Assembly: GCA_034509925.1 (NCBI GenBank) | Contig: CM067536.1 | Coordinates: forward strand, 6,089,501-6,153,500 | DNA from: Hirudinaria manillensis | Lineage: Eukaryota > Annelida > Clitellata > Hirudinida > Hirudinidae | Direction: 5' to 3' | DNA: 64,000 nucleotides | Part shown: one piece after another, positions 1 through 64,000 of the stretch | How positions within the stretch are numbered: the first letter of the stretch is position 1 | How the letters are laid out: every line of letters starts with the position of its first letter | Made by a program: the position numbers and the translations under genes | Notes under the pieces: generated by a model | The model's input: only the letters and a program-made list of their open reading frames with translations | Database searches by the model: none | Told to the model about the DNA's origin: nothing

Positions 1-150
1 TTAATTCCACCATCCTTCCAATTTTTCCTGTAAAAGTTATATTTTAATTGTATGACAAATGTATCAAGGCAAAACATTTAATGACTATGTTAATACTGAA
101 AAAATAAATATTTCACTTTTCGTTGGTGGATTCCAGGTTTGACATTATAT

Positions 151-182
151 CACCGCCGCAAAGTATCGACGCGGTCTATAAA
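151..182 (+). promoter_or_regulatory. Putative PSE and TATA box of U5 (representative)
   Basis: CACCGCCGCAAAGTATCGAC at 151-170 ends 35 bp before the U5 start. A related block, CACCACCGCTAAAGTCTATC, lies at the same distance from the U1 gene at 60696, which supports a shared proximal sequence element. TATAAA at 177-182 sits at about -29. Three alleles occur in the array: CCGCCGCAAAG, CCGCCACAAAG and CCGGCGCAAAG. In many animals PSE plus TATA marks Pol III snRNA promoters, yet U5 contains an internal TTTT, so polymerase choice is open. Assignment rests on position and on the U1/U5 match. Confidence 0.6.
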
Positions 183-205
183 TGGTCTGAAGAGCAGAAT
201 AACAG

Positions 206-323
206 CAGCTCTGGTTTCTCTTCAAAGAAACGCGCAAATCATTCGCCTTTTACTAAAGATTTCCGTGGAGAGGAACAACACTATGAGTGTTTGATGTATT
301 TCTTGCAGCCCTCTCTCGAGGGC
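206..323 (+). ncRNA. U5: U5 snRNA (copy 1)
   Basis: Core RNA of the U5 and U4/U6.U5 snRNPs; loop I aligns exons in the spliceosome. Visible: CTCTGGTTTCTCTTCAA as in animal U5; stem strands AAATCTTT and AAAGATTT around loop CGCCTTTTACT; GTGGAGAGGAACAA pairing back with GGTTTCTC; Sm-like AUUUCUUG at 298-305; terminal hairpin GCCCTC-TCTC-GAGGGC at 308-323. Start chosen by alignment to known U5 and by the fixed 35 bp from the PSE; ends are good to about 3 nt. Codes for all copies: PSE-G, PSE-A, PSE-GG = CCGCCG, CCGCCA, CCGGCG in the promoter; Q arm = GAACAACAC, H arm = GAACATCAC; spacer A or B as in the spacer entry. This copy: PSE-G, Q arm, spacer A, and AAATCATT in place of AAATCTTT, which puts an A-A mismatch below loop I. 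Confidence 0.93.
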
Positions 324-472
324 GGATAATAAATAATGATAATGAATTGATCTTACGTGTATATCCAATATCTCGTTTTTCTATATTACCGATACTCGCG
401 CCATCTGCCGATAGACGTTCAATAAAATTCTGGCAAAAATCTGAACCAAAGCAGCGTGCTATTTAGGCTTCT
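324..472 (+). other. U5 intergenic spacer (representative, spacer A)
   Basis: Between one U5 and the next promoter. It begins GGATAATAAATAATGATAAT, which could hold the 3'-end formation signal; no match to the vertebrate 3' box is obvious. About 60 bp downstream of U5 is a hypervariable patch with two main alleles: A (CGTTTTTCTATATTACCGAT) and B (CTTTTTGTAAATAACCGA). The rest, including CATCTGCCGATAGACGTTC and GGCAAAAATCTGAACC, is nearly constant. No ORF or other gene is seen. Confidence 0.7.
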
Positions 473-555
473 TTGGTGCATTCCGGGTTTGACATTATAT
501 CACCGGCGCAAAGTATCGACGCGGTCTATAAATGGTCTGAAGAGCAGAATAACAG

Positions 556-673
556 CAGCTCTGGTTTCTCTTCAAAGAAACGCGCAAATCTTTCGCCTTT
601 TACTAAAGATTTCCGTGGAGAGGAACATCACTATGAGTGTTTGATGTATTTCTTGCAGCCCTCTCTCGAGGGC
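556..673 (+). ncRNA. U5: U5 snRNA (copy 2)
   Basis: PSE-GG, H arm, spacer B. Canonical loop I stem. Confidence 0.93.
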
Positions 674-904
674 GGATAATAAATAATGATAATGAATTGA
701 TCTTACGTGTATATCCAATATCTCTTTTTGTAAATAACCGACACTCGCGCCATCTGCCGATAGACGTTCAATAAAATTCTGGCAAAAATCTGAACCAAAG
801 CAGCGTGCTATTTAGGCTTCTTTGGTGCATTCCGGGTTTGACATTATATCACCGCCGCAAAGTATCGACGCGGTCTATAAATGGTCTGAAGAGCAGAATA
901 ACAG

Positions 905-1022
905 CAGCTCTGGTTTCTCTTCAAAGAAACGCGCAAATCTTTCGCCTTTTACTAAAGATTTCCGTGGAGAGGAACATCACTATGAGTGTTTGATGTATTT
1001 CTTGCAGCCCTCTCTCGAGGGC
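905..1022 (+). ncRNA. U5: U5 snRNA (copy 3)
   Basis: PSE-G, H arm, spacer B. Confidence 0.93.
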
Positions 1023-1253
1023 GGATAATAAATAATGATAATGAATTGATCTTACGTGTATATCCAATATCTCTTTTTGTAAATAACCGACACTCGCGCC
1101 ATCTGCCGATAGACGTTCAATAAAATTCTGGCAAAAATCTGAACCAAAGCAGCGTGCTATTTAGGCTTCTTTGGTGCAATCCGGGTTTGACATTATATCA
1201 CCGCCGCAAAGTATCGACGCGGTCTATAAATGGTCTGAAGAGCAGAATAACAG

Positions 1254-1371
1254 CAGCTCTGGTTTCTCTTCAAAGAAACGCGCAAATCTTTCGCCTTTTA
1301 CTAAAGATTTCCGTGGAGAGGAACATCACTATGAGTGTTTGATGTATTTCTTGCAGCCCTCTCTCGAGGGC
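1254..1371 (+). ncRNA. U5: U5 snRNA (copy 4)
   Basis: PSE-G, H arm, spacer B. Distal promoter has GTGCAATCC instead of GTGCATTCC, a marker shared with copies 15 and 22. Last U5 before the protein gene at 1765. Confidence 0.93.
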
Positions 1372-1549
1372 GGATAATAAATAATGATAATGAATTGATC
1401 TTACGTGTATATCCAATATCTCTTTTTGTAAATAACCGACACTCGCGCCATCTGCCGATAGACGTTCAATAAAATTCTGGCAAAAATCTGAACCAAAGCA
1501 GCGTGCTATTTAGGCTTCTTTGCTGCATTCCGGGTTTGACATTATATCA

Positions 1550-1764
1550 TATATAATGAATTATTTATAAATAATTCTGTGGGATATAGGATCTTTTACA
1601 AAAATAATGAACAATAGGAATTAATTAAATTAAATGTTTTCAAATAATTCGGTTCGATTTATGATCTTTTTCAATGAAACAAATTATCGGGGACACGAAA
1701 ACTTTTTGAGGGAAGAACATCAAATCAAATAATTCAAAAATTCAAATTTAATTCTGACACAGAA
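1550..1764 (+). promoter_or_regulatory. Leader/promoter of A20/AN1 gene (representative)
   Basis: AT-rich stretch between the truncated U5 promoter and the ATG. A TATA-like TTTATAAATAA lies near 1564-1574. TTTAATTCTGACACAG just before AAATGG resembles a 3' splice site, so a 5' leader intron is possible but no matching donor is obvious. Nearly identical in all copies; the right family has an inserted TCAAAAAA segment near the TATA-like site. Confidence 0.45.
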
Positions 1765-2298
1765 ATGGACTCTGGCTCATCACAATTGTGCAGCAATGGA
1801 TGCGGTTTTTTTGGTTCACAAGATTTCAAAGGCATGTGTTCAAAATGCTTCAAAACTACGATGAAGAAGGAGGTGGAACAATCACATGTAAACAAGCCAA
1901 AAGAGGTGCAAATGAATGTATTAAATTCATTTCAGCCAAATGAATTTATGAATTTTGAAATAACCGATCCTAATGTTCAATCGGAGCCAAATCAAGTCAA
2001 GTTGGTGCCAATGCAAGTTAAAGAGAAGCCAATACAAGTCGGAGAAAAGCCAACGGTAGTCGCTGAGAAAAAATCGGAAGTGGCTGAGAAGCCGGAAAAG
2101 AAAAAAAGCAATAGATGCCATGTGTGCAAGAAGAAAGTTGGTCTGACTGCAATTGTTTGTCGATGCGGTGGAGTATACTGCGGTCTGCACCGCTACGTAG
2201 ATACTCATGGCTGCACTTTCGACTATAAGGCTGTCGAAAGGGAAAAACTACGCAAAATGAACCCATTGATTGAAGGCGAGAGAATCGAAAAACTATAA
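1765..2298 (+). CDS. A20/AN1 zinc-finger protein, ZFAND5/6-type (copy 1)
   Basis: Intronless 177-residue protein. An N-terminal A20 finger has C9, C13, C25 and C28 with the GFFG motif. A Lys/Pro/Glu/Val-rich linker of about residues 40-115 carries repeated QV-x-EKP-like motifs. The C-terminal AN1 finger has C118, C121, C132, C134, C139, H142, H148, C150 and the GLHRY signature, followed by the family's usual tail (KLRKMNPLIEGERIEKL). In animals, proteins of this architecture bind ubiquitin through A20 and act in proteasome regulation, NF-kB signalling and stress responses; that role is known for the family and only inferred here. The length is shorter than the roughly 210 residues of vertebrate ZFAND5/6, mostly in the linker. 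The ATG is the first in frame and starts just before the A20 finger. This copy: F56, E101, S115. Confidence 0.93.
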   Translation: MDSGSSQLCSNGCGFFGSQDFKGMCSKCFKTTMKKEVEQSHVNKPKEVQMNVLNSFQPNEFMNFEITDPNVQSEPNQVKLVPMQVKEKPIQVGEKPTVVAEKKSEVAEKPEKKKSNRCHVCKKKVGLTAIVCRCGGVYCGLHRYVDTHGCTFDYKAVEREKLRKMNPLIEGERIEKL

Positions 2299-2310
2299 AA
2301 CATCCTTTTT

Positions 2311-2445
2311 ATGCCAATATTGCTTTTTATGCTGAATTTATCGAATAAAGTAATTACAGAATCAAATAAAATATTAGCTTTATGTGGAGAACCTGGATTA
2401 TGTCGAAACACAAAATGTCCCTTTCCAGGAGTTTCAAATGATTAA
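2311..2445 (+). other. In-frame 44-codon small ORF with half A20 finger (representative)
   Basis: Begins with ATG four codons after the TAA of the A20/AN1 gene and in the same frame in most copies. It ends in ALCGEPGLCRNTKCPFPG followed by VSND and a stop. C-x4-C-x-F-x-G matches the first half of an A20 finger; the second Cys pair is missing. It may be the remnant of a longer C-terminus or of a second A20/AN1 gene cut by the block boundary. In some copies CCA becomes CTA (P to L), and an extra T at about 33850 and 47240 removes the shared frame. Whether it is translated is unknown. Confidence 0.35.
2344..2370 (+). terminator. Polyadenylation signals of A20/AN1 gene (representative)
   Basis: AATAAA at 2344-2349 lies 46 bp after the stop codon, and a second AATAAA at 2365-2370. 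Both are kept in the other copies, consistent with an mRNA gene rather than an snRNA-type transcript. Confidence 0.6.
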
Positions 2446-2659
2446 TAAATAATATTAATTCCACCATCCTTCCAATTTTTCCTGTAAAAGTTATATTTTA
2501 ATTGTATGACAAATGTATCAAGGCAAAACATTTAATGACTATGTTAATACTGAAAAAATAAATATTTCACTTTTCGTTGGTGGATTCCAGGTTTGACATT
2601 ATATCACCGCCGCAAAGTATCGACGCGGTCTATAAATGGTCTGAAGAGCAGAATAACAG

Positions 2660-2777
2660 CAGCTCTGGTTTCTCTTCAAAGAAACGCGCAAATCATTCGC
2701 CTTTTACTAAAGATTTCCGTGGAGAGGAACAACACTATGAGTGTTTGATGTATTTCTTGCAGCCCTCTCTCGAGGGC
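2660..2777 (+). ncRNA. U5: U5 snRNA (copy 5)
   Basis: First U5 after the protein gene. PSE-G, Q arm, spacer B, AAATCATT stem mismatch. Confidence 0.92.
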
Positions 2778-3008
2778 GGATAATAAATAATGATAATGAA
2801 TTGATCTTACGTGTATATCCAATATCTCTTTTTGTAAATAACCGACACTCGCGCCATCTGCCGATAGACGTTCAATAAAATTCTGGCAAAAATCTGAACC
2901 AAAGCAGCGTGCTATTTAGGCTTCTTTGGTGCATTCCGGGTTTGACATTATATCACCGCCGCAAAGTATCGACGCGGTCTATAAATGGTCTGAAGAGCAG
3001 AATAACAG

Positions 3009-3126
3009 CAGCTCTGGTTTCTCTTCAAAGAAACGCGCAAATCTTTCGCCTTTTACTAAAGATTTCCGTGGAGAGGAACATCACTATGAGTGTTTGATGT
3101 ATTTCTTGCAGCCCTCTCTCGAGGGC
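3009..3126 (+). ncRNA. U5: U5 snRNA (copy 6)
   Basis: PSE-G, H arm, spacer B. Confidence 0.93.
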
Positions 3127-3519
3127 GGATAATAAATAATGATAATGAATTGATCTTACGTGTATATCCAATATCTCTTTTTGTAAATAACCGACACTCG
3201 CGCCATCTGCCGATAGACGTTCAATAAAATTCTGGCAAAAATCTGAACCAAAGCAGCATGCTATTTAGGCTTCTTTGCTGCATTCCGGGTTTGACATTAT
3301 ATCATATATAATGAATTATTTATAAATAATTCTGTGGGATATAGGATCTTTTACAAAAATAATGAACAATAGGAATTAATTAAATTAAATGTTTTCAAAT
3401 AATTCGGTTCGATTTATGATCTTTTTCAATGAAACAAATTATCGGGGACACGAAAACTTTTTGAGGGAAGAACATCAAATCAAATAATTCAAAAATTCAA
3501 ATTTAATTCTGACACAGAA

Positions 3520-4053
3520 ATGGACTCTGGCTCATCACAATTGTGCAGCAATGGATGCGGTTTTTTTGGTTCACAAGATTTCAAAGGCATGTGTTCAAAA
3601 TGCTTCAAAACTACGATGAAGAAGGAGGTGGAACAATCACATGTAAACAAGCCAAAAGAGGTGCAAATGAATGTATTAAATTCATTTCAGCCAAATGAAT
3701 TTATGAATTTTGAAATAACCGATCCTAATGTTCAATCGGAGCCAAATCAAGTCAAGTTGGTGCCAATGCAAGTTAAAGAGAAGCCAATACAAGTCGGAGA
3801 AAAGCCAACGGTAGTCGCTAAGAAAAAATCGGAAGTGGCTGAGAAGCCGGAAAAGAAAAAAAGCAATAGATGCCATGTGTGCAAGAAGAAAGTTGGTCTG
3901 ACTGCAATTGTTTGTCGATGCGGTGGAGTATACTGCGGTCTGCACCGCTACGTAGATACTCATGGCTGCACTTTCGACTATAAGGCTGTCGAAAGGGAAA
4001 AACTACGCAAAATGAACCCATTGATTGAAGGCGAGAGAATCGAAAAACTATAA
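3520..4053 (+). CDS. A20/AN1 zinc-finger protein (copy 2)
   Basis: Intact, 177 residues. Differs from copy 1 by E101K in the linker; both fingers unchanged. Downstream CTTTCTAGG in place of CTTTCCAGG. Confidence 0.92.
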   Translation: MDSGSSQLCSNGCGFFGSQDFKGMCSKCFKTTMKKEVEQSHVNKPKEVQMNVLNSFQPNEFMNFEITDPNVQSEPNQVKLVPMQVKEKPIQVGEKPTVVAKKKSEVAEKPEKKKSNRCHVCKKKVGLTAIVCRCGGVYCGLHRYVDTHGCTFDYKAVEREKLRKMNPLIEGERIEKL

Positions 4054-4414
4054 AACATCCTTTTTATGCCAATATTGCTTTTTATGCTGAATTTATCGAA
4101 TAAAGTAATTACAGAATCAAATAAAATATTAGCTTTATGTGGAGAACCTGGATTATGTCGAAACACAAAATGTCCCTTTCTAGGAGTTTCAAATGATTAA
4201 TAAATAATATTAATTCCACCATCCTTCCAATTTTTCCTGTAAAAGTTGTATTTTAATTGTATCACAAATGTATCAAGGCAAAACATTTAATGACTATGTT
4301 AATACTGAAAAAATAAATATTTCACTTTTCGTTGGTGGATTCCAGGTTTGACATTATATCACCGCCACAAAGTATCGACGCGGTCTATAAATGGTCTGAA
4401 GAGCAGAATAACAG

Positions 4415-4532
4415 CAGCTCTGGTTTCTCTTCAAAGAAACGCGCAAATCTTTCGCCTTTTACTAAAGATTTCCGTGGAGAGGAACATCACTATGAGTGTT
4501 TGATGTATTTCTTGCAGCCCTCTCTCGAGGGC
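4415..4532 (+). ncRNA. U5: U5 snRNA (copy 7)
   Basis: First U5 after the protein gene. PSE-A, H arm, spacer B. Confidence 0.93.
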
Positions 4533-4763
4533 GGATAATAAATAATGATAATGAATTGATCTTACGTGTATATCCAATATCTCTTTTTGTAAATAACCGA
4601 CACTCGCGCCATCTGCCGATAGACGTTCAATAAAATTCTGGCAAAAATCTGAACCAAAGCAGCGTGCTATTTAGGCTTCTTTGGTGCATTCCGGGTTTGA
4701 CATTATATCACCGGCGCAAAGTATCGACGCGGTCTATAAATGGTCTGAAGAGCAGAATAACAG

Positions 4764-4881
4764 CAGCTCTGGTTTCTCTTCAAAGAAACGCGCAAATCTT
4801 TCGCCTTTTACTAAAGATTTCCGTGGAGAGGAACATCACTATGAGTGTTTGATGTATTTCTTGCAGCCCTCTCTCGAGGGC
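4764..4881 (+). ncRNA. U5: U5 snRNA (copy 8)
   Basis: PSE-GG, H arm, spacer B. Confidence 0.93.
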
Positions 4882-5274
4882 GGATAATAAATAATGATAA
4901 TGAATTGATCTTACGTGTATATCCAATATCTCTTTTTGTAAATAACCGACACTCGCGCCATCTGCCGATAGACGTTCAATAAAATTCTGGCAAAAATCTG
5001 AACCAAAGCAGCATGCTATTTAGGCTTCTTTGGTGCATTCCGGGTTTGACATTATATCATATATAATGAATTATTTATAAATAATTCTGTGGGATATAGG
5101 ATCTTTTACAAAAATAATGAACAATAGGAATTAATTAAATTAAATGTTTTCAAATAATTCGGTTCGATTTATGATCTTTTTCAATGAAACAAATTATCGG
5201 GGACACGAAAACTTTTTGAGGGAAGAACATCAAATCAAATAATTCAAAAATTCAAATTTAATTCTGACACAGAA

Positions 5275-5808
5275 ATGGACTCTGGCTCATCACAATTGTG
5301 CAGCAATGGATGCGGTTTTTTTGGTTCACAAGATTTCAAAGGCATGTGTTCAAAATGCTTCAAAACTACGATGAAGAAGGAGGTGGAACAATCACATGTA
5401 AACAAGCCAAAAGAGGTGCAAATGAATGTATTAAATTCATTTCAGCCAAATGAATTTATGAATTTTGAAATAACCGATCCTAATGTTCAATCGGAGCCAA
5501 ATCAAGTCAAGTTGGTGCCAATGCAAGTTAAAGAGAAGCCAATACAAGTCGGAGAAAAGCCAACGGTAGTCGCTAAGAAAAAATCGGAAGTGGCTGAGAA
5601 GCCGGAAAAGAAAAAAAGCAATAGATGCCATGTGTGCAAGAAGAAAGTTGGTCTGACTGCAATTGTTTGTCGATGCGGTGGAGTATACTGCGGTCTGCAC
5701 CGCTACGTAGATACTCATGGCTGCACTTTCGACTATAAGGCTGTCGAAAGGGAAAAACTACGCAAAATGAACCCATTGATTGAAGGCGAGAGAATCGAAA
5801 AACTATAA
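5275..5808 (+). CDS. A20/AN1 zinc-finger protein (copy 3)
   Basis: Intact; K101 as in copy 2. Part of a 1,755 bp higher-order unit repeated at 3520, 5275 and 7030. Confidence 0.92.
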   Translation: MDSGSSQLCSNGCGFFGSQDFKGMCSKCFKTTMKKEVEQSHVNKPKEVQMNVLNSFQPNEFMNFEITDPNVQSEPNQVKLVPMQVKEKPIQVGEKPTVVAKKKSEVAEKPEKKKSNRCHVCKKKVGLTAIVCRCGGVYCGLHRYVDTHGCTFDYKAVEREKLRKMNPLIEGERIEKL

Positions 5809-6169
5809 AACATCCTTTTTATGCCAATATTGCTTTTTATGCTGAATTTATCGAATAAAGTAATTACAGAATCAAATAAAATATTAGCTTTATGTGGAGA
5901 ACCTGGATTATGTCGAAACACAAAATGTCCCTTTCTAGGAGTTTCAAATGATTAATAAATAATATTAATTCCACCATCCTTCCAATTTTTCCTGTAAAAG
6001 TTGTATTTTAATTGTATCACAAATGTATCAAGGCAAAACATTTAATGACTATGTTAATACTGAAAAAATAAATATTTCACTTTTCGTTGGTGGATTCCAG
6101 GTTTGACATTATATCACCGCCACAAAGTATCGACGCGGTCTATAAATGGTCTGAAGAGCAGAATAACAG

Positions 6170-6287
6170 CAGCTCTGGTTTCTCTTCAAAGAAACGCGCA
6201 AATCTTTCGCCTTTTACTAAAGATTTCCGTGGAGAGGAACATCACTATGAGTGTTTGATGTATTTCTTGCAGCCCTCTCTCGAGGGC
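6170..6287 (+). ncRNA. U5: U5 snRNA (copy 9)
   Basis: PSE-A, H arm, spacer B. Confidence 0.93.
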
Positions 6288-6518
6288 GGATAATAAATAA
6301 TGATAATGAATTGATCTTACGTGTATATCCAATATCTCTTTTTGTAAATAACCGACACTCGCGCCATCTGCCGATAGACGTTCAATAAAATTCTGGCAAA
6401 AATCTGAACCAAAGCAGCGTGCTATTTAGGCTTCTTTGGTGCATTCCGGGTTTGACATTATATCACCGGCGCAAAGTATCGACGCGGTCTATAAATGGTC
6501 TGAAGAGCAGAATAACAG

Positions 6519-6636
6519 CAGCTCTGGTTTCTCTTCAAAGAAACGCGCAAATCTTTCGCCTTTTACTAAAGATTTCCGTGGAGAGGAACATCACTATGAG
6601 TGTTTGATGTATTTCTTGCAGCCCTCTCTCGAGGGC
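6519..6636 (+). ncRNA. U5: U5 snRNA (copy 10)
   Basis: PSE-GG, H arm, spacer B. Confidence 0.93.
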
Positions 6637-7029
6637 GGATAATAAATAATGATAATGAATTGATCTTACGTGTATATCCAATATCTCTTTTTGTAAATAA
6701 CCGACACTCGCGCCATCTGCCGATAGACGTTCAATAAAATTCTGGCAAAAATCTGAACCAAAGCAGCATGCTATTTAGGCTTCTTTGGTGCATTCCGGGT
6801 TTGACATTATATCATATATAATGAATTATTTATAAATAATTCTGTGGGATATAGGATCTTTTACAAAAATAATGAACAATAGGAATTAATTAAATTAAAT
6901 GTTTTCAAATAATTCGGTTCGATTTATGATCTTTTTCAATGAAACAAATTATCGGGGACACGAAAACTTTTTGAGGGAAGAACATCAAATCAAATAATTC
7001 AAAAATTCAAATTTAATTCTGACACAGAA

Positions 7030-7563
7030 ATGGACTCTGGCTCATCACAATTGTGCAGCAATGGATGCGGTTTTTTTGGTTCACAAGATTTCAAAGGCAT
7101 GTGTTCAAAATGCTTCAAAACTACGATGAAGAAGGAGGTGGAACAATCACATGTAAACAAGCCAAAAGAGGTGCAAATGAATGTATTAAATTCATTTCAG
7201 CCAAATGAATTTATGAATTTTGAAATAACCGATCCTAATGTTCAATCGGAGCCAAATCAAGTCAAGTTGGTGCCAATGCAAGTTAAAGAGAAGCCAATAC
7301 AAGTCGGAGAAAAGCCAACGGTAGTCGCTAAGAAAAAATCGGAAGTGGCTGAGAAGCCGGAAAAGAAAAAAAGCAATAGATGCCATGTGTGCAAGAAGAA
7401 AGTTGGTCTGACTGCAATTGTTTGTCGATGCGGTGGAGTATACTGCGGTCTGCACCGCTACGTAGATACTCATGGCTGCACTTTCGACTATAAGGCAGTC
7501 GAAAGGGAAAAACTACGCAAAATGAACCCATTGATTGAAGGCGAGAGAATCGAAAAACTATAA
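7030..7563 (+). CDS. A20/AN1 zinc-finger protein (copy 4)
   Basis: Intact; K101, plus a silent GCT to GCA change at Ala156 unique to this copy. Confidence 0.92.
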   Translation: MDSGSSQLCSNGCGFFGSQDFKGMCSKCFKTTMKKEVEQSHVNKPKEVQMNVLNSFQPNEFMNFEITDPNVQSEPNQVKLVPMQVKEKPIQVGEKPTVVAKKKSEVAEKPEKKKSNRCHVCKKKVGLTAIVCRCGGVYCGLHRYVDTHGCTFDYKAVEREKLRKMNPLIEGERIEKL

Positions 7564-7924
7564 AACATCCTTTTTATGCCAATATTGCTTTTTATGCTGA
7601 ATTTATCGAATAAAGTAATTACAGAATCAAATAAAATATTAGCTTTATGTGGAGAACCTGGATTATGTCGAAACACAAAATGTCCCTTTCTAGGAGTTTC
7701 AAATGATTAATAAATAATATTAATTCCACCATCCTTCCAATTTTTCCTGTAAAAGTTGTATTTTAATTGTATCACAAATGTATCAAGGCAAAACATTTAA
7801 TGACTATGTTAATACTGAAAAAATAAATATTTCACTTTTCGTTGGTGGATTCCAGGTTTGACATTATATCACCGCCACAAAGTATCGACGCGGTCTATAA
7901 ATGGTCTGAAGAGCAGAATAACAG

Positions 7925-8042
7925 CAGCTCTGGTTTCTCTTCAAAGAAACGCGCAAATCTTTCGCCTTTTACTAAAGATTTCCGTGGAGAGGAACATCAC
8001 TATGAGTGTTTGATGTATTTCTTGCAGCCCTCTCTCGAGGGC
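7925..8042 (+). ncRNA. U5: U5 snRNA (copy 11)
   Basis: Single U5 between two protein genes. PSE-A, H arm, spacer B. Confidence 0.93.
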
Positions 8043-8435
8043 GGATAATAAATAATGATAATGAATTGATCTTACGTGTATATCCAATATCTCTTTTTGT
8101 AAATAACCGACACTCGCGCCATCTGCCGATAGACGTTCAATAAAATTCTGGCAAAAATCTGAACCAAAGCAGCATGCTATTTAGGCTTCTTTGCTGCATT
8201 CCGGGTTTGACATTATATCATATATAATGAATTATTTATAAATAATTCTGTGGGATATAGGATCTTTTACAAAAATAATGAACAATAGGAATTAATTAAA
8301 TTAAATGTTTTCAAATAATTCGGTTCGATTTATGATCTTTTTCAATGAAACAAATTATCGGGGACACGAAAACTTTTTGAGGGAAGAACATCAAATCAAA
8401 TAATTCAAAAATTCAAATTTAATTCTGACACAGAA

Positions 8436-8969
8436 ATGGACTCTGGCTCATCACAATTGTGCAGCAATGGATGCGGTTTTTTTGGTTCACAAGATTTCAA
8501 AGGCATGTGTTCAAAATGCTTCAAAACTACGATGAAGAAGGAGGTGGAACAATCACATGTAAACAAGCCAAAAGAGGTGCAAATGAATGTATTAAATTCA
8601 TTTCAGCCAAATGAATTTATGAATTTTGAAATAACCGATCCTAATGTTCAATCGGAGCCAAATCAAGTCAAGTTGGTGCCAATGCAAGTTAAAGAGAAGC
8701 CAATACAAGTCGGAGAAAAGCCAACGGTAGTCGCTGAGAAAAAATCGGAAGTGGCTGAGAAGCCGGAAAAGAAAAAAAGCAATAGATGCCATGTGTGCAA
8801 GAAGAAAGTTGGTCTGACTGCAATTGTTTGTCGATGCGGTGGAGTATACTGCGGTCTGCACCGCTACGTAGATACTCATGGCTGCACTTTCGACTATAAG
8901 GCTGTCGAAAGGGAAAAACTACGCAAAATGAACCCATTGATTGAAGGCGAGAGAATCGAAAAACTATAA
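8436..8969 (+). CDS. A20/AN1 zinc-finger protein (copy 5)
   Basis: Intact; F56, E101, S115. Downstream TGTGGTGAACC where the others have TGTGGAGAACC. Confidence 0.92.
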   Translation: MDSGSSQLCSNGCGFFGSQDFKGMCSKCFKTTMKKEVEQSHVNKPKEVQMNVLNSFQPNEFMNFEITDPNVQSEPNQVKLVPMQVKEKPIQVGEKPTVVAEKKSEVAEKPEKKKSNRCHVCKKKVGLTAIVCRCGGVYCGLHRYVDTHGCTFDYKAVEREKLRKMNPLIEGERIEKL

Positions 8970-9330
8970 AACATCCTTTTTATGCCAATATTGCTTTTTA
9001 TGCTGAATTTATCGAATAAAGTAATTACAGAATCAAATAAAATATTAGCTTTATGTGGTGAACCTGGATTATGTCGAAACACAAAATGTCCCTTTCCAGG
9101 AGTTTCAAATGATTAATAAATAATATTAATTCCACCATCCTTCCAATTTTTCCTGTAAAAGTTATATTTTAATTGTATGACAAATGTATCAAGGCAAAAC
9201 ATTTAATGACTATGTTAATACTGAAAAAATAAATATTTCACTTTTCGTTGGTGGATTCCAGGTTTGACATTATATCACCGCCGCAAAGTATCGACGCGGT
9301 CTATAAATGGTCTGAAGAGCAGAATAACAG

Positions 9331-9448
9331 CAGCTCTGGTTTCTCTTCAAAGAAACGCGCAAATCTTTCGCCTTTTACTAAAGATTTCCGTGGAGAGGAA
9401 CAACACTATGAGTGTTTGATGTATTTCTTGCAGCCCTCTCTCGAGGGC
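9331..9448 (+). ncRNA. U5: U5 snRNA (copy 12)
   Basis: PSE-G, Q arm, spacer A, canonical stem. Sits where copy 1 sits in the 9,125 bp duplication but lacks its mismatch. Confidence 0.93.
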
Positions 9449-9680
9449 GGATAATAAATAATGATAATGAATTGATCTTACGTGTATATCCAATATCTCG
9501 TTTTTCTATATTACCGATACTCGCGCCATCTGCCGATAGACGTTCAATAAAATTCTGGCAAAAATCTGAACCAAAGCAGCGTGCTATTTAGGCTTCTTTG
9601 GTGCATTCCGGGTTTGACATTATATCACCGGCGCAAAGTATCGACGCGGTCTATAAATGGTCTGAAGAGCAGAATAACAG

Positions 9681-9798
9681 CAGCTCTGGTTTCTCTTCAA
9701 AGAAACGCGCAAATCTTTCGCCTTTTACTAAAGATTTCCGTGGAGAGGAACATCACTATGAGTGTTTGATGTATTTCTTGCAGCCCTCTCTCGAGGGC
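9681..9798 (+). ncRNA. U5: U5 snRNA (copy 13)
   Basis: PSE-GG, H arm, spacer B. Confidence 0.93.
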
Positions 9799-10029
9799 GG
9801 ATAATAAATAATGATAATGAATTGATCTTACGTGTATATCCAATATCTCTTTTTGTAAATAACCGACACTCGCGCCATCTGCCGATAGACGTTCAATAAA
9901 ATTCTGGCAAAAATCTGAACCAAAGCAGCGTGCTATTTAGGCTTCTTTGGTGCATTCCGGGTTTGACATTATATCACCGCCGCAAAGTATCGACGCGGTC
10001 TATAAATGGTCTGAAGAGCAGAATAACAG

Positions 10030-10147
10030 CAGCTCTGGTTTCTCTTCAAAGAAACGCGCAAATCTTTCGCCTTTTACTAAAGATTTCCGTGGAGAGGAAC
10101 ATCACTATGAGTGTTTGATGTATTTCTTGCAGCCCTCTCTCGAGGGC
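10030..10147 (+). ncRNA. U5: U5 snRNA (copy 14)
   Basis: PSE-G, H arm, spacer B. Confidence 0.93.
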
Positions 10148-10378
10148 GGATAATAAATAATGATAATGAATTGATCTTACGTGTATATCCAATATCTCTT
10201 TTTGTAAATAACCGACACTCGCGCCATCTGCCGATAGACGTTCAATAAAATTCTGGCAAAAATCTGAACCAAAGCAGCGTGCTATTTAGGCTTCTTTGGT
10301 GCAATCCGGGTTTGACATTATATCACCGCCGCAAAGTATCGACGCGGTCTATAAATGGTCTGAAGAGCAGAATAACAG

Positions 10379-10496
10379 CAGCTCTGGTTTCTCTTCAAAG
10401 AAACGCGCAAATCTTTCGCCTTTTACTAAAGATTTCCGTGGAGAGGAACATCACTATGAGTGTTTGATGTATTTCTTGCAGCCCTCTCTCGAGGGC
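10379..10496 (+). ncRNA. U5: U5 snRNA (copy 15)
   Basis: PSE-G with the GTGCAATCC marker, H arm, spacer B. Confidence 0.93.
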
Positions 10497-10889
10497 GGAT
10501 AATAAATAATGATAATGAATTGATCTTACGTGTATATCCAATATCTCTTTTTGTAAATAACCGACACTCGCGCCATCTGCCGATAGACGTTCAATAAAAT
10601 TCTGGCAAAAATCTGAACCAAAGCAGCGTGCTATTTAGGCTTCTTTGCTGCATTCCGGGTTTGACATTATATCATATATAATGAATTATTTATAAATAAT
10701 TCTGTGGGATATAGGATCTTTTACAAAAATAATGAACAATAGGAATTAATTAAATTAAATGTTTTCAAATAATTCGGTTCGATTTATGATCTTTTTCAAT
10801 GAAACAAATTATCGGGGACACGAAAACTTTTTGAGGGAAGAACATCAAATCAAATAATTCAAAAATTCAAATTTAATTCTGACACAGAA

Positions 10890-11423
10890 ATGGACTCTGG
10901 CTCATCACAATTGTGCAGCAATGGATGCGGTTTTTTTGGTTCACAAGATTTCAAAGGCATGTGTTCAAAATGCTTCAAAACTACGATGAAGAAGGAGGTG
11001 GAACAATCACATGTAAACAAGCCAAAAGAGGTGCAAATGAATGTATTAAATTCATTTCAGCCAAATGAATTTATGAATTTTGAAATAACCGATCCTAATG
11101 TTCAATCGGAGCCAAATCAAGTCAAGTTGGTGCCAATGCAAGTTAAAGAGAAGCCAATACAAGTCGGAGAAAAGCCAACGGTAGTCGCTGAGAAAAAATC
11201 GGAAGTGGCTGAGAAGCCGGAAAAGAAAAAAAGCAATAGATGCCATGTGTGCAAGAAGAAAGTTGGTCTGACTGCAATTGTTTGTCGATGCGGTGGAGTA
11301 TACTGCGGTCTGCACCGCTACGTAGATACTCATGGCTGCACTTTCGACTATAAGGCTGTCGAAAGGGAAAAACTACGCAAAATGAACCCATTGATTGAAG
11401 GCGAGAGAATCGAAAAACTATAA
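10890..11423 (+). CDS. A20/AN1 zinc-finger protein (copy 6)
   Basis: Intact; F56, E101, S115; counterpart of copy 1 in the 9,125 bp duplication. Confidence 0.92.
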   Translation: MDSGSSQLCSNGCGFFGSQDFKGMCSKCFKTTMKKEVEQSHVNKPKEVQMNVLNSFQPNEFMNFEITDPNVQSEPNQVKLVPMQVKEKPIQVGEKPTVVAEKKSEVAEKPEKKKSNRCHVCKKKVGLTAIVCRCGGVYCGLHRYVDTHGCTFDYKAVEREKLRKMNPLIEGERIEKL

Positions 11424-11784
11424 AACATCCTTTTTATGCCAATATTGCTTTTTATGCTGAATTTATCGAATAAAGTAATTACAGAATCAAATAAAATATT
11501 AGCTTTATGTGGAGAACCTGGATTATGTCGAAACACAAAATGTCCCTTTCCAGGAGTTTCAAATGATTAATAAATAATATTAATTCCACCATCCTTCCAA
11601 TTTTTCCTGTAAAAGTTATATTTTAATTGTATGACAAATGTATCAAGGCAAAACATTTAATGACTATGTTAATACTGAAAAAATAAATATTTCACTTTTC
11701 GTTGGTGGATTCCAGGTTTGACATTATATCACCGCCGCAAAGTATCGACGCGGTCTATAAATGGTCTGAAGAGCAGAATAACAG

Positions 11785-11902
11785 CAGCTCTGGTTTCTCT
11801 TCAAAGAAACGCGCAAATCATTCGCCTTTTACTAAAGATTTCCGTGGAGAGGAACAACACTATGAGTGTTTGATGTATTTCTTGCAGCCCTCTCTCGAGG
11901 GC
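11785..11902 (+). ncRNA. U5: U5 snRNA (copy 16)
   Basis: First after the protein gene. PSE-G, Q arm, spacer B, AAATCATT stem mismatch. Confidence 0.92.
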
Positions 11903-12133
11903 GGATAATAAATAATGATAATGAATTGATCTTACGTGTATATCCAATATCTCTTTTTGTAAATAACCGACACTCGCGCCATCTGCCGATAGACGTTCAA
12001 TAAAATTCTGGCAAAAATCTGAACCAAAGCAGCGTGCTATTTAGGCTTCTTTGGTGCATTCCGGGTTTGACATTATATCACCGCCGCAAAGTATCGACGC
12101 GGTCTATAAATGGTCTGAAGAGCAGAATAACAG

Positions 12134-12251
12134 CAGCTCTGGTTTCTCTTCAAAGAAACGCGCAAATCTTTCGCCTTTTACTAAAGATTTCCGTGGAGAG
12201 GAACATCACTATGAGTGTTTGATGTATTTCTTGCAGCCCTCTCTCGAGGGC
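12134..12251 (+). ncRNA. U5: U5 snRNA (copy 17)
   Basis: PSE-G, H arm, spacer B. Confidence 0.93.
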
Positions 12252-12644
12252 GGATAATAAATAATGATAATGAATTGATCTTACGTGTATATCCAATATC
12301 TCTTTTTGTAAATAACCGACACTCGCGCCATCTGCCGATAGACGTTCAATAAAATTCTGGCAAAAATCTGAACCAAAGCAGCATGCTATTTAGGCTTCTT
12401 TGCTGCATTCCGGGTTTGACATTATATCATATATAATGAATTATTTATAAATAATTCTGTGGGATATAGGATCTTTTACAAAAATAATGAACAATAGGAA
12501 TTAATTAAATTAAATGTTTTCAAATAATTCGGTTCGATTTATGATCTTTTTCAATGAAACAAATTATCGGGGACACGAAAACTTTTTGAGGGAAGAACAT
12601 CAAATCAAATAATTCAAAAATTCAAATTTAATTCTGACACAGAA

Positions 12645-13178
12645 ATGGACTCTGGCTCATCACAATTGTGCAGCAATGGATGCGGTTTTTTTGGTTCACA
12701 AGATTTCAAAGGCATGTGTTCAAAATGCTTCAAAACTACGATGAAGAAGGAGGTGGAACAATCACATGTAAACAAGCCAAAAGAGGTGCAAATGAATGTA
12801 TTAAATTCATTTCAGCCAAATGAATTTATGAATTTTGAAATAACCGATCCTAATGTTCAATCGGAGCCAAATCAAGTCAAGTTGGTGCCAATGCAAGTTA
12901 AAGAGAAGCCAATACAAGTCGGAGAAAAGCCAACGGTAGTCGCTGAGAAAAAATCGGAAGTGGCTGAGAAGCCGGAAAAGAAAAAAAGCAATAGATGCCA
13001 TGTGTGCAAGAAGAAAGTTGGTCTGACTGCAATTGTTTGTCGATGCGGTGGAGTATACTGCGGTCTGCACCGCTACGTAGATACTCATGGCTGCACTTTC
13101 GACTATAAGGCTGTCGAAAGGGAAAAACTACGCAAAATGAACCCATTGATTGAAGGCGAGAGAATCGAAAAACTATAA
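12645..13178 (+). CDS. A20/AN1 zinc-finger protein (copy 7)
   Basis: Intact; E101, although its counterpart at 3520 in the 9,125 bp duplication has K101. Confidence 0.92.
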   Translation: MDSGSSQLCSNGCGFFGSQDFKGMCSKCFKTTMKKEVEQSHVNKPKEVQMNVLNSFQPNEFMNFEITDPNVQSEPNQVKLVPMQVKEKPIQVGEKPTVVAEKKSEVAEKPEKKKSNRCHVCKKKVGLTAIVCRCGGVYCGLHRYVDTHGCTFDYKAVEREKLRKMNPLIEGERIEKL

Positions 13179-13539
13179 AACATCCTTTTTATGCCAATAT
13201 TGCTTTTTATGCTGAATTTATCGAATAAAGTAATTACAGAATCAAATAAAATATTAGCTTTATGTGGAGAACCTGGATTATGTCGAAACACAAAATGTCC
13301 CTTTCTAGGAGTTTCAAATGATTAATAAATAATATTAATTCCACCATCCTTCCAATTTTTCCTGTAAAAGTTGTATTTTAATTGTATCACAAATGTATCA
13401 AGGCAAAACATTTAATGACTATGTTAATACTGAAAAAATAAATATTTCACTTTTCGTTGGTGGATTCCAGGTTTGACATTATATCACCGCCACAAAGTAT
13501 CGACGCGGTCTATAAATGGTCTGAAGAGCAGAATAACAG

Positions 13540-13657
13540 CAGCTCTGGTTTCTCTTCAAAGAAACGCGCAAATCTTTCGCCTTTTACTAAAGATTTCCGT
13601 GGAGAGGAACATCACTATGAGTGTTTGATGTATTTCTTGCAGCCCTCTCTCGAGGGC
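13540..13657 (+). ncRNA. U5: U5 snRNA (copy 18)
   Basis: Single U5 between protein genes. PSE-A, H arm, spacer B. Confidence 0.93.
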
Positions 13658-14048
13658 GGATAATAAATAATGATAATGAATTGATCTTACGTGTATATCC
13701 AATATCTCTTTTTGTAAATAACCGACACTCGCGCCATCTGCCGATAGACGTTCAATAAAATTCTGGCAAAAATCTGAACCAAAGCAGCATGCTATTTAGG
13801 CTTCTTTGCTGCATTCCGGGTTTGACATTATATCATATAATGAATTATTTATAAATAATTCTGTGGGATATAGGATCTTTTACAAAAATAATGAACAATA
13901 GGAATTAATTAAATTAAATGTTTTCAAATAATTCGGTTCGATTTATGATCTTTTTCAATGAAACAAATTATCGGGGACACGAAAAATTTTTGAGGGAAGA
14001 ACATCAAATCAAATAATTCAAAAATTCAAATTTAATTCTGACACAGAA

Positions 14049-14582
14049 ATGGACTCTGGCTCATCACAATTGTGCAGCAATGGATGCGGTTTTTTTGGTT
14101 CACAAGATTTCAAAGGCATGTGTTCAAAATGCTTCAAAACTACGATGAAGAAGGAGGTGGAACAATCACATGTAAACAAGCCAAAAGAGGTGCAAATGAA
14201 TGTATTAAATTCATTTCAGCCAAATGAATTTATGAATTTTGAAATAACCGATCCTAATGTTCAATCGGAGCCAAATCAAGTCAAGTTGGTGCCAATGCAA
14301 GTTAAAGAGAAGCCAATACAAGTCGGAGAAAAGCCAACGGTAGTCGCTGAGAAAAAATCGGAAGTGGCTGAGAAGCCGGAAAAGAAAAAAAGCAATAGAT
14401 GCCATGTGTGCAAGAAGAAAGTTGGTCTGACTGCAATTGTTTGTCGATGCGGTGGAGTATACTGCGGTCTGCACCGCTACGTAGATACTCATGGCTGCAC
14501 TTTCGACTATAAGGCTGTCGAAAGGGAAAAACTACGCAAAATGAACCCATTGATTGAAGGCGAGAGAATCGAAAAACTATAA
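14049..14582 (+). CDS. A20/AN1 zinc-finger protein (copy 8)
   Basis: Intact; F56, E101, S115. The block start has lost one TA (ATCATATAATG instead of ATCATATATAATG). Confidence 0.92.
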   Translation: MDSGSSQLCSNGCGFFGSQDFKGMCSKCFKTTMKKEVEQSHVNKPKEVQMNVLNSFQPNEFMNFEITDPNVQSEPNQVKLVPMQVKEKPIQVGEKPTVVAEKKSEVAEKPEKKKSNRCHVCKKKVGLTAIVCRCGGVYCGLHRYVDTHGCTFDYKAVEREKLRKMNPLIEGERIEKL

Positions 14583-14943
14583 AACATCCTTTTTATGCCA
14601 ATATTGCTTTTTATGCTGAATTTATCGAATAAAGTAATTACAGAATCAAATAAAATATTAGCTTTATGTGGAGAACCTGGATTATGTCGAAACACAAAAT
14701 GTCCCTTTCCAGGAGTTTCAAATGATTAATAAATAATATTAATTCCACCATCCTTCCAATTTTTCCTGTAAAAGTTATATTTTAATTGTATGACAAATGT
14801 ATCAAGGCAAAACATTTAATGACTATGTTAATACTGAAAAAATAAATATTTCACTTTTCGTTGGTGGATTCCAGGTTTGACATTATATCACCGCCGCAAA
14901 GTATCGACGCGGTCTATAAATGGTCTGAAGAGCAGAATAACAG

Positions 14944-15061
14944 CAGCTCTGGTTTCTCTTCAAAGAAACGCGCAAATCATTCGCCTTTTACTAAAGATTT
15001 CCGTGGAGAGGAACAACACTATGAGTGTTTGATGTATTTCTTGCAGCCCTCTCTCGAGGGC
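14944..15061 (+). ncRNA. U5: U5 snRNA (copy 19)
   Basis: First of nine U5 units. PSE-G, Q arm, spacer B, AAATCATT stem mismatch. Confidence 0.92.
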
Positions 15062-15292
15062 GGATAATAAATAATGATAATGAATTGATCTTACGTGTAT
15101 ATCCAATATCTCTTTTTGTAAATAACCGACACTCGCGCCATCTGCCGATAGACGTTCAATAAAATTCTGGCAAAAATCTGAACCAAAGCAGCGTGCTATT
15201 TAGGCTTCTTTGGTGCATTCCGGGTTTGACATTATATCACCGCCGCAAAGTATCGACGCGGTCTATAAATGGTCTGAAGAGCAGAATAACAG

Positions 15293-15410
15293 CAGCTCTG
15301 GTTTCTCTTCAAAGAAACGCGCAAATCTTTCGCCTTTTACTAAAGATTTCCGTGGAGAGGAACATCACTATGAGTGTTTGATGTATTTCTTGCAGCCCTC
15401 TCTCGAGGGC
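15293..15410 (+). ncRNA. U5: U5 snRNA (copy 20)
   Basis: PSE-G, H arm, spacer B. Confidence 0.93.
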
Positions 15411-15641
15411 GGATAATAAATAATGATAATGAATTGATCTTACGTGTATATCCAATATCTCTTTTTGTAAATAACCGACACTCGCGCCATCTGCCGATAG
15501 ACGTTCAATAAAATTCTGGCAAAAATCTGAACCAAAGCAGCGTGCTATTTAGGCTTCTTTGGTGCATTCCGGGTTTGACATTATATCACCGCCGCAAAGT
15601 ATCGACGCGGTCTATAAATGGTCTGAAGAGCAGAATAACAG

Positions 15642-15759
15642 CAGCTCTGGTTTCTCTTCAAAGAAACGCGCAAATCTTTCGCCTTTTACTAAAGATTTCC
15701 GTGGAGAGGAACATCACTATGAGTGTTTGATGTATTTCTTGCAGCCCTCTCTCGAGGGC
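15642..15759 (+). ncRNA. U5: U5 snRNA (copy 21)
   Basis: PSE-G, H arm, spacer B. Confidence 0.93.
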
Positions 15760-15990
15760 GGATAATAAATAATGATAATGAATTGATCTTACGTGTATAT
15801 CCAATATCTCTTTTTGTAAATAACCGACACTCGCGCCATCTGCCGATAGACGTTCAATAAAATTCTGGCAAAAATCTGAACCAAAGCAGCGTGCTATTTA
15901 GGCTTCTTTGGTGCAATCCGGGTTTGACATTATATCACCGCCGCAAAGTATCGACGCGGTCTATAAATGGTCTGAAGAGCAGAATAACAG

Positions 15991-16108
15991 CAGCTCTGGT
16001 TTCTCTTCAAAGAAACGCGCAAATCTTTCGCCTTTTACTAAAGATTTCCGTGGAGAGGAACATCACTATGAGTGTTTGATGTATTTCTTGCAGCCCTCTC
16101 TCGAGGGC
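15991..16108 (+). ncRNA. U5: U5 snRNA (copy 22)
   Basis: PSE-G with GTGCAATCC marker, H arm, spacer B. Confidence 0.93.
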
Positions 16109-16339
16109 GGATAATAAATAATGATAATGAATTGATCTTACGTGTATATCCAATATCTCTTTTTGTAAATAACCGACACTCGCGCCATCTGCCGATAGAC
16201 GTTCAATAAAATTCTGGCAAAAATCTGAACCAAAGCAGCGTGCTATTTAGGCTTCTTTGGTGCATTCCGGGTTTGACATTATATCACCGCCGCAAAGTAT
16301 CGACGCGGTCTATAAATGGTCTGAAGAGCAGAATAACAG

Positions 16340-16457
16340 CAGCTCTGGTTTCTCTTCAAAGAAACGCGCAAATCTTTCGCCTTTTACTAAAGATTTCCGT
16401 GGAGTGGAACATCACTATGAGTGTTTGATGTATTTCTTGCAGCCCTCTCTCGAGGGC
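16340..16457 (+). ncRNA. U5: U5 snRNA (copy 23)
   Basis: PSE-G, H arm, spacer B. GGAGTGGAAC in place of GGAGAGGAAC changes the 3' strand of stem I. Confidence 0.9.
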
Positions 16458-16688
16458 GGATAATAAATAATGATAATGAATTGATCTTACGTGTATATCC
16501 AATATCTCTTTTTGTAAATAACCGACACTCGCGCCATCTGCCGATAGACGTTCAATAAAATTCTGGCAAAAATCTGAACCAAAGCAGCGTGCTATTTAGG
16601 CTTCTTTGGTGCATTCCGGGTTTGACATTATATCACCGCCGCAAAGTATCGACGCGGTCTATAAATGGTCTGAAGAGCAGAATAACAG

Positions 16689-16806
16689 CAGCTCTGGTTT
16701 CTCTTCAAAGAAACGCGCAAATCTTTCGCCTTTTACTAAAGATTTCCGTGGAGAGGAACATCACTATGAGTGTTTGATGTATTTCTTGCAGCCCTCTCTC
16801 GAGGGC
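16689..16806 (+). ncRNA. U5: U5 snRNA (copy 24)
   Basis: PSE-G, H arm, spacer B. Confidence 0.93.
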
Positions 16807-17037
16807 GGATAATAAATAATGATAATGAATTGATCTTACGTGTATATCCAATATCTCTTTTTGTAAATAACCGACACTCGCGCCATCTGCCGATAGACGT
16901 TCAATAAAATTCTGGCAAAAATCTGAACCAAAGCAGCATGCTATTTAGGCTTCTTTGGTGCATTCCGGGTTTGACATTATATCACCGCCGCAAAGTATCG
17001 ACGCGGTCTATAAATGGTCTGAAGAGCAGAATAACAG

Positions 17038-17155
17038 CAGCTCTGGTTTCTCTTCAAAGAAACGCGCAAATCTTTCGCCTTTTACTAAAGATTTCCGTGG
17101 AGAGGAACATCACTATGAGTGTTTGATGTATTTCTTGCAGCCCTCTTTCGAGGGC
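17038..17155 (+). ncRNA. U5: U5 snRNA (copy 25)
   Basis: PSE-G, H arm, spacer B with TCCACTATCTC. Terminal hairpin loop is TTTC instead of TCTC; its stem is kept. Confidence 0.92.
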
Positions 17156-17386
17156 GGATAATAAATAATGATAATGAATTGATCTTACGTGTATATCCAC
17201 TATCTCTTTTTGTAAATAACCGACACTCGCGCCATCTGCCGATAGACGTTCAATAAAATTCTGGCAAAAATCTGAACCAAAGCAGCGTGCTATTTAGGCT
17301 TCTTTGGTGCATTCCGGGTTTGACATTATATCACCGCCGCAAAGTATCGACGCGGTCTATAAATGGTCTGAAGAGCAGAATAACAG

Positions 17387-17504
17387 CAGCTCTGGTTTCT
17401 CTTCAAAGAAACGCGCAAATCTTTCGCCTTTTACTAAAGATTTCCGTGGAGAGGAACATCACTATGAGTGTTTGATGTATTTCTTGCAGCCCTCTCTCGA
17501 GGGC
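17387..17504 (+). ncRNA. U5: U5 snRNA (copy 26)
   Basis: PSE-G, H arm, spacer B. Confidence 0.93.
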
Positions 17505-17735
17505 GGATAATAAATAATGATAATGAATTGATCTTACGTGTATATCCAATATCTCTTTTTGTAAATAACCGACACTCGCGCCATCTGCCGATAGACGTTC
17601 AATAAAATTCTGGCAAAAATCTGAACCAAAGCAGCGTGCTATTTAGGCTTCTTTGGTGCATTCCGGGTTTGACATTATATCACCGCCGCAAAGTATCGAC
17701 GCGGTCTATAAATGGTCTGAAGAGCAGAATAACAG

Positions 17736-17853
17736 CAGCTCTGGTTTCTCTTCAAAGAAACGCGCAAATCTTTCGCCTTTTACTAAAGATTTCCGTGGAG
17801 AGGAACATCACTATGAGTGTTTGATGTATTTCTTGCAGCCCTCTCTCGAGGGC
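17736..17853 (+). ncRNA. U5: U5 snRNA (copy 27)
   Basis: PSE-G, H arm, spacer B. Last of the nine-unit run. Confidence 0.93.
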
Positions 17854-18246
17854 GGATAATAAATAATGATAATGAATTGATCTTACGTGTATATCCAATA
17901 TCTCTTTTTGTAAATAACCGACACTCGCGCCATCTGCCGATAGACGTTCAATAAAATTCTGGCAAAAATCTGAACCAAAGCAGCATGCTATTTAGGCTTC
18001 TTTGCTGCATTCCGGGTTTGACATTATATCATATATAATGAATTATTTATAAATAATTCTGTGGGATATAGGATCTTTTACAAAAATAATGAACAATAGG
18101 AATTAATTAAATTAAATGTTTTCAAATAATTCGGTTCGATTTATGATCTTTTTCAATGAAACAAATTATCGGGGACACGAAAACTTTTTGAGGGAAGAAC
18201 ATCAAATCAAATAATTCAAAAATTCAAATTTAATTCTGACACAGAA

Positions 18247-18780
18247 ATGGACTCTGGCTCATCACAATTGTGCAGCAATGGATGCGGTTTTTTTGGTTCA
18301 CAAGATTTCAAAGGCATGTGTTCAAAATGCTTCAAAACTACGATGAAGAAGGAGGTGGAACAATCACATGTAAACAAGCCAAAAGAGGTGCAAATGAATG
18401 TATTAAATTCATTTCAGCCAAATGAATTTATGAATTTTGAAATAACCGATCCTAATGTTCAATCGGAGCCAAATCAAGTCAAGTTGGTGCCAATGCAAGT
18501 TAAAGAGAAGCCAATACAAGTCGGAGAAAAGCCAACGGTAGTCGCTAAGAAAAAATCGGAAGTGGCTGAGAAGCCGGAAAAGAAAAAAAGCAATAGATGC
18601 CATGTGTGCAAGAAGAAAGTTGGTCTGACTGCAATTGTTTGTCGATGCGGTGGAGTATACTGCGGTCTGCACCGCTACGTAGATACTCATGGCTGCACTT
18701 TCGACTATAAGGCTGTCGAAAGGGAAAAACTACGCAAAATGAACCCATTGATTGAAGGCGAGAGAATCGAAAAACTATAA
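18247..18780 (+). CDS. A20/AN1 zinc-finger protein (copy 9)
   Basis: Intact; F56, K101, S115. Confidence 0.92.
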   Translation: MDSGSSQLCSNGCGFFGSQDFKGMCSKCFKTTMKKEVEQSHVNKPKEVQMNVLNSFQPNEFMNFEITDPNVQSEPNQVKLVPMQVKEKPIQVGEKPTVVAKKKSEVAEKPEKKKSNRCHVCKKKVGLTAIVCRCGGVYCGLHRYVDTHGCTFDYKAVEREKLRKMNPLIEGERIEKL

Positions 18781-19141
18781 AACATCCTTTTTATGCCAAT
18801 ATTGCTTTTTATGCTGAATTTATCGAATAAAGTAATTACAGAATCAAATAAAATATTAGCTTTATGTGGAGAACCTGGATTATGTCGAAACACAAAATGT
18901 CCCTTTCTAGGAGTTTCAAATGATTAATAAATAATATTAATTCCACCATCCTTCCAATTTTTCCTGTAAAAGTTGTATTTTAATTGTATCACAAATGTAT
19001 CAAGGCAAAACATTTAATGACTATGTTAATACTGAAAAAATAAATATTTCACTTTTCGTTGGTGGATTCCAGGTTTGACATTATATCACCGCCACAAAGT
19101 ATCGACGCGGTCTATAAATGGTCTGAAGAGCAGAATAACAG

Positions 19142-19259
19142 CAGCTCTGGTTTCTCTTCAAAGAAACGCGCAAATCTTTCGCCTTTTACTAAAGATTTCC
19201 GTGGAGAGGAACATCACTATGAGTGTTTGATGTATTTCTTGCAGCCCTCTCTCGAGGGC
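19142..19259 (+). ncRNA. U5: U5 snRNA (copy 28)
   Basis: Single U5 in a 1,406 bp unit. PSE-A, H arm, spacer B. Confidence 0.93.
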
Positions 19260-19652
19260 GGATAATAAATAATGATAATGAATTGATCTTACGTGTATAT
19301 CCAATATCTCTTTTTGTAAATAACCGACACTCGCGCCATCTGCCGATAGACGTTCAATAAAATTCTGGCAAAAATCTGAACCAAAGCAGCATGCTATTTA
19401 GGCTTCTTTGCTGCATTCCGGGTTTGACATTATATCATATATAATGAATTATTTATAAATAATTCTGTGGGATATAGGATCTTTTACAAAAATAATGAAC
19501 AATAGGAATTAATTAAATTAAATGTTTTCAAATAATTCGGTTCGATTTATGATCTTTTTCAATGAAACAAATTATCGGGGACACGAAAACTTTTTGAGGG
19601 AAGAACATCAAATCAAATAATTCAAAAATTCAAATTTAATTCTGACACAGAA

Positions 19653-20186
19653 ATGGACTCTGGCTCATCACAATTGTGCAGCAATGGATGCGGTTTTTTT
19701 GGTTCACAAGATTTCAAAGGCATGTGTTCAAAATGCTTCAAAACTACGATGAAGAAGGAGGTGGAACAATCACATGTAAACAAGCCAAAAGAGGTGCAAA
19801 TGAATGTATTAAATTCATTTCAGCCAAATGAATTTATGAATTTTGAAATAACCGATCCTAATGTTCAATCGGAGCCAAATCAAGTCAAGTTGGTGCCAAT
19901 GCAAGTTAAAGAGAAGCCAATACAAGTCGGAGAAAAGCCAACGGTAGTCGCTAAGAAAAAATCGGAAGTGGCTGAGAAGCCGGAAAAGAAAAAAAGCAAT
20001 AGATGCCATGTGTGCAAGAAGAAAGTTGGTCTGACTGCAATTGTTTGTCGATGCGGTGGAGTATACTGCGGTCTGCACCGCTACGTAGATACTCATGGCT
20101 GCACTTTCGACTATAAGGCTGTCGAAAGGGAAAAACTACGCAAAATGAACCCATTGATTGAAGGCGAGAGAATCGAAAAACTATAA
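19653..20186 (+). CDS. A20/AN1 zinc-finger protein (copy 10)
   Basis: Intact; F56, K101, S115. Confidence 0.92.
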   Translation: MDSGSSQLCSNGCGFFGSQDFKGMCSKCFKTTMKKEVEQSHVNKPKEVQMNVLNSFQPNEFMNFEITDPNVQSEPNQVKLVPMQVKEKPIQVGEKPTVVAKKKSEVAEKPEKKKSNRCHVCKKKVGLTAIVCRCGGVYCGLHRYVDTHGCTFDYKAVEREKLRKMNPLIEGERIEKL

Positions 20187-20547
20187 AACATCCTTTTTAT
20201 GCCAATATTGCTTTTTATGCTGAATTTATCGAATAAAGTAATTACAGAATCAAATAAAATATTAGCTTTATGTGGAGAACCTGGATTATGTCGAAACACA
20301 AAATGTCCCTTTCTAGGAGTTTCAAATGATTAATAAATAATATTAATTCCACCATCCTTCCAATTTTTCCTGTAAAAGTTGTATTTTAATTGTATCACAA
20401 ATGTATCAAGGCAAAACATTTAATGACTATGTTAATACTGAAAAAATAAATATTTCACTTTTCGTTGGTGGATTCCAGGTTTGACATTATATCACCGCCA
20501 CAAAGTATCGACGCGGTCTATAAATGGTCTGAAGAGCAGAATAACAG

Positions 20548-20665
20548 CAGCTCTGGTTTCTCTTCAAAGAAACGCGCAAATCTTTCGCCTTTTACTAAAG
20601 ATTTCCGTGGAGAGGAACATCACTATGAGTGTTTGATGTATTTCTTGCAGCCCTCTCTCGAGGGC
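20548..20665 (+). ncRNA. U5: U5 snRNA (copy 29)
   Basis: Single U5 in a 1,406 bp unit. PSE-A, H arm, spacer B. Confidence 0.93.
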
Positions 20666-21058
20666 GGATAATAAATAATGATAATGAATTGATCTTACGT
20701 GTATATCCAATATCTCTTTTTGTAAATAACCGACACTCGCGCCATCTGCCGATAGACGTTCAATAAAATTCTGGCAAAAATCTGAACCAAAGCAGCATGC
20801 TATTTAGGCTTCTTTGCTGCATTCCGGGTTTGACATTATATCATATATAATGAATTATTTATAAATAATTCTGTGGGATATAGGATCTTTTACAAAAATA
20901 ATGAACAATAGGAATTAATTAAATTAAATGTTTTCAAATAATTCGGTTCGATTTATGATCTTTTTCAATGAAACAAATTATCGGGGACACGAAAACTTTT
21001 TGAGGGAAGAACATCAAATCAAATAATTCAAAAATTCAAATTTAATTCTGACACAGAA

Positions 21059-21592
21059 ATGGACTCTGGCTCATCACAATTGTGCAGCAATGGATGCGGT
21101 TTTTTTGGTTCACAAGATTTCAAAGGCATGTGTTCAAAATGCTTCAAAACTACGATGAAGAAGGAGGTGGAACAATCACATGTAAACAAGCCAAAAGAGG
21201 TGCAAATGAATGTATTAAATTCATTTCAGCCAAATGAATTTATGAATTTTGAAATAACCGATCCTAATGTTCAATCGGAGCCAAATCAAGTCAAGTTGGT
21301 GCCAATGCAAGTTAAAGAGAAGCCAATACAAGTCGGAGAAAAGCCAACGGTAGTCGCTGAGAAAAAATCGGAAGTGGCTGAGAAGCCGGAAAAGAAAAAA
21401 AGCAATAGATGCCATGTGTGCAAGAAGAAAGTTGGTCTGACTGCAATTGTTTGTCGATGCGGTGGAGTATACTGCGGTCTGCACCGCTACGTAGATACTC
21501 ATGGCTGCACTTTCGACTATAAGGCTGTCGAAAGGGAAAAACTACGCAAAATGAACCCATTGATTGAAGGCGAGAGAATCGAAAAACTATAA
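21059..21592 (+). CDS. A20/AN1 zinc-finger protein (copy 11)
   Basis: Intact; F56, E101, S115. Last protein gene of the left family. Confidence 0.92.
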   Translation: MDSGSSQLCSNGCGFFGSQDFKGMCSKCFKTTMKKEVEQSHVNKPKEVQMNVLNSFQPNEFMNFEITDPNVQSEPNQVKLVPMQVKEKPIQVGEKPTVVAEKKSEVAEKPEKKKSNRCHVCKKKVGLTAIVCRCGGVYCGLHRYVDTHGCTFDYKAVEREKLRKMNPLIEGERIEKL

Positions 21593-21953
21593 AACATCCT
21601 TTTTATGCCAATATTGCTTTTTATGCTGAATTTATCGAATAAAGTAATTACAGAATCAAATAAAATATTAGCTTTATGTGGAGAACCTGGATTATGTCGA
21701 AACACAAAATGTCCCTTTCCAGGAGTTTCAAATGATTAATAAATAATATTAATTCCACCATCCTTCCAATTTTTCCTGTAAAAGTTATATTTTAATTGTA
21801 TGACAAATGTATCAAGGCAAAACATTTAATGACTATGTTAACACTGAAAAAATAAATATTTCACTTTTCGTTGGTGGATTCCAGGTTTGACATTATATCA
21901 CCGCCGCAAAGTATCGACGCGGTCTATAAATGGTCTGAAGAGCAGAATAACAG

Positions 21954-22071
21954 CAGCTCTGGTTTCTCTTCAAAGAAACGCGCAAATCATTCGCCTTTTA
22001 CTAAAGATTTCCGTGGAGAGGAACAACACTATGAGTGTTTGATGTATTTCTTGCAGCCCTCTCTCGAGGGC
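21954..22071 (+). ncRNA. U5: U5 snRNA (copy 30)
   Basis: PSE-G, Q arm, spacer A, AAATCATT stem mismatch. Its spacer already carries right-family text (AAATCAGCG, TTTAGACTTCG). Confidence 0.92.
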
Positions 22072-22303
22072 GGATAATAAGTAATGATAATGAATTGATC
22101 TTACGTGTATATCCAATATCTCGTTTTTCTATATTACCGATATTCGCGCCATCTGCCGATAGACGTTCAATAAAATTCTGGCAAAAATCTGAACCAAATC
22201 AGCGTGCTATTTAGACTTCGTTGGTGGATTCCGGGTTTGACATTATATCACCGCCGCAAAGTATCGACGCGGTCTATAAATGGTCTGAAGAGCAGAATAA
22301 CAG

Positions 22304-22421
22304 CAGCTCTGGTTTCTCTTCAAAGAAACGCGCAAATCTTTCGCCTTTTACTAAAGATTTACGTGGAGAGGAACAACACTATGAGTGTTTGATGTATTTC
22401 TTGCAGCCCTCTCTCGAGGGC
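22304..22421 (+). ncRNA. U5: U5 snRNA (copy 31)
   Basis: PSE-G, Q arm, spacer A. TTACGTGG in place of TTCCGTGG, shared with copies 33 and 37. Right-family type although left of the retrotransposon. Confidence 0.92.
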
Positions 22422-22647
22422 GGATAATAAATAATGATAATGAATTGATCTTACGTGTATATCCAATATCTCGTTTTTCTATATTACCGATACTCGCGCC
22501 ATCTGCCGATAGACGTTCAATAAAATTCTGGCAAAAATCTGAACCAAATCAGCGTGCTATTTAGACTTCGTTGGTGGATTCCGGGTTTGACATTATATCA
22601 TATATAATGAATTATTCAAAAAATTTATAAATAATTCTGTGGGATAT

Positions 22648-25537
22648 TGATAGAAACTCTTGAACGAGCGTTCTGACAGGGATCTTCAGAGGAATGGCCC
22701 CTTCTACGAGTGTTTCGGCCCTGAATCCTGACACTCTCGGGGGCTGGGCCGCATCCGTTGATCAAGCGGATGTCCCTGCCAGATACTTTCTTCCGATAAC
22801 CCGACAACGACTTCCGACAAACAAACAATACTCGCACCGCCATTTTACGAAAAATTCCGCGAGGGCTCCGCCGTCCGAAAAACCGTCAAAGCAGCCATTA
22901 CGGCACTTCTTATATCACTTTGGTGTGAATGCCGTCCGGGGTGTCTCTTTCCTGGTCTTACACTGGCGTCCCTGTTTTGGTGGAGTGGACAGGGACGACT
23001 AGCCTCGCCGTGTCTGAGGCTTACCTTCGGTCCTTCGTTGTCCAGATCCAGTGAGAAGCCGATTCTGCGGACTCGGCTATTTTCTGGACGAACTGTTTAG
23101 TTTGCCTGTTTGAAAGGCCTATCTTCCTGAGAAAGGCGTATGTAGACTTGCCTACCAGCCCTCTCGCTCCGACTTCTATTGGTAACACACGGGCGCTATA
23201 CCCTTTCCCCTCTAAATCCATCCTCAGCTCTTCATAACGGTCGCTCTTCAGAGCATTGCTGACATCAATTCGGTCCTCCCATGGGACCGTCAGCTCTACG
23301 ATAATGACGGAATCGGTTGCTGCCGACGCCAGCACCAGATCAGGCCGCTTGCCGCTCTCTTGCAGCACCTGGTGGTAGTGCCTTTCTCCCTGCAGGTCAG
23401 CCGCAACTGTCCAGTCTTTGGCTGTGGACAGCAAGTCCCTCATTTGGGCCATGTTCCTTTTGCGGTGCTGTGTTGAGCCCTCTCTTAAGAAGTACATTCT
23501 TCTTGGTGCCGCGATTTCTCGGGCATTCGCCTGGGAGCATGCCGTCTTAGCCGCTTCGACCACGACCTGCAGGACTTGGTTATGTCGCCAAGTGTAACGA
23601 CCGTGAGCAAGGGCGTACGTGCATGATGAAAGCACGTGCCGGAGTGACTGCTCACCTCCGCAGAGCTCGCAGCTGGCGTCTTGAACCATCCCCCACTTCT
23701 GTAAGTTGGACCCGGAAGGGAGCACGTCGTAGACCGACCTTATGAGGAATGCCAAGCGGAGGGGAGACTTTTTCCAAATGTCTTTCCATGTGATGGATCT
23801 TTGGATGACGTCTTCCCAGGTTGTCCACTGTCCTTGCTGGCTTTGCTGCACTGCCAGCGCAATCCTTTCGGTCTCCATCTCTCGCCTTCTCTCTTGGATT
23901 ATCATGGCGGCTTTTGTCTGCACATTCGCTGTGGACCATCTTGGAAAATGGTTCCATCCGACTCCATGGCGGTCTACCTGCACGGGTCCTCTTTTCTCCT
24001 CGAAGGCTAGGACTGCCTCGGATTCCTCAATTTCTTCCTGGGCTCTGAATTTCCTTCCTGAGCGGAGTTGCGGCATGACGTCGCGGACCCTGCTGTCACT
24101 GGAGTTGTTGAGCGACCATTGAGTTCTGATTTTGCTAATTTTATATTCTTCAACGATGGATCTGAGGGGCAGCCTCAACCGTGTGCTTCTGCTGTACAGG
24201 GCGATCGACGATAGCGAAGGCGGCAACCCGAACCATTTCCTCGTACACCGATTTATTTTCCTTTCCATCTCTTCTACCGACTGCAGGCCTATTTCGTAGA
24301 TGGTCAATGGCCACAGCAGTCTTGGTAGCAGGACGAACTGCAGGAGCCAGACTTTGAATCTGCCCTGTAGCGGCGATTCTGCAATCGCTCTCAGACCGTC
24401 GGTCATCCTACTGACAGTGGCTGCCTCCTGGTTTTTGTCGCGGAGGGACACGTCAAAAACTCTTCCCAAGCTCTTTACTGGCTCTTCTGAGACCGTCGGA
24501 ATGCGTTGTCCTCCGGCGGTGAAGCACACGTCGCTGCGAACTCTCCCTCTTGTGAGAGAAAGACTCCGGGATTTTGCGGGCTTCAGAGCCATGCGACACC
24601 ATTGGAGTAGATCACTGAGCTTGTCAAGGGCTCTTTGGACAATCTGCTGCCTGTTTAGAACGATGGTGGTGTCGTCCATGAAAACCTTTACTGAAGGCAT
24701 AAACACCCCTTTACCCAAACGCATCTCGGGGATCTCAGCTCCTACTGCATTTAGAACGACTTGAATGGCAAGCACAAACAGCGATGGAGAAATGGCACAT
24801 CCCATGGCTATGCCGATCTGCAGAGGGATCCAACACGTGGTGCAATCTTTTGTGGAAAAACGCATCACGAAACCGTTGAAGTATTCCTTGAGTACCTCAA
24901 TCACCGTTCCAGGAACATGGTGGATCTCTAACGTCTTCCAGAGGAGTTGATGGGGCACCGATCCATAGGCGTTGGCCAGGTCGAGCCACACGACGTGTAG
25001 ACTGAGTTGGTTCCTTTTTGCGTTCTGGATCGCCTCCCATATCATTGCGGTGTGCTCAATGCACCCCGGCACACCTGGGATGCCTCCCTTTTGAACTGCT
25101 GTGTCGATGTACTTGTTTGTTGTCATGAACGTAGTCAGCCTTGCCGCTAGACATGAGAAATAGATTTTCCCTTCGACATTCAACAACGAAATAGGCCTGA
25201 ACTGGTTTATGTGCTTAGATTCCTTTTCTTTCGGAATGTACACACCTTCCGCTACTTTCCATTCGTTGTCGACTGCGGCATTGGCCCAGGTGGAAACTAT
25301 TATTGTGTGGAGCAGCTTGAGCGTTCTTGGGCATCTCTTGTAAAGCAGATATGGGATCCCGTTGGGCCCGGGCGCGGAGCGGTTTCTTGCCTTCTTCACG
25401 ACTTCCTTAACCTCCTCGATCGATGGAGCTGCCTCTTGAAATGGATGATCCGGGAAAGGTGCTTCCAGAATCTCAGTTCTCTGAGGAAGCGGTGTGCTGC
25501 GAAGAGCATCGGTGTACGTCTTGGTGAGGTGTGCTGA
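22648..25537 (-). mobile_element. 5'-truncated RLE-type non-LTR retrotransposon (NeSL/R2/Hero-like group)
   Basis: An insertion of 2,890 bp splits the leader of an A20/AN1 copy. GATAT at 22643-22647 is repeated at 25538-25542, and removing the element restores GGGATATAGGATC, so the target duplication is 5 bp. The element reads right to left. Its 5' part is missing at 25537, where the ORF is still open; its 3' end at 22648 has no poly-A tail and follows a 373 bp 3' UTR (22648-23020) in which I see no gene. It is visibly richer in G+C than the array. 5' truncation is typical of target-primed reverse transcription. Confidence 0.9.
23021..25537 (-). CDS. Retrotransposon reverse transcriptase-endonuclease (5' partial)
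   Basis: Open from the truncation point to its stop, 838 codons. The first 46 codons precede a GTG that would otherwise look like a start. Numbering from that GTG: SAPGPNGIP (8-16) and FRPISLLN (68-75) are RT finger motifs; VVWLDLANAYGSVPH (136-150) is motif A with catalytic D140; GCAISPSL (200-207) is motif B; FMDD (240-243) is motif C. A zinc knuckle C577, C580, H588, C593 is followed by a PD-(D/E)XK-type endonuclease: RPD at 685-687, ELTVPWE at 702-708, K718 and Y722, PIEVGARG near 741-748. This order, RT then CCHC then C-terminal endonuclease, defines RLE non-LTR elements, many of which insert into rRNA, spliced-leader or snRNA repeats. The N-terminal DNA-binding fingers are lost, so the copy is not autonomous. 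No internal stop is seen, so the insertion is probably young. Confidence 0.9.
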   Translation of the reverse strand, partial: SAHLTKTYTDALRSTPLPQRTEILEAPFPDHPFQEAAPSIEEVKEVVKKARNRSAPGPNGIPYLLYKRCPRTLKLLHTIIVSTWANAAVDNEWKVAEGVYIPKEKESKHINQFRPISLLNVEGKIYFSCLAARLTTFMTTNKYIDTAVQKGGIPGVPGCIEHTAMIWEAIQNAKRNQLSLHVVWLDLANAYGSVPHQLLWKTLEIHHVPGTVIEVLKEYFNGFVMRFSTKDCTTCWIPLQIGIAMGCAISPSLFVLAIQVVLNAVGAEIPEMRLGKGVFMPSVKVFMDDTTIVLNRQQIVQRALDKLSDLLQWCRMALKPAKSRSLSLTRGRVRSDVCFTAGGQRIPTVSEEPVKSLGRVFDVSLRDKNQEAATVSRMTDGLRAIAESPLQGRFKVWLLQFVLLPRLLWPLTIYEIGLQSVEEMERKINRCTRKWFGLPPSLSSIALYSRSTRLRLPLRSIVEEYKISKIRTQWSLNNSSDSRVRDVMPQLRSGRKFRAQEEIEESEAVLAFEEKRGPVQVDRHGVGWNHFPRWSTANVQTKAAMIIQERRREMETERIALAVQQSQQGQWTTWEDVIQRSITWKDIWKKSPLRLAFLIRSVYDVLPSGSNLQKWGMVQDASCELCGGEQSLRHVLSSCTYALAHGRYTWRHNQVLQVVVEAAKTACSQANAREIAAPRRMYFLREGSTQHRKRNMAQMRDLLSTAKDWTVAADLQGERHYHQVLQESGKRPDLVLASAATDSVIIVELTVPWEDRIDVSNALKSDRYEELRMDLEGKGYSARVLPIEVGARGLVGKSTYAFLRKIGLSNRQTKQFVQKIAESAESASHWIWTTKDRR

Positions 25538-25719
25538 GATATAGGATCTTCTACAAAAATAATGAACAATAGGAATTAATTAAATTAAATGTTTTCAAAT
25601 AATTCGGTTCGATTTATGATCTTTTTCAATGAAACAAATTATCGGGGACACGAAAAATTTTTGAGGGAAGAACATCAAATCAAGTAATTCAAAAATTCAA
25701 GTTTAATTCTGACACAGAA

Positions 25720-25935
25720 ATGGACTCTGGCTCATCACAATTGTGCAGCAATGGATGCGGTTTTTTTGGTTCACAAGATTTCAAAGGCATGTGTTCAAAA
25801 TGCTTCAAAACTACGATGAAGAAGGAGGTGGAACAATCACATGTAAACAAGCCAAAAGAGGTGCAAATGAATGTATTAAATTCATTTCAGACAAATGAAT
25901 TTATGAATTTTGAAATAACCGATCCTAAAAGTTAA
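25720..25935 (+). pseudogene. Truncated A20/AN1 gene, A20 finger only (copy 12)
   Basis: Matches the other copies up to residue 69, then jumps to the 3' flank: GATCCTAA runs straight into AAGTTAAATTTT, removing the rest of the linker, the whole AN1 finger and the polyadenylation signals. The break shares TAA on both sides, as in a microhomology deletion. A 71-residue ORF with C9, C13, C25 and C28 remains, with P58T. Its leader is cut off from the upstream promoter region by the retrotransposon. Confidence 0.9.
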
Positions 25936-26100
25936 ATTTTAATTGTATGACAAATGTATCAAGGCAAAACATTTAATGACTATGTTAATACTGAAAAAAT
26001 AAATATTTCACTTTTCGTTGGTGGATTCCAGGTTTGACATTATATCACCGCCGCAAAGTATCGACGCGGTCTATAAATGGTCTGAAGAGCAGAATAACAG

Positions 26101-26218
26101 CAGCTCTGGTTTCTCTTCAAAGAAACGCGCAAATCTTTCGCCTTTTACTAAAGATTTCCGTGGAGAGGAACAACGCTATGAGTGTTTGATGTATTTCTTG
26201 CAGCCCTCTCTCGAGGGC
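26101..26218 (+). ncRNA. U5: U5 snRNA (copy 32)
   Basis: PSE-G, Q arm with GAACAACGC, spacer B. Confidence 0.92.
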
Positions 26219-26449
26219 GGATAATAAATAATGATAATGAATTGATCTTACGTGTATATCCAATATCTCTTTTTGTAAATAACCGATACTCGCGCCATCT
26301 GCCGATAGACGTTCAATAAAATTCTGGCAAAAATCTGAACCAAATCAGCGTGCTATTTAGACTTCGTTGGTGGATTCCGGGTTTGACATTATATCACCGC
26401 CGCAAAGTATCGACGCGGTCTATAAATGGTCTGAAGAGCAGAATAACAG

Positions 26450-26567
26450 CAGCTCTGGTTTCTCTTCAAAGAAACGCGCAAATCTTTCGCCTTTTACTAA
26501 AGATTTACGTGGAGAGGAACAACACTATGAGTGTTTGATGTATTTCTTGCAGCCCTCTCTCGAGGGC
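26450..26567 (+). ncRNA. U5: U5 snRNA (copy 33)
   Basis: PSE-G, Q arm, spacer A with an extra A (CTGGACAAAAATC). TTACGTGG variant. Confidence 0.92.
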
Positions 26568-26971
26568 GGATAATAAATAATGATAATGAATTGATCTTAC
26601 GTGTATATCCAATATCTCGTTTTTCTATATTACCGATACTCGCGCCATCTGCCGATAGACGTTCAATAAAATTCTGGACAAAAATCTGAACCAAATCAGC
26701 GTGCTATTTAGACTTCGTTGGTGGATTCCGGGTTTGACATTATATCATATATAATGAATTATTCAAAAAATTTATAAATAATTCTGTGGGATATAGGATC
26801 TTCTACAAAAATAATGAACAATAGGAATTAATTAAATTAAATGTTTTCAAATAATTCGGTTCGATTTATGATCTTTTTCAATGAAACAAATTATCGGGGA
26901 CACGAAAAATTTTTGAGGGAAGAACATCAAATCAAATAATTCAAAAATTCAAATTTAATTCTGACACAGAA

Positions 26972-27505
26972 ATGGACTCTGGCTCATCACAATTGTGCAG
27001 CAATGGATGCGGTTTTTTTGGTTCACAAGATTTCAAAGGCATGTGTTCAAAATGCTTCAAAACTACGATGAAGAAGGAGGTGGAACAATCACATGTAAAC
27101 AAGCCAAAAGAGGTGCAAATGAATGTATTAAATTCACTTCAGCCAAATGAATTTATGAATTTTGAAATAACCGATCCCAATGTTCAATCGGAGCCAAATC
27201 AAGTCAAGTTGGTGCCAATGCAAGTTAAAGAGAAGCCAATACAAGTCGGAGAAAAGCCAACGGTAGTCGCTGAGAAAAAATCGGAAGTGGCTGAGAAGCC
27301 GGAAAAGAAAAAAAGCAATAGATGCCATGTGTGCAAGAAGAAAGTTGGTCTGACTGCAATTGTTTGTCGATGCGGTGGAGTATACTGCGGTCTGCACCGC
27401 TACGTAGATACTCATGGCTGCACTTTCGACTATAAGGCTGTCGAAAGGGAAAAACTACGCAAAATGAACCCATTGATTGAAGGCGAGAGAATCGAAAAAC
27501 TATAA
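26972..27505 (+). CDS. A20/AN1 zinc-finger protein (copy 13)
   Basis: Intact; first right-family protein: L56, E101, S115, and CCCAAT for CCTAAT (silent) at Pro69. Confidence 0.92.
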   Translation: MDSGSSQLCSNGCGFFGSQDFKGMCSKCFKTTMKKEVEQSHVNKPKEVQMNVLNSLQPNEFMNFEITDPNVQSEPNQVKLVPMQVKEKPIQVGEKPTVVAEKKSEVAEKPEKKKSNRCHVCKKKVGLTAIVCRCGGVYCGLHRYVDTHGCTFDYKAVEREKLRKMNPLIEGERIEKL

Positions 27506-27866
27506 AACATCCTTTTTATGCCAATATTGCTTTTTATGCTGAATTTATCGAATAAAGTAATTACAGAAACAAATAAAATATTAGCTTTATGTGGAGAACC
27601 TGGATTATGTCGAAACACAAAATGTCCCTTTCCAGGAGTTTCAAATGATTAATAAATAATATTAATTCCACCATCCTTCCAATTTTTCCTGTAAAAGTTA
27701 AATTTTAATTGTATGACAAATGTATCAAGGCAAAACATTTAATGACTATGTTAATACTGAAAAAATAAATATTTCACTTTTCGTTGGTGGATTCCAGGTT
27801 TGACATTATATCACCGCCGCAAAGTATCGACGCGGTCTATAAATGGTCTGAAGAGCAGAATAACAG

Positions 27867-27984
27867 CAGCTCTGGTTTCTCTTCAAAGAAACGCGCAAAT
27901 CTTTCGCCTTTTACTAAAGATTTCCGTGGAGAGGAACAACACTATGAGTGTTTGATGTATTTCTTGCAGCCCTCTCTCGAGGGC
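27867..27984 (+). ncRNA. U5: U5 snRNA (copy 34)
   Basis: PSE-G, Q arm, spacer B. Confidence 0.93.
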
Positions 27985-28215
27985 GGATAATAAATAATGA
28001 TAATGAATTGATCTTACGTGTATATCCAATATCTCTTTTTGTAAATAACCGATACTCGCGCCATCTGCCGATAGACGTTCAATAAAATTCTGGCAAAAAT
28101 CTGAACCAAATCAGCGTGCTATTTAGACTTCGTTGGTGGATTCCGGGTTTGACATTATATCACCGCCGCAAAGTATCGACGCGGTCTATAAATGGTCTGA
28201 AGAGCAGAATAACAG

Positions 28216-28333
28216 CAGCTCTGGTTTCTCTTCAAAGAAACGCGCAAATCTTTCGCCTTTTACTAAAGATTTCCGTGGAGAGGAACAACACTATGAGTGT
28301 TTGATGTATTTCTTGCAGCCCTCTCTCGAGGGC
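28216..28333 (+). ncRNA. U5: U5 snRNA (copy 35)
   Basis: PSE-G, Q arm, spacer A. Confidence 0.93.
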
Positions 28334-28565
28334 GGATAATAAATAATGATAATGAATTGATCTTACGTGTATATCCAATATCTCGTTTTTCTATATTACC
28401 GATACTCGCGCCATCTGCCGATAGACGTTCAATAAAATTCTGGCAAAAATCTGAACCAAAGCAGCGTGCTATTTAGGCTTCGTTGGTGGATTTCGGGTTT
28501 GACATTATATCACCGCCGCAAAGTATCGACGCGGTCTATAAATGGTCTGAAGAGCAGAATAACAG

Positions 28566-28683
28566 CAGCTCTGGTTTCTCTTCAAAGAAACGCGCAAATC
28601 TTTCGCCTTTTACTAAAGATTTCCGTGGAGAGGAACAACACTATGAGTGTTTGATGTATTTCTTGCAGCCCTCTCTCGAGGGC
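28566..28683 (+). ncRNA. U5: U5 snRNA (copy 36)
   Basis: PSE-G with distal GGATTTCGGG marker, Q arm, spacer A. Confidence 0.93.
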
Positions 28684-29078
28684 GGATAATAAATAATGAT
28701 AATGAATTGATCTTACGTGTATATCCAATATCTCGTTTTTCTATATTACCGATACTCGCGCCATCTGCCGATAGACGTTCAATAAAATTCTGGCAAAAAT
28801 CTGAACCAAATCAGCGTGCTATTTAGACTTCGTTGGTGGATTCCGGGTTTGACATTATATCATATATAATGAATTATTCAAAAAATTTATAAATAATTCT
28901 GTGGGATATAGGATCTTCTACAAAAATAATGAACAATAGGAATTAATTAAATTAAATGTTTTCAAATAATTCGGTTCGATTTATGATCTTTTTCAATGAA
29001 ACAAATTATCGGGTACACGAAAAATTTTTGAGGGAAGAACATCAAATCAAATAATTCAAATTTAATTCTGACACAGAA

Positions 29079-29612
29079 ATGGACTCTGGCTCATCACAAT
29101 TGTGCAGCAATGGATGCGGTTTTTTTGGTTCACAAGATTTCAAAGGCATGTGTTCAAAATGCTTCAAAACTACGATGAAGAAGGAGGTGGAACAATCACA
29201 TGTAAACAAGCCAAAAGAGGTGCAAATGAATGTATTAAATTCACTTCAGCCAAATGAATTTATGAATTTTGAAATAACCGATCCCAATGTTCAATCGGAG
29301 CCAAATCAAGTCAAGTTGGTGCCAATGCAAGTTAAAGAGAAGCCAATACAAGTCGGAGAAAAGCCAACGGTAGTCGCTGAGAAAAAATCGGAAGTGGCTG
29401 AGAAGCCGGAAAAGAAAAAAAGCAATAGATGCCATGTGTGCAAGAAGAAAGTTGGTCTGACTGCAATTGTTTGTCGATGCGGTGGAGTATACTGCGGTCT
29501 GCACCGCTACGTAGATACTCATGGCTGCACTTTCGACTATAAGGCTGTCGAAAGGGAAAAACTACGCAAAATGAACCCATTGATTGAAGGCGAGAGAATC
29601 GAAAAACTATAA
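29079..29612 (+). CDS. A20/AN1 zinc-finger protein (copy 14)
   Basis: Intact; L56, E101, S115. Leader is shorter by one AAAAATTCA-type repeat before the ATG. Confidence 0.92.
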   Translation: MDSGSSQLCSNGCGFFGSQDFKGMCSKCFKTTMKKEVEQSHVNKPKEVQMNVLNSLQPNEFMNFEITDPNVQSEPNQVKLVPMQVKEKPIQVGEKPTVVAEKKSEVAEKPEKKKSNRCHVCKKKVGLTAIVCRCGGVYCGLHRYVDTHGCTFDYKAVEREKLRKMNPLIEGERIEKL

Positions 29613-29973
29613 AACATCCTTTTTATGCCAATATTGCTTTTTATGCTGAATTTATCGAATAAAGTAATTACAGAAACAAATAAAATATTAGCTTTATGTG
29701 GAGAACCTGGATTATGTCGAAACACAAAATGTCCCTTTCCAGGAGTTTCAAATGATTAATAAATAATATTAATTCCACCATCCTTCCAATTTTTCCTGTA
29801 AAAGTTAAATTTTAATTGTATGACAAATGTATCAAGGCAAAACATTTAATGACTATGTTAATACTGAAAAAATAAATATTTCACTTTTCGTTGGTGGATT
29901 CCAGGTTTGACATTATATCACCGCCGCAAAGTATCGACGCGGTCTATAAATGGTCTGAAGAGCAGAATAACAG

Positions 29974-30091
29974 CAGCTCTGGTTTCTCTTCAAAGAAACG
30001 CGCAAATCTTTCGCCTTTTACTAAAGATTTACGTGGAGAGGAACAACACTATGAGTGTTTGATGTATTTCTTGCAGCCCTCTCTCGAGGGC
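29974..30091 (+). ncRNA. U5: U5 snRNA (copy 37)
   Basis: Single U5 between protein genes. PSE-G, Q arm, spacer A, TTACGTGG variant. Confidence 0.92.
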
Positions 30092-30494
30092 GGATAATAA
30101 ATAATGATAATGAATTGATCTTACGTGTATATCCAATATCTCGTTTTTCTATATTACCGATACTCGCGCCATCTGCCGATAGACGTTCAATAAAATTCTG
30201 GCAAAAATCTGAACCAAATCAGCGTGCTATTTAGACTTCGTTGGTGGATTCCGGGTTTGACATTATATCATATATAATGAATTATTCAAAAAATTTATAA
30301 ATAATTCTGTGGGATATAGGATCTTCTACAAAAATAATGAACAATAGGAATTAATTAAATTAAATGTTTTCAAATAATTCGGTTCGATTTATGATCTTTT
30401 TCAATGAAACAAATTATCGGGGACACGAAAAATTTTTGAGGGAAGAACATCAAATCAAATAATTCAAAAATTCAAATTTAATTCTGACACAGAA

Positions 30495-31028
30495 ATGGAC
30501 TCTGGCTCATCACAATTGTGCAGCAATGGATGCGGTTTTTTTGGTTCACAAGATTTCAAAGGCATGTGTTCAAAATGCTTCAAAACTACGATGAAGAAGG
30601 AGGTGGAACAATCACATGTAAACAAGCCAAAAGAGGTGCAAATGAATGTATTAAATTCACTTCAGCCAAATGAATTTATGAATTTTGAAATAACCGATCC
30701 CAATGTTCAATCGGAGCCAAATCAAGTCAAGTTGGTGCCAATGCAAGTTAAAGAGAAGCCAATACAAGTCGGAGAAAAGCCAACGGTAGTCGCTGAGAAA
30801 AAATCGGAAGTGGCTGAGAAGCCGGAAAAGAAAAAAAGAAATAGATGCCATGTGTGCAAGAAGAAAGTTGGTCTGACTGCAATTGTTTGTCGATGCGGTG
30901 GAGTATACTGCGGTCTGCACCGCTACGTAGATACTCATGGCTGCACTTTCGACTATAAGGCTGTCGAAAGGGAAAAACTACGCAAAATGAACCCATTGAT
31001 TGAAGGCGAGAGAATCGAAAAACTATAA
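30495..31028 (+). CDS. A20/AN1 zinc-finger protein (copy 15)
   Basis: Intact; L56, E101, S115R three residues before the first AN1 cysteine. Confidence 0.92.
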   Translation: MDSGSSQLCSNGCGFFGSQDFKGMCSKCFKTTMKKEVEQSHVNKPKEVQMNVLNSLQPNEFMNFEITDPNVQSEPNQVKLVPMQVKEKPIQVGEKPTVVAEKKSEVAEKPEKKKRNRCHVCKKKVGLTAIVCRCGGVYCGLHRYVDTHGCTFDYKAVEREKLRKMNPLIEGERIEKL

Positions 31029-31389
31029 AACATCCTTTTTATGCCAATATTGCTTTTTATGCTGAATTTATCGAATAAAGTAATTACAGAAACAAATAAA
31101 ATATTAGCTTTATGTGGAGAACCTGGATTATGTCGAAACACAAAATGTCCCTTTCCAGGAGTTTCAAATGATTAATAAATAATATTAATTCCACCATCCT
31201 TCCAATTTTTCCTGTAAAAGTTAAATTTTAATTGTATGACAAATGTATCAAGGCAAAACATTTAATGACTATGTTAATACTGAAAAAATAAATATTTCAC
31301 TTTTCGTTGGTGGATTCCAGGTTTGACATTATATCACCGCCGCAAAGTATCGACGCGGTCTATAAATGGTCTGAAGAGCAGAATAACAG

Positions 31390-31507
31390 CAGCTCTGGTT
31401 TCTCTTCAAAGAAACGCGCAAATCTTTCGCCTTTTACTAAAGATTTCCGTGGAGAGGAACAACACTATGAGTGTTTGATGTATTTCTTGCAGCCCTCTCT
31501 CGAGGGC
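31390..31507 (+). ncRNA. U5: U5 snRNA (copy 38)
   Basis: PSE-G, Q arm, spacer A. Confidence 0.93.
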
Positions 31508-31739
31508 GGATAATAAATAATGATAATGAATTGATCTTACGTGTATATCCAATATCTCGTTTTTCTATATTACCGATATTCGCGCCATCTGCCGATAGAC
31601 GTTCAATAAAATTCTGGCAAAAATCTGAACCAAATCAGCGTGCTATTTAGACTTCGTTGGTGGATTCCGGGTTTGACATTATATCACCGCCGCAAAGTAT
31701 CGACGCGGTCTATAAATGGTCTGAAGAGCAGAATAACAG

Positions 31740-31857
31740 AAGCTCTGGTTTCTCTTCAAAGAAACGCGCAAATCTTTCGCCTTTTAGTAAAGATTTCCGT
31801 GGAGAGGAACAACACTATGAGTGTTTGATGTATTTCTTGCAGCCCTCTCTCGAGGGC
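31740..31857 (+). ncRNA. U5: U5 snRNA (copy 39), loop I variant
   Basis: PSE-G, Q arm, spacer A. CCTTTTAGTAAAG replaces CCTTTTACTAAAG, so the normally invariant loop I C is G; also AACAGAAGCTC at the 5' end. The rest is intact. Possibly a defective or altered U5. Confidence 0.85.
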
Positions 31858-32089
31858 GGATAATAAATAATGATAATGAATTGATCTTACGTGTATATCC
31901 AATATCTCGTTTTTCTATATTACCGATATTCGCGCCATCTGCCGATAGACGTTCAATAAAATTCTGGCAAAAATCTGAACCAAATCAGCGTGCTATTTAG
32001 ACTTCGTTGGTGGATTCCGGGTTTGACATTATATCACCGCCGCAAAGTATCGACGCGGTCTATAAATGGTCTGAAGAGCAGAATAACAG

Positions 32090-32207
32090 CAGCTCTGGTT
32101 TCTCTTCAAAGAAACGCGCAAATCTTTCGCCTTTTACTAAAGATTTCCGTGGAGAGGAACAACACTATGAGTGTTTGATGTATTTCTTGCAGCCCTCTCT
32201 CGAGGGC
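32090..32207 (+). ncRNA. U5: U5 snRNA (copy 40)
   Basis: PSE-G, Q arm, spacer A. Confidence 0.93.
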
Positions 32208-32439
32208 GGATAATAAATAATGATAATGAATTGATCTTACGTGTATATCCAATATCTCGTTTTTCTATATTACCGATATTCGCGCCATCTGCCGATAGAC
32301 GTTCAATAAAATTCTGGCAAAAATCTGAACCAAATCAGCGTGCTATTTAGGCTTCGTTGGTGGATTCCGGGTTTGACATTATATCACCGCCGCAAAGTAT
32401 CGACGCGGTCTATAAATGGTCTGAAGAGCAGAATAACAG

Positions 32440-32557
32440 CAGCTCTGGTTTCTCTTCAAAGAAACGCGCAAATCTTTCGCCTTTTACTAAAGATTTCCGT
32501 GGAGAGGAACAACACTATGAGTGTTTGATGTATTTCTTGCAGCCCTCTCTCGAGGGC
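32440..32557 (+). ncRNA. U5: U5 snRNA (copy 41)
   Basis: PSE-G, Q arm, spacer A. Confidence 0.93.
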
Positions 32558-32789
32558 GGATAATAAATAATGATAATGAATTGATCTTACGTGTATATCC
32601 AATATCTCGTTTTTCTATATTACCGATACTCGCGCCATCTGCCGATAGACGTTCAATAAAATTCTGGCAAAAATCTGAACCAAAGCAGCGTGCTATTTAG
32701 GCTTCGTTGGTGGATTTCGGGTTTGACATTATATCACCGCCGCAAAGTATCGACGCGGTCTATAAATGGTCTGAAGAGCAGAATAACAG

Positions 32790-32907
32790 CAGCTCTGGTT
32801 TCTCTTCAAAGAAACGCGCAAATCTTTCGCCTTTTACTAAAGATTTCCGTGGAGAGGAACAACACTATGAGTGTTTGATGTATTTCTTGCAGCCCTCTCT
32901 CGAGGGC
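32790..32907 (+). ncRNA. U5: U5 snRNA (copy 42)
   Basis: PSE-G with GGATTTCGGG marker, Q arm, spacer A. Confidence 0.93.
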
Positions 32908-33310
32908 GGATAATAAATAATGATAATGAATTGATCTTACGTGTATATCCAATATCTCGTTTTTCTATATTACCGATACTCGCGCCATCTGCCGATAGAC
33001 GTTCAATAAAATTCTGGCAAAAATCTGAACCAAAGCAGCGTGCTATTTAGGCTTCGTTGGTGGATTTCGGGTTTGACATTATATCATATATAATGAATTA
33101 TTCAAAAAATTTATAAATAATTCTGTGGGATATAGGATCTTCTACAAAAATAATGAACAATAGGAATTAATTAAATTAAATGTTTTCAAATAATTCGGTT
33201 CGATTTATGATCTTTTTCAATGAAACAAATTATCGGGGACACGAAAAATTTTTGAGGGAAGAACATCAAATCAAATAATTCAAAAATTCAAATTTAATTC
33301 TGACACAGAA

Positions 33311-33844
33311 ATGGACTCTGGCTCATCACAATTGTGCAGCAATGGATGCGGTTTTTTTGGTTCACAAGATTTCAAAGGCATGTGTTCAAAATGCTTCAAA
33401 ACTACGATGAAGAAGGAGGTGGAACAATCACATGTAAACAAGCCAAAAGAGGTGCAAATGAATGTATTAAATTCACTTCAGCCAAATGAATTTATGAATT
33501 TTGAAATAACCGATCCCAATGTTCAATCGGAGCCAAATCAAGTCAAGTTGGTGCCAATGCAAGTTAAAGAGAAGCCAATACAAGTCGGAGAAAAGCCAAC
33601 GGTAGTCGCTGAGAAAAAATCGGAAGTGGCTGAGAAGCCGGAAAAGAAAAAAAGAAATAGATGCCATGTGTGCAAGAAGAAAGTTGGTCTGACTGCAATT
33701 GTTTGTCGATGCGGTGGAGTATACTGCGGTCTGCACCGCTACGTAGATACTCATGGCTGCACTTTCGACTATAAGGCTGTCGAAAGGGAAAAACTACGCA
33801 AAATGAACCCATTGATTGAAGGCGAGAGAATCGAAAAACTATAA
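33311..33844 (+). CDS. A20/AN1 zinc-finger protein (copy 16)
   Basis: Intact; L56, E101, R115. 3' flank has one extra T and CCACTATTGCTATTT, so the downstream small ORF is out of frame here. Confidence 0.92.
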   Translation: MDSGSSQLCSNGCGFFGSQDFKGMCSKCFKTTMKKEVEQSHVNKPKEVQMNVLNSLQPNEFMNFEITDPNVQSEPNQVKLVPMQVKEKPIQVGEKPTVVAEKKSEVAEKPEKKKRNRCHVCKKKVGLTAIVCRCGGVYCGLHRYVDTHGCTFDYKAVEREKLRKMNPLIEGERIEKL

Positions 33845-34206
33845 AACATCCTTTTTTATGCCACTATTGCTATTTATGCTGAATTTATCGAATAAAGTAA
33901 TTACAGAAACAAATAAAATATTAGCTTTATGTGGAGAACCTGGATTATGTCGAAACACAAAATGTCCCTTTCCAGGAGTTTCAAATGATTAATAAATAAT
34001 ATTAATTCCACCATCCTTCCAATTTTTCCTGTAAAAGTTAAATTTTAATTGTATGACAAATGTATCAAGGCAAAACATTTAATGACTATGTTAATACTGA
34101 AAAAATAAATATTTCACTTTTCGTTGGTGGATTCCAGGTTTGACATTATATCACCGCCGCAAAGTATCGACGCGGTCTATAAATGGTCTGAAGAGCAGAA
34201 TAACAG

Positions 34207-34324
34207 CAGCTCTGGTTTCTCTTCAAAGAAACGCGCAAATCTTTCGCCTTTTACTAAAGATTTCCGTGGAGAGGAACAACACTATGAGTGTTTGATGTAT
34301 TTCTTGCAGCCCTCTCTCGAGGGC
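34207..34324 (+). ncRNA. U5: U5 snRNA (copy 43)
   Basis: PSE-G, Q arm, spacer A variant (TCTTTTTTCTATATTACC) with CTTACTTGTAT. Confidence 0.93.
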
Positions 34325-34556
34325 GGATAATAAATAATGATAATGAATTGATCTTACTTGTATATCCAATATCTCTTTTTTCTATATTACCGATACTCGC
34401 GCCATCTGCCGATAGACGTTCAATAAAATTCTGGCAAAAATCTGAACCAAAGCAGCGTGCTATTTAGGCTTCGTTGGTGGATTCCGGGTTTGACATTATA
34501 TCACCGCCGCAAAGTATCGACGCGGTCTATAAATGGTCTGAAGAGCAGAATAACAG

Positions 34557-34674
34557 CAGCTCTGGTTTCTCTTCAAAGAAACGCGCAAATCTTTCGCCTT
34601 TTACTAAAGATTTCCGTGGAGAGGAACAACACTATGAGTGTTTGATGTATTTCTTGCAGCCCTCTCTCGAGGGC
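34557..34674 (+). ncRNA. U5: U5 snRNA (copy 44)
   Basis: PSE-G, Q arm, spacer A. Confidence 0.93.
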
Positions 34675-34906
34675 GGATAATAAATAATGATAATGAATTG
34701 ATCTTACGTGTATATCCAATATCTCGTTTTTCTATATTACCGATATTCGCGCCATCTGCCGATAGACGTTCAATAAAATTCTGGCAAAAATCTGAACCAA
34801 ATCAGCGTGCTATTTAGACTTCGTTGGTGGATTCCGGGTTTGACATTATATCACCGCCGCAAAGTATCGACGCGGTCTATAAATGGTCTGAAGAGCAGAA
34901 TAACAG

Positions 34907-35024
34907 CAGCTCTGGTTTCTCTTCAAAGAAACGCGCAAATCTTTCGCCTTTTACTAAAGATTTCCGTGGAGAGGAACAACACTATGAGTGTTTGATGTAT
35001 TTCTTGCAGCCCTCTCTCGAGGGC
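34907..35024 (+). ncRNA. U5: U5 snRNA (copy 45)
   Basis: PSE-G, Q arm, spacer A. Confidence 0.93.
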
Positions 35025-35256
35025 GGATAATAAATAATGATAATGAATTGATCTTACGTGTATATCCAATATCTCGTTTTTCTATATTACCGATATTCGC
35101 GCCATCTGCCGATAGACGTTCAATAAAATTCTGGCAAAAATCTGAACCAAATCAGCGTGCTATTTAGACTTCGTTGGTGGATTCCGGGTTTGACATTATA
35201 TCACCGCCGCAAAGTATCGACGCGGTCTATAAATGGTCTGAAGAGCAGAATAACAG

Positions 35257-35374
35257 CAGCTCTGGTTTCTCTTCAAAGAAACGCGCAAATCTTTCGCCTT
35301 TTACTAAAGATTTCCGTGGAGAGGAACAACACTATGAGTGTTTGATGTATTTCTTGCAGCCCTCTCTCGAGGGC
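35257..35374 (+). ncRNA. U5: U5 snRNA (copy 46)
   Basis: PSE-G, Q arm, spacer A. Confidence 0.93.
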
Positions 35375-35777
35375 GGATAATAAATAATGATAATGAATTG
35401 ATCTTACGTGTATATCCAATATCTCGTTTTTCTATATTACCGATATTCGCGCCATCTGCCGATAGACGTTCAATAAAATTCTGGCAAAAATCTGAACCAA
35501 ATCAGCGTGCTATTTAGACTTCGTTGGTGGATTCCGGGTTTGACATTATATCATATATAATGAATTATTCAAAAAATTTATAAATAATTCTGTGGGATAT
35601 AGGATCTTCTACAAAAATAATGAACAATAGGAATTAATTAAATTAAATGTTTTCAAATAATTCGGTTCGATTTATGATCTTTTTCAATGAAACAAATTAT
35701 CGGGGACACGAAAAATTTTTGAGGGAAGAACATCAAATCAAATAATTCAAAAATTCAAATTTAATTCTGACACAGAA

Positions 35778-36311
35778 ATGGACTCTGGCTCATCACAATT
35801 GTGCAGCAATGGATGCGGTTTTTTTGGTTCACAAGATTTCAAAGGCATGTGTTCAAAATGCTTCAAAACTACGATGAAGAAGGAGGTGGAACAATCACAT
35901 GTAAACAAGCCAAAAGAGGTGCAAATGAATGTATTAAATTCACTTCAGCCAAATGAATTTATGAATTTTGAAATAACCGATCCCAATGTTCAATCGGAGC
36001 CAAATCAAGTCAAGTTGGTGCCAATGCAAGTTAAAGAGAAGCCAATACAAGTCGGAGAAAAGCCAACGGTAGTCGCTGAGAAAAAATCGGAAGTGGCTGA
36101 GAAGCCGGAAAAGAAAAAAAGAAATAGATGCCATGTGTGCAAGAAGAAAGTTGGTCTGACTGCAATTGTTTGTCGATGCGGTGGAGTATACTGCGGTCTG
36201 CACCGCTACGTAGATACTCATGGCTGCACTTTCGACTATAAGGCTGTCGAAAGGGAAAAACTACGCAAAATGAACCCATTGATTGAAGGCGAGAGAATCG
36301 AAAAACTATAA
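35778..36311 (+). CDS. A20/AN1 zinc-finger protein (copy 17)
   Basis: Intact; L56, E101, R115. Downstream CCTGGACTATG for CCTGGATTATG. Confidence 0.92.
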   Translation: MDSGSSQLCSNGCGFFGSQDFKGMCSKCFKTTMKKEVEQSHVNKPKEVQMNVLNSLQPNEFMNFEITDPNVQSEPNQVKLVPMQVKEKPIQVGEKPTVVAEKKSEVAEKPEKKKRNRCHVCKKKVGLTAIVCRCGGVYCGLHRYVDTHGCTFDYKAVEREKLRKMNPLIEGERIEKL

Positions 36312-36671
36312 AACATCCTTTTTATGCCAATATTGCTTTTTATGCTGAATTTATCGAATAAAGTAATTACAGAAACAAATAAAATATTAGCTTTATGTGG
36401 AGAACCTGGACTATGTCGAAACACAAAATGTCCCTTTCCAGGAGTTTCAAATGATTAATAAATAATATTAATTCCACCATCCTTCCAATTTTTCCTGTAA
36501 AAGTTAAATTTTAATTGTATGACAAATGTATCAAGGCAAAACATTTAATGACTATGTTAATACTGAAAAATAAATATTTCACTTTTCGTTGGTGGATTCC
36601 AGGTTTGACATTATATCACCGCCGCAAAGTATCGACGCGGTCTATAAATGGTCTGAAGAGCAGAATAACAG

Positions 36672-36789
36672 CAGCTCTGGTTTCTCTTCAAAGAAACGCG
36701 CAAATCTTTCGCCTTTTACTAAAGATTTCCGTGGAGAGGAACAACACTATGAGTGTTTGATGTATTTCTTGCAGCCCTCTCTCGAGGGC
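36672..36789 (+). ncRNA. U5: U5 snRNA (copy 47)
   Basis: PSE-G, Q arm, spacer A. Upstream A-run is one base short (CTGAAAAATAAAT). Confidence 0.93.
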
Positions 36790-37021
36790 GGATAATAAAT
36801 AATGATAATGAATTGATCTTACGTGTATATCCAATATCTCGTTTTTCTATATTACCGATACTCGCGCCATCTGCCGATAGACGTTCAATAAAATTCTGGC
36901 AAAAATCTGAACCAAAGCAGCGTGCTATTTAGGCTTCGTTGGTGGATTTCGGGTTTGACATTATATCACCGCCGCAAAGTATCGACGCGGTCTATAAATG
37001 GTCTGAAGAGCAGAATAACAG

Positions 37022-37139
37022 AAGCTCTGGTTTCTCTTCAAAGAAACGCGCAAATCTTTCGCCTTTTACTAAAGATTTCCGTGGAGAGGAACAACACTAT
37101 GAGTGTTTGATGTATTTCTTGCAGCCCTCTCTCGAGGGC
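37022..37139 (+). ncRNA. U5: U5 snRNA (copy 48)
   Basis: PSE-G with GGATTTCGGG marker, Q arm, spacer A; AACAGAAGCTC at the 5' end, the predicted first base changed C to A. Confidence 0.92.
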
Positions 37140-37371
37140 GGATAATAAATAATGATAATGAATTGATCTTACGTGTATATCCAATATCTCGTTTTTCTAT
37201 ATTACCGATATTCGCGCCATCTGCCGATAGACGTTCAATAAAATTCTGGCAAAAATCTGAACCAAATCAGCGTGCTATTTAGACTTCGTTGGTGGATTCC
37301 GGGTTTGACATTATATCACCGCCGCAAAGTATCGACGCGGTCTATAAATGGTCTGAAGAGCAGAATAACAG

Positions 37372-37489
37372 CAGCTCTGGTTTCTCTTCAAAGAAACGCG
37401 CAAATCTTTCGCCTTTTACTAAAGATTTCCGTGGAGAGGAACAACACTATGAGTGTTTGATGTATTTCTTGCAGCCCTCTCTCGAGGGC
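37372..37489 (+). ncRNA. U5: U5 snRNA (copy 49)
   Basis: PSE-G, Q arm, spacer A. Confidence 0.93.
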
Positions 37490-37721
37490 GGATAATAAAT
37501 AATGATAATGAATTGATCTTACGTGTATATCCAATATCTCGTTTTTCTATATTACCGATATTCGCGCCATCTGCCGATAGACGTTCAATAAAATTCTGGC
37601 AAAAATCTGAACCAAATCAGCGTGCTATTTAGACTTCGTTGGTGGATTCCGGGTTTGACATTATATCACCGCCGCAAAGTATCGACGCGGTCTATAAATG
37701 GTCTGAAGAGCAGAATAACAG

Positions 37722-37839
37722 CAGCTCTGGTTTCTCTTCAAAGAAACGCGCAAATCTTTCGCCTTTTACTAAAGATTTCCGTGGAGAGGAACAACACTAT
37801 GAGTGTTTGATGTATTTCTTGCAGCCCTCTCTCGAGGGC
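37722..37839 (+). ncRNA. U5: U5 snRNA (copy 50)
   Basis: PSE-G, Q arm, spacer A. Confidence 0.93.
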
Positions 37840-38242
37840 GGATAATAAATAATGATAATGAATTGATCTTACGTGTATATCCAATATCTCGTTTTTCTAT
37901 ATTACCGATATTCGCGCCATCTGCCGATAGACGTTCAATAAAATTCTGGCAAAAATCTGAACCAAATCAGCGTGCTATTTAGACTTCGTTGGTGGATTCC
38001 GGGTTTGACATTATATCATATATAATGAATTATTCAAAAAATTTATAAATAATTCTGTGGGATATAGGATCTTCTACAAAAATAATGAACAATAGGAATT
38101 AATTAAATTAAATGTTTTCAAATAATTCGGTTCGATTTATGATCTTTTTCAATGAAACAAATTATCGGGTACACGAAAAATTTTTGAGGGAAGAACATCA
38201 AATCAAATAATTCAAAAATTCAAATTTAATTCTGACACAGAA

Positions 38243-38776
38243 ATGGACTCTGGCTCATCACAATTGTGCAGCAATGGATGCGGTTTTTTTGGTTCACAAG
38301 ATTTCAAAGGCATGTGTTCAAAATGCTTCAAAACTACGATGAAGAAGGAGGTGGAACAATCACATGTAAACAAGCCAAAAGAGGTGCAAATGAATGTATT
38401 AAATTCACTTCAGCCAAATGAATTTATGAATTTTGAAATAACCGTTCCCAATGTTCAATCGGAGCCAAATCAAGTCAAGTTGGTGCCAATGCAAGTTAAA
38501 GAGAAGCCAATACAAGTCGGAGAAAAGCCAACGGTAGTCGCTGAGAAAAAATCGGAAGTGGCTGAGAAGCCGGAAAAGAAAAAAAGCAATAGATGCCATG
38601 TGTGCAAGAAGAAAGTTGGTCTGACTGCAATTGTTTGTCGATGCGGTGGAGTATACTGCGGTCTGCACCGCTACGTAGATACTCATGGCTGCACTTTCGA
38701 CTATAAGGCTGTCGAAAGGGAAAAACTACGCAAAATGAACCCATTGATTGAAGGCGAGAGAATCGAAAAACTATAA
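38243..38776 (+). CDS. A20/AN1 zinc-finger protein (copy 18)
   Basis: Intact; L56, D68V (unique), E101, S115. Confidence 0.92.
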   Translation: MDSGSSQLCSNGCGFFGSQDFKGMCSKCFKTTMKKEVEQSHVNKPKEVQMNVLNSLQPNEFMNFEITVPNVQSEPNQVKLVPMQVKEKPIQVGEKPTVVAEKKSEVAEKPEKKKSNRCHVCKKKVGLTAIVCRCGGVYCGLHRYVDTHGCTFDYKAVEREKLRKMNPLIEGERIEKL

Positions 38777-39137
38777 AACATCCTTTTTATGCCAATATTG
38801 CTTTTTATGCTGAATTTATCGAATAAAGTAATTACAGAAACAAATAAAATATTAGCTTTATGTGGAGAACCTGGATTATGTCGAAACACAAAATGTCCCT
38901 TTCCAGGAGTTTCAAATGATTAATAAATAATATTAATTCCACCATCCTTCCAATTTTTCCTGTAAAAGTTAAATTTTAATTGTATGACAAATGTATCAAG
39001 GCAAAACATTTAATGACTATGCTAATACTGAAAAAATAAATATTTCACTTTTCGTTGGTGGATTCCAGGTTTGACATTATATCACCGCCGCAAAGTATCG
39101 ACGCGGTCTATAAATGGTCTGAAGAGCAGAATAACAG

Positions 39138-39255
39138 CAGCTCTGGTTTCTCTTCAAAGAAACGCGCAAATCTTTCGCCTTTTACTAAAGATTTCCGTGG
39201 AGAGGAACAACACTATGAGTGTTTGATGTATTTCTTGCAGCCCTCTCTCGAGGGC
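39138..39255 (+). ncRNA. U5: U5 snRNA (copy 51)
   Basis: PSE-G, Q arm, spacer A. Upstream ACTATGCTAATAC marks the start of a 4.23 kb duplication. Confidence 0.93.
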
Positions 39256-39658
39256 GGATAATAAATAATGATAATGAATTGATCTTACGTGTATATCCAA
39301 TATCTCGTTTTTCTATATTACCGATATTCGCGCCATCTGCCGATAGACGTTCAATAAAATTCTGGCAAAAATCTGAACCAAATCAGCGTGCTATTTAGAC
39401 TTCGTTGGTGGATTCCGGGTTTGACATTATATCATATATAATGAATTATTCAAAAAATTTATAAATAATTCTGTGGGATATAGGATCTTCTACAAAAATA
39501 ATGAACAATAGGAATTAATTAAATTAAATGTTTTCAAATAATTCGGTTCGATTTATGATCTTTTTCAATGAAACAAATTATCGGGGACACGAAAAATTTT
39601 TGAGGGAAGAACATCAAATCAAATAATTCAAAAATTCAAATTTAATTCTGACACAGAA

Positions 39659-40192
39659 ATGGACTCTGGCTCATCACAATTGTGCAGCAATGGATGCGGT
39701 TTTTTTGGTTCACAAGATTTCAAAGGCATGTGTTCAAAATGCTTCAAAACTACGATGAAGAAGGAGGTGGAACAATCACATGTAAACAAGCCAAAAGAGG
39801 TGCAAATGAATGTATTAAATTCACTTCAGCCAAATGAATTTATGAATTTTGAAATAACCGATCCCAATGTTCAATCGGAGCCAAATCAAGTCAAGTTGGT
39901 GCCAATGCAAGTTAAAGAGAAGCCAATACAAGTCGGAGAAAAGCCAACGGTAGTCGCTGAGAAAAAATCGGAAGTGGCTGAGAAGCCGGAAAAGAAAAAA
40001 AGCAATAGATGCCATGTGTGCAAGAAGAAAGTTGGTCTGACTGCAATTGTTTGTCGATGCGGTGGAGTATACTGCGGTCTGCACCGCTACGTAGATACTC
40101 ATGGCTGCACTTTCGACTATAAGGCTGTCGAAAGGGAAAAACTACGCAAAATGAACCCATTGATTGAAGGCGAGAGAATCGAAAAACTATAA
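39659..40192 (+). CDS. A20/AN1 zinc-finger protein (copy 19)
   Basis: Intact; L56, E101, S115. Undamaged counterpart of the frameshifted copy at 43889. Confidence 0.92.
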   Translation: MDSGSSQLCSNGCGFFGSQDFKGMCSKCFKTTMKKEVEQSHVNKPKEVQMNVLNSLQPNEFMNFEITDPNVQSEPNQVKLVPMQVKEKPIQVGEKPTVVAEKKSEVAEKPEKKKSNRCHVCKKKVGLTAIVCRCGGVYCGLHRYVDTHGCTFDYKAVEREKLRKMNPLIEGERIEKL

Positions 40193-40553
40193 AACATCCT
40201 TTTTATGCCAATATTGCTTTTTATGCTGAATTTATCGAATAAAGTAATTACAGAAACAAATAAAATATTAGCTTTATGTGGAGAACCTGGATTATGTCGA
40301 AACACAAAATGTCCCTTTCCAGGAGTTTCAAATGATTAATAAATAATATTAATTCCACCATCCTTCCAATTTTTCCTGTAAAAGTTAAATTTTAATTGTA
40401 TGACAAATGTATCAAGGCAAAACATTTAATGACTATGTTAATACTGAAAAAATAAATATTTCACTTTTCGTTGGTGGATTCCAGGTTTGACATTATATCA
40501 CCGCCGCAAAGTATCGACGCGGTCTATAAATGGTCTGAAGAGCAGAATAACAG

Positions 40554-40671
40554 CAGCTCTGGTTTCTCTTCAAAGAAACGCGCAAATCTTTCGCCTTTTA
40601 CTAAAGATTTCCGTGGAGAGGAACAACACTATGAGTGTTTGATGTATTTCTTGCAGCCCTCTCTCGAGGGC
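40554..40671 (+). ncRNA. U5: U5 snRNA (copy 52)
   Basis: PSE-G, Q arm, spacer A beginning AATAAGTAATG. Confidence 0.93.
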
Positions 40672-40903
40672 GGATAATAAGTAATGATAATGAATTGATC
40701 TTACGTGTATATCCAATATCTCGTTTTTCTATATTACCGATATTCGCGCCATCTGCCGATAGACGTTCAATAAAATTCTGGCAAAAATCTGAACCAAATC
40801 AGCGTGCTATTTAGACTTCGTTGGTGGATTCCGGGTTTGACATTATATCACCGCCACAAAGTATCGACGCGGTCTATAAATGGTCTGAAGAGCAGAATAA
40901 CAG

Positions 40904-41021
40904 CAGCTCTGGTTTCTCTTCAAAGAAACGCGCAAATCTTTCGCCTTTTACTAAAGATTTCCGTGGAGAGGAACAACACTATGAGTGTTTGATGTATTTC
41001 TTGCAGCCCTCTCTCGAGGGC
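40904..41021 (+). ncRNA. U5: U5 snRNA (copy 53)
   Basis: PSE-A, Q arm, spacer A. Confidence 0.93.
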
Positions 41022-41253
41022 GGATAATAAATAATGATAATGAATTGATCTTACGTGTATATCCAATATCTCGTTTTTCTATATTACCGATACTCGCGCC
41101 ATCTGCCGATAGACGTTCAATAAAATTCTGGCAAAAATCTGAACCAAAGCAGCGTGCTATTTAGGCTTCGTTGGTGGATTTCGGGTTTGACATTATATCA
41201 CCGCCGCAAAGTATCGACGCGGTCTATAAATGGTCTGAAGAGCAGAATAACAG

Positions 41254-41371
41254 CAGCTCTGGTTTCTCTTCAAAGAAACGCGCAAATCTTTCGCCTTTTA
41301 CTAAAGATTTCCGTGGAGAGGAACAACACTATGAGTGTTTGATGTATTTCTTGCAGCCCTCTCTCGAGGGC
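41254..41371 (+). ncRNA. U5: U5 snRNA (copy 54)
   Basis: PSE-G with GGATTTCGGG marker, Q arm, spacer A. Confidence 0.93.
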
Positions 41372-41603
41372 GGATAATAAGTAATGATAATGAATTGATC
41401 TTACGTGTATATCCAATATCTCGTTTTTCTATATTACCGATATTCGCGCCATCTGCCGATAGACGTTCAATAAAATTCTGGCAAAAATCTGAACCAAATC
41501 AGCGTGCTATTTAGACTTCGTTGGTGGATTCCGGGTTTGACATTATATCACCGCCACAAAGTATCGACGCGGTCTATAAATGGTCTGAAGAGCAGAATAA
41601 CAG

Positions 41604-41721
41604 CAGCTCTGGTTTCTCTTCAAAGAAACGCGCAAATCTTTCGCCTTTTACTAAAGATTTCCGTGGAGAGGAACAACACTATGAGTGTTTGATGTATTTC
41701 TTGCAGCCCTCTCTCGAGGGC
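41604..41721 (+). ncRNA. U5: U5 snRNA (copy 55)
   Basis: PSE-A, Q arm, spacer B. Confidence 0.93.
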
Positions 41722-41952
41722 GGATAATAAGTAATGATAATGAATTGATCTTACGTGTATATCCAATATCTCTTTTTGTAAATAACCGATACTCGCGCCA
41801 TCTGCCGATAGACGTTCAATAAAATTCTGGCAAAAATCTGAACCAAATCAGCGTGCTATTTAGACTTCGTTGGTGGATTCCGGGTTTGACATTATATCAC
41901 CGCCGCAAAGTATCGACGCGGTCTATAAATGGTCTGAAGAGCAGAATAACAG

Positions 41953-42070
41953 CAGCTCTGGTTTCTCTTCAAAGAAACGCGCAAATCTTTCGCCTTTTAC
42001 TAAAGATTTCCGTGGAGAGGAACAACACTATGAGTGTTTGATGTATTTCTTGCCGCCCTCTCTCGAGGGC
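41953..42070 (+). ncRNA. U5: U5 snRNA (copy 56)
   Basis: PSE-G, Q arm, spacer A. CTTGCCGCCCTC for CTTGCAGCCCTC between Sm site and hairpin, which could extend the terminal stem by pairing with GGGCGG. Confidence 0.92.
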
Positions 42071-42473
42071 GGATAATAAATAATGATAATGAATTGATCT
42101 TACGTGTATATCCAATATCTCGTTTTTCTATATTACCGATACTCGCGCCATCTGCCGATAGACGTTCAATAAAATTCTGGCAAAAATCTGAACCAAATCA
42201 GCGTGCTATTTAGACTTCGTTGGTGGATTCCGGGTTTGACATTATATCATATATAATGAATTATTCAAAAAATTTATAAATAATTCTGTGGGATATAGGA
42301 TCTTCTACAAAAATAATGAACAATAGGAATTAATTAAATTAAATGTTTTCAAATAATTCGGTTCGATTTATGATCTTTTTCAATGAAACAAATTATCGGG
42401 GACACGAAAAATTTTTGAGGGAAGAACATCAAATCAAATAATTCAAAAATTCAAATTTAATTCTGACACAGAA

Positions 42474-43007
42474 ATGGACTCTGGCTCATCACAATTGTGC
42501 AGCAATGGATGCGGTTTTTTTGGTTCACAAGATTTCAAAGGCATGTGTTCAAAATGCTTCAAAACTACGATGAAGAAGGAGGTGGAACAATCACATGTAA
42601 ACAAGCCAAAAGAGGTGCAAATGAATGTATTAAATTCACTTCAGCCAAATGAATTTATGAATTTTGAAATAACCGATCCCAATGTTCAATCGGAGCCAAA
42701 TCAAGTCAAGTTGGTGCCAATGCAAGTTAAAGAGAAGCCAATACAAGTCGGAGAAAAGCCAACGGTAGTCGCTGAGAAAAAATCGGAAGTGGCTGAGAAG
42801 CCGGAAAAGAAAAAAAGAAATAGATGCCATGTGTGCAAGAAGAAAGTTGGTCTGACTGCAATTGTTTGTCGATGCGGTGGAGTATACTGCGGTCTGCACC
42901 GCTACGTAGATACTCATGGCTGCACTTTCGACTATAAGGCTGTCGAAAGGGAAAAACTACGCAAAATGAACCCATTGATTGAAGGCGAGAGAATCGAAAA
43001 ACTATAA
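42474..43007 (+). CDS. A20/AN1 zinc-finger protein (copy 20)
   Basis: Intact; L56, E101, R115. Confidence 0.92.
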   Translation: MDSGSSQLCSNGCGFFGSQDFKGMCSKCFKTTMKKEVEQSHVNKPKEVQMNVLNSLQPNEFMNFEITDPNVQSEPNQVKLVPMQVKEKPIQVGEKPTVVAEKKSEVAEKPEKKKRNRCHVCKKKVGLTAIVCRCGGVYCGLHRYVDTHGCTFDYKAVEREKLRKMNPLIEGERIEKL

Positions 43008-43367
43008 AACATCCTTTTTATGCCAATATTGCTTTTTATGCTGAATTTATCGAATAAAGTAATTACAGAAACAAATAAAATATTAGCTTTATGTGGAGAA
43101 CCTGGATTATGTCGAAACACAAAATGTCCCTTTCCAGGAGTTTCAAATGATTAATAAATAATATTAATTCCACCATCCTTCCAATTTTTCCTGTAAAAGT
43201 TAAATTTTAATTGTATGACAAATGTATCAAGGCAAAACATTTAATGACTATGCTAATACTGAAAAAATAAATATTTCACTTTTCGTTGGTGGATTCCAGG
43301 TTTGACATTATATCACCGCCGCAAAGTATCGACGCGGTCTATAATGGTCTGAAGAGCAGAATAACAG

Positions 43368-43485
43368 CAGCTCTGGTTTCTCTTCAAAGAAACGCGCAAA
43401 TCTTTCGCCTTTTACTAAAGATTTCCGTGGAGAGGAACAACACTATGAGTGTTTGATGTATTTCTTGCAGCCCTCTCTCGAGGGC
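43368..43485 (+). ncRNA. U5: U5 snRNA (copy 57)
   Basis: RNA region complete, Q arm, PSE-G, but the TATA box has lost one A (CTATAATGG). Spacer A variant (ATCGTTTTTTCTAT) with further homopolymer changes; likely consensus errors. Confidence 0.88.
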
Positions 43486-43888
43486 GGATAATAAATAATG
43501 ATAATGAATTGATCTTACGTGTATATCCAATATCGTTTTTTCTATATTACCGATATTCGCGCCATCTGCCGATAGACGTTCAATAAAATTCTGCAAAAAA
43601 TCTGAACCAAAATCAGCGTGCTATTTAGACTTCGTTGGTGGATTCCGGGTTTGACATTATATCATATATAATGAATTATTCAAAAAATTTATAAATAATT
43701 CTGTGGGATATAGGATCTTCTACAAAAATAATGAACAATAGGAATTAATTAAATTAAATGTTTTCAAATAATTCGGTTCGATTTATGATCTTTTTCAATG
43801 AAACAAATTATCGGGGACACGAAAAATTTTTGAGGGAAGAACATCAAATCAAATAATTCAAAAATTCAAATTTAATTCTGACACAGAA

Positions 43889-44420
43889 ATGGACTCTGGC
43901 TCATCACAATTGTGCAGCAATGGATGCGGTTTTTTTGGTTCACAAGATTTCAAAGGCATGTGTTCAAAATGCTTCAAAACTACGATGAAGAAGGAGGTGG
44001 AACAATCACATGTAAACAAGCCAAAAGAGGTGCAAATGAATGTATTAAATTCACTTCAGCCAAATGAATTATGAATTTTGAAATAACCGATCCCAATGTT
44101 CAATCGGAGCCAAATCAAGTCAAGTTGGTGCCAATGCAAGTTAAAGAGAAGCCAATACAAGTCGGAGAAAAGCCAACGGTAGTCGCTGAGAAAAAATCGG
44201 AAGTGGCTGAGAAGCCGGAAAAGAAAAAAGCAATAGATGCCATGTGTGCAAGAAGAAAGTTGGTCTGACTGCAATTGTTTGTCGATGCGGTGGAGTATAC
44301 TGCGGTCTGCACCGCTACGTAGATACTCATGGCTGCACTTTCGACTATAAGGCTGTCGAAAGGGAAAAACTACGCAAAATGAACCCATTGATTGAAGGCG
44401 AGAGAATCGAAAAACTATAA
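43889..44420 (+). pseudogene. A20/AN1 gene with two 1-nt deletions (copy 21)
   Basis: Otherwise identical to its neighbours. One T is missing in AATGAATTATG (near 44070) and one A in AAGAAAAAAGC (near 44228), so the frame breaks after the A20 finger and ends before the AN1 finger. Both losses are in homopolymer runs, so sequencing error is as likely as real decay. Confidence 0.8.
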
Positions 44421-44781
44421 AACATCCTTTTTATGCCAATATTGCTTTTTATGCTGAATTTATCGAATAAAGTAATTACAGAAACAAATAAAATATTAGC
44501 TTTATGTGGAGAACCTGGATTATGTCGAAACACAAAATGTCCCTTTCCAGGAGTTTCAAATGATTAATAAATAATATTAATTCCACCATCCTTCCAATTT
44601 TTCCTGTAAAAGTTAAATTTTAATTGTATGACAAATGTATCAAGGCAAAACATTTAATGACTATGTTAATACTGAAAAAATAAATATTTCACTTTTCGTT
44701 GGTGGATTCCAGGTTTGACATTATATCACCGCCGCAAAGTATCGACGCGGTCTATAAATGGTCTGAAGAGCAGAATAACAG

Positions 44782-44899
44782 CAGCTCTGGTTTCTCTTCA
44801 AAGAAACGCGCAAATCTTTCGCCTTTTACTAAAGATTTCCGTGGAGAGGAACAACACTATGAGTGTTTGATGTATTTCTTGCAGCCCTCTCTCGAGGGC
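44782..44899 (+). ncRNA. U5: U5 snRNA (copy 58)
   Basis: PSE-G, Q arm, spacer A. Confidence 0.93.
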
Positions 44900-45131
44900 G
44901 GATAATAAGTAATGATAATGAATTGATCTTACGTGTATATCCAATATCTCGTTTTTCTATATTACCGATATTCGCGCCATCTGCCGATAGACGTTCAATA
45001 AAATTCTGGCAAAAATCTGAACCAAATCAGCGTGCTATTTAGACTTCGTTGGTGGATTCCGGGTTTGACATTATATCACCGCCACAAAGTATCGACGCGG
45101 TCTATAAATGGTCTGAAGAGCAGAATAACAG

Positions 45132-45249
45132 CAGCTCTGGTTTCTCTTCAAAGAAACGCGCAAATCTTTCGCCTTTTACTAAAGATTTCCGTGGAGAGGA
45201 ACAACACTATGAGTGTTTGATGTATTTCTTGCAGCCCTCTCTCGAGGGC
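45132..45249 (+). ncRNA. U5: U5 snRNA (copy 59)
   Basis: PSE-A, Q arm, spacer A. Confidence 0.93.
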
Positions 45250-45481
45250 GGATAATAAATAATGATAATGAATTGATCTTACGTGTATATCCAATATCTC
45301 GTTTTTCTATATTACCGATACTCGCGCCATCTGCCGATAGACGTTCAATAAAATTCTGGCAAAAATCTGAACCAAAGCAGCGTGCTATTTAGGCTTCGTT
45401 GGTGGATTTCGGGTTTGACATTATATCACCGCCGCAAAGTATCGACGCGGTCTATAAATGGTCTGAAGAGCAGAATAACAG

Positions 45482-45599
45482 CAGCTCTGGTTTCTCTTCA
45501 AAGAAACGCGCAAATCTTTCGCCTTTTACTAAAGATTTCCGTGGAGAGGAACAACACTATGAGTGTTTGATGTATTTCTTGCAGCCCTCTCTCGAGGGC
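45482..45599 (+). ncRNA. U5: U5 snRNA (copy 60)
   Basis: PSE-G with GGATTTCGGG marker, Q arm, spacer A. Confidence 0.93.
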
Positions 45600-45831
45600 G
45601 GATAATAAGTAATGATAATGAATTGATCTTACGTGTATATCCAATATCTCGTTTTTCTATATTACCGATATTCGCGCCATCTGCCGATAGACGTTCAATA
45701 AAATTCTGGCAAAAATCTGAACCAAATCAGCGTGCTATTTAGACTTCGTTGGTGGATTCCGGGTTTGACATTATATCACCGCCACAAAGTATCGACGCGG
45801 TCTATAAATGGTCTGAAGAGCAGAATAACAG

Positions 45832-45949
45832 CAGCTCTGGTTTCTCTTCAAAGAAACGCGCAAATCTTTCGCCTTTTACTAAAGATTTCCGTGGAGAGGA
45901 ACAACACTATGAGTGTTTGATGTATTTCTTGCAGCCCTCTCTCGAGGGC
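45832..45949 (+). ncRNA. U5: U5 snRNA (copy 61)
   Basis: PSE-A, Q arm, spacer B. Confidence 0.93.
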
Positions 45950-46180
45950 GGATAATAAGTAATGATAATGAATTGATCTTACGTGTATATCCAATATCTC
46001 TTTTTGTAAATAACCGATACTCGCGCCATCTGCCGATAGACGTTCAATAAAATTCTGGCAAAAATCTGAACCAAATCAGCGTGCTATTTAGACTTCGTTG
46101 GTGGATTCCGGGTTTGACATTATATCACCGCCGCAAAGTATCGACGCGGTCTATAAATGGTCTGAAGAGCAGAATAACAG

Positions 46181-46298
46181 CAGCTCTGGTTTCTCTTCAA
46201 AGAAACGCGCAAATCTTTCGCCTTTTACTAAAGATTTCCGTGGAGAGGAACAACACTATGAGTGTTTGATGTATTTCTTGCCGCCCTCTCTCGAGGGC
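46181..46298 (+). ncRNA. U5: U5 snRNA (copy 62)
   Basis: PSE-G, Q arm, spacer A; CTTGCCGCCCTC variant as in copy 56. Confidence 0.92.
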
Positions 46299-46701
46299 GG
46301 ATAATAAATAATGATAATGAATTGATCTTACGTGTATATCCAATATCTCGTTTTTCTATATTACCGATACTCGCGCCATCTGCCGATAGACGTTCAATAA
46401 AATTCTGGCAAAAATCTGAACCAAATCAGCGTGCTATTTAGACTTCGTTGGTGGATTCCGGGTTTGACATTATATCATATATAATGAATTATTCAAAAAA
46501 TTTATAAATAATTCTGTGGGATATAGGATCTTCTACAAAAATAATGAACAATAGGAATTAATTAAATTAAATGTTTTCAAATAATTCGGTTCGATTTATG
46601 ATCTTTTTCAATGAAACAAATTATCGGGGACACGAAAAATTTTTGAGGGAAGAACATCAAATCAAATAATTCAAAAATTCAAATTTAATTCTGACACAGA
46701 A

Positions 46702-47234
46702 ATGGACTCTGGCTCATCACAATTGTGCAGCAATGGATGCGGTTTTTTGGTTCACAAGATTTCAAAGGCATGTGTTCAAAATGCTTCAAAACTACGATGA
46801 AGAAGGAGGTGGAACAATCACATGTAAACAAGCCAAAAGAGGTGCAAATGAATGTATTAAATTCACTTCAGCCAAATGAATTTATGAATTTTGAAATAAC
46901 CGATCCCAATGTTCAATCGGAGCCAAATCAAGTCAAGTTGGTGCCAATGCAAGTTAAAGAGAAGCCAATACAAGTCGGAGAAAAGCCAACGGTAGTCGCT
47001 GAGAAAAAATCGGAAGTGGCTGAGAAGCCGGAAAAGAAAAAAAGAAATAGATGCCATGTGTGCAAGAAGAAAGTTGGTCTGACTGCAATTGTTTGTCGAT
47101 GCGGTGGAGTATACTGCGGTCTGCACCGCTACGTAGATACTCATGGCTGCACTTTCGACTATAAGGCTGTCGAAAGGGAAAAACTACGCAAAATGAACCC
47201 ATTGATTGAAGGCGAGAGAATCGAAAAACTATAA
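46702..47234 (+). pseudogene. A20/AN1 gene with 1-nt deletion (copy 22)
   Basis: GCGGTTTTTTGG has six T where intact copies have seven, breaking the frame inside the A20 finger after C13. The rest of the coding sequence (L56, R115, complete AN1 finger) is intact in the other frame. Homopolymer error is possible. Confidence 0.8.
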
Positions 47235-47596
47235 AACATCCTTTTTTATGCCAATATTGCTTTTTATGCTGAATTTATCGAATAAAGTAATTACAGAAAC
47301 AAATAAAATATTAGCTTTATGTGGAGAACCTGGATTATGTCGAAACACAAAATGTCCCTTTCCAGGAGTTTCAAATGATTAATAAATAATATTAATTCCA
47401 CCATCCTTCCAATTTTTCCTGTAAAAGTTAAATTTTAATTGTATGACAAATGTATCAAGGCAAAACATTTAATGACTATGTTAATACTGAAAAAATAAAT
47501 ATTTCACTTTTCGTTGGTGGATTCCAGGTTTGACATTATATCACCGCCGCAAAGTATCGACGCGGTCTATAAATGGTCTGAAGAGCAGAATAACAG

Positions 47597-47714
47597 CAGC
47601 TCTGGTTTCTCTTCAAAGAAACGCGCAAATCTTTCGCCTTTTACTAAAGAATTCCGTGGAGAGGAACAACACTATGGGTGTTTGATGTATTTCTTGCAGC
47701 CCTCTCTCGAGGGC
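47597..47714 (+). ncRNA. U5: U5 snRNA (copy 63)
   Basis: PSE-G, Q arm. AAAGAATTCC for AAAGATTTCC weakens the loop I stem, and TATGGGTG for TATGAGTG alters the basal stem; same pair in copy 68. Spacer is a variant (TTTTTTAAAATTTCCCATAC). Confidence 0.88.
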
Positions 47715-47945
47715 GGATAATAAATAATGATAATGAATTGATCTTACGTGTATATCCAATATCTCTTTTTTAAAATTTCCCATACTCGCGCCATCTGCCG
47801 ATAGACGTTCAATAAAATTCTGGCAAAAATCTGAACCAAATCAGCGTGCTATTTAGACTTCGTTGGTGGATTCCGGGTTTGACATTATATCACCGCCGCA
47901 AAGTATCGACGCGGTCTATAAATGGTCTGAAGAGCAGAATAACAG

Positions 47946-48063
47946 AAGCTCTGGTTTCTCTTCAAAGAAACGCGCAAATCTTTCGCCTTTTACTAAAGAT
48001 TTCCGTGGAGAGGAACAACACTATGAGTGTTTGATGTATTTCTTGCAGCCCTCTCTCGAGGGC
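47946..48063 (+). ncRNA. U5: U5 snRNA (copy 64)
   Basis: PSE-G, Q arm, spacer A; AACAGAAGCTC 5' end variant. Confidence 0.92.
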
Positions 48064-48295
48064 GGATAATAAATAATGATAATGAATTGATCTTACGTGT
48101 ATATCCAATATCTCGTTTTTCTATATTACCGATATTCGCGCCATCTGCCGATAGACGTTCAATAAAATTCTGGCAAAAATCTGAACCAAATCAGCGTGCT
48201 ATTTAGACTTCGTTGGTGGATTCCGGGTTTGACATTATATCACCGCCGCAAAGTATCGACGCGGTCTATAAATGGTCTGAAGAGCAGAATAACAG

Positions 48296-48413
48296 CAGCT
48301 CTGGTTTCACTTCAAAGAAACGCGCAAATCTTTCGCCTTTTACTAAAGATTTCCGTGGAGAGGAACATCACTATGAGTGTTTGATGTATTTCTTGCAGCC
48401 CTCTCTCGAGGGC
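48296..48413 (+). ncRNA. U5: U5 snRNA (copy 65)
   Basis: PSE-G, H arm (rare in the right family), spacer A; GGTTTCACTTC for GGTTTCTCTTC in stem I. Confidence 0.9.
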
Positions 48414-48645
48414 GGATAATAAATAATGATAATGAATTGATCTTACGTGTATATCCAATATCTCGTTTTTCTATATTACCGATATTCGCGCCATCTGCCG
48501 ATAGACGTTCAATAAAATTCTGGCAAAAATCTGAACCAAATCAGCGTGCTATTTAGACTTCGTTGGTGGATTCCGGGTTTGACATTATATCACCGCCGCA
48601 AAGTATCGACGCGGTCTATAAATGGTCTGAAGAGCAGAATAACAG

Positions 48646-48763
48646 CAGCTCTGGTTTCTCTTCAAAGAAACGCGCAAATCTTTCGCCTTTTACTAAAGAT
48701 TTCCGTGGAGAGGAACAACACTATGAGTGTTTGATGTATTTCTTGCAGCCCTCTCTCGAGGGC
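48646..48763 (+). ncRNA. U5: U5 snRNA (copy 66)
   Basis: PSE-G, Q arm, spacer B. Confidence 0.93.
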
Positions 48764-48994
48764 GGATAATAAGTAATGATAATGAATTGATCTTACGTGT
48801 ATATCCAATATCTCTTTTTGTAAATAACCGATACTCGCGCCATCTGCCGATAGACGTTCAATAAAATTCTGGCAAAAATCTGAACCAAATCAGCGTGCTA
48901 TTTAGACTTCGTTGGTGGATTCCGGGTTTGACATTATATCACCGCCGCAAAGTATCGACGCGGTCTATAAATGGTCTGAAGAGCAGAATAACAG

Positions 48995-49112
48995 CAGCTC
49001 TGGTTTCTCTTCAAAGAAACGCGCAAATCTTTCGCCTTTTACTAAAGATTTCCGTGGAGAGGAACAACACTATGAGTGTTTGATGTATTTCTTGCCGCCC
49101 TCTCTCGAGGGC
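48995..49112 (+). ncRNA. U5: U5 snRNA (copy 67)
   Basis: PSE-G, Q arm, spacer A; CTTGCCGCCCTC variant. Confidence 0.92.
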
Positions 49113-49515
49113 GGATAATAAATAATGATAATGAATTGATCTTACGTGTATATCCAATATCTCGTTTTTCTATATTACCGATACTCGCGCCATCTGCCGA
49201 TAGACGTTCAATAAAATTCTGGCAAAAATCTGAACCAAAGCAGCGTGCTATTTAGACTTCGTTGGTGGATTCCGGGTTTGACATTATATCATATATAATG
49301 AATTATTCAAAAAATTTATAAATAATTCTGTGGGATATAGGATCTTCTACAAAAATAATGAACAATAGGAATTAATTAAATTAAATGTTTTCAAATAATT
49401 CGGTTCGATTTATGATCTTTTTCAATGAAACAAATTATCGGGGACACGAAAAATTTTTGAGGGAAGAACATCAAATCAAATAATTCAAAAATTCAAATTT
49501 AATTCTGACACAGAA

Positions 49516-50049
49516 ATGGACTCTGGCTCATCACAATTGTGCAGCAATGGATGCGGTTTTTTTTGGTTCACAAGATTTCAAAGGCATGTGTTCAAAATGC
49601 TTCAAAACTACGATGAAGAAGGAGGTGGAACAATCACATGTAAACAAGCCAAAAGAGGTGCAAATGAATGTATTAAATTCACTTCAGCCAAATGAATTTA
49701 TGAATTTTGAAATAACCGATCCCAATGTTCAATCGGAGCCAAATCAAGTCAAGTTGGTGCCAATGCAAGTTAAAGAGAAGCCAATACAAGTCGGAGAAAA
49801 GCCAACGGTAGTCGCTGAGAAAAAATCGGAAGTGGCTGAGAAGCCGGAAAAGAAAAAAGAAATAGATGCCATGTGTGCAAGAAGAAAGTTGGTCTGACTG
49901 CAATTGTTTGTCGATGCGGTGGAGTATACTGCGGTCTGCACCGCTACGTAGATACTCATGGCTGCACTTTCGACTATAAGGCTGTCGAAAGGGAAAAACT
50001 ACGCAAAATGAACCCATTGATTGAAGGCGAGAGAATCGAAAAACTATAA
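49516..50049 (+). pseudogene. A20/AN1 gene with compensating indels (copy 23)
   Basis: Eight T in GCGGTTTTTTTTGG (one extra) and one A fewer in AAGAAAAAAGAAATAG. The net length is unchanged, but everything from the A20 finger to residue 114 is out of frame. R115-type sequence. Both changes are in homopolymers. Confidence 0.8.
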
Positions 50050-50410
50050 AACATCCTTTTTATGCCAATATTGCTTTTTATGCTGAATTTATCGAATAAA
50101 GTAATTACAGAAACAAATAAAATATTAGCTTTATGTGGAGAACCTGGATTATGTCGAAACACAAAATGTCCCTTTCCAGGAGTTTCAAATGATTAATAAA
50201 TAATATTAATTCCACCATCCTTCCAATTTTTCCTGTAAAAGTTAAATTTTAATTGTATGACAAATGTATCAAGGCAAAACATTTAATGACTATGTTAATA
50301 CTGAAAAAATAAATATTTCACTTTTCGTTGGTGGATTCCAGGTTTGACATTATATCACCGCCGCAAAGTATCGACGCGGTCTATAAATGGTCTGAAGAGC
50401 AGAATAACAG

Positions 50411-50528
50411 CAGCTCTGGTTTCTCTTCAAAGAAACGCGCAAATCTTTCGCCTTTTACTAAAGAATTCCGTGGAGAGGAACAACACTATGGGTGTTTGAT
50501 GTATTTCTTGCAGCCCTCTCTCGAGGGC
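50411..50528 (+). ncRNA. U5: U5 snRNA (copy 68)
   Basis: First of the 29-unit run. PSE-G, Q arm; AAAGAATTCC and TATGGGTG variants as in copy 63. Spacer B variant (AATAACCCATAC). Confidence 0.88.
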
Positions 50529-50759
50529 GGATAATAAATAATGATAATGAATTGATCTTACGTGTATATCCAATATCTCTTTTTGTAAATAACCCATACT
50601 CGCGCCATCTGCCGATAGACGTTCAATAAAATTCTGGCAAAAATCTGAACCAAATCAGCGTGCTATTTAGACTTCGTTGGTGGATTCCGGGTTTGACATT
50701 ATATCACCGCCGCAAAGTATCGACGCGGTCTATAAATGGTCTGAAGAGCAGAATAACAG

Positions 50760-50877
50760 AAGCTCTGGTTTCTCTTCAAAGAAACGCGCAAATCTTTCGC
50801 CTTTTACTAAAGATTTCCGTGGAGAGGAACAACACTATGAGTGTTTGATGTATTTCTTGCAGCCCTCTCTCGAGGGC
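50760..50877 (+). ncRNA. U5: U5 snRNA (copy 69)
   Basis: PSE-G, Q arm, spacer A; AACAGAAGCTC 5' end variant. Confidence 0.92.
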
Positions 50878-51109
50878 GGATAATAAATAATGATAATGAA
50901 TTGATCTTACGTGTATATCCAATATCTCGTTTTTCTATATTACCGATATTCGCGCCATCTGCCGATAGACGTTCAATAAAATTCTGGCAAAAATCTGAAC
51001 CAAATCAGCGTGCTATTTAGACTTCGTTGGTGGATTCCGGGTTTGACATTATATCACCGCCGCAAAGTATCGACGCGGTCTATAAATGGTCTGAAGAGCA
51101 GAATAACAG

Positions 51110-51227
51110 CAGCTCTGGTTTCACTTCAAAGAAACGCGCAAATCTTTCGCCTTTTACTAAAGATTTCCGTGGAGAGGAACATCACTATGAGTGTTTGATG
51201 TATTTCTTGCAGCCCTCTCTCGAGGGC
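51110..51227 (+). ncRNA. U5: U5 snRNA (copy 70)
   Basis: PSE-G, H arm, spacer A; GGTTTCACTTC variant as in copy 65. Confidence 0.9.
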
Positions 51228-51459
51228 GGATAATAAATAATGATAATGAATTGATCTTACGTGTATATCCAATATCTCGTTTTTCTATATTACCGATATT
51301 CGCGCCATCTGCCGATAGACGTTCAATAAAATTCTGGCAAAAATCTGAACCAAATCAGCGTGCTATTTAGACTTCGTTGGTGGATTCCGGGTTTGACATT
51401 ATATCACCGCCGCAAAGTATCGACGCGGTCTATAAATGGTCTGAAGAGCAGAATAACAG

Positions 51460-51577
51460 CAGCTCTGGTTTCTCTTCAAAGAAACGCGCAAATCTTTCGC
51501 CTTTTACTAAAGATTTCCGTGGAGAGGAACAACACTATGAGTGTTTGATGTATTTCTTGCAGCCCTCTCTCGAGGGC
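51460..51577 (+). ncRNA. U5: U5 snRNA (copy 71)
   Basis: PSE-G, Q arm, spacer A. Confidence 0.93.
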
Positions 51578-51809
51578 GGATAATAAATAATGATAATGAA
51601 TTGATCTTACGTGTATATCCAATATCTCGTTTTTCTATATTACCGATACTCGCGCCATCTGCCGATAGACGTTCAATAAAATTCTGGCAAAAATCTGAAC
51701 CAAAGCAGCGTGCTATTTAGGCTTCGTTGGTGGATTTCGGGTTTGACATTATATCACCGCCGCAAAGTATCGACGCGGTCTATAAATGGTCTGAAGAGCA
51801 GAATAACAG

Positions 51810-51927
51810 CAGCTCTGGTTTCTCTTCAAAGAAACGCGCAAATCTTTCGCCTTTTACTAAAGATTTCCGTGGAGAGGAACAACACTATGAGTGTTTGATG
51901 TATTTCTTGCAGCCCTCTCTCGAGGGC
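51810..51927 (+). ncRNA. U5: U5 snRNA (copy 72)
   Basis: PSE-G with GGATTTCGGG marker, Q arm, spacer A. Confidence 0.93.
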
Positions 51928-52159
51928 GGATAATAAGTAATGATAATGAATTGATCTTACGTGTATATCCAATATCTCGTTTTTCTATATTACCGATATT
52001 CGCGCCATCTGCCGATAGACGTTCAATAAAATTCTGGCAAAAATCTGAACCAAATCAGCGTGCTATTTAGACTTCGTTGGTGGATTCCGGGTTTGACATT
52101 ATATCACCGCCACAAAGTATCGACGCGGTCTATAAATGGTCTGAAGAGCAGAATAACAG

Positions 52160-52277
52160 CAGCTCTGGTTTCTCTTCAAAGAAACGCGCAAATCTTTCGC
52201 CTTTTACTAAAGATTTCCGTGGAGAGGAACAACACTATGAGTGTTTGATGTATTTCTTGCAGCCCTCTCTCGAGGGC
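52160..52277 (+). ncRNA. U5: U5 snRNA (copy 73)
   Basis: PSE-A, Q arm, spacer B. Confidence 0.93.
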
Positions 52278-52508
52278 GGATAATAAATAATGATAATGAA
52301 TTGATCTTACGTGTATATCCAATATCTCTTTTTGTAAATAACCGATACTCGCGCCATCTGCCGATAGACGTTCAATAAAATTCTGGCAAAAATCTGAACC
52401 AAATCAGCGTGCTATTTAGACTTCGTTGGTGGATTCCGGGTTTGACATTATATCACCGCCGCAAAGTATCGACGCGGTCTATAAATGGTCTGAAGAGCAG
52501 AATAACAG

Positions 52509-52626
52509 CAGCTCTGGTTTCTCTTCAAAGAAACGCGCAAATCTTTCGCCTTTTACTAAAGATTTCCGTGGAGAGGAACAACACTATGAGTGTTTGATGT
52601 ATTTCTTGCAGCCCTCTCTCGAGGGC
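52509..52626 (+). ncRNA. U5: U5 snRNA (copy 74)
   Basis: PSE-G, Q arm, spacer A with one T fewer. Confidence 0.93.
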
Positions 52627-52857
52627 GGATAATAAGTAATGATAATGAATTGATCTTACGTGTATATCCAATATCTCGTTTTCTATATTACCGATATTCG
52701 CGCCATCTGCCGATAGACGTTCAATAAAATTCTGGCAAAAATCTGAACCAAATCAGCGTGCTATTTAGACTTCGTTGGTGGATTCCGGGTTTGACATTAT
52801 ATCACCGCCACAAAGTATCGACGCGGTCTATAAATGGTCTGAAGAGCAGAATAACAG

Positions 52858-52975
52858 CAGCTCTGGTTTCTCTTCAAAGAAACGCGCAAATCTTTCGCCT
52901 TTTACTAAAGATTTCCGTGGAGAGGAACAACACTATGAGTGTTTGATGTATTTCTTGCAGCCCTCTCTCGAGGGC
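52858..52975 (+). ncRNA. U5: U5 snRNA (copy 75)
   Basis: PSE-A, Q arm, spacer B. Confidence 0.93.
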
Positions 52976-53206
52976 GGATAATAAATAATGATAATGAATT
53001 GATCTTACGTGTATATCCAATATCTCTTTTTGTAAATAACCGATACTCGCGCCATCTGCCGATAGACGTTCAATAAAATTCTGGCAAAAATCTGAACCAA
53101 ATCAGCGTGCTATTTAGACTTCGTTGGTGGATTCCGGGTTTGACATTATATCACCGCCGCAAAGTATCGACGCGGTCTATAAATGGTCTGAAGAGCAGAA
53201 TAACAG

Positions 53207-53324
53207 CAGCTCTGGTTTCTCTTCAAAGAAACGCGCAAATCTTTCGCCTTTTACTAAAGATTTCCGTGGAGAGGAACAACACTATGAGTGTTTGATGTAT
53301 TTCTTGCAGCCCTCTCTCGAGGGC
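53207..53324 (+). ncRNA. U5: U5 snRNA (copy 76)
   Basis: PSE-G, Q arm, spacer B. Confidence 0.93.
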
Positions 53325-53555
53325 GGATAATAAATAATGATAATGAATTGATCTTACGTGTATATCCAATATCTCTTTTTGTAAATAACCGATACTCGCG
53401 CCATCTGCCGATAGACGTTCAATAAAATTCTGGCAAAAATCTGAACCAAATCAGCGTGCTATTTAGACTTCGTTGGTGGATTCCGGGTTTGACATTATAT
53501 CACCGCCGCAAAGTATCGACGCGGTCTATAAATGGTCTGAAGAGCAGAATAACAG

Positions 53556-53673
53556 CAGCTCTGGTTTCTCTTCAAAGAAACGCGCAAATCTTTCGCCTTT
53601 TACTAAAGATTTCCGTGGAGAGGAACAACACTATGAGTGTTTGATGTATTTCTTGCAGCCCTCTCTCGAGGGC
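53556..53673 (+). ncRNA. U5: U5 snRNA (copy 77)
   Basis: PSE-G, Q arm, spacer A. Confidence 0.93.
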
Positions 53674-53905
53674 GGATAATAAGTAATGATAATGAATTGA
53701 TCTTACGTGTATATCCAATATCTCGTTTTTCTATATTACCGATATTCGCGCCATCTGCCGATAGACGTTCAATAAAATTCTGGCAAAAATCTGAACCAAA
53801 TCAGCGTGCTATTTAGACTTCGTTGGTGGATTCCGGGTTTGACATTATATCACCGCCGCAAAGTATCGACGCGGTCTATAAATGGTCTGAAGAGCAGAAT
53901 AACAG

Positions 53906-54023
53906 CAGCTCTGGTTTCTCTTCAAAGAAACGCGCAAATCTTTCGCCTTTTACTAAAGATTTCCGTGGAGAGGAACAACACTATGAGTGTTTGATGTATT
54001 TCTTGCAGCCCTCTCTCGAGGGC
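53906..54023 (+). ncRNA. U5: U5 snRNA (copy 78)
   Basis: PSE-G, Q arm, spacer A. Confidence 0.93.
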
Positions 54024-54255
54024 GGATAATAAGTAATGATAATGAATTGATCTTACGTGTATATCCAATATCTCGTTTTTCTATATTACCGATATTCGCG
54101 CCATCTGCCGATAGACGTTCAATAAAATTCTGGCAAAAATCTGAACCAAATCAGCGTGCTATTTAGACTTCGTTGGTGGATTCCGGGTTTGACATTATAT
54201 CACCGCCACAAAGTATCGACGCGGTCTATAAATGGTCTGAAGAGCAGAATAACAG

Positions 54256-54373
54256 CAGCTCTGGTTTCTCTTCAAAGAAACGCGCAAATCTTTCGCCTTT
54301 TACTAAAGATTTCCGTGGAGAGGAACAACACTATGAGTGTTTGATGTATTTCTTGCAGCCCTCTCTCGAGGGC
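54256..54373 (+). ncRNA. U5: U5 snRNA (copy 79)
   Basis: PSE-A, Q arm, spacer A with GGCAAAACTCTG. Confidence 0.93.
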
Positions 54374-54605
54374 GGATAATAAGTAATGATAATGAATTGA
54401 TCTTACGTGTATATCCAATATCTCGTTTTTCTATATTACCGATATTCGCGCCATCTGCCGATAGACGTTCAATAAAATTCTGGCAAAACTCTGAACCAAA
54501 TCAGCGTGCTATTTAGACTTCGTTGGTGGATTCCGGGTTTGACATTATATCACCGCCACAAAGTATCGACGCGGTCTATAAATGGTCTGAAGAGCAGAAT
54601 AACAG

Positions 54606-54723
54606 CAGCTCTGGTTTCTCTTCAAAGAAACGCGCAAATCTTTCGCCTTTTACTAAAGATTTCCGTGGAGAGGAACAACACTATGAGTGTTTGATGTATT
54701 TCTTGCAGCCCTCTCTCGAGGGC
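54606..54723 (+). ncRNA. U5: U5 snRNA (copy 80)
   Basis: PSE-A, Q arm. Unique spacer allele (TCTTATATAAAAAAACCGAA). Confidence 0.93.
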
Positions 54724-54954
54724 GGATAATAAATAATGATAATGAATTGATCTTACGTGTATATCCAATATCTCTTATATAAAAAAACCGAAACTCGCGC
54801 CATCTGCCGATAGACGTTCAATAAAATTCTGGCAAAAATCTGAACCAAATCAGCGTGCTATTTAGACTTCGTTGGTGGATTCCGGGTTTGACATTATATC
54901 ACCGCCACAAAGTATCGACGCGGTCTATAAATGGTCTGAAGAGCAGAATAACAG

Positions 54955-55072
54955 CAGCTCTGGTTTCTCTTCAAAGAAACGCGCAAATCTTTCGCCTTTT
55001 ACTAAAGATTTCCGTGGAGAGGAACAACACTATGAGTGTTTGATGTATTTCTTGCAGCCCTCTCTCGAGGGC
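54955..55072 (+). ncRNA. U5: U5 snRNA (copy 81)
   Basis: PSE-A, Q arm, spacer A with GGCAAAACTCTG. Confidence 0.93.
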
Positions 55073-55304
55073 GGATAATAAGTAATGATAATGAATTGAT
55101 CTTACGTGTATATCCAATATCTCGTTTTTCTATATTACCGATATTCGCGCCATCTGCCGATAGACGTTCAATAAAATTCTGGCAAAACTCTGAACCAAAT
55201 CAGCGTGCTATTTAGACTTCGTTGGTGGATTCCGGGTTTGACATTATATCACCGCCACAAAGTATCGACGCGGTCTATAAATGGTCTGAAGAGCAGAATA
55301 ACAG

Positions 55305-55422
55305 CAGCTCTGGTTTCTCTTCAAAGAAACGCGCAAATCTTTCGCCTTTTACTAAAGATTTCCGTGGAGAGGAACAACACTATGAGTGTTTGATGTATTT
55401 CTTGCAGCCCTCTCTCGAGGGC
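55305..55422 (+). ncRNA. U5: U5 snRNA (copy 82)
   Basis: PSE-A, Q arm, spacer B. Confidence 0.93.
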
Positions 55423-55653
55423 GGATAATAAATAATGATAATGAATTGATCTTACGTGTATATCCAATATCTCTTTTTGTAAATAACCGATACTCGCGCC
55501 ATCTGCCGATAGACGTTCAATAAAATTCTGGCAAAAATCTGAACCAAATCAGCGTGCTATTTAGACTTCGTTGGTGGATTCCGGGTTTGACATTATATCA
55601 CCGCCGCAAAGTATCGACGCGGTCTATAAATGGTCTGAAGAGCAGAATAACAG

Positions 55654-55771
55654 CAGCTCTGGTTTCTCTTCAAAGAAACGCGCAAATCTTTCGCCTTTTA
55701 CTAAAGATTTCCGTGGAGAGGAACAACACTATGAGTGTTTGATGTATTTCTTGCAGCCCTCTCTCGAGGGC
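55654..55771 (+). ncRNA. U5: U5 snRNA (copy 83)
   Basis: PSE-G, Q arm, spacer B. Confidence 0.93.
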
Positions 55772-56002
55772 GGATAATAAATAATGATAATGAATTGATC
55801 TTACGTGTATATCCAATATCTCTTTTTGTAAATAACCGATACTCGCGCCATCTGCCGATAGACGTTCAATAAAATTCTGGCAAAAATCTGAACCAAATCA
55901 GCGTGCTATTTAGACTTCGTTGGTGGATTCCGGGTTTGACATTATATCACCGCCACAAAGTATCGACGCGGTCTATAAATGGTCTGAAGAGCAGAATAAC
56001 AG

Positions 56003-56120
56003 CAGCTCTGGTTTCTCTTCAAAGAAACGCGCAAATCTTTCGCCTTTTACTAAAGATTTCCGTGGAGAGGAACAACACTATGAGTGTTTGATGTATTTCT
56101 TGCAGCCCTCTCTCGAGGGC
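56003..56120 (+). ncRNA. U5: U5 snRNA (copy 84)
   Basis: PSE-A, Q arm, spacer B. Confidence 0.93.
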
Positions 56121-56351
56121 GGATAATAAATAATGATAATGAATTGATCTTACGTGTATATCCAATATCTCTTTTTGTAAATAACCGATACTCGCGCCAT
56201 CTGCCGATAGACGTTCAATAAAATTCTGGCAAAAATCTGAACCAAATCAGCGTGCTATTTAGACTTCGTTGGTGGATTCCGGGTTTGACATTATATCACC
56301 GCCGCAAAGTATCGACGCGGTCTATAAATGGTCTGAAGAGCAGAATAACAG

Positions 56352-56469
56352 CAGCTCTGGTTTCTCTTCAAAGAAACGCGCAAATCTTTCGCCTTTTACT
56401 AAAGATTTCCGTGGAGAGGAACAACACTATGAGTGTTTGATGTATTTCTTGCAGCCCTCTCTCGAGGGC
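56352..56469 (+). ncRNA. U5: U5 snRNA (copy 85)
   Basis: PSE-G, Q arm, spacer A. Confidence 0.93.
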
Positions 56470-56701
56470 GGATAATAAGTAATGATAATGAATTGATCTT
56501 ACGTGTATATCCAATATCTCGTTTTTCTATATTACCGATATTCGCGCCATCTGCCGATAGACGTTCAATAAAATTCTGGCAAAAATCTGAACCAAATCAG
56601 CGTGCTATTTAGACTTCGTTGGTGGATTCCGGGTTTGACATTATATCACCGCCACAAAGTATCGACGCGGTCTATAAATGGTCTGAAGAGCAGAATAACA
56701 G

Positions 56702-56819
56702 CAGCTCTGGTTTCTCTTCAAAGAAACGCGCAAATCTTTCGCCTTTTACTAAAGATTTCCGTGGAGAGGAACAACACTATGAGTGTTTGATGTATTTCTT
56801 GCAGCCCTCTCTCGAGGGC
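56702..56819 (+). ncRNA. U5: U5 snRNA (copy 86)
   Basis: PSE-A, Q arm, spacer B. Confidence 0.93.
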
Positions 56820-57050
56820 GGATAATAAATAATGATAATGAATTGATCTTACGTGTATATCCAATATCTCTTTTTGTAAATAACCGATACTCGCGCCATC
56901 TGCCGATAGACGTTCAATAAAATTCTGGCAAAAATCTGAACCAAATCAGCGTGCTATTTAGACTTCGTTGGTGGATTCCGGGTTTGACATTATATCACCG
57001 CCGCAAAGTATCGACGCGGTCTATAAATGGTCTGAAGAGCAGAATAACAG

Positions 57051-57168
57051 CAGCTCTGGTTTCTCTTCAAAGAAACGCGCAAATCTTTCGCCTTTTACTA
57101 AAGATTTCCGTGGAGAGGAACAACACTATGAGTGTTTGATGTATTTCTTGCAGCCCTCTCTCGAGGGC
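57051..57168 (+). ncRNA. U5: U5 snRNA (copy 87)
   Basis: PSE-G, Q arm, spacer A. Confidence 0.93.
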
Positions 57169-57400
57169 GGATAATAAGTAATGATAATGAATTGATCTTA
57201 CGTGTATATCCAATATCTCGTTTTTCTATATTACCGATATTCGCGCCATCTGCCGATAGACGTTCAATAAAATTCTGGCAAAAATCTGAACCAAATCAGC
57301 GTGCTATTTAGACTTCGTTGGTGGATTCCGGGTTTGACATTATATCACCGCCACAAAGTATCGACGCGGTCTATAAATGGTCTGAAGAGCAGAATAACAG

Positions 57401-57518
57401 CAGCTCTGGTTTCTCTTCAAAGAAACGCGCAAATCTTTCGCCTTTTACTAAAGATTTCCGTGGAGAGGAACAACACTATGAGTGTTTGATGTATTTCTTG
57501 CAGCCCTCTCTCGAGGGC
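57401..57518 (+). ncRNA. U5: U5 snRNA (copy 88)
   Basis: PSE-A, Q arm, spacer A with GGCAAAACTCTG. Confidence 0.93.
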
Positions 57519-57750
57519 GGATAATAAGTAATGATAATGAATTGATCTTACGTGTATATCCAATATCTCGTTTTTCTATATTACCGATATTCGCGCCATC
57601 TGCCGATAGACGTTCAATAAAATTCTGGCAAAACTCTGAACCAAATCAGCGTGCTATTTAGACTTCGTTGGTGGATTCCGGGTTTGACATTATATCACCG
57701 CCACAAAGTATCGACGCGGTCTATAAATGGTCTGAAGAGCAGAATAACAG

Positions 57751-57868
57751 CAGCTCTGGTTTCTCTTCAAAGAAACGCGCAAATCTTTCGCCTTTTACTA
57801 AAGATTTCCGTGGAGAGGAACAACACTATGAGTGTTTGATGTATTTCTTGCAGCCCTCTCTCGAGGGC
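57751..57868 (+). ncRNA. U5: U5 snRNA (copy 89)
   Basis: PSE-A, Q arm, spacer B. Confidence 0.93.
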
Positions 57869-58099
57869 GGATAATAAATAATGATAATGAATTGATCTTA
57901 CGTGTATATCCAATATCTCTTTTTGTAAATAACCGATACTCGCGCCATCTGCCGATAGACGTTCAATAAAATTCTGGCAAAAATCTGAACCAAATCAGCG
58001 TGCTATTTAGACTTCGTTGGTGGATTCCGGGTTTGACATTATATCACCGCCGCAAAGTATCGACGCGGTCTATAAATGGTCTGAAGAGCAGAATAACAG

Positions 58100-58217
58100 C
58101 AGCTCTGGTTTCTCTTCAAAGAAACGCGCAAATCTTTCGCCTTTTACTAAAGATTTCCGTGGAGAGGAACAACACTATGAGTGTTTGATGTATTTCTTGC
58201 AGCCCTCTCTCGAGGGC
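58100..58217 (+). ncRNA. U5: U5 snRNA (copy 90)
   Basis: PSE-G, Q arm, spacer B. Confidence 0.93.
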
Positions 58218-58448
58218 GGATAATAAATAATGATAATGAATTGATCTTACGTGTATATCCAATATCTCTTTTTGTAAATAACCGATACTCGCGCCATCTG
58301 CCGATAGACGTTCAATAAAATTCTGGCAAAAATCTGAACCAAATCAGCGTGCTATTTAGACTTCGTTGGTGGATTCCGGGTTTGACATTATATCACCGCC
58401 GCAAAGTATCGACGCGGTCTATAAATGGTCTGAAGAGCAGAATAACAG

Positions 58449-58566
58449 CAGCTCTGGTTTCTCTTCAAAGAAACGCGCAAATCTTTCGCCTTTTACTAAA
58501 GATTTCCGTGGAGAGGAACAACACTATGAGTGTTTGATGTATTTCTTGCAGCCCTCTCTCGAGGGC
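58449..58566 (+). ncRNA. U5: U5 snRNA (copy 91)
   Basis: PSE-G, Q arm, spacer A. Confidence 0.93.
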
Positions 58567-58798
58567 GGATAATAAGTAATGATAATGAATTGATCTTACG
58601 TGTATATCCAATATCTCGTTTTTCTATATTACCGATATTCGCGCCATCTGCCGATAGACGTTCAATAAAATTCTGGCAAAAATCTGAACCAAATCAGCGT
58701 GCTATTTAGACTTCGTTGGTGGATTCCGGGTTTGACATTATATCACCGCCACAAAGTATCGACGCGGTCTATAAATGGTCTGAAGAGCAGAATAACAG

Positions 58799-58916
58799 CA
58801 GCTCTGGTTTCTCTTCAAAGAAACGCGCAAATCTTTCGCCTTTTACTAAAGATTTCCGTGGAGAGGAACAACACTATGAGTGTTTGATGTATTTCTTGCA
58901 GCCCTCTCTCGAGGGC
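58799..58916 (+). ncRNA. U5: U5 snRNA (copy 92)
   Basis: PSE-A, Q arm, spacer A. Confidence 0.93.
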
Positions 58917-59148
58917 GGATAATAAGTAATGATAATGAATTGATCTTACGTGTATATCCAATATCTCGTTTTTCTATATTACCGATATTCGCGCCATCTG
59001 CCGATAGACGTTCAATAAAATTCTGGCAAAAATCTGAACCAAATCAGCGTGCTATTTAGACTTCGTTGGTGGATTCCGGGTTTGACATTATATCACCGCC
59101 GCAAAGTATCGACGCGGTCTATAAATGGTCTGAAGAGCAGAATAACAG

Positions 59149-59266
59149 CAGCTCTGGTTTCTCTTCAAAGAAACGCGCAAATCTTTCGCCTTTTACTAAA
59201 GATTTCCGTGGAGAGGAACAACACTATGAGTGTTTGATGTATTTCTTGCAGCCCTCTCTCGAGGGC
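59149..59266 (+). ncRNA. U5: U5 snRNA (copy 93)
   Basis: PSE-G, Q arm, spacer A. Confidence 0.93.
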
Positions 59267-59498
59267 GGATAATAAGTAATGATAATGAATTGATCTTACG
59301 TGTATATCCAATATCTCGTTTTTCTATATTACCGATATTCGCGCCATCTGCCGATAGACGTTCAATAAAATTCTGGCAAAAATCTGAACCAAATCAGCGT
59401 GCTATTTAGACTTCGTTGGTGGATTCCGGGTTTGACATTATATCACCGCCACAAAGTATCGACGCGGTCTATAAATGGTCTGAAGAGCAGAATAACAG

Positions 59499-59616
59499 CA
59501 GCTCTGGTTTCTCCTCAAAGAAACGCGCAAATCTTTCGCCTTTTACTAAAGATTTCCGTGGAGAGGAACAACACTATGAGTGTTTGATGTATTTCTTGCA
59601 GCCCTCTCTCGAGGGC
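59499..59616 (+). ncRNA. U5: U5 snRNA (copy 94)
   Basis: PSE-A, Q arm, spacer B; TTTCTCCTCAAAG for TTTCTCTTCAAAG. Confidence 0.92.
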
Positions 59617-59847
59617 GGATAATAAATAATGATAATGAATTGATCTTACGTGTATATCCAATATCTCTTTTTGTAAATAACCGATACTCGCGCCATCTGC
59701 CGATAGACGTTCAATAAAATTCTGGCAAAAATCTGAACCAAATCAGCGTGCTATTTAGACTTCGTTGGTGGATTCCGGGTTTGACATTATATCACCGCCG
59801 CAAAGTATCGACGCGGTCTATAAATGGTCTGAAGAGCAGAATAACAG

Positions 59848-59965
59848 CAGCTCTGGTTTCTCTTCAAAGAAACGCGCAAATCTTTCGCCTTTTACTAAAG
59901 ATTTCCGTGGAGAGGAACAACACTATGAGTGTTTGATGTATTTCTTGCAGCCCTCTCTCGAGGGC
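59848..59965 (+). ncRNA. U5: U5 snRNA (copy 95)
   Basis: PSE-G, Q arm, spacer B. Last complete copy of the long run. Confidence 0.93.
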
Positions 59966-60196
59966 GGATAATAAATAATGATAATGAATTGATCTTACGT
60001 GTATATCCAATATCTCTTTTTGTAAATAACCGATACTCGCGCCATCTGCCGATAGACGTTCAATAAAATTCTGGCAAAAATCTGAACCAAATCAGCGTGC
60101 TATTTAGACTTCGTTGGTGGATTCCGGGTTTGACATTATATCACCGCCGCAAAGTATCGACGCGGTCTATAAATGGTCTGAAGAGCAGAATAACAG

Positions 60197-60262
60197 CAGC
60201 TCTGGTTTCTCTTCAAAGATCTTTCGCCTTTTACTAAAGATTTCCGTGGAGAGGAACAACAC
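60197..60262 (+). pseudogene. Truncated U5 snRNA (copy 96)
   Basis: PSE-G promoter and 5' end are normal. Ten bases (AAACGCGCAA) are missing before the loop I stem, and the copy stops at GAGGAACAACAC, losing the Sm site and terminal hairpin. The U1 island starts directly after. Confidence 0.9.
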
Positions 60263-60267
60263 AAAGA

Positions 60268-60399
60268 TTTTTAATAAACTGATGGTTACAATTTATCTAA
60301 TTCGTAAGCATTAACTTTTTACAAACTTATGCTTCATCGCAATTACTTTTCTTTTTGTCACCAGGGTGTATCGAGGGATTGAACAAATACCAAACTAAC
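60268..60399 (+). repeat. Direct repeat flanking U1 island, left copy
   Basis: Begins TTTTTAATAAACTGATGG and ends CCAAACTAACC, the first bases of the degenerate U1. Matches 60884-61006 with few substitutions and a 9-nt indel (AAACTTATGCTTCATCGC against AAACATCGC). Probably the upstream region of a U1 repeat unit. Confidence 0.85.
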
Positions 60400-60530
60400 C
60401 CGTCGCAGGTGGAGAAGTGACCGTCTCAATCATGGCACATGTGGAAGGTCGAAACCTGCGATTACACCAGAGGTGGGTAACTCGGGCGAATGATTTTTGT
60501 ACTTGTGGGATTTGCGTTCGAGCATTTCCG
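60392..60530 (+). pseudogene. Degenerate U1 snRNA copy
   Basis: Aligns with the U1 gene at 60696. The first 21 nt match except four substitutions, so ACTTACCTG (5' splice-site pairing) is ACTAACCCG here. About 25 nt of stem-loops 1-2 are missing. The 3' half is clear: CCTGCGATTACACCAG, GGTGGGTAACTCGGGCG, then a good Sm site in ATGATTTTTGTAC, then a terminal hairpin with GCGTTCGAGC. Loss of the U1-70K and U1A binding parts argues for a pseudogene; a divergent U1-like RNA cannot be excluded because the Sm site and hairpin survive. Confidence 0.75.
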
Positions 60531-60639
60531 TTCTTTAAAAATAAAACCAACTCTTACCGTTTAATGTTTGAGAATTCGATACAACGCCAAAAAATAATTT
60601 CCGTGGGAACGCTCATTCCAAAGAACATCCGTTTTTAGA

Positions 60640-60673
60640 CACCACCGCTAAAGTCTATCACATATCATAAACA
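60640..60673 (+). promoter_or_regulatory. Putative PSE and TATA-like site of U1
   Basis: CACCACCGCTAAAGTCTATC begins at -56 from the U1 start and resembles the U5 element at the same distance. CATAAACA at 60666-60673 (-30 to -23) is in the position of the U5 TATAAA but weaker. Confidence 0.55.
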
Positions 60674-60695
60674 AATCCCTGTGCCGTAGTTTATC

Positions 60696-60859
60696 AAACT
60701 TACCTGGCGTAGGTGGTAGCCGTGATCAAAAAGGCGGCACGCCCAGTTGGAGGCCGATCCATTGCACCCGGGGTTGGCTGAAGGCTGCGATTACCCCAAA
60801 TGCGGGTAACTCGGGCGCATAATTTGTGTGTTTTGGGAGTTGCGTTCGCGCATTCCCGA
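60696..60859 (+). ncRNA. U1: U1 snRNA
   Basis: A 164-nt match to animal U1, the RNA of the snRNP that recognises 5' splice sites. AAACTTACCTG at the 5' end keeps the pairing sequence ACUUACCUG. Stem-loop 1 is closed by GCCG/CGGC with loop GATCAAAAA (human has GAUCACGAA), the U1-70K site. Stem-loop 2 has ATTGCACCC, the U1A site. Stem-loop 3 is formed around TACCCCAAATGCGGGTA. The Sm site is in GCATAATTTGTGTG, and terminal stem-loop 4 is GGGAGTTGCG-TTCG-CGCATTCCC. The start is set by the conserved 5' end, the end by the hairpin. It appears intact, and is the only full U1 in the window. TTTTTT follows immediately at 60860. Confidence 0.94.
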
Positions 60860-60883
60860 TTTTTTAAATAAAGTTAACCAATC

Positions 60884-61006
60884 TTTTTAATAAACTGATG
60901 GTTACAATTTATCTAATTCGTCCGCATTAACTTTTTACAAACATCGCAATTACTTTTCTTTTTGTCACCAGGGTTTATCGAGGGATTGAACAAATACCAA
61001 ACTAAC
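60884..61006 (+). repeat. Direct repeat flanking U1 island, right copy
   Basis: Second copy of the 60268-60399 segment. It ends in CCAAACTAAC, eight bases into the degenerate U1, and is joined directly to GGGTTTGACATTATATCA, the start of an A20/AN1 block. Confidence 0.85.
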
Positions 61007-61248
61007 GGGTTTGACATTATATCATATATAATGAATTATTCAAAAAATTTATAAATAATTCTGTGGGATATAGGATCTTCTACAAAAATAATGAACAATA
61101 GGAATTAATTAAATTAAATGTTTTCAAATAATTCGGTTCGATTTATGATCTTTTTCAATGAAACAAATTATCGGGGACACGAAAAATTTTTGAGGGAAGA
61201 ACATCAAATCAAGTAATTTAAAAATTCAAGTTTAATTCTGACACAGAA

Positions 61249-61782
61249 ATGGACTCTGGCTCATCACAATTGTGCAGCAATGGATGCGGTTTTTTTGGTT
61301 CACAAGATTTCAAAGGCATGTGTTCAAAATGCTTCAAAACTACGATGAAGAAGGAGGTGGAACAATCACATGTAAACAAGCCAAAAGAGGTGCAAATGAA
61401 TGTATTAAATTCACTTCAGCCAAATGAATTTATGAATTTTGAAATAACCGATCCCAATGTTCAATCGGAGCCAAATCAAGTCAAGTTGGTGCCAATGCAA
61501 GTTAAAGAGAAGCCAATACAAGTCGGAGAAAAGCCAACGGTAGTCGCTGAGAAAAAATCGGAAGTGGCTGAGAAGCCGGAAAAGAAAAAAAGCAATAGAT
61601 GCCATGTGTGCAAGAAGAAAGTTGGTCTGACTGCAATTGTTTGTCGATGCGGTGGAGTATACTGCGGTCTGCACCGCTACGTAGATACTCATGGCTGCAC
61701 TTTCGACTATAAGGCTGTCGAAAGGGAAAAACTACGCAAAATGAACCCATTGATTGAAGGCGAGAGAATCGAAAAACTATAA
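61249..61782 (+). CDS. A20/AN1 zinc-finger protein (copy 24)
   Basis: Intact; L56, E101, S115. The leader has AAGTAATTTAAAAATTCAAG, like the truncated copy at 25720. There is no U5 directly upstream; the U1 island precedes it. Confidence 0.92.
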   Translation: MDSGSSQLCSNGCGFFGSQDFKGMCSKCFKTTMKKEVEQSHVNKPKEVQMNVLNSLQPNEFMNFEITDPNVQSEPNQVKLVPMQVKEKPIQVGEKPTVVAEKKSEVAEKPEKKKSNRCHVCKKKVGLTAIVCRCGGVYCGLHRYVDTHGCTFDYKAVEREKLRKMNPLIEGERIEKL

Positions 61783-62143
61783 AACATCCTTTTTATGCCA
61801 ATATTGCTTTTTATGCTGAATTTATCGAATAAAGTAATTACAGAATCAAATAAAATATTAGCTTTATGTGGAGAACCTGGATTATGTCGAAACACAAAAT
61901 GTCCCTTTCCAGGAGTTTCAAATGATTAATAAATAATATTAATTCCACCATCCTTCCAATTTTTCCTGTAAAAGTTATATTTTAATTGTATGACAAATGT
62001 ATCAAGGCAAAACATTTAATGACTATGTTAATACTGAAAAAATAAATATTTCACTTTTCGTTGGTGGATTCTAGGTTTGACATTATTTCACCGCCGCAAA
62101 GTATCGACGCGGTCTATAAATGGTCTGAAGAGCAGAATAACAG

Positions 62144-62261
62144 CAGCTCTGGTTTCTCTTCAAAGAAACGCGCAAATCTTTCGCCTTTTACTAAAGATTT
62201 CCGTGGAGAGGAACAACACTATGAGTGTTTGATGTATTTCTTGCAGCCCTCTCTCGAGGGC
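62144..62261 (+). ncRNA. U5: U5 snRNA (copy 97)
   Basis: Q arm, spacer A. Distal promoter slightly altered (GATTCTAGG, ATTATTTCACCG); PSE-G. Confidence 0.92.
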
Positions 62262-62665
62262 GGATAATAAATAATGATAATGAATTGATCTTACGTGTAT
62301 ATCCAATATCTCGTTTTTCTATATTACCGATACTCGCGCCATCTGCCGATAGACGTTCAATAAAATTCTGGCAAAAATCTGAACCAAAGCAGCGTGCTAT
62401 TTAGACTTCGTTGGTGGATTCCGGGTTTGACATTATATCATATATAATGAATTATTCAAAAAATTTATAAATAATTCTGTGGGATATAGGATCTTCTACA
62501 AAAATAATGAACAATAGGAATTAATTAAATTAAATGTTTTCAAATAATTCGGTTCGATTTATGATCTTTTTCAATGAAACAAATTATCGGGTACACGAAA
62601 CAATTTTTGAGGGAAGAACATCAAATCAAATAATTCAAAAATTCAAATTTAATTCTGACACAGAA

Positions 62666-63199
62666 ATGGACTCTGGCTCATCACAATTGTGCAGCAATGG
62701 ATGCGGTTTTTTTGGTTCACAAGATTTCAAAGGCATGTGTTCAAAATGCTTCAAAACTACGATGAAGAAGGAGGTGGAACAATCACATGTAAACAAACCA
62801 AAAGAGGTGCAAATGAATGTATTAAATTCACTTCAGCCAAATGAATTTATGAATTTTGAAATAACCGATCCCAATGTTCAATCGGAGCCAAATCAAGTCA
62901 AGTTGGTGCCAATGCAAGTTAAAGAGAAGCCAATACAAGTCGGAGAAAAGCCAACGGTAGTCGCTGAGAAAAAATCGGAAGTGGCTGAGAAGCCGGAAAA
63001 GAAAAAAAGCAATAGATGCCATGTGTGCAAGAAGAAAGTTGGTCTGACTGCAATTGTTTGTCGATGCGGTGGAGTATACTGCGGTCTGCACCGCTACGTA
63101 GATACTCATGGCTGCACTTTCGACTATAAGGCTGTCGAAAGGGAAAAACTACGCAAAATGAACCCATTGATTGAAGGCGAGAGAATCGAAAAACTATAA
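62666..63199 (+). CDS. A20/AN1 zinc-finger protein (copy 25)
   Basis: Intact; L56, E101, S115, with a silent AAG to AAA at Lys44. A leader change (GGGTACACGAAACAATTTTTG) opens a longer upstream frame from 62534, but that stretch is leader sequence in all other copies, so the usual ATG is kept as the start. Confidence 0.92.
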   Translation: MDSGSSQLCSNGCGFFGSQDFKGMCSKCFKTTMKKEVEQSHVNKPKEVQMNVLNSLQPNEFMNFEITDPNVQSEPNQVKLVPMQVKEKPIQVGEKPTVVAEKKSEVAEKPEKKKSNRCHVCKKKVGLTAIVCRCGGVYCGLHRYVDTHGCTFDYKAVEREKLRKMNPLIEGERIEKL

Positions 63200-63560
63200 A
63201 ACATCCTTTTTATGCCAATATTGCTTTTTATGCTGAATTTATCGAATAAAGTAATTACAGAATCAAATAAAATATTAGCTTTATGTGGAGAACCTGGATT
63301 ATGTCGAAACACAAAATGTCCCTTTCTAGGAGTTTCAAATGATTAATAAATAATATTGATTCCACCATCCTTCCAATTTTTCCTGTAAAAGTTATATTTT
63401 AATTGTATGACAAATGTATCAAGGCAAAACATTTAATGACTATGTTAATACTGAAAAAATAAATATTTCACTTTTCGTTGGTGGATTCCAGGTTTGACAT
63501 TATATCACCGCCGCAAAGTATCGACGCGGTCTATAAATGGTCTGAAGAGCAGAATAACGG

Positions 63561-63591
63561 CAGCTCTGGTTTCTCTTCAAAGAAACGCGCA
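63561..63591 (+). pseudogene. Truncated U5 snRNA (copy 98)
   Basis: Promoter (PSE-G, TATAAA) and the first 31 nt remain, with AACGGCAGCTC. Cut at AAACGCGCA before loop I, then joined to a scrap of spacer (ATCAGCGTGCTACTTAG). Marks the right edge of the array. Confidence 0.88.
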
Positions 63592-63617
63592 TCAACAAAA
63601 TCAGCGTGCTACTTAGT

Positions 63618-63695
63618 TAAAATCCTACTGTTCGAGAAAATTATTATTAGTAGGAAAATGCAATCGTGCGTCACATAGAATAATATTTGGCAGAA
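63618..63695 (+). repeat. Direct repeat of tRNA-like unit, first copy
   Basis: TAAAATCCTACTGTTCGAG through GTGCGTCACATAG to TTGGCAGAA. Recurs with few changes at 63923-64000, 305 bp later, so a second tandem array seems to begin here. Confidence 0.8.
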
Positions 63696-63701
63696 GACGG
63701 A

Positions 63702-63781
63702 CTATCTGAGGCCGAGGTTAAGGCGTTGGACTCGAAATCCAATGGGATATTCCCGCGCAGGTTCAAATCCTGCTCGCAGCG
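63702..63781 (+). tRNA. tRNA-Ser(CGA)-like sequence, probable pseudogene
   Basis: Anticodon arm TTGGA-CTCGAAA-TCCAA gives anticodon CGA at 63733-63735. A long variable arm (GGGATATTCCC) is typical of tRNA-Ser. The T arm GCAGG-TTCAAAT-CCTGC and a good B box (GGTTCAAATCC) are intact, and TCGCAGC-G forms the 3' acceptor strand. The 5' acceptor strand should read GCTGCGA but is CTATCTG, and the D loop is two bases short, so the acceptor stem cannot form. TTTT at 63797-63800 could end a Pol III transcript. Either a pseudogene or the tRNA-derived head of a repeat. Confidence 0.65.
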
Positions 63782-63922
63782 ACGATCGCCACGGAGTTTT
63801 GCGAAGGAGGTGCCGTCGACGACTAAGCCCCTGATCGCAAGTCCGAATTGGCCCGAGCCGAGACATTGTAGCGATGCTCGGGGGTTTTGCAAAATTCCTA
63901 CTAGGGTCGAAAAGTTACTCGG
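63782..63922 (+). other. Spacer of the tRNA-like unit
   Basis: No gene recognised. It holds an inverted repeat CCCGAG (63852-63857) and CTCGGG (63877-63882) followed by TTTT, and two GTTTTGC words. Confidence 0.4.
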
Positions 63923-64000
63923 TAAAATCCCATTGTTCGAGAAAATTATTTTTAGAAGGAAAATGCAATCGTGCGTCACATAGAATAATAATTGGCAGAA
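63923..64000 (+). repeat. Direct repeat of tRNA-like unit, second copy
   Basis: TAAAATCCCATTGTTCGAG to TTGGCAGAA; cut by the window end exactly where the first copy enters the tRNA-like sequence. Confidence 0.8.

Follow-up and report, generated by a model that had tools for sequence, protein, structure and literature searches.

Tandemly Arrayed, Probably Functional U5 snRNA Genes Interspersed with an A20/AN1 Zinc-Finger Gene in the Leech Hirudinaria manillensis

Organization and Extent of the U5 Array

The window analyzed here is a 64,000-nucleotide stretch of the Hirudinaria manillensis genome (assembly GCA_034509925.1, contig CM067536.1, positions 6,089,501 to 6,153,500), most of which is occupied by part of a U5 snRNA gene array (120..63591, + strand). 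BLAST with the 119-nt U5 RNA found 96 full-length and 2 truncated copies in the window, all on a single strand, exactly the count given by the first-pass annotation. The U5 unit is 349–350 bp long; in the unit taken as reference (470..818, +, 349 bp), the U5 gene lies at 556..674 (+) and matches Rfam RF00020 with 87.5 bits. When the window was searched with all Rfam families (cmscan), 97 U5, 1 U1 and 1 tRNA matches were obtained, every one on the + strand; the U5 matches scored 63.3 to 89.4 bits (cut-off 40; E ≤ 3.1e-8), and the U1 match, to RF00003, scored 129.8 bits (cut-off 69.5). One truncated copy, in the unit at 60111..60262 (+), retains an Rfam U5 match (60197-60306, 63.3 bits), and the other, 31 nt starting at 63561 and without an Rfam match, belongs to the final unit of the array (63475..63591, +), which is cut after 117 bp.

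The whole array spans about 91 kb of a single chromosome (C11), and its 144 full-length U5 genes all lie head-to-tail on the + strand. It extends 27 kb leftward past the window, to C11:6062296 (approximately window position −27204), and a scan of eight flank loci gave 48 further U5 Rfam matches. The span first assigned to the array, 1 to 63591, thus has the correct right edge, where a different tandem array, with a 490-bp repeat and tRNA matches, starts (63592..64000, +), but not the correct left edge. This neighboring array holds 52 tRNA copies (cmscan) and continues for about 25 kb past the window; the three of its tRNAs given to ARAGORN were all tRNA-Ser(CGA). Likewise, the earlier description of a dense U5 array agrees with the U5 counts, but the window is U5 only in part, as 25 zinc-finger blocks of about 1.06 kb each and one U1 block, neither mentioned previously, lie between the U5 runs.

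Repeats are the usual place where assemblies fail, and the array might in principle be a shorter one that was inflated, or a set of misjoined repeats. Against this, the array is free of N, and 20 variable columns resolve 45 unit haplotypes. An artefact is also unlikely because the longest exact repeat found within the array is 3578 bp (3.6 kb), as compared with HiFi reads averaging 18.73 kb for this species, according to a passage of PMC10671345; we give this explanation a very small probability.

Interspersed Zinc-Finger Gene and Other Inserts

The protein gene carried between the U5 runs encodes an A20/AN1 zinc-finger protein (Pfam zf-A20, 38.6 bits, cut-off 21.6; zf-AN1, 37 bits, cut-off 27.9), which we take to be stress- or ubiquitin-linked, as for ZFAND and stress-associated proteins. 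It is present in 35 copies across the array, 30 with an intact frame and 5 broken, so that U5 genes outnumber it about four to one. An example block of 1057 bp lies between U5 units at 1517..2573 (+), and contains the first of the 21 intact frames in the window, an ORF of 177 aa at 1765..2298 (+). Further intact frames on the + strand start at 3520, 5275, 7030, 8436, 10890, 12645, 14049, 18247, 19653, 21059, 26972, 29079, 30495, 33311, 35778, 38243, 39659, 42474 and 61249, and the last starts at 62666 (+), within a 221-aa frame from 62534. Frameshifted copies lie at 43889..44420 (+), 46702-47234 and 49516-50049. One of the 25 blocks is split by a non-LTR retrotransposon (22568..26014, no strand assigned), with five bases repeated at both junctions, and retains just a truncated zinc-finger frame (25720-25928); the insert includes a 701-aa frame on the opposite strand (23021..25126, −) with RVT_1 and zf-RVT domains. 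A retrotransposon that targets U5 was considered and rejected, as the insert sits in a zinc-finger block and the other blocks of the array are uninterrupted.

Selection may have acted on the zinc-finger gene, with U5 riding along, a view that is compatible with a functional U5 array. The intact frame in 30 of the 35 copies is in its favor, albeit weakly, because young copies remain intact without selection, and so is the dN/dS against the neighboring paralog, which is 0.33 overall, 0.25 for residues 1-62 and 0.16 for residues 113-177. However, five copies are broken, U5 is four times commoner, and U5 runs of 27 and 28 units are free of the zinc-finger gene. C11 was the only chromosome on which close copies of this protein turned up; therefore, the U1, U2 and U4 arrays described below are without it. 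Taken as the driving force, selection on this gene is improbable.

The remaining insert, a 0.74-kb block at 60263..61005 (+), is derived from another snRNA array, since 738 bp of it are 97.8% identical to the U1 array on chromosome C8, corresponding to about 1.2 units of that array. Within the block lies a U1 snRNA gene that has the arrayed isoform (60696..60860, +; RF00003, 129.8 bits).

U5 RNA and Promoter

The full-length arrayed U5 RNAs fall into 14 sequence types among 144 copies. By exact string match, the string of the invariant loop I, GCCUUUUAC, is present in 143/144 and the Sm string AUUUCUUG, one base off the usual Sm form, in 144/144. Upstream of the RNA, the arrayed units have a proximal-element-like sequence with CACC near −56, and a TATA-like box at −29. 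In the reference unit, the PSE-like core TATCACCG is found at 498..505 (+), with its CACC at −55 relative to the Rfam start, and the TATA-like TATAAATG at 527..534 (+), that is, at −29.

CACC occurs at −52 to −62 in 20/20 leech snRNA promoters, whereas 5000 base shuffles averaged 0.77 such promoters and never gave more than 5, the motif having been first spotted by eye in these same promoters and counted afterwards, and the set consisting of genes or units already retrieved rather than every snRNA gene. In its initial form, with A or T preceding CACC, the motif was present in 22 of 23 rows and missed U2. The distance from CACC to TATA is 22-28 in all 18 of the U1, U2, U4 and U5 promoters and wider, 32, in both U6 promoters, the TATA-like matches being weak (3-4 of 7) in U2, dispersed U4 and several U1 genes. 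The putative U5 promoter thus has its element and spacing in common with those leech U1, U2 and U4 genes that were examined. RNA polymerase III was judged an unlikely transcriber of the arrayed U5 genes, given a spacing unlike that of U6 and the internal TTTT that U5 contains. An anonymous satellite was rejected on the Rfam matches and the promoter, and the initial proposal of a U5 gene carrying a promoter of its own in each repeat is supported by these data and by the variation described next.

Variation and Homogenization among Units

Columns with any variation make up 18/179 of the RNA plus promoter and 64/179 of the remainder of the unit (p = 7e-9), the latter figure being somewhat inflated because gap columns were scored as variation. 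The difference is significant at thresholds of 1, 2, 5 and 20 minor copies, but not at three or more (9/179 vs. 18/179, p = 0.11). Mean pairwise identity of units is 97.9%; neighbors share 98.8%, and identity declines to about 96.6% across the array, a mark of local exchange between units. Since RNA and promoter are less variable than the spacer, the array looks functional and in concerted evolution. Runaway amplification alone, one of the two causes first suggested, does not explain why RNA and promoter vary less, or why every full-length copy has the Sm string and all but one the loop I string.

Other snRNA Arrays and Dispersed Isoforms

U1, U2 and U4 are arrayed in this genome as well. U1 forms an array of at least 51 units on chromosome C8, the U2 array includes 46/46 scored sites and lies on a chromosome other than that of U5, and the U4 array holds 94 of 100 U4 sites among the matches listed; the U1, U2, U4 and U5 arrays occupy four chromosomes. 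Two neighboring U6 genes, 187 bp apart, adjoin a run of N, and a U6 array is possible. Dispersed U5 genes also exist, and in comparisons of a few genes each, the arrayed isoforms of U1, U4 and U5 differ from the dispersed genes. One stem-I pair, 1 of 33 predicted pairs, is changed on both sides, being U-A in the array and C-G in the dispersed form. The idea that the U5 array is a peculiarity showing a dosage demand for U5 is thus not supported, because U1, U2 and U4 are tandem too and the arrayed isoforms differ from the dispersed ones.

These observations also bear on a satellite-like, selfish expansion, by which a few U5 genes near a zinc-finger gene would have been amplified through unequal exchange or circle reinsertion, most of them being silent and their number drifting. 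Unrelated genes, a retrotransposon, a foreign U1 block and exact multi-kb repeats all speak of active exchange, the adjoining tandem array is non-snRNA, and the dispersed U5 genes could be enough for the cell. Nevertheless, the spacer is more variable than the RNA and promoter, and the zinc-finger gene is broken in 5/35 copies while the Sm string has been lost in 0/144 full-length U5 genes; moreover, arrayed U1, U2 and U4 are unexpected under random expansion. We therefore regard selfish expansion as rather unlikely.

Comparison with Known Systems

Tandem snRNA arrays include the early-embryo U1 repeats of sea urchin and Xenopus, and RNU2 of human and other primates. The leech array resembles U1 and U2 arrays, as described in passages of PMC4291461 and as generally known, in its head-to-tail units, each with a promoter and an snRNA, and in its concerted evolution; as in the sea urchin and Xenopus U1 arrays, the arrayed isoform is unlike the other genes. 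It differs from them in that it consists of U5 genes in units of just 349 bp, with a protein gene in between, and in that the genome arrays U4 as well. In fish, linked U2-U5 tandem arrays likewise contain U5, with PSE and 3' box, but the repeat holds both genes (PMC3464664), whereas the leech U5 unit is without U2, which is arrayed on a different chromosome. Euglena has several U5 genes, as the leech has, among its linked U3-U5 genes; in the passages available of PMC2784804, a repeated array is not demonstrated, and the authors state that PCR seems to exclude closely linked U3-U5 units. In grasshoppers, an analysis of reads seeded with known genes counts U1, U2, U5 and U6 as multigene families in tandem (PMC7754599), and the passages available contain no assembled U5 array; the leech array, in contrast, is assembled. 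In the open literature, as represented by titles, beginnings of abstracts and passages, no leech snRNA array or array of U5 alone was found, although prior publication is possible, and two leech genome papers do not contain the string "snRNA" in their main text.

Interpretation and Significance

A functional tandem U5 snRNA gene array on one H. manillensis chromosome, providing arrayed isoforms for high demand, is the explanation that we consider likely with good confidence. RNA polymerase II would transcribe every U5 unit from that unit's own promoter, unequal exchange and conversion would hold the U5 copies alike, and the same exchange would spread the A20/AN1 block, acquired once, among the U5 runs. 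Sea urchin, Xenopus, mouse and Drosophila all switch snRNA isoforms during development, according to PMC4291461. By analogy with sea urchin and frog, the best reading is that of a distinct arrayed isoform set, perhaps of the oocyte or embryo; the arrayed isoforms would give high output under high demand, for which the oocyte or the early embryo is the likeliest setting, and the dispersed isoforms would serve the remaining stages. It is a doubtful, more far-reaching conjecture that two parallel Sm-class sets, arrayed (U1, U2, U4, U5) and dispersed, give rise to two stage-specific spliceosomes, with A20/AN1 recruited for co-timed production.

The locus offers a protein gene carried, mostly intact, within an snRNA array, and a block transferred from one snRNA array into another. 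The arrayed and dispersed isoforms are separable in RNA reads by their differing bases. Thus, with U5, U1, U2 and U4 arrays in a compact HiFi genome, it becomes testable in a spiralian what leads animals to keep their snRNA genes in arrays, a long-standing question.

Extent and Layout of the U5 Array

The U5 snRNA genes of the window are all carried on one strand: cmscan of the whole window against Rfam returned 97 U5 matches plus a single U1 and a single tRNA, every one of them on the + strand, and BLAST with the 119-nt RNA as query recovered 96 full-length U5 copies and 2 truncated ones, in units of 349–350 bp, exactly the count made in the first-pass annotation. The array is larger than was noted there: the sequence on both sides of the window (C11:6089501–6153500) shows that it extends leftward to about C11:6062296, a point marked by a degenerate U5 fragment and by a paralog of the zinc-finger gene. 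Over its whole length it holds 144 full-length U5 genes, and a scan of eight flank loci with Rfam found 48 U5 matches, one of them cut by the end of a locus. Genome-wide (148.4 Mb, 23 contigs), the U5 loop-region pattern, with 2 mismatches allowed, matched 146 times on one strand and 3 times on the other, the latter three being dispersed genes among the matches listed (two on contig C13, one on C21). The earlier reading of the repeat as U5 with its own promoter stands, and is incomplete on the content of the array, which includes zinc-finger and U1 blocks, and on its genomic context of U1, U2 and U4 arrays.

The U5 runs, of 1 to 28 units, are parted by 35 zinc-finger blocks of ~1.06 kb each, 25 of them in the window; this number excludes the outside paralog, with which the pieces number 36. 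In each block the opening 33 bp are the same as the start of a U5 unit, from which the block diverges inside the CACC of the proximal-element-like promoter element (PSE), and the U5 unit after each block is complete. The encoded protein has 177 aa with A20 and AN1 zinc fingers, and its frame is intact in 30 of the 35 array copies (21 in the window), frameshifted in 4 (3 in the window) and truncated in one, which lies in the block struck by a non-LTR retrotransposon (window 22568–26014; open 701-aa frame, with a five-base repeat flanking the insert). All other blocks of the array are uninterrupted. A simple Nei–Gojobori count against the paralog that lies next to the array, on an alignment reaching one residue beyond the paralog’s stop, gave dN/dS values of 0.33 overall, 0.25 for residues 1–62, 1.08 for the linker and 0.16 for residues 113–177. 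Close zinc-finger copies were found in the genome on C11 only, with three further partial matches on C12, C13 and C3 (42–49% identical).

Near the right end of the array, a 743-bp block is 97.8% identical over 738 bp to a stretch of roughly 1.2 units from the U1 array on chromosome C8, and an entire U1 gene of the arrayed type lies within it. The U5 array gives way directly to a 490-bp tandem array (window 63592–64000) that runs for ~25 kb with 52 tRNA matches by cmscan, 1 in the window and 51 in loci L019–L021, one cut by a locus end; ARAGORN called tRNA-Ser(CGA) in 3/3 copies put to it. Frames judged by eye to be reverse-transcriptase-like lie at its far end (C11:6178690–6181012). To the left of the U5 array are four cysteine-rich frames that resemble one another and, judged by eye, look ShK-like (C11:5990983, 5998390, 6004637 and 6013400; loci L009–L011), and in the genome a hirudin-family match scored 33.9 bits against a Pfam cut-off of 25, with a partial domain and one internal stop.

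Integrity of the U5 RNA and Its Promoter

Among the 144 full-length copies, the exact loop string is present in 143 and the Sm string in all 144. A CACC near -56 was first spotted by eye in the leech snRNA promoters and counted afterwards: demanding A or T before it gave 22 of 23 promoter rows, U2 being missed, and CACC alone at -52 to -62 was present in 20/20 arrayed and dispersed promoters of U1, U2, U4, U5 and U6 (the 23 rows minus three near-duplicates), compared with a mean of 0.77/20 and a maximum of 5/20 in 5000 base shuffles. CACC and the best TATA-like string lie 22–28 apart in all 18 promoters of U1, U2, U4 and U5 and 32 apart in the two of U6; the TATA-like match is weak for U2, dispersed U4 and several U1. 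Pol III genes of Drosophila have a wider promoter spacing, so the promoter of the arrayed U5 is laid out in the Pol II manner.

Columns with any change made up 18/179 of the RNA and promoter versus 64/179 elsewhere (p = 7e-9), a tally in which gap columns were scored as change and the spacer is somewhat inflated; at minor-copy thresholds of 2, 3, 5 and 20, the same contrast gave p values of 0.011, 0.11, 0.010 and 0.006. Diversity in the RNA was 0.0078, or 0.0036 when site 73 is left out; the promoter had 0.0089 and the rest of the unit 0.034.

Evolution and Assembly of the Array

Neighbouring U5 units are 98.8% identical, and identity falls to ~96.6% at 120–139 units apart; exact repeats, the longest of 3578 bp, recur along the array at shifts of at least 1402 bp, many of which equal sums of U5 units and blocks. 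This decay, together with the exact shifted repeats, is the mark of unequal exchange and conversion, by which the zinc-finger block and the two U5 subfamilies, with T or A at site 73, would have been carried along.

As a side observation, COX1 occurs inside a chromosome at C9:3026446–3027786 (locus L064), scoring equal to COX1 on contig C23, among frames taken by eye for ND3, ND2, COX2 and COX3; the region is either a large mitochondrial insertion into the nuclear genome or a misjoin made in scaffolding. The gene order around mitochondrial COX1 looks annelid. The published HiFi assembly of Hirudinaria manillensis is described as 148.59 Mb in 22 scaffolds, with 13 chromosomes that range in size from 14.76 to 8.30 Mb, and with a mitochondrial genome; its reads average 18.73 kb (PMC10671345), a length at which the U5 array should be resolvable.

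Arrayed and Dispersed snRNA Genes

All 46 scored U2 matches, a lower bound, lie in one C2 array, mostly at 1204-bp steps, and U4 gave 106 pattern matches, of which 100 were listed and 94 of these form a single C5 array with 365–373 bp steps. U1 gave 151 pattern matches genome-wide; among the matches listed, 51 form an array of ~607-bp units (C8:561042–591559), in which a diverged second U1-like piece, ~280 bp downstream, recurs at the same step, and others are dispersed on C1, C5, C6, C9, C12 and elsewhere on C8. Within L061, a locus of this array, cmscan reported no diverged piece at cut-off. Three U6 genes were scored, including a pair on C8 spaced 187 bp apart; an SRP RNA gene (L056 1645–1941, minus strand, 249.6 bits) follows the second gene of this pair, 38 bp past its end.

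The arrayed U1, U4 and U5 RNAs are unlike the dispersed genes compared with them (4 U1, 2 U4, 3 U5) at many bases, 3' stem-loop included. In U5, a two-sided change affects 1 of 33 predicted pairs, a stem pair that is U-A in the array versus C-G in the dispersed genes. Given the U1, U2 and U4 arrays and these isoform differences, a U5-specific cause, such as the dosage demand first proposed, is not needed; the simpler description is a tendency to array Sm-class snRNAs, with isoforms divided between array and dispersed genes. Developmental switching of snRNA isoforms is described for sea urchin, Xenopus, mouse and fly (PMC4291461), and by analogy we adopt it as a model under which the arrayed and dispersed leech isoforms may be switched. 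The tandem snRNA array is a known kind of locus, of which the U5 array is a new form: U5 is without another snRNA in its unit, the unit is very short and a protein gene is interspersed, all within a genome where U1, U2 and U4 are arrayed too.
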